Virus record (IMG/VR): IMGVR_UViG_3300009149_000098
Location: 1 to 40,769 of that record
Length of the DNA: 40,769 nucleotides
Origin: a virus
Strand: one strand, 5' to 3'
In this document: piece after piece, positions 1 through 40,769 of the stretch
Position numbering within the stretch: position 1 is the first letter of the stretch
Layout of the letters: every line of letters starts with the position of its first letter
Position numbers and translations under genes: made by a program
Notes under the pieces: model-generated
The model's input: only the letters and a program-made list of their open reading frames with translations
What the model was told of the DNA's origin: nothing
Databases searched by the model: none

Positions 1-3000
1 AAAGCCGCAAAGTTTCCATCAATGTGTCCACCAATATTTGCAACACCTTCTTGAGCTGCAAGACTCTCATCTTGTCTATCACTGAGAACAAAGCCAAGCG
101 TTACGGAGGATAGAGTCGGACGACCCGCCATAACACATCGATTCCCAGATACATGATTCTTCGTTGCCTTAATCATAAAAAAGCCTACCGCGAATCCACT
201 GCTCGTATTATTAGTGATAGAATTAAAAGTTGCAAATGTTCCCGAAGAGTTCGTGTCACGAACAGAGTATAACATGAATCCCATGCCAAAAAGAGTCCAA
301 TCATCCCCACCTGTCCATGGAGTTCCCACTGGAATAACAGGATTATCAGTGTTCGACACATAATTGTCTCGGAGGACATTCTGATCAAACTTAGGAGTCC
401 CAATGGCCTCCCAATAAAATCCACAAGAATCCGTTCCGGTCACAGTCACTTTATTTCCAATGATGCGACAATGTGCAAAGTACGCGAATCTCACTCCATG
501 TTCATTGGTGCAATTGAAAATATTATGGCTAAAGTCACAATCTTCTAATTCGCTAGAGAGCACACAAGCTGACGTGTTTAATGTGCGTGCGGTATTTCCC
601 GAGATGTGACACCCATTCATTTTTACTGCAATCTCCATGGGGCCAGTCATGGAATTATTTAAGATCTTGCAAGATTCAAATACGTCAGTACCCACTGAAC
701 CAGAAAAATATAATGACCTGGAGACCGATGCCGCATCTCTAATCATATTATCAGAAAAACTTGAATCCCTCACATTCCCAAGATTAACATCTATACGAAT
801 ACCATAGACACCTTGAGCCTGAACACTATTTCCACAGACCATAATATATTGAGAATTGGCACCACCCATCTTCAAAAAGATGCCTTCATTTGTAGTTGAT
901 AAAACTTGATTCTTGCAAACAGACAAACGAAGAGCACTCTGTACGCTCTCGATGGAAATGCACTTTTCACACCCAGAGATAATATTCTCGTCCATTTGAA
1001 CATTCTCACACAGCGTGCTTGTGAATGAGATTCCCTTCCAAAGAACACCACTAACAGCTTCAATCGTGTTTTTTGAAATATATGAACGAGCACCAGTAGA
1101 GAACTCAATACCAATACCACCTGCTCCAGGAGTAGATGCGGCAATTTTTATATTATTATTCATGATATAAGAGTCCGTCAAAGGACCCACAATCACCCCA
1201 CTCCCTTCAGAAAGAAGATCCATTTTATTATTACAAATATAGGATCCCGTGGAGTTTACAAGAGAGACCCCACCTACGCTTTGTTCGATTCGGTTGTTCT
1301 CAAACCTTGAACTATTAAAAGTAGCGCTCCTGAATGAGACAGGAGTCTCAAGGCCGGGGGTAAGCCCATCTGTCCCAAAAAAGTTATTGTGAATCTGGGA
1401 GTCATAAGTAGACCCAGAGATATAGAAGCGACCAGAGGCACCCGCTGCCAGTGTATAAGTCTCAAGAATGTTATCATGGAATTGAGTTCTGTTCATTGCC
1501 GACGAAACTAAGCAGCCACCAGCAGCATACCCTTTAAACCTGTTATTATGGATATGTGCTCTATTGAGAGAACCAAAATTTATAAGGGTAGTCAAATCGG
1601 TGCCTGCTGATAGACCTGCACCCGTATCGATCCCAGTTACTAAGCAGTGAGCCATTTTGGCTCTTGAAAATCCCGTGAACTGAACTCCCGCTCCGGCCAC
1701 CGTCATTTGACAGTTGTCAAATTCAAACTCAGTACCGCTACCAAAATCCAAGGTAGCCGTGGATAAATCCTCGAAGACCCCTTCAAAATTGCAATTCTTG
1801 AATTTTAATCGGGAACATCCAGAGGCAGAGAAAATCTTTCCTCGTCCCTTAATGGTTAAGTCTTTGAATGTAATATCTGTACAACTTGACAAGGCGAACA
1901 GTAAATGAGTTGTGCCGCTTCCTGTATCGAATTGCAGGGTCGTTGAATCAACCCCGTCGCCTTCAATCGTAAAACCCGTGGAGTTCGCCATAGTGAACAC
2001 AGTGGTGGCAGGGGCAATCCCTGCGAAATCATAAATCCCTCTTCGGAACTTAATGACACCACCTCTACTCCCAGCCACCTGAGAGAAGGCATTTCTAATA
2101 TCCGTCAAGGATGTGTAATAGTCTGAGCGTGGGGTCGTGGGCAGCGTGGGCTCCCCTGTATTTCCATCTTTGGTATCAACAGGAGAAAATGTTACCGTTG
2201 CATACTTGTTGGCGTTGATCCGCGCCTTTAAGTTATCAAAGGTTTGATAACTGTGATAATCCACCCGAGAGGACACGACCTCAGAGTCCAAATCATCATA
2301 TCCTCGACCACTTGAAGCCGGAGTGGGACTAGATGCCCAGTTAACCATTCGATGCTTGACAATGCGAACATAGGCACCTGCTTGAGGAAGTCTCTTCCAC
2401 TCGGGAATAGATGATTGCTTTTTCAAATAGCAGCGGGTTACATCGCCTACGGTTGCGCCATTGCCCATAACCTGCGCGTAATATCCAGCCCAGTGCCCAT
2501 CGAAAATCTGAAACGTGGTTCCGATTAAATCATCAGGGTCTACCACTTGTCCACCAGTGACGCCTAAGATTAGATTAGAAATGTCCACATACTCATATGC
2601 AGGATCGAAGGCATCCAATGTGCCTCCATAGAAATCCCCGATAGAAGAATCATTGGACCCATGTTTCATTTGAGCAATTTGAGTGGCTAAATGGTCATAC
2701 GCACTCTTCTCATCCCTGGCCCAATGATCGCTGGTGCTGTCACCCAAGACTTCATTCGCGGCTCCTCCCAAGAACGGGGGTTCCAGTCGTTCATATAAAC
2801 GAGGTCTCTGATCACTGGACTTTCTCCCTTGAACCTTTCCTGCAACAGTGCCCTCTCCATAGCCCATTTGCTTTATTACATCGATAGTAGCTCCACCTTC
2901 AACGGTCACTGTGATAATATCATTCCCAGATGCATCAGTGCTGGGATCTCCTGCCAGGATTTTTCCGTTAGAATCCGTTCGAATGACAGCAAGGGGTATG

Positions 3001-3527
3001 CTCAGGGAACTATTGGGCGAGAATCGTGCAGGATTATACCCTACAGAACCCCTTGTTCCTACAGTGTTATTGCGGATAGGCTGTTTGATCTGCCAAAATG
3101 GAGTGTTCCGCGTGAAGACGCCTGCGATATTAATCTCTTGACCGTCAGGAATGGGATCTGTGTTATCTACAGAGGAATCCCAGAACGCCCGAGAATCAGG
3201 GTCGCTACTAATCCCCGTCAACTCAATCTCTATCCAGTATTCTGTATTGGGGGCACCCAGGACCACTCGCTGACTATTGGTGCCCGATTGAGCATTAATA
3301 AATCGCCCGGCCCAATCCCCGCCAAAACCATTGGATATATTCAAATGACCGACAGTGGAGCCGCTTTGAGATAATACTTCTACTCTAAATCCATCGAAAA
3401 CACCCGCGCCAATTAATGATCGAATAAGGTCCGACTGAATATTCCTGGGGAATTGCCGAATCCCATAATCAAAATCTTCCAAATCAACTCGTTCGGATGG
3501 ATGAAAAAGAGGATCTTTACTGCTCAT
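1..3527 (-). CDS. Beta-helix tail fibre/spike-like protein, C-terminus beyond the window
   Basis: The frame is open from an ATG at 3527 to the window edge, giving at least 1175 residues with no stop; the C-terminus is missing. A GGAG sits 10 nt before the start. The first ~400 residues look like a tail-attachment region. From about residue 480 the protein becomes a long series of short strands with recurring H/N-N-N turns (HNNRFKG, HDNILE, HNNFFG, CNNKMD, MNNNIK), the pattern of right-handed parallel beta-helices of the NosD/pectate-lyase type. In phages such proteins are usually receptor-binding or glycan-degrading tailspikes. No catalytic residues can be assigned. It is the last visible gene of the tail operon, which fits a distal fibre. 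Enzymatic activity is unknown. Confidence 0.85.
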   Translation of the reverse strand, partial: MSSKDPLFHPSERVDLEDFDYGIRQFPRNIQSDLIRSLIGAGVFDGFRVEVLSQSGSTVGHLNISNGFGGDWAGRFINAQSGTNSQRVVLGAPNTEYWIEIELTGISSDPDSRAFWDSSVDNTDPIPDGQEINIAGVFTRNTPFWQIKQPIRNNTVGTRGSVGYNPARFSPNSSLSIPLAVIRTDSNGKILAGDPSTDASGNDIITVTVEGGATIDVIKQMGYGEGTVAGKVQGRKSSDQRPRLYERLEPPFLGGAANEVLGDSTSDHWARDEKSAYDHLATQIAQMKHGSNDSSIGDFYGGTLDAFDPAYEYVDISNLILGVTGGQVVDPDDLIGTTFQIFDGHWAGYYAQVMGNGATVGDVTRCYLKKQSSIPEWKRLPQAGAYVRIVKHRMVNWASSPTPASSGRGYDDLDSEVVSSRVDYHSYQTFDNLKARINANKYATVTFSPVDTKDGNTGEPTLPTTPRSDYYTSLTDIRNAFSQVAGSRGGVIKFRRGIYDFAGIAPATTVFTMANSTGFTIEGDGVDSTTLQFDTGSGTTHLLFALSSCTDITFKDLTIKGRGKIFSASGCSRLKFKNCNFEGVFEDLSTATLDFGSGTEFEFDNCQMTVAGAGVQFTGFSRAKMAHCLVTGIDTGAGLSAGTDLTTLINFGSLNRAHIHNNRFKGYAAGGCLVSSAMNRTQFHDNILETYTLAAGASGRFYISGSTYDSQIHNNFFGTDGLTPGLETPVSFRSATFNSSRFENNRIEQSVGGVSLVNSTGSYICNNKMDLLSEGSGVIVGPLTDSYIMNNNIKIAASTPGAGGIGIEFSTGARSYISKNTIEAVSGVLWKGISFTSTLCENVQMDENIISGCEKCISIESVQSALRLSVCKNQVLSTTNEGIFLKMGGANSQYIMVCGNSVQAQGVYGIRIDVNLGNVRDSSFSDNMIRDAASVSRSLYFSGSVGTDVFESCKILNNSMTGPMEIAVKMNGCHISGNTARTLNTSACVLSSELEDCDFSHNIFNCTNEHGVRFAYFAHCRIIGNKVTVTGTDSCGFYWEAIGTPKFDQNVLRDNYVSNTDNPVIPVGTPWTGGDDWTLFGMGFMLYSVRDTNSSGTFATFNSITNNTSSGFAVGFFMIKATKNHVSGNRCVMAGRPTLSSVTLGFVLSDRQDESLAAQEGVANIGGHIDGNFAA

Positions 3528-3554
3528 GACTTGAATACTCCATTTAAATCAAGA

Positions 3555-3575
3555 AAACTTTAGAGTCTAAAGTTT
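3555..3575. repeat. Intergenic palindrome copy 1
   Basis: Arms AAACTTTAGA and TCTAAAGTTT flank a single central G (3565). It lies 4 nt after the stop codon of the 949-aa gene and 27 nt before the beta-helix gene start. This is the shortest copy: the outer A/T pairs are lost on one side. Member of an eight-copy family in this window. Confidence 0.9.
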
Positions 3576-3579
3576 CCTA

Positions 3580-6429
3580 TTAAGAACTTAGTTGAATTAT
3601 ATTTGAAAGATCAACGTTGATTTTCTTGTCATTATGATCATAGAATTCAACCTTGACACCTGCTGCTCTGACTATATCCATCACGAATGATAACCGAAGG
3701 AAGAGGATGCTTCCATTTAACACAAAAGGAAAAGAAAAGCCATCTATTCTCGGCTGAGTCACTCCAAGGCTCGCAGTCCTAATGATTGAAGACCCAAGGA
3801 CCACGCTTGGATATACATTAGACATCTTGAATGGATAATGTTCGTGCTCAGGAATATATCCGCGATCACGAATAAGCAATCCTCGGGTTGGGGATTCCAA
3901 CTGAAGACTATCATAAAAAAGAATCTCTTCACTTTGATCCATATGATCCAAGATAACCACATCTTCAGTTAAAGGAAGTCCCCCACTGACACCAAGCACA
4001 CCAGGGAGTGCCTCAATAGGAATCTCTAAATTATATGTGGCCACTTGTGTGCCCGAATCATGTAATCGAGTCACCCCAGACACATAAATAGTATTCTCCT
4101 CTTGGGTCCCTGGGAGTCCCCGGCCCCAATAATATAACGGAGCGCGACCAAATCGACCTTCTCCTCCAACAACTACTTGCGTTGGGTATCCTGCTCGAGG
4201 ATTCGATGGAGACCCCCTCCAGGAATTTACTTGCGCCGTTGTTGGGAAAGCAGAGGCATTCGTGACAATCATATTGATAGGCTGGAATTCAAATACATTC
4301 GCACCTCCATCTATGACAATCTGCTTAGGTAAGGTCTTTTTTGCCGTCCCTGGATTAAAATCAACTTCTATCTGGACATTCGATAAATATATTCTCGCAT
4401 CACTTGCATCATTGCGTGCAATGTATGCCTTTGCCTCCACTGTCGATGCCTGAGTTGCCTTCACTTTAGCAGGGGCTTGTCTTGTGCTAGAGAACACGTA
4501 TGGCCCTGGCCATTTGCCTTCAGAAGTCACAGGAGGAGGCCATCCAGCCTCCGGCAAATGAGAACTCTCTGTGGGAATTACTGGAATGGTTCCATACCAT
4601 CTCTCCATAGAGACGCCCACAAGGTGAGTATTTTGGATGGGCCTTGCAACTGTCCATGTAACTTCACCAGATGCTGTGTCTACTAATTCAAGATAGGTTT
4701 CTTCGTTTAATATATCAGTAGAAAAGCCTGGGGCCGCAGATAGTCCCAATTGTGCATTCAAAGCCCGAGAGCCTGCGACTAAATCATAATTAAAAATACT
4801 GGTCGCCGTGATGACACCTAAGTATCCAGTGGAATCAAATACTCGAAAAGTCAAAGGACTCACGAGTGGTCCCTCCGGAACCCTGTCAAATGGATAATCA
4901 ATAGAGACCAATGTGGATAAAGGAGTAATCTGGGAAGTTAATTGACGCCTTTGATAAGTCGTTCCTGTAACAAATATAACCTCTTCACCTGGACCTCCTC
5001 GATCTAAAACCCATAATCCCACAACATTCTCATATCGAGCGACCGACTTCAGTTCCTGGACGGCAGGAGGAATCACAGGGGAGGCTCCTGTCGTCAATCC
5101 GCCTGTCACAACGTCTGCCTGCACCCATTTAATCTTAACGCCTCTCCTGCGCGTCCTGGCTAACGATGCAAGCGTGCTGAATTCCCTTGTTGTTGCATTG
5201 TACCCATTCACGTCAAATAATTCGAGAGGTGCCAGTCGCTCCTCGGGATCCACAATAATATTAAAAGGAGCCGCAGGCACCCCGTCCAATGCTGAATCAT
5301 CAATTTTAAGGATTGTAGATCCCTGGACTGCATCCTCTCGAAGACATGCCATCTTCCATGGCAACGGATGAAGATAAGAAGACCCAGGAATGGATCCTTT
5401 TAATTTATCTTCACATTTAATCTTTACAGCCACTCTTCTGGCCTTCGCTTCAATGAATTCCCAACAGCCGCCATCTATAAAGAATGCGCTCCCTGCTGGA
5501 TGAGAAAATTGAAAATCATTCACCACGCGAACTCTTCTTATGTACTTATCAACAGAAGCAAATGCAAACCCCTCTGAGACACTCATTTTAAATGCAGAAG
5601 TCACTGTAGGCACAACAGACCAATTCAATCCCACTGTAATAGTTCTTGTCGCCCCATCATAATCTGTGATAGTTCGAATGTCACCAATAGCAGCACCACT
5701 TTTAATTTCAATTGACCATCCATTATAAAAATCATCAAGAATACTTGCATTATTTGGCAATTGAAGAGTTGCCACCCCACTATCCTCAGAAGTCTCTAAG
5801 TATTCACTAAAGATGGTTCCCTGTCCATATAGAGGTAACCTATCTGTCACAGGGTATTCTCTGTCTGAATTAACTCTAAGACTAGATCCCGATGATGTCG
5901 CAATACCCCCACTGGTTACCCCAGTAATTGTATTAGTCGCAGCAAAGTCTCCTTTGCGTCTAGAGATAAAATGAAGTTTACTTTCTTCTTTATCGTGATA
6001 GACAACATCTGCCAAGACTCCTAACCCGTTTCCTATAGTCTCTCCACTTTGGAAATCAATAGAGTTCCATCCCGTGATTTTGATAAATTCAATATCCTTA
6101 GAAATATCAAAATATCCACTCCCTTGAATGATTTCTTTTTCCACTCGAAATGTAAGGTTTTCATAGGGACCCAAAACCACTTCAAGAAGTTGCCAGAATG
6201 AATTCCCGATAGCCTTATAATCAGCCATGAGAATTTGTGTGACGGCTCTAAAGAAGTCATCGTCTGAAAAACCGAGTGGGGGCCTTTTTACCCCATAATT
6301 ACCCGCGACAGTATCCAGGTACTTCCCTGCAGACCAATGAAGCAGCAACATTCTTCGAGTTAATTCGAGAGCGGATCGGGGATTCGCTGCGAATAATGGA
6401 GTCGGAATGGAACTTAAATCAATCGCCAT
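3580..6429 (-). CDS. Large baseplate/tail-periphery protein with DDFYNGW module
   Basis: 949 residues; ATG at 6429 with AGG about 8 nt upstream. The first 11 bases overlap the end of the 470-aa gene, implying translational coupling. Residues 1-100 have an architecture seen in baseplate adaptor proteins (LDTVAGNYGVKRPPLGFSDD, resembling the repeat-handling N-termini of gpI/DUF2313-type proteins). Residues about 217-283 hold the DDFYNGW module also found in the sheath and the 902-aa protein. The remainder is beta-rich and fits tail-surface domains. I do not recognise a named family for the whole protein; the role in the baseplate rim or fibre attachment is inferred from position and composition. 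Confidence 0.8.
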   Translation of the reverse strand: MAIDLSSIPTPLFAANPRSALELTRRMLLLHWSAGKYLDTVAGNYGVKRPPLGFSDDDFFRAVTQILMADYKAIGNSFWQLLEVVLGPYENLTFRVEKEIIQGSGYFDISKDIEFIKITGWNSIDFQSGETIGNGLGVLADVVYHDKEESKLHFISRRKGDFAATNTITGVTSGGIATSSGSSLRVNSDREYPVTDRLPLYGQGTIFSEYLETSEDSGVATLQLPNNASILDDFYNGWSIEIKSGAAIGDIRTITDYDGATRTITVGLNWSVVPTVTSAFKMSVSEGFAFASVDKYIRRVRVVNDFQFSHPAGSAFFIDGGCWEFIEAKARRVAVKIKCEDKLKGSIPGSSYLHPLPWKMACLREDAVQGSTILKIDDSALDGVPAAPFNIIVDPEERLAPLELFDVNGYNATTREFSTLASLARTRRRGVKIKWVQADVVTGGLTTGASPVIPPAVQELKSVARYENVVGLWVLDRGGPGEEVIFVTGTTYQRRQLTSQITPLSTLVSIDYPFDRVPEGPLVSPLTFRVFDSTGYLGVITATSIFNYDLVAGSRALNAQLGLSAAPGFSTDILNEETYLELVDTASGEVTWTVARPIQNTHLVGVSMERWYGTIPVIPTESSHLPEAGWPPPVTSEGKWPGPYVFSSTRQAPAKVKATQASTVEAKAYIARNDASDARIYLSNVQIEVDFNPGTAKKTLPKQIVIDGGANVFEFQPINMIVTNASAFPTTAQVNSWRGSPSNPRAGYPTQVVVGGEGRFGRAPLYYWGRGLPGTQEENTIYVSGVTRLHDSGTQVATYNLEIPIEALPGVLGVSGGLPLTEDVVILDHMDQSEEILFYDSLQLESPTRGLLIRDRGYIPEHEHYPFKMSNVYPSVVLGSSIIRTASLGVTQPRIDGFSFPFVLNGSILFLRLSFVMDIVRAAGVKVEFYDHNDKKINVDLSNIIQLSS
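5581..5781 (-). other. DDFYNGW module, copy in the 949-aa protein
   Basis: Residues about 217-283. The core reads ILDDFYNGWSIEIKSG, then ITDYDGATRTITV and a W..VPT..S.F.M ending. The same order of motifs occurs in the sheath (34003-34209) and the 902-aa protein (12818-13009). Confidence 0.75.
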
Positions 6430-7831
6430 TTTGACCTGCCTTCGACAAACTCATGCGGACCACAAAAAACGACTTATGCATTCCAATGTCCTCTCCATAA
6501 AGAAACGAGAGTATGGGAATAGCATCATAGATAATAGGACTCGAAGAACCCAATGCATGATAAGAGAACGCAAACGCAGCCGCCAAGAGATCAATGTGAT
6601 TCTGTTTTACAGAGTGCGCCTTTGAGAGTTTATTAAACCCCGTCATGATCCCAATGCCACTCCAAAAGGCATCATGGGGATCATCCTCGCCATGCTCACT
6701 CCATATACGCCACTCCGCCAATGGCAAACGAATTCCCTTAGGATCTTCTTCGTTATAAGAAGGAGTATTCTTGATTTCATCCTCAAAAGCAGAATACAAC
6801 TTTGAATTATTTGACAATTCATGAACGATCTTCAGCGCATCGTCTTCGATCGCACCCGTTAAACTCAATACTGTTCTCTCTCCAAAAGAAGAAACATCTG
6901 TATATCCCAAAATCTTTAAGACATAACTAAGGACGTTGTTTCCAAATTCTTTAAACTCATGATGCTTGATAAGCCATGACCTCAGCGCTTGACCGTCGTC
7001 TGCAAATTTAGAAACTCCCTTAGCCAATACATTAACCAAAGACTTCCCAAAGTTATACTTAAGCCTCTTCTGGACAGTTTGAATCTCCCCTGAAAGGGCC
7101 TCTTCCAGGTCTCCAATCTCCCTGTCTTCATTCAATATCCATTGCTCAATTCTTTGATAGTCCTCAATTATCTTAGATTTCCCAGACATCCCAACCGAAG
7201 GCAATTCTGACATTAACAGAAAACCAACTGCGATCTTTAAAATACTTTCAGGGAATTTCTCTGCGACCCTCATATTCCTTAATCGACTTGCGTGTCTTTC
7301 GACATCATTGATTTTCTGGAGATCAAATCGCTCTGGATTTTCACTTGGAGTCTCCTGCCATTTCCCATTCCAACCCATGTCATCTTTGAGGCCAAAGTCC
7401 TTGTACCATATCTCAGTATCCCCAATAGAAGCCACAGGCTCGCCTGAAGCACCAGAGTATCCCTCTAGCCCTGGCATTGACATTGGCATTGGCTCGACTC
7501 CACCCCTCTGGCCTTGTTCTTTGTCTTCGCCTTCCTGATTATTCAGATTTAAACGAGCAGCCCCCATTGAATTCACCGAAGAAGAACTTTTACGATCTTC
7601 AACCAATGGCAACTCTTGTTTCCCACTGGCGCTAGAAATATTAGTGGGTCGCCCACGTAAATAAAATGGTTCAACCGCCTCCGCTGCTCTTTCTGGCTTC
7701 GTCCAGTGAATCGTATGAAGAGCATCTGCCCAAAGTCCACCCTTTGGCCCAATGTACGGGGGTGGTCCTCCTAAGTTGTCATTGAGTGCCTTGTTGAAAA
7801 CTTTAGAGTCTAAAGTTTTTTTACCGTTCAT
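6419..7831 (-). CDS. 470-aa protein with N-terminal GPKGG motif and in-frame palindrome
   Basis: 470 residues; ATG at 7831 has AGAGG 8 nt upstream, which supports this start over any later one. Residues 4-12 (KKTLDSKVF) are encoded by palindrome copy 2, so the element is translated. Residues 24-43 read PPYIGPKGGLWADALHTIHW, a GPxGGxWxDxxHT motif that I recall as a short linker in several phage virion-associated multi-domain proteins. The middle region has a Gly/Met-rich stretch (MPMSMPGLEGYSG), then a mostly alpha-helical, charged C-terminal half. No catalytic motif is recognised. It overlaps the next gene by 11 bases. Possibly a virion-delivered or tail-associated protein; function unknown. 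Confidence 0.8.
   Translation of the reverse strand: MNGKKTLDSKVFNKALNDNLGGPPPYIGPKGGLWADALHTIHWTKPERAAEAVEPFYLRGRPTNISSASGKQELPLVEDRKSSSSVNSMGAARLNLNNQEGEDKEQGQRGGVEPMPMSMPGLEGYSGASGEPVASIGDTEIWYKDFGLKDDMGWNGKWQETPSENPERFDLQKINDVERHASRLRNMRVAEKFPESILKIAVGFLLMSELPSVGMSGKSKIIEDYQRIEQWILNEDREIGDLEEALSGEIQTVQKRLKYNFGKSLVNVLAKGVSKFADDGQALRSWLIKHHEFKEFGNNVLSYVLKILGYTDVSSFGERTVLSLTGAIEDDALKIVHELSNNSKLYSAFEDEIKNTPSYNEEDPKGIRLPLAEWRIWSEHGEDDPHDAFWSGIGIMTGFNKLSKAHSVKQNHIDLLAAAFAFSYHALGSSSPIIYDAIPILSFLYGEDIGMHKSFFVVRMSLSKAGQNGD
7797..7819. repeat. Intragenic palindrome copy 2 (translated)
   Basis: Perfect 11-bp arms around central G 7808. It starts 9 nt after the start codon of the 470-aa gene and is read in frame as KTLDSKVF. 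This is the only copy of the eight lying inside a well-supported coding region. Confidence 0.9.
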
Positions 7832-7842
7832 TTGCCTGACCT

Positions 7843-9684
7843 CTATTTAGACTCCCAGTCATCTGGAAGGAAAACACCGCCAATCTCTTCATCGCTTCTT
7901 AAAATACCCGATAATATCCGCCTTGAAACACTATCACGCCCAAGAAGTGCAGAGTCTTTCATGTTATTGATACCCTCATCCACCTTGGTCCGTCTTCCCC
8001 TATAAGAAAAAGATGTTCCATTAGCACAAAACGGTAGTCCATACTTGTCTGTTAAATTCTCTACATCCAAAACATACTCCCCCCAGAAATCATGGGTGGT
8101 TGTATCAATCAAAACAAACGTGGGGTATCCCACTCCTAACCTGAATAATAACTGTTCATCATCCGATGGCAGTGTGAATTTTTCAGGCGCAATGGACCTG
8201 ATCGAAATCAAAGAACCACCATTGCTTGGAGTAATGGTATAACTATCAACACTTCGAAGAGCCTCCCCATCTGTCACTGGACCCGAGAATTGAACAAATA
8301 GAATACCCTCAGCCAATGGAGTAACAGAACTTATTCTAACACATGGTTCCGTTTTAAAGCAGCAAATATCTTGTGTTGTATTCCCTGATACATCTTGAAC
8401 ATCCACCCGAAAGCAAACAATGGAATCTGCATCCCACAATGGAGAAGATGCTGATCTATTGATAGTCACATCAAACCCGGTGGAGCCATCGGAAGTCACG
8501 CTCCCCGTAAACCCTAATAGAAACGTCGATCCCCCGCTTAAAACTTGAGTCCAAGGCCCTGTCGAGGATGGACCATGAAATACATTCAGTGAACTTAGAT
8601 CCACGCCAGAGTCCAAATCTGATACCTTAAATAAATATGAGAAATCCCTCTTAACCCTTCGGTCATCAGATGGATCAATGCCAGTTCCGCATTCTGGATC
8701 CTGGTTGCTCACGACTGGGGGGACAATATCGACGTGCTCCATCGTAAATGAACAAAGATCGCTTAAGGTATTCCCATCTACATCCTTCACATAAGTAGAA
8801 ACCTGGACCACGTCATCTGTCTTTATATATCCCGCTGGAACCGTGATGGTCACATCCCGTTCCAAAAGAGGATTAGCACCCGGAACAATCACACAAGAGA
8901 TAAGAGGAATCGCTGCTGAAAATGGCTGACTCGCCCCATTTCGCACTGTTAGGAATGCCCCTCCAAACTCTGAACCCACAGACAATCTAATTAAATAACT
9001 GGCATCATTAATCCCAGAACCTCCCGATGGATAAGGAAAGTCTCGAATTGTGAATGTGAGCACCGTCAACGGAAGAACATTATTAATAGTTCCACACACA
9101 GGCACATTATTAATGATTTGAGGAGGACTTACCTCCTTGGTCCCTACATACCACGAACCACCCCCAAATCCACCACCCAAAGACCCCTCGCTAATATTCA
9201 TACCAGTATGGGTATCTCCACCCAGTCCATTCGGAAAAACAAGAGTTTTATCGAGTCGATCAATCACAACCCCATCAACTCTCATATCATAAACAGCAAG
9301 ATCGTCTGCATCTTGCCAATCCTCCACTGCAACCACTACTGTATTGCCATGCGCTGACTCTGCGCCTGACGCAACCCTTGTTCTCGCTCTATAATAGTAT
9401 ATTCCAAACGTAGGAGGCGCATCAATATAGAAGAAACTATCTCGCACCACCCCTGAGACATCTGCAAATGTAATATTATCCGAAGATCTCTGGATAATAA
9501 AACCATCATAATCGACAGGACTAGACTGTAGACTGGGACCTGCAAGGGATACTAATACCGAAGAGTTAATATTCTTTAACTTTGTATACCTGTCTGCAGG
9601 CTGCACATACACAAGGATCTCAGGAATAAGAGGTATCCCATCGCCAGCAGTCTCTAAAAGGAAATTTACGAAATGAAATGCCAT
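7843..9684 (-). CDS. Fn3/Ig-like multi-domain tail protein
   Basis: 613 residues from ATG 9684, with AAAGG 7 nt upstream; a GTG codon directly before it (9687) is an alternative start. Residues about 30-125 look like a fibronectin type III domain (YDGFIIQRSSDN followed by YYYRARTRVASG). Two or three Ig/cadherin-like beta-sandwich repeats follow, with PPVVSNQDP and SFTM boundaries and paired cysteines (PVCGT, DLCSF, PECGT, DICCF). Such domains are common decorations on phage tails and bind cell-surface carbohydrate weakly or act as spacers. The final ~60 residues are polar and helical and could anchor it. Family-level assignment only. Confidence 0.8.
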   Translation of the reverse strand: MAFHFVNFLLETAGDGIPLIPEILVYVQPADRYTKLKNINSSVLVSLAGPSLQSSPVDYDGFIIQRSSDNITFADVSGVVRDSFFYIDAPPTFGIYYYRARTRVASGAESAHGNTVVVAVEDWQDADDLAVYDMRVDGVVIDRLDKTLVFPNGLGGDTHTGMNISEGSLGGGFGGGSWYVGTKEVSPPQIINNVPVCGTINNVLPLTVLTFTIRDFPYPSGGSGINDASYLIRLSVGSEFGGAFLTVRNGASQPFSAAIPLISCVIVPGANPLLERDVTITVPAGYIKTDDVVQVSTYVKDVDGNTLSDLCSFTMEHVDIVPPVVSNQDPECGTGIDPSDDRRVKRDFSYLFKVSDLDSGVDLSSLNVFHGPSSTGPWTQVLSGGSTFLLGFTGSVTSDGSTGFDVTINRSASSPLWDADSIVCFRVDVQDVSGNTTQDICCFKTEPCVRISSVTPLAEGILFVQFSGPVTDGEALRSVDSYTITPSNGGSLISIRSIAPEKFTLPSDDEQLLFRLGVGYPTFVLIDTTTHDFWGEYVLDVENLTDKYGLPFCANGTSFSYRGRRTKVDEGINNMKDSALLGRDSVSRRILSGILRSDEEIGGVFLPDDWESK

Positions 9685-9695
9685 CACTTTGCCTT

Positions 9696-9965
9696 TTAAT
9701 GGAGAGTGCTCTTGAGACCTTTTAGTCTATTTAATTTATCTTCCAAGTCTTCAATTTGCTCGTCGATCGTCAGGTCCGCTTTTAAGCCATTCACTTCTTT
9801 CCTGATGTTCTGAAAAATCGGATTATCGTAACTTCGAAAAATCTGGTCTTCAAGCCACCAAAACAACTCATCTTTAGTTTTGAACCCCTTCCACCTCACG
9901 GTGTTATTGTCAAGAAAAGCAACAACTCTTTTTGATTTATCGACATCTTCAAGTAATTTACTCAT
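9696..9965 (-). CDS. Small protein, paralogue of the 174-aa neighbour
   Basis: 89 residues; ATG at 9965 with AGGGA about 11 nt upstream. Residues 15-55 match a segment of the upstream 174-aa protein: F..NN.VRWKGF, then a helix with DQIFRSYDNPIF. The C-terminal 30 residues are a charged helix (IDEQIEDLEDKLNRLKGLK) likely to form a coiled coil. Function unknown. Two TATAAT-like boxes lie in the preceding 129-nt gap, so it may have its own promoter. Confidence 0.75.
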   Translation of the reverse strand: MSKLLEDVDKSKRVVAFLDNNTVRWKGFKTKDELFWWLEDQIFRSYDNPIFQNIRKEVNGLKADLTIDEQIEDLEDKLNRLKGLKSTLH

Positions 9966-10014
9966 GAAGTTTTAATCCCTGGACCTAGACAAGAGAAGAA
10001 AAGAATCCGCTGAT

Positions 10015-10053
10015 ATTATATTCTGATTATATATATAGAAATAAGGAAGGCAA
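10015..10053 (-). promoter_or_regulatory. Candidate sigma70-like promoter for the 89-aa gene
   Basis: On the minus strand TTGCCT (10048-10053), a 16-nt spacer and TATAAT (10026-10031). A second TATAAT is at 10015-10020. The surrounding 129-nt gap is AT-rich and otherwise empty. Host sigma specificity is unknown. Confidence 0.4.
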
Positions 10054-10088
10054 TCAAATGGTAAGTTTATTTGGAATATTTTCACCCG

Positions 10089-10099
10089 CCTGATTCAGG
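10089..10099. repeat. Short palindrome at the stop of the 174-aa gene
   Basis: CCTGA-T-TCAGG overlaps the TGA stop at 10095-10097. Stem of five pairs; no T-tract follows directly. Possibly a weak 3'-end hairpin. Confidence 0.35.
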
Positions 10100-10619
10100 A
10101 ATCAACTACAGACCCATACTTAGAGACCAACTGTAAATAAGTCTTATACTCATCACTGTCTGCTACATCAGGTTCCACAATAGACAACGAAACAACGTTA
10201 GGCTCCTCTTGGGATTCTTCCTCTTGGGATTCTTCCTCTTGGGATTCTTCCTCTTGGGATTCTTCCTCTTGAGATTCTTCCTCTTGGGCTGTTAATCCAA
10301 CAGGGGGCGTCGATGCGCCCACAGGATCCCCAGTCATCGCGCCAAAGATATTTCGATAAAGAGTACAAAATACCTTACTCTCATAATCCTGAAAAATTAA
10401 ATCTTGAACAAAGCCAATCCATCGCGACTTATCGGGAAGACCCACCCAAGAGACCTCTCGATTTCCCCAGAAAATAAAAAAAGCGTCATCGCTCTCAATT
10501 CTCTCAATAATTTTCCTCTTGCTCTCTGCTACCTTTTCCTCATAACTCGCCTGCTTCTCAATATTCTTTTGATTCTTCAAGAGATCTTCCTTTGTTTTAT
10601 TTACTCTCTTTTTTGACAT
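10095..10619 (-). CDS. Small protein with EEESQ repeat tail
   Basis: 174 residues from ATG 10619; a TTG immediately upstream is a possible alternative. GGAG lies 10 nt before the ATG. Residues 1-45 are a Lys/Glu-rich helix. Residues about 48-95 (FFIFWGNREVSWVGLP then QDLIFQDYESKVF) resemble the core of the downstream 89-aa protein, so the two are probably ancient duplicates. Residues about 112-140 are five tandem EEESQ units ending in EEP, encoded by a 15-bp tandem repeat. It is the first gene after the strong terminator/promoter at 10656-10740. Function unknown; acidic repeat tails are often flexible linkers. Confidence 0.75.
   Translation of the reverse strand: MSKKRVNKTKEDLLKNQKNIEKQASYEEKVAESKRKIIERIESDDAFFIFWGNREVSWVGLPDKSRWIGFVQDLIFQDYESKVFCTLYRNIFGAMTGDPVGASTPPVGLTAQEEESQEEESQEEESQEEESQEEESQEEPNVVSLSIVEPDVADSDEYKTYLQLVSKYGSVVDS
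10205..10288. repeat. 15-bp tandem repeat encoding EEESQ
   Basis: Five units of CCTCTTGGGATTCTT (plus-strand view) and a partial sixth; the fifth unit carries a single G-to-A change that leaves the amino acid unchanged (Gln). Near-perfect identity at DNA level points to recent slippage expansion. Confidence 0.9.
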
Positions 10620-10655
10620 CAACCTTCTACTCCATTCTAGTTAAAGTTCTTTAAT

Positions 10656-10716
10656 TAATCCATAACACTGTTGTCAACTCCTAAAAAAAAATCCATAACA
10701 ACAGTGTTATGGATTA
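10656..10716. repeat. 19-bp perfect inverted repeat around the terminator
   Basis: Arm TAATCCATAACACTGTTGT at 10656-10674 and its exact reverse complement at 10698-10716, separated by 23 bp. The right arm abuts and overlaps the -10 box of a candidate promoter, and its outer part also forms the terminator stem. It may be an operator, an alternative (antiterminator-type) RNA fold, or both. Confidence 0.8.
10683..10715 (-). terminator. Intrinsic terminator after the 902-aa gene
   Basis: Minus-strand RNA forms an 11-bp stem, AATCCATAACA (10715-10705) with TGTTATGGATT (10700-10690), a 4-nt loop and a following run of T residues (nine As on the plus strand, 10683-10691). It lies about 40 nt after the stop of the 902-aa gene. 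This is the clearest rho-independent terminator in the window. Confidence 0.85.
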
Positions 10717-10740
10717 TAAGCATCAATTATGCATTTTCAA
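10713..10740 (-). promoter_or_regulatory. Sigma70-like promoter overlapping the terminator
   Basis: Minus strand: TTGAAA (10735-10740), 16-nt spacer, perfect TATAAT (10713-10718). The predicted start is near 10706, inside the terminator. A transcript starting there lacks the left half of the terminator stem and should pass through, while transcripts from upstream should stop. Confidence 0.6.
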
Positions 10741-10753
10741 GGGCTAATTAAAA

Positions 10754-13462
10754 TTAACCACCCTGAGTACCGACAATTGTACCAGCACCATCAGTACCTT
10801 TAGTCGCCGCCTGGACAACCCTAAGATCGCCAGAAGCATCAATCCAAAGAGTATATGCATTTCCGCCCTGATCATACATCACAATCTCTGACGCAAGGTT
10901 CGTGCCCCCTCCATCAAAGAGAACCAGGGAATTCAAAGTGGTATCGGTAGAGGCACCAATAATCACCTGACCACGAGCCGCTGCAGTACCCGGAGTCGCA
11001 ACGATATTTGCCGAAGCCGTACTCGAGGAAAGATTCAACTGCGATGCACCAGTTACACCCATCGTTCCAGAAGTGGTTGTGATATTTGATGCACCAAACA
11101 CATCCACAGAGAAACCACCTCCCGTTGAGTCAATCGTAATGGGGCCACCCACACTATCCATGTCGATACCATTGCTGCCAGAAGAAATCGTGACACCACC
11201 CGCAACGTTGGAAGCATAAAGATAGATTGCCGTAGCAGAGGCTTCAATAGTTTGAAGATCAATTGAGTTCGTCTGAGTTGCACCACCAAGAGTCAACACT
11301 CCAGTGGTGGATGTGATGTTACATGCAGTGGTGACATCTACAGAGAAGCCACCAGCCGTCGTATCAAAAGTATACGAACCACCAGTGCTGTCAAAGTCAA
11401 ATCCGCTACTCCCACAGATCATAGTGATCCCGCCAGCACCAGTATTGGCGTTTAAATAAATAGAGTCAGCAGTTCCCTCAGTGCTTTGGATATTTACAGC
11501 ATTCGCCTGGGTCGCACCGCCAATTGTCAAATCTCCAGAAGTCGTGGTGAAATTAGAAGCACCAAGAGCATCCAAAGAAATCCCACCAGAAGACGCATCA
11601 ATCGTCACAGCCCCAAGGGAGTTTAAATCAAACGCGGCAGCTGCCATGTTGATTCCACCTGCTGCTGCTGCACCATGAGTCTGGCCTCCGGCCTCCAATA
11701 AGTAATACCCATTTGCACCTGCAGAACCACTGGCTTCACTTTCTGCTTCGGAAACCAAGATAGTATAATTTCCACCACGCCCAGAGGTTGAACCCACAAT
11801 CCCTGCAGCACCACCAGTTCCTGTCGTGAAACTAAAGTCAGTACCAGCACCACCGACATTCGCACCACCCGAGGCACCACCAACACCGCCGACAAACAAG
11901 ACATCGCCAGCAGCGCCACCGTTTGAAGTGTTTCCTGCTCCACCTGCAGAGATAGTGACCGTTAAGGTTCCACTGTCTCCAGCACCGTTACCTGCCGAAG
12001 CACCACCCGCACCAAGTAAGAAATCCACAGAACCACCAGCAGCACCTGATGCCCCACTGTCAGCTCCACCTGTTCCCGTCTGGAACGTCATGCCACATGC
12101 ATTAGTGTCGTCTACACCATCAATAGTTCTAATGAGATAATCCGCAGTGTTTGTGCTCTCATTAGTCAAATTCATTCGAACTGTCGGCTGCTCACCGATT
12201 ACAATTGCTTCATCAAAATTTGGATCAATCTTGACACCATAAGATAATCCCGCTCCCGCATTTAATTTACCAAATAAATCAATTGCGGAAAAACTAGATG
12301 CACTACTTAAGGAGGTCATTTGAGAGTAATCAACTCGAACACCTGTATGAACACCTGTTGCAGCGATCTCTTGGAAGTCGATCGCTAACTGAGGAGCATT
12401 TTCAGCCGCCACGTTCGGAGCCAATGCAATCATTCCGCCTACAGTGGAGGAGTCTCCTGCCATTGTAATAGGACCCAAGTCTTGGGTGATTGATCTTCCT
12501 GCAGTATACGCACCATCCAATGTAACAGACAATGCGCCAGAGTTAAGCGATCCATCTTTAGTAATCTGGATCGCAGGGTTTCCCACACCATCTAAATAAA
12601 ACAATTCGGGATCGCCAGCATCACTACCAGAATAAATAAATCCAGCGCCTGAAACCAAAGATGGATCGCTCTCCAAATCCAATCGGACGCGACTCGCTCT
12701 AAACGGGATAGATTCCGTGATCGTTGCAGCTGTTAGTCCTGGCTCAGAAGCCGAGGCTCCCGCCACCATTTCTCCAGCACTCTCGTCCCAAATGACACCA
12801 GTGTATCCCTGAGAAAACAAACTATATTCACTGGTGTTATCCGGAGTAGTGGTCCATCCAGAAACTGTCGCAACCTTTGTCGCGCCTACATAATCAGTGA
12901 TTTGGCGAACTTGGTTGGGTCCAGTTCCATCAGTGATCTTAAGCCACCACCCGTTATAGAAATCATCAGTGGCGCTCGATCCAGCCGCTAATGTAATAGT
13001 CGTAGCGGCACCTGCCTGGGCTACTCCTGTAACACTTGCGCTCATGCCTCCTGATACAATATTGCCCGTCCCGGCATCATTCTCTGCTTGACTACGTTGA
13101 GATAGCCAACCAGTATCCACATCTGCCGTCCCCGCTCCATCATTCAAAAGAATAATGTTATCTTGGATATCAACAGTGGAGACCGAGGCGGTAAAAGAAG
13201 TCCCATTCACAGTAAAGTTCTCAGTAACTGTTAAACTACCCGCGACAGTCGCTGTAACTCCAGATGATCCAACAGTCAACGCTGTGGCCGTTGTATTACC
13301 AATCAACAAAATCCCGGCTGAATCTCTGTCGAGAGCAGCCATAGTTAAAGTTGCTTCACCCGCTCGAACTGTTTGAGCGTTGCCATCTAATCTGCCGTGA
13401 GTAGTTAAAGAAGGGTTAGAGGACGCAAATCCCGCTCCCCCATGAATGACTAAAAAAGACAT
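10754..13462 (-). CDS. Long fibre-like protein with Gly-rich and 78-residue repeats
   Basis: 902 residues; ATG at 13462 with AGGAG 8 nt upstream. Order: N-terminal strand-rich region with TVNGTSF and TVDIQDNIILLNDG (1-110), typical of phage structural proteins; a DDFYNGW module (152-215); a beta region (220-450); a Gly/Ala-rich stretch (about 463-607, many GGAGG-type clusters); 78-residue repeats (from 626, 704 and 782); and a C-terminal tag (about 868-902, WIDASGDLR ... VGTQGG) shared with the 529-aa protein. The composition suggests a trimeric, elongated, fibre-type virion protein. It is followed by the strongest terminator in the window, suggesting heavy transcription of the preceding unit. 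Exact family not recognised. Confidence 0.85.
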   Translation of the reverse strand: MSFLVIHGGAGFASSNPSLTTHGRLDGNAQTVRAGEATLTMAALDRDSAGILLIGNTTATALTVGSSGVTATVAGSLTVTENFTVNGTSFTASVSTVDIQDNIILLNDGAGTADVDTGWLSQRSQAENDAGTGNIVSGGMSASVTGVAQAGAATTITLAAGSSATDDFYNGWWLKITDGTGPNQVRQITDYVGATKVATVSGWTTTPDNTSEYSLFSQGYTGVIWDESAGEMVAGASASEPGLTAATITESIPFRASRVRLDLESDPSLVSGAGFIYSGSDAGDPELFYLDGVGNPAIQITKDGSLNSGALSVTLDGAYTAGRSITQDLGPITMAGDSSTVGGMIALAPNVAAENAPQLAIDFQEIAATGVHTGVRVDYSQMTSLSSASSFSAIDLFGKLNAGAGLSYGVKIDPNFDEAIVIGEQPTVRMNLTNESTNTADYLIRTIDGVDDTNACGMTFQTGTGGADSGASGAAGGSVDFLLGAGGASAGNGAGDSGTLTVTISAGGAGNTSNGGAAGDVLFVGGVGGASGGANVGGAGTDFSFTTGTGGAAGIVGSTSGRGGNYTILVSEAESEASGSAGANGYYLLEAGGQTHGAAAAGGINMAAAAFDLNSLGAVTIDASSGGISLDALGASNFTTTSGDLTIGGATQANAVNIQSTEGTADSIYLNANTGAGGITMICGSSGFDFDSTGGSYTFDTTAGGFSVDVTTACNITSTTGVLTLGGATQTNSIDLQTIEASATAIYLYASNVAGGVTISSGSNGIDMDSVGGPITIDSTGGGFSVDVFGASNITTTSGTMGVTGASQLNLSSSTASANIVATPGTAAARGQVIIGASTDTTLNSLVLFDGGGTNLASEIVMYDQGGNAYTLWIDASGDLRVVQAATKGTDGAGTIVGTQGG
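11024..11587 (-). repeat. 78-residue tandem repeats within the 902-aa protein
   Basis: Copies start at residues 626, 704 and 782 (GGISLDALGASNFTTTSG, GGFSVDVTTACNITSTTG, GGFSVDVFGASNITTTSG), a regular spacing of 78 residues (234 bp). The third is cut short after about 30 residues. Likely stacked beta-strand shaft segments. Confidence 0.8.
12818..13009 (-). other. DDFYNGW module, copy in the 902-aa protein
   Basis: Residues about 152-215: ATDDFYNGWWLKITDG, ITDYVGATKVATV and a W.TTPD.TSEYSL ending. Best preserved of the three clear copies. Confidence 0.75.
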
Positions 13463-13486
13463 GATATTATCTCCTAATTCTGTTTA

Positions 13487-14026
13487 TTAAGCAGGCGGAT
13501 TTGATTGTATTGATTGTCCATCTAAAACAATTGCGGCTTTTAATCCTGCAGATGCACCAGCCCACGGATGAACTTGATTAAATACATCCTGCCAGTTCTC
13601 ATCCCCTCCGCTAATATTCACAGAATGGAGGTCTAATTCAATATTATTTCGATCTCTGTGCATAAAATCATACAGAGATGCAAGCCCAACTCGATAACAA
13701 ATTTGGACATCTTCACCCACAGGTCCACCCTCAGTTAATGTCAACGTCACCTCGTCAGTCCCTTGACCAGATGTAGTAGCAGCAATTGTCGTTCCGTCTG
13801 CCTTTAATAGAAATACATTTCCAGATAAATCTTTCGCATCTCCATACGCAAAAAACTTATATGCTCCACCTGTCTCCTTTACCTTCACCGTGTCTCCGAT
13901 ATTCCATTCACCGACAGTATTAACCACTACACGATGGATACGCTCGCTTGTTGACGTTTGCCCAATTGGCAAATTGTTCTGAATCCGAAGACAAGCATAA
14001 ACCGGATCACTGTTTGAATATGGCAT
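13487..14026 (-). CDS. Hypothetical 179-aa virion-region protein
   Basis: 179 residues; ATG at 14026 with a strong GGGAGG 6-7 nt upstream, implying efficient translation. Predicted mainly beta with a DTVKVKE segment early and a helical region near the end (YDFMHRDRNN). It sits between two fibre-like proteins that share a C-terminal tag, so it may be a fibre-associated or adaptor protein. No family recognised. Confidence 0.75.
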   Translation of the reverse strand: MPYSNSDPVYACLRIQNNLPIGQTSTSERIHRVVVNTVGEWNIGDTVKVKETGGAYKFFAYGDAKDLSGNVFLLKADGTTIAATTSGQGTDEVTLTLTEGGPVGEDVQICYRVGLASLYDFMHRDRNNIELDLHSVNISGGDENWQDVFNQVHPWAGASAGLKAAIVLDGQSIQSNPPA

Positions 14027-14073
14027 AATGGTCCTCCCTTATAAAATTCTCTAAATCACTCTAATATTCTAAC

Positions 14074-14104
14074 AAGAAAAAATATTATGTATAGATTTTT
14101 TCTT
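14074..14104. repeat. AT-only inverted repeat in the gap after the 529-aa gene
   Basis: Arms AAGAAAAAAT (14074-14083) and ATTTTTTCTT (14095-14104) around an 11-nt loop, in the 99-nt gap between the 529-aa and 179-aa genes. Could be a weak bidirectional terminator; the stem has only two G-C pairs. Confidence 0.5.
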
Positions 14105-14125
14105 AATGCTGTCTAAATATATTCC

Positions 14126-15715
14126 TTATCCACCTTGCGCACCAACCACCTCACCATCGGAACTACTTGTCGGAGCACCGCTTTTCATTCGAAGTTGGCT
14201 CCCATCTACCCAAAAATGATAATCTCCCATAATCAGATGTGGACCATTCCATGCCCCGGCCCCTCCAGTATAGTTTGTTGCTTCGTCAGCAATTACAATA
14301 TCTCCCTCAAAGCGCCCAGCAGGTGTCCCAATATTCCCCCTATCAGGATCCACTAGCGCATCTGTTGATCTTACTCTGAATTTCTCATTTGCAAATGGCC
14401 CAACGGTGTCTCCAATAACTACCTCATGGGCAGAACCCAGAGTAGGTCTCAAATATGATCCTGCATTTGTCCATTGACCAACGACAACCCCCGCTGCCAA
14501 TTCATCAATTGCACCTTGTACATCTGAAGATGTTAAGCCTGATGTTGTATTATCATAAAAATCCAATGAAGAAATATTATCAAGAGTCCTACTAAAAGTC
14601 CCCAAGAAAGACCCAAATCCGCTTTGGTCATCAATCACGGCAGCTGTGCTCTTCATAAAAGCACTATACACGCCACCAATCGCAGAAGATACAGCCCCAG
14701 ATGCTGCAGACGCTCCTCCATATGCCGTAACATCAAGGGCACCCGCAGCGCCTATATTAATTGATTGGTTTATACTCAAAACACTCCCATATAACTGAAG
14801 ATTAAAAGTGCCACCTGTAATATCAATCAATGGAGCAGATGCGTTCCCTGCGATGGCACCAAAAGGCTCAATCGTCAACCTATCTCCACCTGTAGATGTA
14901 TAAGCAGGAGTCACCATAGTATTCGCAAGGACAACCCCGTCACCAATGCATGCAGGTAACCCAGTTAACAGTTTAGTTGTCGATAAAATTGTCAAAGTAG
15001 GAGAACCGGGATCTTTTCCTATGAATATCATTTTTGACAAATCATAACTTGCAAATATACCAGCAATGTTTGCTGGGGCGAGAGAGTCGTCTATCTGCAC
15101 AACCACGGGTCCATCAATGAGACCAACTGCAGTATCTATCTCATCCCACGTAGTGTATACGCTCCCCGCAGTGACGCCTCCAGGTTTAAAGACTACATGA
15201 TTTCCACCCGCCACACTTTGGATCGGAATTTGAATATCAAATCTAACAAGTGAAACCTCTCCTAAGAATGAGTCATTAACAAGGTCTCCCCCCCGCCTCT
15301 CTACATAAAATATCAATTCTTCCAAAGAAGACAAAGTGCCTGCAGTGATTGTGAACGCCTTAGATACTTCCTGCCCTACCGTTCCAGGCATAGTGATCGC
15401 CTGGGGTCCAATAGAAGTGAGGGGAGAGTCTCTATTAGTTGGGGGATTAAAGTTATTAAACCCAACGTCAACATAGATATTTCCAGATCCCGCAGAGATC
15501 TGCCTAAATATGACTTTAATCGTCGTATCGAGAGCACTATCTGAGTTTGGTGGGACGACTGCTCCCTGGAAAAACGATCTTTTATTTACACCATTCACAT
15601 AACGTTGCTGCAAATAAGCCGTGTTCGCACCATCTTCTTGAGTGCGAAGGGATCCATCTGAGGCTCGGTTGACACCTGCTCCTGGGTGAAATACATAGAT
15701 TTCATTTGAAGACAT
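14126..15715 (-). CDS. Tail fibre-like protein with shared C-terminal tag
   Basis: 529 residues; ATG at 15715 with GGAG 7 nt upstream. Residues about 1-170 resemble a beta-sandwich; 170-350 are strand-rich and repetitive. LTSSDVQGAIDEL near residue 400 is a motif I recognise from many phage tail fibres. The C-terminus (FWVDGSQLRM ... VVGAQGG) matches that of the 902-aa protein. Likely a fibre or adhesin subunit; whether the end binds a receptor or trimerises the fibre is not shown by sequence. Confidence 0.8.
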   Translation of the reverse strand: MSSNEIYVFHPGAGVNRASDGSLRTQEDGANTAYLQQRYVNGVNKRSFFQGAVVPPNSDSALDTTIKVIFRQISAGSGNIYVDVGFNNFNPPTNRDSPLTSIGPQAITMPGTVGQEVSKAFTITAGTLSSLEELIFYVERRGGDLVNDSFLGEVSLVRFDIQIPIQSVAGGNHVVFKPGGVTAGSVYTTWDEIDTAVGLIDGPVVVQIDDSLAPANIAGIFASYDLSKMIFIGKDPGSPTLTILSTTKLLTGLPACIGDGVVLANTMVTPAYTSTGGDRLTIEPFGAIAGNASAPLIDITGGTFNLQLYGSVLSINQSINIGAAGALDVTAYGGASAASGAVSSAIGGVYSAFMKSTAAVIDDQSGFGSFLGTFSRTLDNISSLDFYDNTTSGLTSSDVQGAIDELAAGVVVGQWTNAGSYLRPTLGSAHEVVIGDTVGPFANEKFRVRSTDALVDPDRGNIGTPAGRFEGDIVIADEATNYTGGAGAWNGPHLIMGDYHFWVDGSQLRMKSGAPTSSSDGEVVGAQGG

Positions 15716-15748
15716 AAATTCGCTCCATCCTAAAAAAGAATATCATTC

Positions 15749-16357
15749 TTATGTCTGTAACACCCAAGGGATAACAGGATTAAATGGATCTTCTGCAATC
15801 TGACCAAATACAATAAAACCAGGGCCAGAAAAACCCAAAGATACCGACACCAATGACACCCAGGCATTTAAACCATTGTCGAATCTAAATAATTCATAAC
15901 TTGTTCCACTTCTTTGAATTCGGAGTCCACTATCTGCACCGCTTGCTGGATCCACTAATATATCCGAGACAGAGACTGCCCCCAGCGAAGCCGTTGCTTT
16001 TTGGTATGTAATAGATGTCGCCAGTGGTGCCACTCTTAATCGGACATCCACACCATATAGAGATTCGCCTAGTCCCGTTTTTTGAGCGCTCCTCCATCCA
16101 AGGAATGATACAATAGCTTGATCAGGGTCGTTGAAAACATCCTTATAGAAAATAGATGTATCAAAGTTGCTTCCCCCGGGTGCCGTTATTTTCCCATCTG
16201 AGGTCACCAGCACGGAATCCCCATCGTCATCCACCAACTCAGGATATACGCCATCTGTAGGAACGCCGATTGTAATGCCAACTGACCCATTTAACTGAGA
16301 TGCCCATCTCGCAGAATTGAGAGTTGGCGCTGGGAATGTATCTGTGATTATTGGCAT
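15749..16357 (-). CDS. Hypothetical 202-aa beta-rich protein
   Basis: 202 residues from ATG 16357, preceded by AGAAG at 6-8 nt. The frame is open upstream to 16423, but that extension would overlap the previous gene and run through palindrome copy 3, so the shorter start is chosen. The sequence starts DTFPAPTLNSARWASQLNG and looks like a jelly-roll (concanavalin/LamG-like) fold, similar in style to the C-terminal part of the 987-aa protein (region with YDVDQSLFVTILEV). Probably a carbohydrate-facing tail protein; not assigned to a family. Confidence 0.7.
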   Translation of the reverse strand: MPIITDTFPAPTLNSARWASQLNGSVGITIGVPTDGVYPELVDDDGDSVLVTSDGKITAPGGSNFDTSIFYKDVFNDPDQAIVSFLGWRSAQKTGLGESLYGVDVRLRVAPLATSITYQKATASLGAVSVSDILVDPASGADSGLRIQRSGTSYELFRFDNGLNAWVSLVSVSLGFSGPGFIVFGQIAEDPFNPVIPWVLQT

Positions 16358-16367
16358 TGCTTCTTCT

Positions 16368-16390
16368 AAAAGTTTAGAGTCTAAAGTTTT
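16368..16390. repeat. Intergenic palindrome copy 3 (mismatch variant)
   Basis: Arms AAAAGTTTAGA and TCTAAAGTTTT around central G 16379, with one G/G mismatch (16372 versus 16386). Its right end overlaps the TAA stop of the 987-aa gene (16390-16392); its left end is 10 nt before the 202-aa gene start. Confidence 0.85.
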
Positions 16391-19353
16391 TAAGGTCTGG
16401 GCATTATTCCTGGAAAAAACCAAGAGTCACCCACTACGATTTGACCACTTCCACTACTCGGGACATTCTCTCTCAACACTGCACCCGCAGAGTTTGCCGC
16501 ATAATTCGATGGTAGCGTTGCTATATCAACAGGTCTATAAAACAAAGAACCCAAAGCATCATCCATTGGCGCAAGAGTCAAAGACGTTAACTCCACGCCA
16601 ACCCCTGCTGCAAGGCCGGGGGCATCATTGAGGATGCTAGAAACTAAAGGAACTACAGGACCTCTCAATCCGACTACCTCCAAAATTGTCACAAACAAGC
16701 TTTGGTCCACATCATAATACATAAACTTCCATATATTTGCTACTCTTTTCACCCTGACATGAAAGAGAGAACCTGACGTAGAGGCAAGTCCCCCTGGAGT
16801 ATATGCATTAGAAGAAGAAATCTTCCCTCCCCCTGTCACATAAGACAACGAAGATTCAATAGTTACCCCACCTGTCCCGCTCCCATTCCCAAGGATAACA
16901 AGCCCAATCCTTCCAAATAATCTCTTTTCTCCAAGAATTCTTAAAGAACATTCATACCTTTGCCCAGATGACATTGAATCGATTGCCTGAAAACCATTCC
17001 CAGCAGCAAATGGTGGTATGAAGCGCCCCTTTAAATCCAATACAAAGTCACTTCGATCAATTACACCACCCCGGATGACATCATTGCGATGCGTTATTGC
17101 AGTCCCCCCTAAAAAATGCCCATAACATAACCACATTCCCTCCGCTATTGATACAAATGAATCCGCGCCCTTCGCGGGTCCTAAGGTTAATCGACTTCTG
17201 TCTAATTCACTTGATAAATCTTGAATGATGTAATTGAACCAATTTGGAAAATGAGGATCCGGAGAATATACATCCATATTATAAGAGACCGCAGGGGGAT
17301 TAAACTGATGACCATACGTCTTAACCACAGATGCATTTGGGTCCCCAGAGTTATACCACAACATCGCCAAATGAGATCCTGCAAACCACCCAGACGAAAA
17401 CGCAACAACCTCAGATCCCACAGGATTACTATCCATCACGAATAAATTAATCCCCTTCGCGCCAAATCGATCCGTCTGCTCCCATGATGTATCCTCAGTG
17501 TATGGAGCCGTAGATAAATTATCTGGAGCCAATACCGTGAAATCCTTGCGACAAAGAACACCTAATAATTCATCAAAAGGCCCGTCTTCTCTTGCCTGAT
17601 TCCAATACAATACCCCGGCATTACTTAGCCCCACCATCACCCATGCTTCATCTGACTGGTCCCATACATCATACCCAGAAACATCTTTTCTGAATAAACG
17701 ACGCTCGTGAGCAGTGCCTCCCTCAGAAAGTTTTAAAGTTGCTCCAAAATACTTACCTTCTCCCGGGTACACCACAGGATATTCCTGAATCCCATAAGCC
17801 ACCACAAGCGTCCCGTCTGCCATTTTTCGAATATTGACACCATACGTGACAGCCGAAGTTAAAACCTCAGAGTTCCCGTTTCTCATCGTCCCTACAAACG
17901 GGAAGGCCGATGGATCTTGGGTTTTATCGTACACATACTCTGGATGCCAAGCGCTTTCATAACTATACCGTCGCGCCCCCCAAGATCCAGACTCTCTGAG
18001 AGACCGACCCGATACTCTATCGTAATACGTCAGATAACGCCCAATCCCCTGCGTATTAAAAATTAAAGATTTATCCCATCGCAAAGAGACAATCCAAACC
18101 TCCCCTTTCCCTTCTTGCTCATCCACGTTTTGATGTAGCGTATCTCGAGTCATCACAATATGCCCTTCATGGGCATCCATCCATCCTGGGGACCACCATG
18201 GAGATTCAGGTTCTATTGCTCTATCTCTGTCCTTCCAACGACTTAAAAGATCCCAACGTCTCCATAATTTAGGGTCACTAGGAGTATCCATATCAACTAA
18301 AGTCAACGCACACTCCTCATCAAGTGAACGCTCCCAATTTATCAAAAGTTCATCAGGGCAATCTTGTCGCGTCCCTGCAAGATGCCCTGGGTTCCCACCA
18401 TCTAATATCTCTAACCACCACGAAGCCCTTTGCTGCCCCTCCCAGATACCTCCACCAATCTCAACGCGCACATCAGAAAGACTATGCCGTTCTCCCACAT
18501 CAGCGTCCGTTGAGAAGGACGCATGAATCCGAGGGACTGCATTGGTCGGCCAACCTCCTGGAAGAACTTCAGCAGCACCTACGGCACTCCAGGATGGCCC
18601 TGTGTAATTCGAGACAACCCCAGTGACATTATAATACCCCCTATAAGTCCCGGCAGAATCCACATTGATTGCTACGTCCACCTCCTGAGTGTCAGGAGGA
18701 AGGGCGACCGATGCTGTAATCGCAGGGACTCCTCCGGTCACATGCCCATGAATAACAGAGAATGGATAAGTCACCGAGTTGCAATAGCCCACAAAAATAT
18801 AATCACTATCAGAGCCCTGTTGTTGAACAGCAAGGAGGATGCATTGTTCGATGCCAGATCCTTGTTCTGCCCCCTCTCCAAAAGTCGTAACCCTCGCTGA
18901 AAGAATTGCCTTGTCCCCAGAAGCAGGATGCGAGAACACCATCGTTCCCTTACGATCATAAACCTCCACCCCAGGTCCGACATATTCACAGAACAAGCGC
19001 TTCCCAAACGGAGCGCTTGCAATCCTATCAATTGCTCCTTCGGAGAAATCATTCCCAATACCAGTCCATCGCTCCGTATCAGTCACTACATCCGTGAAGT
19101 CATCAATGGACTCCTCCGGTTTCCATGCCCTCCCTTGGACGCCATTCTCATAATAATAGCCATCTGCACCAAACCCATAATAGCCCAAGACTCCTGTGGG
19201 ATCCTTGAAATCAGACTGCCCCTCTGGCTCCCTCCCTCGTAAGACTGGCATTAAAGAGGTTCGATGGATCGTCTCTCTCACCATAAGTGGACGAGCCGTT
19301 GTGTCCAAGTCTCCGTTTTTAATTAAGGCAATAAGGGGTTTTATCTGGCTCAT
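16390..19353 (-). CDS. Large 987-aa tail/baseplate-associated protein
   Basis: 987 residues; ATG at 19353, 2 nt after the baseplate J stop, so coupled to it. The N-terminus (LIALIKNGDLDTTARPLMVRE) may attach to the baseplate. The middle (about 330-700) is rich in W, Y and D with repeated strand patterns (WWSPGWMDAHEGHIVM, GGLSNAG-like turns), compatible with a beta-propeller such as a sialidase-type fold, but no Asp-box series is clear. Residues about 770-930 look like a jelly-roll. Located where phages carry their first fibre or receptor-binding protein. Family not recognised. Confidence 0.8.
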   Translation of the reverse strand: MSQIKPLIALIKNGDLDTTARPLMVRETIHRTSLMPVLRGREPEGQSDFKDPTGVLGYYGFGADGYYYENGVQGRAWKPEESIDDFTDVVTDTERWTGIGNDFSEGAIDRIASAPFGKRLFCEYVGPGVEVYDRKGTMVFSHPASGDKAILSARVTTFGEGAEQGSGIEQCILLAVQQQGSDSDYIFVGYCNSVTYPFSVIHGHVTGGVPAITASVALPPDTQEVDVAINVDSAGTYRGYYNVTGVVSNYTGPSWSAVGAAEVLPGGWPTNAVPRIHASFSTDADVGERHSLSDVRVEIGGGIWEGQQRASWWLEILDGGNPGHLAGTRQDCPDELLINWERSLDEECALTLVDMDTPSDPKLWRRWDLLSRWKDRDRAIEPESPWWSPGWMDAHEGHIVMTRDTLHQNVDEQEGKGEVWIVSLRWDKSLIFNTQGIGRYLTYYDRVSGRSLRESGSWGARRYSYESAWHPEYVYDKTQDPSAFPFVGTMRNGNSEVLTSAVTYGVNIRKMADGTLVVAYGIQEYPVVYPGEGKYFGATLKLSEGGTAHERRLFRKDVSGYDVWDQSDEAWVMVGLSNAGVLYWNQAREDGPFDELLGVLCRKDFTVLAPDNLSTAPYTEDTSWEQTDRFGAKGINLFVMDSNPVGSEVVAFSSGWFAGSHLAMLWYNSGDPNASVVKTYGHQFNPPAVSYNMDVYSPDPHFPNWFNYIIQDLSSELDRSRLTLGPAKGADSFVSIAEGMWLCYGHFLGGTAITHRNDVIRGGVIDRSDFVLDLKGRFIPPFAAGNGFQAIDSMSSGQRYECSLRILGEKRLFGRIGLVILGNGSGTGGVTIESSLSYVTGGGKISSSNAYTPGGLASTSGSLFHVRVKRVANIWKFMYYDVDQSLFVTILEVVGLRGPVVPLVSSILNDAPGLAAGVGVELTSLTLAPMDDALGSLFYRPVDIATLPSNYAANSAGAVLRENVPSSGSGQIVVGDSWFFPGIMPRP

Positions 19354-19355
19354 TC

Positions 19356-21008
19356 TTAGCCCACCAATATATTAAGATTTTCAAGGTCTAAAACTTCATC
19401 TTCAAGAAGTACAATATCCTGAGTGGGACTTCTAAACTGAACATTAAACATCCCATCGACACTCATCGCTCTCTCTATCATCTCCGCGAGAATAATATCT
19501 GCTCCAATTGCCAATTCCTGGAAGTAATTAGTCAACTCATCTATAACCAAAGAGGCCACTTGCCCCTCAGAATATCCCTCGAGCACCTGGATAGACAAAC
19601 GAACGGTGTCAAGAGTTCGGGGGCGTGGGAAAGTCACCAATGCCTTCACGCCAGCCGCAGCAATTCCTGGATATTGGACAGGATCGCTCGCGGCCCCATT
19701 CACAATCTTCTGGACTTCCTGGATTAATCCAGTGTAATACCGATAGACACCCACCTTCAACTCATCCCCAGCATTTAATCCAGGAGATGCTATTTGGACC
19801 CAACTAGTTCCCTCATTCAGGAAATAATCCACTCCTTGTGTCATATTAACAAAAGAAGCAGTTCCCGCCAATTTTCTCTGAAGAATAAATGACTGAGGCA
19901 CAATGGCAATATTCGCAACCTTGAAAAAAATCTGACCATCCTCTGCAGATGAAGTGAGAACCTCATTCGCCACTGAAAGGGTTTCGATAAAATCAAAGTT
20001 CCCAGGCCAAATATATAAAAATAGAAAATCATTAGCCGACACGGGCTGATAGAATTCCCTTAATTTAGCAGAGATCACTCGAAAAGTTCTACCAGTCACT
20101 GTGGTATGTTCTTCACTAATGACCAATTGCTCGAGTGCAAGAGGCACAGACTTCGCCAGGGATTGCTGTTTCCTGTTCCCTCTTGCTAAGAATTGACGAT
20201 CGCTCTCTGTATTTAATCCACCACTGAAAGGAGACTCATTGCGAACAAAAGCACCATTAAATGGAGGTCCACTGACAAACTCTATAATTTGCCCTGCAGC
20301 AAGGTTTCCTGCTGTGCCCGGAGTCTGCGCTTCAGCATTCACAGAAGCACTTTCATAGTTCCCTGCTTCAATGCGAGCAAGTTCCAAAGTTGAGACTGTT
20401 CGCTCAGGAAACTCCGAGGTTGCTCTGGCTCTCACTTGGGATCCCAATGGAATAATAATCACAGATCCGCTCACCAAAGAAACCCGTTCGCCTTTTACGT
20501 GATCCTTCGTCAACGGAGTAGAAAGAGTCAATACCTGACTTGTACTATTATTCGCGGATACTGTCACATCTTCGACATTAGAAGTGCCTTCTCCAATACG
20601 AATAATATACGGAGCATCAGCCGTAGGAGGGAACCCTCGCGAGGACAATAATTGAACAGATGTTCCTGTGGCGCTTAAAGATCCCGCAGCAAATGAAGTC
20701 GTTAGTGAACCATTGCCGAAGATGACCTCTCCTGATGCATTAGTAGAGCCCCTTCTGTAAATATTCCACTCTTTTAACCTCTCCTCAAGATCCCTGCCCC
20801 TTAAATTAGATAAGTTCCAGAACCTGAGAAGTTCCGCCATCTGGTGGTATTGCTCATCATCCTCCAGCGCACATGCTTCTAATATTGTGCGAATCCTGGA
20901 TCCGATATTAAAGTCGGTCAACTCAGGATTCAGAGTTCGAACAAGGTTAACCATGTCCAGTAAAATCTGCTCAAAAAAGCGAGGTTCAAATTCAGGTAGT
21001 CTTGCCAT
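19356..21008 (-). CDS. Baseplate J-like wedge protein
   Basis: 550 residues from ATG 21008 (MARLPEFEPRFF). The N-terminus (NPELTDFNIGSRIRTILEA) and the region with NAEAQTPGTAGNLAAGQIIEF, then NESPFSGGLNTESDRQFLARG are the hallmark of the Baseplate_J / T4 gp6-like family. It forms the baseplate wedge ring in the contractile tail. The start has no convincing ribosome binding site. Palindrome copy 4 ends 11 nt upstream and a small alternative hairpin (21010-21024) touches the start region. A TTG at 21020 is an in-frame alternative. Confidence 0.9.
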   Translation of the reverse strand: MARLPEFEPRFFEQILLDMVNLVRTLNPELTDFNIGSRIRTILEACALEDDEQYHQMAELLRFWNLSNLRGRDLEERLKEWNIYRRGSTNASGEVIFGNGSLTTSFAAGSLSATGTSVQLLSSRGFPPTADAPYIIRIGEGTSNVEDVTVSANNSTSQVLTLSTPLTKDHVKGERVSLVSGSVIIIPLGSQVRARATSEFPERTVSTLELARIEAGNYESASVNAEAQTPGTAGNLAAGQIIEFVSGPPFNGAFVRNESPFSGGLNTESDRQFLARGNRKQQSLAKSVPLALEQLVISEEHTTVTGRTFRVISAKLREFYQPVSANDFLFLYIWPGNFDFIETLSVANEVLTSSAEDGQIFFKVANIAIVPQSFILQRKLAGTASFVNMTQGVDYFLNEGTSWVQIASPGLNAGDELKVGVYRYYTGLIQEVQKIVNGAASDPVQYPGIAAAGVKALVTFPRPRTLDTVRLSIQVLEGYSEGQVASLVIDELTNYFQELAIGADIILAEMIERAMSVDGMFNVQFRSPTQDIVLLEDEVLDLENLNILVG

Positions 21009-21018
21009 CGTTTTTATC

Positions 21019-21043
21019 AAAAACTTTAGAGTCTAAAGTTTTT
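21019..21043. repeat. Intergenic palindrome copy 4 (perfect, 25 bp)
   Basis: Arms AAAAACTTTAGA and TCTAAAGTTTTT with central G 21031. It overlaps the TAA stop of the LysM/gp25-like gene (21042-21044). The left arm can pair alternatively with 21010-21015 to form a second small hairpin beside the baseplate J start. Confidence 0.9.
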
Positions 21044-22949
21044 ATCCTCCCAATCTAGAGCGAGTATTTAAAGAGAGTCTATCATCATTATCCTTGGGCA
21101 CCAAAGAAGCCCTAATGAGGACCAAATCACCAGAAGCACGTACACTCAAAGACTCGATCGTGTCAATACGAGAATCTGAAAGCAATGTATCCCGCACCTG
21201 TAACTGCTGACGTGCCAATTTGTCAATCTCTATCCCAGTACCCACCTCTCCAGAGAATCCAAACCATGGATGCATCTTTAAATCCCCTGGCCTTGTCTTT
21301 ACCTTAATCGTCATTGCTTGCCTTAAATTATCAAGACCTTCTATGACGCCAAGGTCGCCATATTCATTCACAAGGATGTCTAGGGTGTCGGGATCTGCCC
21401 ATAGGTCACGCCCGTATTTTCGAGCATCAGATCCTTCTTGGTCCATTGTTAATGTGGTAAACACCTGAGCCTGATCATTGTCATCCAGGGGTAACATTGG
21501 GATATTGATTTTATCCCCTGGTCTCAATACCGAAATCCCATCCCCTTGAGCAGATATATATGGAGGTCTCAAGTTATTCAAGAGCACAATTTCTTTCCAG
21601 CGCCCAGACTCTCCCAAAAAACGAGAAGCCACTTCTTTAATAGAAGTCCCTCCTGGTAATGTCACCTCTTGGGAGCCCTTCGGAATCCCGCGACCACCCA
21701 ATGATGTGTTAGACCCCCTATCGAATAATGGCGTTCTGCCTCTGGGAATTCTATCCGTATCGAGAGCATTCCTTTCAAAAGATGGTCTATACAGGTTTCC
21801 AATGGCACGAGCGGCATCGTTTACATCACCTCGCTCTTCTGTTACTGTTAAGCCAATATACATATCAGAAATCGAGCGCAATACGTCCGATAAATTTGTC
21901 CCAATCTCACGAAATTTCCCAGCCGCATTCCCACCTAAGGATTCAAAGGTCCCCTTCGCCTCCAAAACTCTCCTCATCGTGGTTCGATAAGATTCCAATG
22001 GAGTAAAAACAAACGCATTGACTGTCCCTGTGCCAAATGCTCCCACAGCGTTTATCAAAACATCCACGTTATCTAATGCTTCCGTCACGATGTCACCACC
22101 AGATCTAATCAAATCCGTAAAACTTCGCGCCGTGCTCAATGCCTGCTTTGGATATTGCACCAGGAAAGAAGTGATGCTCCCCATGGAGTCCTTCACTAAC
22201 CCAATGGATGTTTCAACTCTTGCTGCTGCTCTTCTTGCTCTGTCAAAATAAAAAGCCAAGTCCTTATTCGGGGCTGGCAAAAAGTCCTTAGGAACGCCCT
22301 TGACGCTTAAAGGAGCCAACAGTCGAACCGAGAGAACATACTTATGCTTAAACCTATCAGAGGGGGCTGTTCTTGTCCTTCTTATACTCAATGGCTGGGC
22401 AACATACACTTCACCTAACTTCCAATTTGCATAAACAAAAACATACGAAGCCGCAGTTGCCCTGTGCATCTTCTTTTCAGCATAAAAATGAAAAAGATTC
22501 TCAAGATCTGCCTGTCTATCCCATCCAGTTCGCTCGTCACTCGGAACCGTCAACGCCGGAGAATCCCCCCGAATGACAGCACCTGCTTGCTGAATCTGAC
22601 TTATGGATCTTTTAAGACCAGAGTTATCAATTGATGAACTCTTGCCACGAGTAGGTCGAAAACCAAAGGTTCCAGACATAGACAACATCTTGAAATATTG
22701 ACCACGCTCATCCGTAAAGTAATTCCCCTCTTGCAAGGCAATTGCCTCTGCAGCAAAGTCTGCTCCGTGTTCTATTGTCTGAGGAGGAATATCGAATCCA
22801 TACTGCTTTTCAATTACTTGCGTCTGGATATTAATAACGTAGAAAGAATAAAACTCAACACTACTCGCTTTATTCCCTGGGCGAGCAGAAGCCAACTGCA
22901 TATCACGTAGCATGTCAGTCTTTTGAAGTTGCGAAGTCGCTCTGCCCAT
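21042..22949 (-). CDS. LysM and gp25-like baseplate protein
   Basis: 635 residues; ATG at 22949 with AAGGA 8 nt upstream. Residues 30-215 are an N-terminal tail domain. About 235-400 are helical. About 428-484 form a LysM-like motif (TSIKEVASRFLG, WKEIVLLNNL, LRPGDKINIP). About 510-620 look like a T4 gp25/W-type domain (RPGDLKMHPWFGFSGEVG, then SDSRIDTIESLSV). LysM-containing baseplate proteins (T4 gp53 type) and gp25 are usually separate; here they appear fused. It acts in wedge assembly next to baseplate J. The gp25-like call rests on motif pattern, not a search. Confidence 0.8.
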   Translation of the reverse strand: MGRATSQLQKTDMLRDMQLASARPGNKASSVEFYSFYVINIQTQVIEKQYGFDIPPQTIEHGADFAAEAIALQEGNYFTDERGQYFKMLSMSGTFGFRPTRGKSSSIDNSGLKRSISQIQQAGAVIRGDSPALTVPSDERTGWDRQADLENLFHFYAEKKMHRATAASYVFVYANWKLGEVYVAQPLSIRRTRTAPSDRFKHKYVLSVRLLAPLSVKGVPKDFLPAPNKDLAFYFDRARRAAARVETSIGLVKDSMGSITSFLVQYPKQALSTARSFTDLIRSGGDIVTEALDNVDVLINAVGAFGTGTVNAFVFTPLESYRTTMRRVLEAKGTFESLGGNAAGKFREIGTNLSDVLRSISDMYIGLTVTEERGDVNDAARAIGNLYRPSFERNALDTDRIPRGRTPLFDRGSNTSLGGRGIPKGSQEVTLPGGTSIKEVASRFLGESGRWKEIVLLNNLRPPYISAQGDGISVLRPGDKINIPMLPLDDNDQAQVFTTLTMDQEGSDARKYGRDLWADPDTLDILVNEYGDLGVIEGLDNLRQAMTIKVKTRPGDLKMHPWFGFSGEVGTGIEIDKLARQQLQVRDTLLSDSRIDTIESLSVRASGDLVLIRASLVPKDNDDRLSLNTRSRLGG

Positions 22950-22960
22950 TGAGTTAATCC

Positions 22961-23215
22961 TTATACATTAAATTTAAGCGGATCATTTACTACGTCTAAT
23001 AATTTTAAACACAGGCACATATGATAATCAGTTGCAATATAGTCACCTTCATCATCTATTACGTAATCACCATTAACATCCTTCAAGTACGAAATTTCCT
23101 CTAAGCAATCTTTCGCTCCTTCTGGCAATTGCTTCACCAGTTCAATCAACAGTTCCAGCGTTGTCGCTATCTTGAAGTCTAAGGATTCTCGGTCGTCATA
23201 TTCAGGATCGCTCAT
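22961..23215 (-). CDS. Small acidic 84-aa protein
   Basis: 84 residues; ATG at 23215. A weak GAG is the only upstream purine signal; palindrome copy 5 ends 12 nt upstream. Very acidic at start (SDPEYDDRESLD) with a helical middle (TLELLIELVKQLPEG) and a DVNGDYVIDDEGD loop that is nearly EF-hand-like but off register. Unrecognised; position between spike and wedge genes suggests a minor tail assembly factor. Confidence 0.65.
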   Translation of the reverse strand: MSDPEYDDRESLDFKIATTLELLIELVKQLPEGAKDCLEEISYLKDVNGDYVIDDEGDYIATDYHMCLCLKLLDVVNDPLKFNV

Positions 23216-23227
23216 ATTGAAAATCTC

Positions 23228-23250
23228 AAAAGTTTAGAGTCTAAAGTTTT
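23228..23250. repeat. Intergenic palindrome copy 5 (mismatch variant)
   Basis: Same sequence as copy 3, with one G/G mismatch (23232 versus 23246) around central G 23239. Overlaps the TAA stop of the 87-aa gene (23249-23251) and ends 12 nt before the 84-aa gene start. Confidence 0.85.
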
Positions 23251-23512
23251 AAGTGGCATCTTTATCCTCAATATCTGAAAGAGGACATGTCATCGCAGCC
23301 AAATCTCCTTTAATCGTATTATACTTATCCTGTAAAGAAACTAAAGATTTTGTTTGATTACTTAAATCAGTGGACACCTCAGACGATTGACTGGAGGGAG
23401 GTACACTAGAACGAAGTATCCACATTGTAGATACAGCTTGAATAAAAGCAGATGAATTGGGGACCGTCTTTAATTCAGGGACTTCACATGATGGATGTTT
23501 CTTCATAGTCAT
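23249..23512 (-). CDS. Small 87-aa hypothetical protein
   Basis: 87 residues; ATG at 23512 with AGGGG about 8 nt upstream; a second in-frame ATG is at 23506. The gene starts 10 nt after the spike stop. Polar, Ser-rich, with one short hydrophobic patch (FIQAVSTMWILRSS) and a helical segment (TKSLVSLQDKYNTIKGDLAAM). Not recognised. Gene order suggests a spike or baseplate accessory. Confidence 0.65.
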   Translation of the reverse strand: MTMKKHPSCEVPELKTVPNSSAFIQAVSTMWILRSSVPPSSQSSEVSTDLSNQTKSLVSLQDKYNTIKGDLAAMTCPLSDIEDKDAT

Positions 23513-23522
23513 AATGCCACCC

Positions 23523-24629
23523 CTAGTCTGCGCTGAAGATTTTAGTTAAATATGATGCCTTTGTCTGTTCATCCAATCCAGTCAATGTCGCAGGGGTTAT
23601 CCCATTCCTAAGTTTAATTCCCTGAAAATCATACACCGTCGCAAATGTTTCGATAATCAACTTAGCAGGAGAAATCGCTGTCCCAATAGCCTCAAGAATT
23701 GCATTAAAAGCAGCAAATAGGTTTTTGTAGTCCAATGCGAGTTGATCATTCGTCAATGGACGACCACCACCACCGCCTGTCGCTGTTATCGCATTCCCAA
23801 ACATATTCACATGGTCCGCCACAATCGTCGTATTGCCACTTGGCGAATTCACTCGTAGATCAGGACCCTTAAGTTCTAATGAGGTGTCGCCATTGGAATA
23901 TGAAATGCCATCCTCATCCATTAATAAGATGTTCCCAAAGGCATCTAAAAGTACCGAATTCCCATCCGAGTCCATTCGGAAGATTTGTCCCTTGGAATTC
24001 TTAATAGTAAATGTCTCTCCTTCGGATGTGATATAATTCCCACTTCGGGTTGAAACAAATAGATCTCCATTCTTGTCAATCTTGGTCTCTGTTCCATTTC
24101 TCCTCATCAAGAAGCGAGCCCCGTCCTCTTGAGTAGCAGCATCCTCTTTATTGAATGGATTAGGAAACCAGCGAGATATGTAAGACATCTGCAAGAGCCC
24201 ACCCACGAAATCAACGATCACCCAATCTCCACTTAATCGCTCTAACTGAGTTGGCCTCGATGAATCATAAAAAGAATCCAACTCTTCTGGTGTGCATCCA
24301 TTTGGAACATCCTCAGTCCAATCAGCGCGTACAGAGGATACTGACGACCCCCTGCTACATTTACCCTGCGGGATAATGCAATGCGGCAAGATAATGGACG
24401 TCTCCTGAGTCCCAAAAAACAAAAAGACTGTTGCCTCTAGATAAGAAGCCTTTGTAACATCCGAGATGTCTCCCTGGAGGAATTTAAACCACTCATTATT
24501 CTCCGAATCAGCCGGATGTACGGATAAAACGACCCCAAGATAAGATCCGGACACAGAAGTCACGCCATCTGAATCCAACTGGTATCCCAGTAATCCATAC
24601 TGAACTGGATCGTCGTTTGGATCTTCCAT
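23523..24629 (-). CDS. Baseplate spike protein (gpV/gp5-like)
   Basis: 368 residues; ATG at 24629 with AGGAGG 8 nt upstream. Residues about 25-160 look like an OB-fold (YLGVVLSVHP at the start, GDWVIVDFVGG and ISRWFPNP at the end), as in P2 gpV and T4 gp5. Residues about 165-280 are regular short strands about ten residues apart (TKIDKNGDLFV, YITSEGETFTI, GQIFRMDSDG, SVLLDAFG, ILLMDEDG), the trimeric beta-helix needle. The final ~80 residues are helical. It is the central membrane-piercing spike under the hub. No lysozyme domain is present. Confidence 0.85.
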   Translation of the reverse strand: MEDPNDDPVQYGLLGYQLDSDGVTSVSGSYLGVVLSVHPADSENNEWFKFLQGDISDVTKASYLEATVFLFFGTQETSIILPHCIIPQGKCSRGSSVSSVRADWTEDVPNGCTPEELDSFYDSSRPTQLERLSGDWVIVDFVGGLLQMSYISRWFPNPFNKEDAATQEDGARFLMRRNGTETKIDKNGDLFVSTRSGNYITSEGETFTIKNSKGQIFRMDSDGNSVLLDAFGNILLMDEDGISYSNGDTSLELKGPDLRVNSPSGNTTIVADHVNMFGNAITATGGGGGRPLTNDQLALDYKNLFAAFNAILEAIGTAISPAKLIIETFATVYDFQGIKLRNGITPATLTGLDEQTKASYLTKIFSAD

Positions 24630-24644
24630 TCCTAAAACCTCCTA

Positions 24645-24667
24645 AAAACTTTAGAGTCTAAAGTTTT
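24645..24667. repeat. Intergenic palindrome copy 6
   Basis: Perfect 11-bp arms around central G 24656. Touches the TGA stop of the hub gene (24667-24669); the AGGAGG of the spike gene follows immediately, so a hairpin would sit right beside the ribosome binding site. Confidence 0.9.
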
Positions 24668-27192
24668 CATTTTTTATTCTGCCCAGGTGGTTTATTCAAA
24701 GCCCTCGAAGCAGCCTTCTCAGCGCCAGAATTCCCACCATTCACACCTGGGAGTCTGCGAATAGGATCCCACATCTTCCCAGCCAACTCAGATTGCTGTA
24801 TCCAGGCAATCCGGCCTGCCACTCTCCGATCTTCCTTCGTCTCAACTCCAGAACGAACCCTCCTGGTTCGACCCTTCGTCTCTAACTCTTTCAATATAAC
24901 AAAATCAAGATCATTAATCTTCTTTATCTCTAGCAAATAATCAAGAATGTTCTTCTTTTCTCTTGCTGCTATCGCTTTCAACCCTTCTAATTCAACCCTT
25001 GACAGGTTCGGGGGAGTCACCCCCGGGGCTGCATTAAATTCTGCTCGATTATTGATTGCCTCCCGAATATCATTATCATTTAATAATTCATGAGTGATAT
25101 AAGTTGGTTGCACTTGAGGAGGTTCAGGCACGCGACCTCTTGTTTTTCCAGTGTATGTATCAATAATATTCACTGGATCAGGAGGAGCGTACTTAAATCG
25201 ACCTTGACCTGTATCCATATCTCCAGAAGGCTGGCCTCTCGTCACCGTAAAGGAAGTGTCTAACCTACCAGGATGATTCCATGAATGCGTCACCCCCTCA
25301 ATATAATATGTTTCATTCCTTGGGGAAGATATATCTAAAGCCATCCCCACATGAGCCTTTGGCATTCCCGGGACAGTAAACGTGCCTGCTCTATATGAAG
25401 CATTATGCTGATACCACAAATCTTGAGAAAGTAAACTCCGAGCAAAGAAATCCTGAACAGCCGCTGAATCTATCCTGACTCCTCCAGCGTTCCCATATTT
25501 AGAAGAAATCTCCCTCACCCGCAGACCATATCTCTTTATAGATTCTGGCAAAAATATGGGGACCAGCCCATCTTGCAGGAAAACATACTTTTGATTAGCA
25601 ATGGGCATCTTCGCTGCTGACATCATGAAGAAGTTAAACACATCATTGTCTGCAATTCCAATAGACTCCATTCGGATATCTGAAGTCCTAATCTGGACTC
25701 GATCAATATATCTTACTCCAAATCCCACGTCGTCTAACTTTTCTTTTGCCAATAAACGCTTTTCTAACACAGGGATAACTGATGACCCTTGCCCGGACTC
25801 CACGCCCAAACGCTGGAACATCGCAAACGTCGACTCCGACTTCTGCGCCGATAACTTCCGAATTTCTTCAATCTTATCAAAAGTAAGCCCCGTTACATCA
25901 TTTATAATGATTGAAGCCGCCATTGAATCCAGATCCACCACAGGTTGTGCAGGGATCACTCCCCTTTGCAATTTAGCCACCCGCATAGGATTCAATATAC
26001 TTGAAAAAAAGACATTTCCAAAATGCACCTTTCTGGAACCCAAAACCCCACGAGACACTGACGGCAACTCAAATGTTTCATCTACCCATGAAAAAGGCTT
26101 TTCCCTAATAACAAGAGAAGGAGAATACTTTGGAGACTGCCCCCACTCATCTTTATCTTCTCTACTGCCCAGTTCATCCAATCCTGTGGGAAGCATCGTA
26201 AAGAAACACTCATTCATCATTGGATTCGAATTTTCAATCATCTTTGACCAAACAGAGCCTGTCAAATCATGCGTGGGACTATTAGTAATTCTTCCGTCCA
26301 CAAAGTCATCTTCAACGTGTGTAAATAAGTCCACAATCGAAGTCAATGCATTCGACTGGACTTTATCTTTATGCTTCTTCCATATATCTTGAACTAACCC
26401 ATCTCGCTGCGGAGATCCTCCCCCTGTCCCGCGAACATTTAAAATTCCAATATCTCTCTCTAATTCTTTTGCTCTGTCTAAAAAACTCAGCAACCTCTTC
26501 GATCGGTCTCTCTCTGTTCCCACTCCAGTTGGATAATTATCAGGAAGCACAAACTGTCCACCGAACCCCATAAAGGCCAAAGCAATGGCTCTTGGTATTG
26601 TGGCAGGGGTTCCTATCAGAGGCACGTTCTTGGTCACGAGAGACAATCCTGGGAGTTGTGCTCCGAACAACGTCTCCGGCCCAAGATTCTCATTGTAATA
26701 AATAGAAGTTCTGTCAAATGCCTTCTGAACCCCTGAGCAATGAATCAATACACGTACAGATGTCTTCCCATTCTCCCCTGTATTCATTGAAACTTTGACA
26801 GAATCGATAAATCCAACCAGAATTCTATCATTGTCGGTAGGAGAATCTGATCTACCAAGGACGCCAAACCCCTCCGGAGCATACCCTCCAGTCCCCAAAT
26901 AAACAGAGATCCAATCTCCTGGAAAAATAATCTCCTGGTATGGCTTACCTGGGACCAATGTCAAACTACAACTTTGGCCTCCAAAGGTCTCCTCATACTC
27001 CATGCTAATAATATCATTAGTTAAATCATATTGACCCCAACTTAAACCATTCTCTCCTCCTGGATATCGATCATTTACTTCATGAGTCGCCACAAATGCC
27101 TTGCAAACCGAATGCTGGACATGTGCATCCCTGCTTGCTGCCCTTGCTTTCGCTCCTAATTCATTGTTTGATGCATTTTTCCCAGACGACAT
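24667..27192 (-). CDS. Baseplate hub protein (gp27/gpD-like)
   Basis: 841 residues; ATG at 27192 with AAGGA 9 nt upstream. Residues about 45-180 form an early beta domain (IISMEYEETFGGQSCSLTLVPG, PGDWISVYLG, VGFIDSVKVS), typical of hub proteins that bind the spike trimer. The region near residues 610-655 (VGMALDIS ... YYIEGVTHSWNHPG ... SFTVTRGQ) matches the C-terminal hub domain pattern of gpD-type proteins. The last 130 residues are charged and helical, an extension of unknown role. Gene order (tape measure, hub, spike) supports the call. Confidence 0.8.
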   Translation of the reverse strand: MSSGKNASNNELGAKARAASRDAHVQHSVCKAFVATHEVNDRYPGGENGLSWGQYDLTNDIISMEYEETFGGQSCSLTLVPGKPYQEIIFPGDWISVYLGTGGYAPEGFGVLGRSDSPTDNDRILVGFIDSVKVSMNTGENGKTSVRVLIHCSGVQKAFDRTSIYYNENLGPETLFGAQLPGLSLVTKNVPLIGTPATIPRAIALAFMGFGGQFVLPDNYPTGVGTERDRSKRLLSFLDRAKELERDIGILNVRGTGGGSPQRDGLVQDIWKKHKDKVQSNALTSIVDLFTHVEDDFVDGRITNSPTHDLTGSVWSKMIENSNPMMNECFFTMLPTGLDELGSREDKDEWGQSPKYSPSLVIREKPFSWVDETFELPSVSRGVLGSRKVHFGNVFFSSILNPMRVAKLQRGVIPAQPVVDLDSMAASIIINDVTGLTFDKIEEIRKLSAQKSESTFAMFQRLGVESGQGSSVIPVLEKRLLAKEKLDDVGFGVRYIDRVQIRTSDIRMESIGIADNDVFNFFMMSAAKMPIANQKYVFLQDGLVPIFLPESIKRYGLRVREISSKYGNAGGVRIDSAAVQDFFARSLLSQDLWYQHNASYRAGTFTVPGMPKAHVGMALDISSPRNETYYIEGVTHSWNHPGRLDTSFTVTRGQPSGDMDTGQGRFKYAPPDPVNIIDTYTGKTRGRVPEPPQVQPTYITHELLNDNDIREAINNRAEFNAAPGVTPPNLSRVELEGLKAIAAREKKNILDYLLEIKKINDLDFVILKELETKGRTRRVRSGVETKEDRRVAGRIAWIQQSELAGKMWDPIRRLPGVNGGNSGAEKAASRALNKPPGQNKK

Positions 27193-27204
27193 CTTATTTA
27201 GTCC

Positions 27205-29400
27205 TTATTTCTTCCTTATTTGAGTTTTTTTCAAATAAATTTTTCTAGTCCTTACTTCTCCCCTTCCAATTAAATACACTTGGATAATATATCGACCCTT
27301 TCCATCAGCATCATTATAAACCTTCTCCTTCGCTAATTTTTCTTTACCCTCTTCCAACGATTTTAGCTTTGATAATAATTCAGTTGGAATTTTCAAACCT
27401 TCCAAGGCACCCTTCTCCCCCCCCAACCCCCCAGGCTTAACCACTCCGACTATTTCCGCCATCTTATATAAAAGGCTACTACGCATATTAAGAGCATCAT
27501 CTGATGCCTTTTGACCGTTCACCTCAACAGGTTTGCTTAAATAACCCCCCATTTTATCATAGACATCAGAAGCCCCCTTGATCCCCCCTGAGAAGGCACC
27601 CCACATTGTATTCGAGTTTTTCGCCCCTTTAAAGAACCCACTAATCAATCCCGCTATCAATGAAATCCCTTTTATAGCTTCAGCGATCCCTTTGCCTAAT
27701 ATCGGGGCCAATGATTGGAATAATTTAACTAAAGTCGGCATCGCCTTTTTAACTTCCTCCATAATAGGACGAATCAAACCGACCATCGTCTTTTGCATCT
27801 TATCAAGATTTTGTAAGATGCTAAACCATTTGGCCCCGTCTGCCGCCATCCTATTAAAACGCTCCGCAAATCTTACCGCTACTGTTCCAAATTTATTGAT
27901 ATTTGCATAGGCTCTTTTCTGAATAGACGGCAAGTTGCCTGACTTTGCTTCATCATTGATCTCTTGGACCTTCTTTTCAAACTGACCCTTGTCAATCTTG
28001 CCTCCCTTGTGATCTAAATATGCTTGAGAGAACTTCTCAGACATTGAGATAGACCCAAAACCCATCCCTTTAAAGGCCATTTTCCCTGCATCACTCAAGC
28101 CTCCACCTTTTCCCGCCCCATACTCTCCTTGCAACTGCTTCATTATGGATGAAATATTAGCACCAGTAGCCCCCTGCTCCTGTCGCTTCATCACATCCAT
28201 TAAAGAAGCCCCTTTTCCAAATCCAAATGCACGCATCTGAAACTGCTGTTGGACTCCTGATGCCCCCTGGATAGCCCCATGCACTCGAGACAATGCCTGA
28301 CCTGCATACTTGCCGCTTAAGCCACCACTTCCCGTGGATTGCAACCTTGCCATCTCAGTAGTGAATTCATTGAAAGCACCCTTAATATCTGGAGTTATAG
28401 CAATTTGCCTCTCCGCCAACTCATTTCCCGCCTGCATAAACTCTGTGATACGCGCAGAATCAAGCCCTGTTCGAACAGCTAATTGAAAAGCCTTCGAGAG
28501 TTGGCTAAACATAGATTGCTGCCCTGCGTTTCCGCTCATCCCCTGACGACGCATAATTCCCCCACCGAACTCAATGCCGCCCTCCATAGCCCTGGAGAGA
28601 ATCGCTGCAGACTTCCCTGCCCCCTTCCCCCTACCTAAGCCTGCCTTTGCACCTGTGGCCTGAATACCTGCCATCTCAGCCGCATTATATCCCATGCTCG
28701 CCCCTGCGCTATTCGCAAAGCGCCCTCCAGGACCCATCACTGCAGAAGCCGCTAATTGCGCGTTCCCCATAGATTGATAATTCCCAATACCTTCACGAAA
28801 TGCCCCCGTCGCAAACCCCATTAATCCACCCGCAAGAGCCCCTCCTGCCCTCATGGCCCCCCGACCTATGCCTCCCGCAAGGCCCTTTGTGAACTTCTGT
28901 AGTGCTTTCGTGTTCCTATTAAATAACTGAATTAAGCCCTTTGTCTCCGTTCCCAATTGAGCAAATAAATTGGCTAACTTCGCACCTCCTTCCATTCCCT
29001 TGGAAAACCCACCCTTTTGCTGAAAACGCGAATGCATAAGAGCCCCGCCCATCCCCCCCGCAAGCATCATTCCACCTCTGGCCATCCCACCCATGGCTCC
29101 CATTGCTCCGCGAAACATCCCCCCCATGGACATGGTCCCCATGTGACGACCAGCAAGGTTGTTCATTGTAGAGCCTCGCCCAAATGCAAGACTCTGGAAC
29201 CCCCCTCGCTCCATCACATTTCGATTAAGAGTTGACCGAGTCTCAGAACCGAAACCAGCTGCATTGCGGATCTGCCCCCTCCCCTGGGCATACTGATTGA
29301 ACTTCGTCGCTTTTGCAAAAAATCCCTCTGCGCGATCTATTTCATCTCGCAGGGCATCTGCATTAAGAATAAGGTCTAAATCAATTTTTCCACCAGCCAT
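27205..29400 (-). CDS. Tail tape measure protein
   Basis: 731 residues; ATG at 29400 with AAGGA 6 nt upstream, 2 nt after the chaperone stop. Residues about 70-300 are extremely Gly/Met/Ala-rich (MSMGGMFRGAMGAMGG and similar), the middle is helical, and residues about 555-605 are hydrophobic (LVKLFQSLAPILGKG, GISLIAGLISGFF), as in tape measure proteins that later form a membrane channel. Position immediately after the frameshifting chaperone and before the hub is the conserved tape-measure location. If about 0.15 nm per residue holds, the tail would be near 110 nm (inference). Confidence 0.85.
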   Translation of the reverse strand: MAGGKIDLDLILNADALRDEIDRAEGFFAKATKFNQYAQGRGQIRNAAGFGSETRSTLNRNVMERGGFQSLAFGRGSTMNNLAGRHMGTMSMGGMFRGAMGAMGGMARGGMMLAGGMGGALMHSRFQQKGGFSKGMEGGAKLANLFAQLGTETKGLIQLFNRNTKALQKFTKGLAGGIGRGAMRAGGALAGGLMGFATGAFREGIGNYQSMGNAQLAASAVMGPGGRFANSAGASMGYNAAEMAGIQATGAKAGLGRGKGAGKSAAILSRAMEGGIEFGGGIMRRQGMSGNAGQQSMFSQLSKAFQLAVRTGLDSARITEFMQAGNELAERQIAITPDIKGAFNEFTTEMARLQSTGSGGLSGKYAGQALSRVHGAIQGASGVQQQFQMRAFGFGKGASLMDVMKRQEQGATGANISSIMKQLQGEYGAGKGGGLSDAGKMAFKGMGFGSISMSEKFSQAYLDHKGGKIDKGQFEKKVQEINDEAKSGNLPSIQKRAYANINKFGTVAVRFAERFNRMAADGAKWFSILQNLDKMQKTMVGLIRPIMEEVKKAMPTLVKLFQSLAPILGKGIAEAIKGISLIAGLISGFFKGAKNSNTMWGAFSGGIKGASDVYDKMGGYLSKPVEVNGQKASDDALNMRSSLLYKMAEIVGVVKPGGLGGEKGALEGLKIPTELLSKLKSLEEGKEKLAKEKVYNDADGKGRYIIQVYLIGRGEVRTRKIYLKKTQIRKK

Positions 29401-29402
29401 TT

Positions 29403-30014
29403 CTAATCCTTCTTGATCGCCCCGATCGCATTAATAAACTCATCAAACGCTTCCGGTGAAATATTAGCAAGAGCACCCGATATCCCGTCTGGCAACTCAC
29501 CTGCAAAAGAAGATAAGTCTAGATTAAACTCATCTTGCGCCACCCGAGCCACCTCAGCGAAATCTGGCGCTTCGTGGGCTCTATACCGCTCGCCATAAAT
29601 CTCAAAATACCGCTGTGCTTTCTCTCGCATATACTCGTCTCTTTTTTTCGCATTCTCTGGTTCATCAATGTCAAGATCGGGAACTTCTCCTCGAGCCGTC
29701 TGACGCTCCCAGTGATCAAATAAGGTGTCTCCAGTCTCACCGAACTCATAACCAGTGTGCTTTTGTCTTGCCTCTTTATATGCGTCTTTATTTTTTTCAA
29801 AATAATCCTCATAAAATTCAACAAGAAGATCATCCAAATAACTATGATTCCATTCCACCGAAGTAACGGGTCTTTTATATTTCCTCGTCCACCATTGCCG
29901 CAACAGGGTCAATGTTTGAGGGCTCACCATGTTCAGAATCGCGATCTCTTCCAATAGATCGTGGTGCATCATTCCCGGGAGTATTGTTTTTCCGAAAAGG
30001 ATCGGTAGCTGCCG
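29403..30014 (-). CDS. Tail assembly chaperone, frameshifted C-terminal part
   Basis: Second frame of the chaperone pair. It is open from 30032 (after a TAG at 30033-30035) to the TAA at 29405-29403 and overlaps the first frame by about 155 nt. It lies in the +1 (equivalently -2) frame. A shift at the GGGGGCGG run would add 203 residues to the first 113, giving a 316-residue fusion. The added part is helical and charged (DLLEEIAILNMVSPQ, LDDLLVEFYEDYFEKN). An independent start at ATG 29972 or 29969 is possible but has no ribosome binding site at normal spacing. As in lambda gpG-GT, the long form is expected to bind the tape measure. Confidence 0.7.
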   Translation of the reverse strand, partial: RQLPILFGKTILPGMMHHDLLEEIAILNMVSPQTLTLLRQWWTRKYKRPVTSVEWNHSYLDDLLVEFYEDYFEKNKDAYKEARQKHTGYEFGETGDTLFDHWERQTARGEVPDLDIDEPENAKKRDEYMREKAQRYFEIYGERYRAHEAPDFAEVARVAQDEFNLDLSSFAGELPDGISGALANISPEAFDEFINAIGAIKKD

Positions 30015-30354
30015 CCCCCTCAAACACGGCAGCTAGGAGTTCGGGATCATGAATACCACCATTGTCCCACCAGTCAGGTGAGTCTTTGATACACACCTCC
30101 AGAAAGGCCATCATCTCTGCCATGCTGTCCATAAATTGAGGAACACCTCGGCCAGGGTGTTCAGGGTCATAATACTTCCCTTCAAGGATCTCACTCTTCC
30201 TTCCAACGATCTTCATTTGATCGTGAAGATTTGGGCGCTTTACAATGAAGCGTCCCTCATAGGATCGTCCATCCACCTCGCTATTAAAGACAACTTTAAA
30301 TGCTTTCTCCAAAGGAAGACCAGCCACAGGTGTTTTGGGGTATTGAGTTGACAT
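29875..30354 (-). CDS. Tail assembly chaperone, short form
   Basis: 159 residues; ATG at 30354 overlapping the previous stop (TAATG) with AGGAG 8 nt upstream. Residues 1-110 form the folded part (EKAFKVVFNSEVDGRSYEGRF, MAEMMAFLEVCIKDSPDWW); the last ~45 residues are low-complexity and hydrophilic. Size, position just before the tape measure, and the overlapping second frame match the gpG-type chaperones of phage tails. It should act in the cytoplasm during tail assembly and be absent from the virion. Confidence 0.75.
   Translation of the reverse strand: MSTQYPKTPVAGLPLEKAFKVVFNSEVDGRSYEGRFIVKRPNLHDQMKIVGRKSEILEGKYYDPEHPGRGVPQFMDSMAEMMAFLEVCIKDSPDWWDNGGIHDPELLAAVFEGAAATDPFRKNNTPGNDAPRSIGRDRDSEHGEPSNIDPVAAMVDEEI
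30012..30019 (-). promoter_or_regulatory. Candidate slippery site GGGGGCGG
   Basis: Minus-strand GAG GGG GCG in the short form's frame. Moving the Gly tRNA from GGG to the overlapping GGG allows a +1 shift with full re-pairing; a -2 slip reaches the same frame. From memory, Mu-like phages use a G-rich site of this type for a -2 shift. It lies just 14 nt after the upstream stop in the second frame, near the earliest point where a shift could work. Confidence 0.5.
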
Positions 30355-30740
30355 TAAACTTTCTCCTCACCAGGAACATACATCACCGCAACTTCTCGCG
30401 GGATCTCCAGTTCCAATCCGACGTTAACTAATTCTAAACAACACTTAGCGAGACCGTTGGCCTGAATTTCGAAACTAAACTTATGAACATAGGGAATCCT
30501 TTTACCTGTACTCATGTCGATAATATAAGTACCTAAAGATGTCCCGTCCGAAAAAACCTTGAATCCCTCCAATACGCCACCTTTAGCATTTTTAAGAAAA
30601 TTAATAGGTACATCATTGGATGTGCCAATAGAGGCATCAGTCTCCGTTTTTTCTTCACAAGGATCAATATCCTTTGCTTCCATTTCCCAACTTAAACGAT
30701 CCGAGTATTTCCATAACTTAAAGTAGTCTACTGTCGTCAT
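30354..30740 (-). CDS. Hypothetical 128-aa tail protein between tube and chaperone
   Basis: 128 residues from ATG 30740, chosen because GGAGAAG lies at ideal spacing; ATG 30767 would add nine residues and has only AGGA at 4 nt. Residues 1-40 are acidic (WEMEAKDIDPCEEKTETD), the C-terminal half is beta-rich (HKFSFEIQANG, LELVNVGLELEIP). The stop overlaps the chaperone start (TAATG). In contractile phages small proteins here are often tail assembly factors; no family recognised. Confidence 0.7.
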   Translation of the reverse strand: MTTVDYFKLWKYSDRLSWEMEAKDIDPCEEKTETDASIGTSNDVPINFLKNAKGGVLEGFKVFSDGTSLGTYIIDMSTGKRIPYVHKFSFEIQANGLAKCCLELVNVGLELEIPREVAVMYVPGEEKV

Positions 30741-30770
30741 CTTAACTTCTCCAGTAATTAAAGGCATCAA

Positions 30771-30946
30771 ATCCTAAACTTTCTATAAAAAAACATAAAA
30801 AAACATAAAAAAAGACATACATTCAAATAATCGACAAATACACAATGAAAAATAAAAAAGACGAGCCACTACAAAAACAACTCTGCCTAATTTAGTAACC
30901 TGACAAGTCTCTGTAAACTATTTAATCCCAAAATTCAATATAAAAA
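30771..30946. other. 176-nt AT-rich gap downstream of the tube gene
   Basis: No gene seen. It contains three 10-bp direct repeats (ATAAAAAAAC, twice, then ATAAAAAAAG) at 30785-30814. On the minus strand a weak stem GAGTT/GGCTC is followed by a T-rich run, so partial termination after the highly expressed tube gene is possible. No convincing promoter. Confidence 0.4.
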
Positions 30947-31366
30947 TTAAACGCGGGATTCATCAAGTGACCGAATCGCAACAAATGAGATATTCTCCGT
31001 CACCAAGTTCCTTGCACCAAGATCGAAACTTTTAGAAGCCGCTCGCACCCCTTGAAAAAGATATGCAATCCGACCTTCTTCAATCGTATCCTCAATCGAC
31101 GCTTCCAGTTCACCCGTGGTCAGGATGTTCTCTTCTTGAGGGAAGATACCCAAGACCTTCAAACTGGCACCAACAACGCGAAACACATTGGCGTTCAAAT
31201 TGGCTCGATAAGCAATCGGAACGTGCTCGAGAACCTCAATCAAGTCCAGGACATCAACGGGCTCATGATCAACAGACTCTTCACCAGAAACACCTCCGGC
31301 ATACGCCACTTTTTCGCCATTGATTTTGAATCTAGCACGAGCGCCAGATAATGTTCTTGCGGCCAT
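30947..31366 (-). CDS. Tail tube protein
   Basis: 139 residues from ATG 31366; the ATG one codon earlier (31369) is too close to AGGAGG. The sequence has the tube-protein pattern: N-terminal strand RARFKINGEKVAYAGGVSGEE, then VDVLDLIEVLEHVPIAYRANL, FRVVGASLKVLGIFP and ILTTGELEASI. Tube subunits stack as hexamers inside the sheath. Its place downstream of the sheath and upstream of the chaperone is the standard order for contractile tails. Confidence 0.8.
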   Translation of the reverse strand: MAARTLSGARARFKINGEKVAYAGGVSGEESVDHEPVDVLDLIEVLEHVPIAYRANLNANVFRVVGASLKVLGIFPQEENILTTGELEASIEDTIEEGRIAYLFQGVRAASKSFDLGARNLVTENISFVAIRSLDESRV

Positions 31367-31385
31367 CATAGCCTCCTAAAGATAC

Positions 31386-31410
31386 GAAGGCGTACTATAA
31401 GTATACCTTC
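31386..31410 (-). repeat. Imperfect hairpin in the tube gene leader
   Basis: Arms GAAGGCGTAC (31386-31395) and GTATACCTTC (31401-31410) pair at 8 of 10 positions around a 5-nt loop, just upstream of the AGGAGG of the tube gene. May protect or regulate this abundant mRNA. Confidence 0.5.
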
Positions 31411-31530
31411 TTAGTTTTTGATGATGATTAGATGGGCGTTACTGAGAGGTTGCCGAAAGAACTGGCATTGACCTAGAGCAACAGCCAAAGGCGGGGGATT
31501 GAAAGAAACTCGTGAGTCTAGAATTCACCC

Positions 31531-31557
31531 TAAAAACTTTAGAGTCTAAAGTTTTTA
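31531..31557. repeat. Intergenic palindrome copy 7 (longest, 27 bp)
   Basis: Perfect 13-bp arms (T + AAAAACTTTAGA and its complement) around central G 31544. It lies 4 nt after the TAA stop of the 153-aa gene and, unlike the other copies, about 165 nt before the next start. Confidence 0.9.
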
Positions 31558-31561
31558 CAAC

Positions 31562-32023
31562 TTAACCAACAACCCAATAATGGATCACGTCAGCAGCGGT
31601 TACCTCCGCTGATTCTACGTGAAAGGCATTAAGATTAGCTGCCGCAGCATCTGAAAACTTAACCAAGGTGGCAGAATACGCAACAACTGGACCCGTCAAC
31701 GTAATCTTCAATGCACTGGTAGCGGCATGAGAAGCCAATTTCAAGTACGCCAGACCTGCAGTCTCATTATGAATAAAGGCGAACTTTGGCTTAAAATCAA
31801 GCAAGACGTCAACGCCATCGGCGGCACCATCGGCGTCGGCGGTCAAAGAACCCTGTACTTGCAGGGGAGACGAAGGCAAATACTCATTAAGTAAGCCTGA
31901 TAAAACACGTCCATCTGGGTACGGAGCCCCACCAGGACCATCTGCATCGTCAAATAATCTCTTGGCTAAAGCCTCAAGACCTGCGTTCGCTGATTGAAGA
32001 GCGGTAATTTCTTGTGCGGCCAT
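31562..32023 (-). CDS. Hypothetical 153-aa virion protein between sheath and tube
   Basis: 153 residues; ATG at 32023 with GGAG 6 nt upstream. The N-terminus is helical (LQSANAGLEALAKRLFDD); residues 55-150 are Ala-rich strands (FAFIHNETAGLAYLKLASHAA, LKITLTGPVVAYSATLVKF), consistent with a small beta-sandwich. It lies between sheath and tube, where most contractile phages have no gene, so it could be a second tube-like or decoration protein. Not assigned. Confidence 0.7.
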   Translation of the reverse strand: MAAQEITALQSANAGLEALAKRLFDDADGPGGAPYPDGRVLSGLLNEYLPSSPLQVQGSLTADADGAADGVDVLLDFKPKFAFIHNETAGLAYLKLASHAATSALKITLTGPVVAYSATLVKFSDAAAANLNAFHVESAEVTAADVIHYWVVG

Positions 32024-32066
32024 TTTCTTCTCCTGTTTTAAGAATCTATTTAATTAGACTCTTACT

Positions 32067-32094
32067 AATATAATCAAATGCATTTTTTATTCAA
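32067..32094 (-). promoter_or_regulatory. Candidate promoter between sheath and 153-aa gene
   Basis: Minus strand TTGAAT (32089-32094), 16-nt spacer, TATATT (32067-32072), within a 95-nt AT-rich gap. Four and five matches to the sigma70 boxes. Would allow separate expression of the 153-aa protein and tube. Confidence 0.35.
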
Positions 32095-32118
32095 TCAAAA
32101 AAACAATACAATTCTACA

Positions 32119-35100
32119 TTATGCAGACAGAGTTGGCAACTGGAATGCAAAATCAATTAAGACAAAGTTTAATCCAGTCTTAGGAAATACCCTGAATTTA
32201 ATTCTAGCAACATCGCCGGAAATACGAACTCCTAATTCACTCCAGGCATGAATCCAACGCCCGTTCTCATCCTGGGAATCAATGATAATCCCCTCGGCTC
32301 GCTGCTCTTCAAGAAGAGTCGCAACGTGCGTTCTAATAGAACCAATGTTCGCCGGAGCAACAAAGCGCACCCCGGGTCGCACAGCGCCAATCCCTCGTCC
32401 CACGAATCTATCTTCGACAGAAGATCGAATAAGTCTCTGAAGGAAGTTACGGACCTCCCAAACATTGGTGTCCGTTCTGGCAAGGTTATCAGAAGATACG
32501 TGAGTGGTGAATCCTCTCACTACTCTCCAAAATCCATTATTTGGCTCCCCAAAGAACAAGCCCCCACGAAGGGCTTTATCACTGTCCTTTTTAGACAACG
32601 GATCCCAATCATTAAAGGGTTGAACAAGTCTTGCTGTCTTTAACTGCTTGAAGGTCGAAGGCTCTCCAATATCAGTGCCCATCTGAATCCCTGCGGCTTG
32701 ACAAGCAAAACCCCAAGGATCAATAATCTCTTCAATACCCGCAGAAGTGAACACCTGCGTCTTCTGTCCAACCAGAGATAATCTCTCTTCATTCAACAGT
32801 CGGATTGTCTCTAGGAGACCTCTGTTGTATGTCACACCGCCAAAAGTACCTGCCTCAAGAGGCAAGTTTAAGCCTAAGTAGCCTTGAGTCTCTGCCCTTA
32901 CATCCTCAGCATCCAGTAAGTAATCTCTGAATAAATCAACGAAGACATCAATATCTCCTGCCTCAAAAGAGGGGAGATCTTCAGAAACCAGAGGCACCGT
33001 CACTCTCACTTCTTTAAACTTAAGTAATTCATTCAATCCAGACTCCCAGGAGACCGGATATCCAGGCTCCGTTGTATTGTCTGGGATGGTCACTCGTGAG
33101 GTTCCGACTGTCCCCCCTTGCAATTTCTTGAAGACATCCAAGTTATCCTCAGGCTGCGCAGCACCAATCATTTGGTTCCATGCAGGAGAATCAGCAGAGA
33201 ACCCAGGGGCTTGCTGAGAAGACCCAGCACCCGTGGCTCTCGTCGCAGAGAAAACTCCAACTTGAGACGCCACAAATTCCACTAATTTCTGCAAGTTGTC
33301 CTTGACGATAAATGAATCATCAGATGGTCCACCAAGTAATTGAGATCCTCTCACGAATTCAACTGTAGAATTGAATGGATGATCAAATTGAGTAGAAGAT
33401 GCCGTAGACGAAAGAACATCAGTTCCTGTGGTATTTGTCGTGACAAGGAACAATTCCTCTCTAGGAGTTCCCGGCTCAATCCGAACATAATAATTTCCAT
33501 AGGAAGAGGGATCCGGGAACTCATCGGACTTCTGCAATCCCAAAGTTGTGGACCCAGAACCTGTCGTTCCCATGATAGAAGAGATATATCTCCCATAATG
33601 GTCCGACATTTGACCAAAGTCAAAACGAGACGACAGCAAACTTCGATTAACACCGTCGCCCACATCAGAGAAGACGCCAGAGATTCCGTCTAACTTCTTC
33701 TCCAACTCATCCAATGTTTTATATTCAGAGAGGACAATGTCAGCCAGTACGTTAGTCGCAGGACTTCCAGTGCGATCTCTCGTGATAATTTTAAGAGAAG
33801 TTGCCTTCCCATCAGAGCCATCCATTTCCAGATATGCATCGGTAGCCTGAAAGACCTTCCATTCTAACAGAGGAGTCGTGGGTGCAACACCCAAGCCCAC
33901 CCCTGCCAAAGTAATATCGTCTATACTGAGACCACCACCAGCAGCCGTATGGCTTAAGATTTTGTACATCTTTCCAAGGAATGGGTTTGCTACAGGGGAA
34001 TGCAATTTTAGATCGTTGTTCGTGGCTGTCCCTGAAGGCGCAACTGTAATCGTACCACCAGTCAACGTTGCAACCCGAGTATTCCCAACGTAATCAAGAA
34101 TTCTCAACCACTGAACCGTCGTGCCATTATCATTGGTGATACTCACAACCCAGTTATTATAAAAATCATCTTGAATACTTGCCGAGGATGGAAGAGTTAT
34201 CGTAGTGCCAGCAGCGGCCCAAGATACTCCTCCACCATGTCCACCTGTCGTTCCATCCACATCTAAGAAGGAAGCAGCAGGGTTTGCTGACCCCAACATC
34301 GTTGGACCCGTAATGATTGCCCATCTGTCAATATGAGCACTTGCAGTCAAATTATTTTCAGAGGTATCTAATACAGTCGCACTGGAGATCGTAGTTGTCC
34401 CCTGTACCGCATTGCCACCATCTTGAGCAATCGGGATTGCCCAATTGGCAGGATTGGTCCACTCTGCAAGACTGCCACCCCCAGTGGGATCCAGTTTAAT
34501 AAGAAACGTTGGTTTCCTTAACCCACCAAAAGGCTCTTTGTCTTTAATGAGTCTCCTTAGTTGCTTCACCTGCATTTCATAAGAAAGCAACTGAGGTTGT
34601 CTACCAAACTCAACAGAATAATCATTCCCCGGAGGACCCCACTCGAGAGCAGTGTACTTTACCTGGGGAGCAGCAATCCGGAATGTGCTGGTCAGAGTCG
34701 AACTAATAGGAATAGGATCCCAATCTAAATCGTCCCTTAGTTCCAAAATATACTCAAGGGCGCTATTAGGGTTGACCCGGGAAGAAGCAATAAACTTTTG
34801 CTGCCCTTTTCCGGGACCACTCATAATCTCAACAACTAAGTTTGCAAACTCATTCTCTGCGTAACCATTAGGAGCAGCAGGATTATTGATCAGCAATTGG
34901 GCTGGTTTAAGATCGACAGTAGAGGTAGCATCAACTCGCAACGCTGTTTGCTCTGTGGTTCCCAATATAACCGCGTTCAATACTGGGGAGCCTGAGGCTG
35001 GAGGAAACACTCCTGTCTCTGGATCCCGGACCAGCCATCGTTCAGCGGAAGTCGATCGGTTTGCTTTGTATGCATAGACAACAACGGCACCACCAGTCAC

Positions 35101-35352
35101 TCTGGGGTCATTGGAGGGCTGCATCAATAATTGAATACCATCAGCAAGATCTGATGGGCCGAAATAATTTCGCGCTGTATTGTAGTCTGAGAAGACATGA
35201 ACCACACCGGGTTGCCCATAAGGAGCCTCCCCAACAATCGCAGCCACTTTCGAGTTATCGACACCGGGCTGAATCATTCCAGAGAGATCTGTGTATGCTT
35301 CTGCCCCCGGATGCACTATTACTTTACCGTGAAAAACAACCTCTCTGGCCAT
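32119..35352 (-). CDS. Tail sheath protein, unusually large
   Basis: 1077 residues; ATG at 35352 with AGGAG 6 nt upstream. The N-terminus (VIVHPGAEAYTDLSG, VDNSKVAAIVGEAPYGQPG, DPRVTGGAVVVYAYKANR) and C-terminus (FVGRGIGAVRPGVRF, ISGDVARIKFRVFPKTGLNFVLIDFAFQ) are characteristic of contractile sheath subunits. Typical sheaths are about 400-700 residues, so there are insertions between residues about 110 and 780. One (about 382-450) is a DDFYNGW module; another (about 170-228, GKGQQKFIASSR ... LDWDPIPI) looks like a diverged copy. The insertions probably sit on the outer surface. Sheath contraction drives the tube through the host envelope. Confidence 0.9.
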   Translation of the reverse strand: MAREVVFHGKVIVHPGAEAYTDLSGMIQPGVDNSKVAAIVGEAPYGQPGVVHVFSDYNTARNYFGPSDLADGIQLLMQPSNDPRVTGGAVVVYAYKANRSTSAERWLVRDPETGVFPPASGSPVLNAVILGTTEQTALRVDATSTVDLKPAQLLINNPAAPNGYAENEFANLVVEIMSGPGKGQQKFIASSRVNPNSALEYILELRDDLDWDPIPISSTLTSTFRIAAPQVKYTALEWGPPGNDYSVEFGRQPQLLSYEMQVKQLRRLIKDKEPFGGLRKPTFLIKLDPTGGGSLAEWTNPANWAIPIAQDGGNAVQGTTTISSATVLDTSENNLTASAHIDRWAIITGPTMLGSANPAASFLDVDGTTGGHGGGVSWAAAGTTITLPSSASIQDDFYNNWVVSITNDNGTTVQWLRILDYVGNTRVATLTGGTITVAPSGTATNNDLKLHSPVANPFLGKMYKILSHTAAGGGLSIDDITLAGVGLGVAPTTPLLEWKVFQATDAYLEMDGSDGKATSLKIITRDRTGSPATNVLADIVLSEYKTLDELEKKLDGISGVFSDVGDGVNRSLLSSRFDFGQMSDHYGRYISSIMGTTGSGSTTLGLQKSDEFPDPSSYGNYYVRIEPGTPREELFLVTTNTTGTDVLSSTASSTQFDHPFNSTVEFVRGSQLLGGPSDDSFIVKDNLQKLVEFVASQVGVFSATRATGAGSSQQAPGFSADSPAWNQMIGAAQPEDNLDVFKKLQGGTVGTSRVTIPDNTTEPGYPVSWESGLNELLKFKEVRVTVPLVSEDLPSFEAGDIDVFVDLFRDYLLDAEDVRAETQGYLGLNLPLEAGTFGGVTYNRGLLETIRLLNEERLSLVGQKTQVFTSAGIEEIIDPWGFACQAAGIQMGTDIGEPSTFKQLKTARLVQPFNDWDPLSKKDSDKALRGGLFFGEPNNGFWRVVRGFTTHVSSDNLARTDTNVWEVRNFLQRLIRSSVEDRFVGRGIGAVRPGVRFVAPANIGSIRTHVATLLEEQRAEGIIIDSQDENGRWIHAWSELGVRISGDVARIKFRVFPKTGLNFVLIDFAFQLPTLSA
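34003..34209 (-). other. DDFYNNW module in the sheath
   Basis: Residues about 382-450: ITLPSSASIQDDFYNNWVVS, ILDYVGNTRVATLTGG and a short hydrophilic end. The start (T.ITLP..AS..DDFYN.W) aligns closely with copies in the 949-aa and 902-aa proteins. Confidence 0.75.
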
Positions 35353-35443
35353 ATCGAACTCCTAGTCTCTTGCGAGCAGAAAAATATTAAAAATCATCTT
35401 ACAATCATTGTGCAAAATGCTTTAAAAAAATCAAGAAACTTAT

Positions 35444-36364
35444 TTATTTTTTAGATGGCCAATCGGTCAATTTAACAATATCCAGACCGCCATCTTGACG
35501 TGGGGTCGCCATCTCAATTTCAAGCATAAATGCCGCAAGGATGCTCTCAACTTCATAATTGACATCATGATGCAGATATCGCATCGTCAACGTTCTCTGA
35601 AATGCTGCTCCCCCCCCAGGGCTTATTAATGATTCATTGGGCCTCAATTCTCCCCCAGAGAATGTCGCCCTTTGCACACCATTCACCTCAAACCATGTCG
35701 TCCACCTGCGTAGAACCCATCTAAGTAATCTAAAAAACACCATAGTTAACTCAAGATTATTAGTGGTCACTACAATATCTATCACGCATGCATCACCCAC
35801 AACCGTCGTTGTCAACCTCTGAGTATCCTTTTCCCAGAGCCTTTGCGTTGAGCCCATGTGCTCATATTGTTCATCTCCACGAGTCCCCAATTCTCTTTGC
35901 TGCCATTTATTCTTAGAACGAGGACTGAACTTGCGAACCTCCCCTCGACCCACGTCTGGATCCACGCCTAAAGTTCTACCCCTTTTGGGATCTAGTGAGT
36001 AAGTAACTCCACCAAACTCTTCTTTATCTCTTGGTATATAAGTGGGATCATCAGAAAACACTGCATCATTATCCGTCGCAGGGTATGGATACTCTCTATT
36101 ATCATGTCCATCGTCCCCAATAAATTGACCTTCTCTATCCTCAGTCTCACCCTTTAGAATCAAAGCAAAGGAAGGCAGAGGTGCTTGCTGGTTGGGGAAT
36201 CCAAAATGGATAGCAACATTCCCATTCCTAAGAATTTCACGATACTCTTCTTGCCTCTCCACGGGCAGTTCGTGCGCTATATATCCAAGGACATGGTCAT
36301 TCTTTTTAAAGAAATCCCATGCCCTCCTCACGCCTTCCTGGATCACTAATTCGGGTAAAGACAT
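35444..36364 (-). CDS. Probable tail terminator/completion protein
   Basis: 306 residues; ATG at 36364 overlaps the stop of the preceding gene (TAATG); GGAG is about 11 nt upstream. The N-terminal helix (IQEGVRRAWDFFKKN) and the segment NVAIHFGFPNQQAPLPSFALIL resemble tail completion proteins that contact the top of the sheath and tube. A charged, flexible-looking centre (100-170) precedes a beta domain (about 190-290). Position directly before the sheath supports a tail-terminator role. Family-level similarity is from memory and moderate. Confidence 0.7.
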   Translation of the reverse strand: MSLPELVIQEGVRRAWDFFKKNDHVLGYIAHELPVERQEEYREILRNGNVAIHFGFPNQQAPLPSFALILKGETEDREGQFIGDDGHDNREYPYPATDNDAVFSDDPTYIPRDKEEFGGVTYSLDPKRGRTLGVDPDVGRGEVRKFSPRSKNKWQQRELGTRGDEQYEHMGSTQRLWEKDTQRLTTTVVGDACVIDIVVTTNNLELTMVFFRLLRWVLRRWTTWFEVNGVQRATFSGGELRPNESLISPGGGAAFQRTLTMRYLHHDVNYEVESILAAFMLEIEMATPRQDGGLDIVKLTDWPSKK

Positions 36365-36759
36365 TACTTTTTCAACTCCGATTTTAACGTACTTGAGATA
36401 AGTAACGCAATGCGATCCAGTTCTTCTTCAGGTATCGAAAGGTCTTCATCGCTATACATCTTCTCCTCCTTCACGCCCGGCTTATTCGCTGTCGACTTCT
36501 TATCCTGTGTCATCCGTTCACTTAGCGATGGAGGAGCCGTCGATGATTTACCAAGCAATCCTAAGGGAGAATTACTTCCACTATCATAAAACATATGCGA
36601 CGACGACTTCTTCTTAGACGTATCTGGAGTATTAGGCTTTTCATCATTCTTCTCGAAATCTAAATTAGCCTGAACCTTCACATCTTCTTTCTTTAGGCGC
36701 TCCGCAACCTTTTCCAGCGCTCCCTTTAACTTATCGAAGAACTCATCTAATTTAAGCAT
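36364..36759 (-). CDS. Small charged 131-aa protein
   Basis: 131 residues; ATG at 36759 with AAAGG about 10 nt upstream, 15 nt after the neck-type gene. Helical Lys/Glu N-terminus (FFDKLKGALEKVAERLKKED), a disordered Ser/Lys/Pro-rich middle (40-95) and a helical C-terminus (EEELDRIALLISSTLKSELKK). Two helices joined by a flexible linker suggests a connector or assembly factor. Not recognised. Confidence 0.65.
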   Translation of the reverse strand: MLKLDEFFDKLKGALEKVAERLKKEDVKVQANLDFEKNDEKPNTPDTSKKKSSSHMFYDSGSNSPLGLLGKSSTAPPSLSERMTQDKKSTANKPGVKEEKMYSDEDLSIPEEELDRIALLISSTLKSELKK

Positions 36760-36774
36760 GCAAAGTCAACCTTT

Positions 36775-37587
36775 TCATCTCTGAGAATCCAAAGGAGAAG
36801 ACCGACTCGACTCTCTTCTATAGGGAGTATCGCTTTCAAACGCGTTGTCGTCTAATCTTTCTCGCCAAGGAGGTGTGATTTTCCCATTATTAGAAATAGC
36901 AGTGTACTTCCGCAGCATTACTCTTTGCCCAAGGGATCGTTGTCTATCCCAGTTCTCAATAGGAGTTGTCCATGCTATATACTCGGGAAAAGCCATATAC
37001 TTAATAACATATTGAACTCCAACAGCAGGAGACGCTCCTGGTGTCCACGTTATAACTCTTCCATTTAAGGTATAATCCGTTGGATAGTATGCCTTCCCAT
37101 TGGCATCCTCAAGCCAAATTGCATCGGATTCTCCTGCCTCCCAATTCAGATAATCTTCATTCGCAGCCAGCGCACTTGGCCTTGGTGTGAATGAAGAGAC
37201 TGCTCCCCTTACAATTATTTGAGAATCGTTACTTATAGGCAAAGAAATGGTCACTTTATCCAAGTCCGTAACAGGTCTAGCATGAATAGATGGAGACATT
37301 GTCAGATCTCCAGGTTTAATCCATCCCAATTCCATATAAGAACGAGTAAATGTCGCATTCTCCAAAATTGCCGTCAAAGGTCGCGCGTCCCTGAAAAGGT
37401 ATCCTGCCCCATAGCATTTATCACATCCAGGCTTAGCAGACCCTACAGCGCCCTCTTCGGTGCTGAAAACGAGGCATGGACATGTAACCCCAATCTCATG
37501 AGTCACTTTTGTCCCACGATCCTGGATATGTGCTTCTAACGCAGCAAAATCGAAATCTACACCTGTGTCGACATCGTTAAAAGACAT
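36775..37587 (-). CDS. Neck-type protein with Cys knuckle
   Basis: 270 residues; ATG at 37587 with AGGTGG upstream. C36, C38, C55 and C58 (CPC, then GCDKCYGAGYL) form a CxC-x16-CxxC knuckle with a CxGxG ending, a likely zinc site. Residues 65-230 are beta-rich (YYPTDYTLNGRVITWTPG). Cys-knuckle proteins of this kind occur in head-completion and neck regions of large phages; the gene lies between connector and sheath genes. The structural role is inferred. Confidence 0.75.
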   Translation of the reverse strand: MSFNDVDTGVDFDFAALEAHIQDRGTKVTHEIGVTCPCLVFSTEEGAVGSAKPGCDKCYGAGYLFRDARPLTAILENATFTRSYMELGWIKPGDLTMSPSIHARPVTDLDKVTISLPISNDSQIIVRGAVSSFTPRPSALAANEDYLNWEAGESDAIWLEDANGKAYYPTDYTLNGRVITWTPGASPAVGVQYVIKYMAFPEYIAWTTPIENWDRQRSLGQRVMLRKYTAISNNGKITPPWRERLDDNAFESDTPYRRESSRSSPLDSQR

Positions 37588-37601
37588 ACCGCACCACCTT
37601 C

Positions 37602-39137
37602 TTAGAGAATTTCAAAAGTAATACCAAAGTATTTTCTTTGAATCTGCTTTTCGAGAGTCATTAATTTTTTATTATAGCCTTCAATCGTGGCGGAATAAAT
37701 ACCAAAAGTGGCACTCGCGGTGAAAGACGTAGATGTAGACCTCCCACCTCCACTAATAGATGTCGACGCGATTCCACCTTTATACATCTGTCCCAATATA
37801 CCCAAACCATTTGCTGCTGCACGCAAGCCGATCACCTCTAGAACGTCTGGGGGAGTTTCCTCTCCTTCGAAGCCAGCCCAATATCTATATCTCCAAAAGG
37901 ATGGCAGCGAGACCGCTCCCCTTAGCGCATTGACATACATCAATCCAATAAAATGATAAGCAATGCTTTGGTTAAAAGGGATCAACGTAATATAACCACT
38001 GGCCCCCTTATGAACCCAGTCTACGTTAATGTCTACAATCCGAGTGTTCTCGAGTGCGCCAATTAGATACTCGAATCGAATAGGATTCCAGTATGGAACC
38101 TTTAAATTAATCCAATGTCCTGCAGTGGGTGGATAATATGTAGTAGGAGTTCCCTTGAGGTCCCAATCTTTATTCTCGGGTAAAATGTCTGCTGCCTGAC
38201 TAGTAGAAGCCCCCGGCCCAATATTGAGTCCACCCAAATTAAAATCGCTAACTACAAGAGCTGGATCCAGTGGAGTGTGAAGCCATGTACTCTCTAGCCA
38301 CTCAGCCTCCTCATCAATCCAGCGCCTTAGGACTTCTCGCTTGATTAAACTCTTGTCTACCCATAAGCGCTCTGTCGTGTTCACGTTAGGCAGCAAGAGG
38401 GGGTTTACTTCGACAACCGCATAGTTCTTATCGTCGTTGGCAGGCAAAATATATTGCTGCTGGATCCCATCGGGGATCGCCATATTAATCTTAATGATTT
38501 CGCCTGGGCCATTTCGGTTGCCCCAATTTAAATATCGATTTCCCTCTGCTCCAATCTCTAAAGACATTGGAAAAATATTCATCGGGTGATTTGTAGACAG
38601 TTCAATAACTTTCACCCCTGTAATCTCACGAGGCTGAAATCGAACATTCCGTTCATCATTCGCCTTTCGCGTGGCTCCCTTTAGCCAGTTCAATTCCAGG
38701 AAGTCCGTCGTCATTAAGGTGACCCTGAAGTCCACCGTTGATGCAGAGATAGCAGATGGTCCTGTTATGCCCCCGGAGTGCTCCACCTCAATAAAATAGT
38801 CGCCTCTTCGCACCACAGGGAATGGATACTTAGATGAATACTTTATTTCTTTCAGATCAAATTCAAAAAGCATCCCATTCGGAGGAACAGCGGATGTAAA
38901 GGTGAACACCTTTCTCGCTTGAACAACTTCTTCGCTTCTATCCCGACGAGCCTTCATTAACCTCAGCGTGATCTCTTCCCCTACAAGGGTTCCATCATTT
39001 GGCGTTGGAACTACATATGCCTTGATAATATTGCGCCCACGCTCATTTCTCGTGTATTCGATGACGCCATCATGTGGCAACACAGACTCACGACTCTCAG
39101 GTGGCTCCAGGTATATTTGAAGAGTGGTTAAAGCCAT
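37602..39137 (-). CDS. 511-aa virion structural protein
   Basis: 511 residues; ATG at 39137 with AGGGA 5 nt upstream, 8 nt after the pyrophosphatase-like gene. First ~160 residues are beta-rich (IIKAYVVPTPNDGTL, DFRVTLMTTDFLELNWLKG); 160-430 are mixed. The end has a Gly/Ser/Thr-rich turn (GIASTSISGGGRSTSTSFTA) followed by a long helix (YNKKLMTLEKQIQRKY), an arrangement I have seen in uncharacterised structural proteins of large phages. Function unknown; location suggests portal-proximal or neck. Confidence 0.75.
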   Translation of the reverse strand: MALTTLQIYLEPPESRESVLPHDGVIEYTRNERGRNIIKAYVVPTPNDGTLVGEEITLRLMKARRDRSEEVVQARKVFTFTSAVPPNGMLFEFDLKEIKYSSKYPFPVVRRGDYFIEVEHSGGITGPSAISASTVDFRVTLMTTDFLELNWLKGATRKANDERNVRFQPREITGVKVIELSTNHPMNIFPMSLEIGAEGNRYLNWGNRNGPGEIIKINMAIPDGIQQQYILPANDDKNYAVVEVNPLLLPNVNTTERLWVDKSLIKREVLRRWIDEEAEWLESTWLHTPLDPALVVSDFNLGGLNIGPGASTSQAADILPENKDWDLKGTPTTYYPPTAGHWINLKVPYWNPIRFEYLIGALENTRIVDINVDWVHKGASGYITLIPFNQSIAYHFIGLMYVNALRGAVSLPSFWRYRYWAGFEGEETPPDVLEVIGLRAAANGLGILGQMYKGGIASTSISGGGRSTSTSFTASATFGIYSATIEGYNKKLMTLEKQIQRKYFGITFEIL

Positions 39138-39145
39138 TTATTTCC

Positions 39146-39619
39146 CTACAGCACTTCCATAGAACAAAGCAGTTCTTTTGTTCCTGCATTGTCCAATTTG
39201 GATGGTTTTCGTATCGACTTTATTTTCCTCTTAAAACTCTTCATAGAATAATGGGAAATTGGCCCCATGTATCTATCTGGATGATCATAATGCAAACGAA
39301 ATGAACCAATCACATCTTCTTCGCTGTCGAACCCAAGGAATACTTTATCTTCATCATATTCATCATTAAACGACTTTTTCTGATGAATAATCCAAACATC
39401 CTTGGAATCTCTATTTGGACCCACAAACACATCAAGATCGTCTCCATCTACAGCGACAACTCCCTTGATATAGCCATAATCATGCCTCATCACAGTCTTC
39501 CATGGAATGCCTCCATATCCAATGCCCTGCCTGATGTTCCCCGCTGCTGTCTCCACTTCAATAGGAAGACCCTGGAATGAGAACTTGCCATCCAATCTAA
39601 AAGACTTTAAAAACCACAT
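39146..39619 (-). CDS. Inorganic pyrophosphatase-like phage protein
   Basis: 157 residues; ATG at 39619 overlapping the previous stop (TAATG). HDYGYIKG then DGDDLDVFVGP (58-68) matches the family I pyrophosphatase signature D-x-D-[PE]-x-D-x except that the Pro/Glu is Asp. A second block DEDKVFLGF (89-97) is typical of the InPase-like domain reported in phage polyvalent proteins, where it is usually fused to proteases or other enzymes. Here it stands alone in a connector operon. Hydrolysis of pyrophosphate is possible but unproven, since several family I active-site residues cannot be placed. Confidence 0.75.
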   Translation of the reverse strand: MWFLKSFRLDGKFSFQGLPIEVETAAGNIRQGIGYGGIPWKTVMRHDYGYIKGVVAVDGDDLDVFVGPNRDSKDVWIIHQKKSFNDEYDEDKVFLGFDSEEDVIGSFRLHYDHPDRYMGPISHYSMKSFKRKIKSIRKPSKLDNAGTKELLCSMEVL

Positions 39620-40524
39620 TAAGGAATCTCTGTAAAAATATTAGCAGAAGCCACCATTGGAGTCTGGAACACGCGACGATACCGAATCCTGGAAATCTCA
39701 ATCTCTACTCTAACACCCTGTGGAAGTTTCAAGTCAAAACGTCCATTGCCATCCGTTGCTGCTCGAACCAGTTCATCCGTCCATCCTACTCCCATACCAA
39801 TATTTGGCATATCGAGAACTCGTCCAACTACACTGATCCCAGAATACGGAGAACCTGTCCCTGGATTATGAATAAATCCATAAAGGTTGACCATACCAGA
39901 CCCGGGGATGTCGCTAGGATCCAACTCCACAGACACCGAAGCAATAGCTTGGCCTCCTGGAGTTTCCACTACCACAGCATGGTCAATCCCTATCACAACG
40001 TCCGGCTTTGTTACCGTCACTTGGAGTTGAGAATTAGACGCTGCTGTAATAGGAACAACTATTCCATTAATTGTGACAGAAGTCGCTCCGAGTAAATCGG
40101 TGCCATTAATGGTCAATGTATTCCCTTGAAACACTGGATCTGGACTCACTCCAGGGGGCACATCTGTTTGTTCGTTGATTGTCGGAGGGTCCGATGGGAA
40201 CACTGGAAGAGATGCCACAACTGAAAGTATATCTTCATACTGAATGAAGGGCGTGGCCCCCACCGCTATAATCTGATATCTAAAAGCACCCAATGTGTCA
40301 AAATCTATTGAAGAAAATTGAATAGAATAATTACCACCGCCCCGATCCACCCAGTCAGCAGGGATTAATGTCTTTACGGTATAACCAGAAGCTCCGGCCT
40401 TCCGGATTCGCACCTCAATATCTGTCTCAGCCAATCCAAGAACAGGCGTTCCTGCCGCAGTGGGTAACGGAGCAAATAATTGGACCATATCTTCTGATGC
40501 TATGCCCTGAAGTACGTAGTTCAT
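39619..40524 (-). CDS. TIG/Ig-like and carboxypeptidase-regulatory-like virion protein
   Basis: 301 residues; ATG at 40524 with AAAGGA 7-9 nt upstream. Residues 1-105 are a beta domain (DTLGAFRYQIIAVG). Residues about 112-205 fit an IPT/TIG fold (PVFQGNTLTINGTDLLGATS, VTINGIVVPI, HAVVVETPGG). Residues about 210-295 resemble a carboxypeptidase regulatory-like domain (NLYGFIHNPGTG, ATDGNGRFDLKLPQGVRVEI). Such domains decorate capsids, connectors or tails. Exact location on the virion is unknown. Confidence 0.75.
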   Translation of the reverse strand: MNYVLQGIASEDMVQLFAPLPTAAGTPVLGLAETDIEVRIRKAGASGYTVKTLIPADWVDRGGGNYSIQFSSIDFDTLGAFRYQIIAVGATPFIQYEDILSVVASLPVFPSDPPTINEQTDVPPGVSPDPVFQGNTLTINGTDLLGATSVTINGIVVPITAASNSQLQVTVTKPDVVIGIDHAVVVETPGGQAIASVSVELDPSDIPGSGMVNLYGFIHNPGTGSPYSGISVVGRVLDMPNIGMGVGWTDELVRAATDGNGRFDLKLPQGVRVEIEISRIRYRRVFQTPMVASANIFTEIP

Positions 40525-40540
40525 CCTGCATCCTTTATAA

Positions 40541-40565
40541 AAAAACTTTAGAGTCTAAAGTTTTT
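40541..40565. repeat. Intergenic palindrome copy 8 (perfect, 25 bp)
   Basis: Arms AAAAACTTTAGA and TCTAAAGTTTTT with central G 40553. It overlaps the TAA stop of the EEPK-repeat gene (40564-40566) and ends 16 nt before the TIG-protein start; two further T residues follow on the minus strand, giving a seven-T run. Confidence 0.9.
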
Positions 40566-40769
40566 ACTTCTTAGCCTTTTTGGCTCGAGTTTTCTTTGTC
40601 GGCTTAGAATCCTCTTCAACGCTCTCTTCTTCTTCCTTAGGCTCTTCCTTAGGCTCTTCCTTAGGCTCTTCCTTAGGCTCTTCCTTAGGCTCTTCCTTAG
40701 GCTCTTCCTTAGGCTCTTCCTTAGGCTCTTCCTTAAACTCTTCCTTAGGCTCTTCCTTAGGCTCTTCCT
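40564..40769 (-). CDS. EEPK-repeat protein, N-terminus beyond the window
   Basis: Only the last 67 codons are visible. They consist of about eleven EEPK units (one reads EEFK) followed by a basic tail (SKPTKKTRAKKAKK). The start lies outside the window. Acidic repeats joined to a Lys-rich end suggest a flexible protein or linker; scaffold, DNA-binding or capsid-associated roles are possible but cannot be decided from this fragment. Confidence 0.75.
   Translation of the reverse strand, partial: EEPKEEPKEEFKEEPKEEPKEEPKEEPKEEPKEEPKEEPKEEPKEEEESVEEDSKPTKKTRAKKAKK
40633..40769. repeat. 12-bp tandem repeat encoding EEPK
   Basis: Eleven units of TTCCTTAGGCTC (plus-strand view) and five bases of the next; the unit at 40729-40740 differs by two bases (P to F). 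Continues past the window edge. Near identity of units indicates recent expansion. Confidence 0.9.

Follow-up and report, generated by a model that had tools for sequence, protein, structure and literature searches.

What role do eight short palindromes play at the gene boundaries of a phage tail region? The window, the whole stretch of 40,769 nucleotides analysed here (IMG/VR record IMGVR_UViG_3300009149_000098), is a linear virus fragment and the tail-gene part of a myovirus. Nearly all its genes lie on the minus strand, and their products are tail and structural proteins; besides those in the table they include a phrog_1015 lysin-type tail protein and virion proteins of phrog_985 and phrog_1004. 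Two tandem repeats also occur in the window: one of 12 bp in coding sequence at the right end (40631-40769) and one of 15 bp inside a short ORF (10204-10288).

All eight palindromes lie where the initial annotation had placed them (see the table), and its view that chance repetition is negligible is borne out: the best palindromic word with 6-nt arms occurs eight times, compared with at most two in any of 40 Markov shuffles. Allowing up to 2 mismatches, the arm pattern matched the window 19 times (shuffles mean 6.3, maximum 14). The proposal of common arms held for the coding-strand AAACTTTAGACTCTAAA, invariant in 8/8 copies, and failed for the outer As and Ts, which vary; symmetry at position 7 is broken in the copies centred at 16379 and 23239. 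The annotation had all but one copy between genes. Copy 7797-7819 overlaps the opening codons of ORF 6419-7831, and copy 16368-16390 is intergenic if the ATG of the next gene is near 16358. That all eight belong to a single transcription unit could not be established, as a conventional intrinsic terminator lies on the coding strand.

Coordinates of the palindromes, the window genes and terminator discussed in the text, and the candidate binding protein
Feature	Contig	Coordinates	Strand	Details
Palindrome copy 1	window	3553..3577		centre 3565; past the stop of ORF 3580-6429; 38 nt before the start (3527, - strand) of a gene truncated by the window's left end
Palindrome copy 2	window	7796..7820		centre 7808; inside first codons of ORF 6419-7831
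Palindrome copy 3	window	16367..16391		centre 16379; variant half-site AAAGTTTAGA on + strand; flanked by ORF 16390-19353 and a 224-aa gene
Palindrome copy 4	window	21019..21043		centre 21031; precedes baseplate J gene 19356-21020
Palindrome copy 5	window	23227..23251		centre 23239; variant half-site; precedes ORF 22961-23215
Palindrome copy 6	window	24644..24668		centre 24656; precedes ORF 23523-24629, directly 5' of its AGGAGG
Palindrome copy 7	window	31532..31556		centre 31544; ORFs 31562-32023 and 30947-31369 on either side
Palindrome copy 8	window	40541..40565		centre 40553; precedes ORF 39619-40524
Baseplate J-like protein	window	19356..21020	-	PF04865 2e-12, phrog_6
Tail sheath protein, 1077 aa	window	32119..35352	-	phrog_279 1.5e-26
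Conventional intrinsic terminator	window	10690..10715	-	of another kind than the palindromes
ParB-family protein, 452 aa	G008	92526..93884	+	HTH_ParB, ParB_N

Relatives were found in three ways. Protein searches, with the baseplate J-like protein as query, gave contigs G001, G002, G003, G004, G006 and G007; a scan for the palindrome word gave G008 (161,002 bases); and G009 was found on rechecking earlier loci. G004 is about 50% identical to the window in protein sequence (sheath, baseplate J), and G007, about 99% identical to G004, was left out of the counts. The core TTTAGAnTCTAAA recurs 16 times in the 65.9 kb of G004, 52 times in the 161 kb of G008 and 7 times in the 23 kb of G009, and the 15-mer with up to 2 mismatches has 55 copies in G008. 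The similarity of G008 to the window is confined to the window's right end, so G008 represents chiefly the head, replication and early regions of a related phage, whose genome would exceed 200 kb. G009 is syntenic with G008, and its 7 sites share the window's flavour, AAAsTTTAGA.

An exact 17-mer scan of IMG/VR returned 51 single-copy contigs, mostly attributable to chance, with G008 and G009 among them. The word is absent from the genomes of the 84,980 bacterial and archaeal species searched. Megablast against phages gave no match, and baseplate J had no relatives in bacterial or archaeal genome contigs. G008 also encodes translation initiation factor IF-3 and RNA-repair-type genes, and carries GC-rich short repeats (GCTAGCCCCCGCTA and others) at 157-161 kb, close to the contig end, a possible terminal region; G004 encodes a Band 7/SPFH protein and a MazG-domain protein.

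More distant relatives carry palindromes of a different word. In G002 this is GTTyAGTnACTrAAC, at 11 sites (12 including one weaker), in G001 GTTAGGwCCTAAC at 4 sites and in G006 GTTGA-N5-TCAAC at 5. Copy numbers exceed those of shuffles in the window, G004, G001, G002 and G006. G003 has no repeated palindromic word, which shows that not every member of the wider group has the feature. G005, in which GATCC and CCGGA words exceed shuffles, was set aside as a member of the group because its link to it is weak (34% over 98 residues). Mx1 was rejected as a carrier: it has no such family in 1-99,800 and 105,000-154,000, and its GTCGG-N7-CCGAC copies resemble tRNA T-arms.

Taken over all words, most sites lie shortly before gene starts. 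Across seven contigs, 22 of the 103 sites fall in called ORFs, where 94 would be expected. The zone 8-100 nt upstream of a start codon holds 68 of them (9.5 expected), the ORFs having been called mechanically and some starts being approximate. Start zones are enriched even among non-coding sites (11/14 in G004 against 6.8 expected; 30/43 in G008 against 20.7 expected), and in G008 sites precede genes of both strands. Permutations give 12.3 palindrome-bearing boundaries in common between genomes with different words, and 20 are observed (P=0.0045). For this test the boundary of the 368-aa gene in G001 and the start of the window's 224-aa gene had been placed by hand. Five tail-region contigs, the window, G004, G001, G002 and G006, carry a palindrome at the boundary preceding the baseplate J gene.

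The sites look like double-stranded targets. Of 83 TTTAGA-type sites, 77 have G or C as the centre base, which takes either orientation in three of the four contigs; the window is the exception, with C on the coding strand in 8/8 copies, a uniformity with a chance of 1 in 128. The half-sites mix independently (A/A, T/T or C/C at positions 7 and 8), although position 8 is complementary beyond the expectation for independent halves, a surplus explained by the preference of each genome for one half-site. Folded as RNA, perfect copies reach -7.2 kcal/mol, and variant copies to only -1.1, -1.1 and -0.2 kcal/mol. The strand-free centre, the mixing of half-sites and the near-zero folding of the variants together favour recognition of double-stranded DNA by a dimer. 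In three of the four word types the half-site centres are separated by about 10 bp, a spacing that would fit one helical turn.

Of the roles first proposed, the binding site for a phage regulator is thus the one we favour, on the strength of the association with starts, the lineage-specific words in relatives and the absence of the word from the species genomes searched. Each palindrome would be a two-fold symmetric operator for a phage-encoded protein that binds as a dimer and acts as a genome-wide regulator at gene starts; judging from sequence comparison, we put the probability of this at about 0.6. Against it count the single orientation of all eight centres in the window and the 22 of 103 sites inside called ORFs. 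The symmetry, the association with starts, the lineage words and the keeping of positions despite changed words are plain in the sequences compared. From these we infer that the sites may have drifted in step with the phage DNA-binding protein that recognises them, so that those of any one genome stay alike.

The best candidate for this protein is encoded in G008. Its ParB-family protein matches TIGR00180 (1.1e-12) and Noc (2.6e-12), in both cases under the models' curated cut-offs, and its matches among PDB sequences are Noc and Spo0J. Structure prediction is confident for its core (residues about 120-300), whose fold matches ParB, Noc and KorB structures; by profile the protein is nearer ParB/Noc than KorB, the KorB domain PF08535 scoring under its cut-off (E 0.068). 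It has GFSR in place of a clean GERR motif. The leader of its gene contains a palindrome site, at 92313, across which lies a divergent gene for an HTH_23 protein resembling a terminase small subunit. Its putative target would be the palindrome AAATCTTTAGASTCTAAAGATTT. Among the palindrome contigs a ParB was found in G008 only, the others being fragments, and a ParB scan gave only distant ParBs among the matches listed. Of the 69 Pfam and 91 PHROG families in G008, the survey covered the first 25 listed and a checked subset, and regulators beyond these could be missed. Elsewhere in G008, at 83739-85157 on the minus strand, a DNA methyltransferase is fused to a ParB_N domain. G004 has an HTH_17/MerR-like protein with a palindrome nearby (oriented 52277-52762, original 13143-13628), which was rejected as the binder, having no homolog in G008.

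It is possible, as a tentative reading by analogy, that the regulator belongs to the ParB/Noc/KorB family, like the G008 protein, loading at the palindromes and controlling transcription of the adjacent genes; by analogy with KorB, repression would be the mode to assume first, with activation as the alternative. Somewhat more doubtful is the wider proposal that these large phages, probably of over 200 kb, have made a ParB/KorB-type clamp their master regulator. It would load at over 50 sites in each genome, one ahead of many of the genes, and its specificity and its sites would switch together between lineages.

Other readings of the palindromes fit the evidence less well. Recombination linkers enabling module exchange, one of the roles first proposed, would suit the intergenic position, but only about 21 bp are held in common and related phages differ in word at the same boundaries while positions and symmetry are kept, which makes linkers scarcely credible. 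Intrinsic terminators that work in both directions by means of A- and T-tracts are very improbable: the window copies do resemble an A-tract, stem and T-tract, and several come directly after stop codons, but the G001 and G006 words have no T-run, homologous boundaries included, the G004 sites track starts and not stops, and true terminators are present separately. The processing or 3'-end-protecting hairpin of the initial annotation, taken more broadly as RNA hairpins in leaders or between genes that act on processing, stability or translation, seems quite improbable. The stability of the perfect copies and the many sites adjoining ribosome binding sites would suit it, but the sites track starts and the variants barely fold. 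Nor are mismatches of a kind that RNA pairing would tolerate clearly preferred: G.U and A.C number 8 and 4 at position 10, and 14 and 7 at position 11, counts that may lean towards G.U and are not clearly different, and the G002 hemivariants on the coding strand are C.A in four sites and U.G in two. The innermost pair, which in RNA would lie in the loop, is still complementary in the window/G004/G008, G002 and G001 words, and Rfam gave no family match at gathering score in the window.

That the palindrome is instead the promoter core of a phage RNA polymerase or sigma-like factor, drifting as T7-type promoters do with their polymerase, we consider unlikely. Such a core would explain a word that is invariant within a genome, differs between lineages and often lies 12-60 nt before starts. 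In G004, conventional terminators directly 5' of two sites, by 20 and 37 nt, mean that those sites head new units. However, a symmetric site with a strand-free centre encodes no direction, and sigma70 region 2 was looked for and not found. We detected no motif at a fixed distance from the palindromes and no strong word at a variable distance. The probable early promoter of the G008 phage is a separate element, GTAAATGCTyTGCTTT, with 20 copies (133809-160933 and 92445), mostly 50-80 nt before start codons; in 5 of the 20 a palindrome lies 17-30 bp 5' of it. This arrangement, like the terminators ahead of the two G004 sites, also suits the operator reading. Also unlikely, though the least so of the alternatives, is that the palindromes serve a ParB/Noc-type protein in genome segregation, compaction or nucleoid exclusion and have no role in expression, their proximity to starts reflecting avoidance of coding sequence. 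The ParB of G008 speaks for this, and Noc typically has many dispersed binding sites. So do two ParB-encoding viral contigs, G011 (L200) and G012 (L190), in which GATTT-N3-AAATC occurs 35 and 10 times (expected near 0), many copies lying within genes in the stretch examined. Their ParBs also depart from GERR (GFRR), and they may represent a second system of a ParB with dispersed sites; as these contigs were noticed among 76 tested loci, the link between ParB and palindrome is suggestive only. Against segregation stand the enrichment of start zones among non-coding sites in G004 and G008, the boundaries common to different lineages and the failure to find ParA (no AAA_31) in G008, G004, G002 and G009, all of them fragments.

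The regulator-site reading can be set beside systems already known. Dispersed operators are known from a few phages, namely stoperators, SAS/ESAS and the conserved inverted repeats (CIR) of phiC31, which are bound by the c repressor. The phiC31 repeats are alike in being short palindromes dispersed between one phage's genes, and differ in belonging to an unrelated host group. Noc, a ParB-family protein, likewise has many dispersed palindromic sites, of another word, and the phage sites differ from them in their association with starts. The KorB operator has an S centre and occurs in several dispersed copies, and the phage palindrome shares with it both the symmetric site and the dispersal. Its core, TTTAGCsGCTAAA, matches the phage TTTAGAsTCTAAA at 11 of 13 positions, with positions +-1 differing in every phage copy. 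We estimate that so close a match to any single operator would arise by chance with a probability of about one percent or less, and since the operator was chosen for comparison after the word was known we treat it as a lead. KorB is a ParB-family global repressor of plasmid RK2, whose operator is ATTTTAGCGGCTAAAAG, and acts both near and far from promoters (PMC11790492). The phages differ from RK2 in having many more sites, no ParA that was found and a candidate protein nearer ParB/Noc.

The stoperators of Cluster A mycobacteriophages are likewise short, conserved and scattered in large number along the phage genome, but they are asymmetric 13-bp sites bound by a monomeric repressor (PMC9283540), whereas the palindromes are symmetric with a strand-free centre. 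The SAS/ESAS of Cluster K are associated with start codons, recur at the same gene families and diverge between subclusters (PMC3203893), and in all three respects resemble the palindromes, which lack a 13-bp SAS-like partner and are a single compact palindrome in place of 17-bp repeats with a variable spacer. As read from sequence, the palindromes form a genuine family of probable operators, specific to each lineage and associated with gene starts, in a group of uncultured phages. Their density (52 in 161 kb), their tie to starts whichever strand the gene is on and the replacement of the whole word where positions are conserved offer a natural series in which a regulator and dozens of sites would change specificity together. 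If the protein belongs to the ParB family, KorB-like long-range control would extend to phages, in a form that can be tested. In behaviour the palindromes are closest to KorB operators, stoperators and SAS/ESAS but fail one defining feature of each, and thus appear to be a variant of their own.
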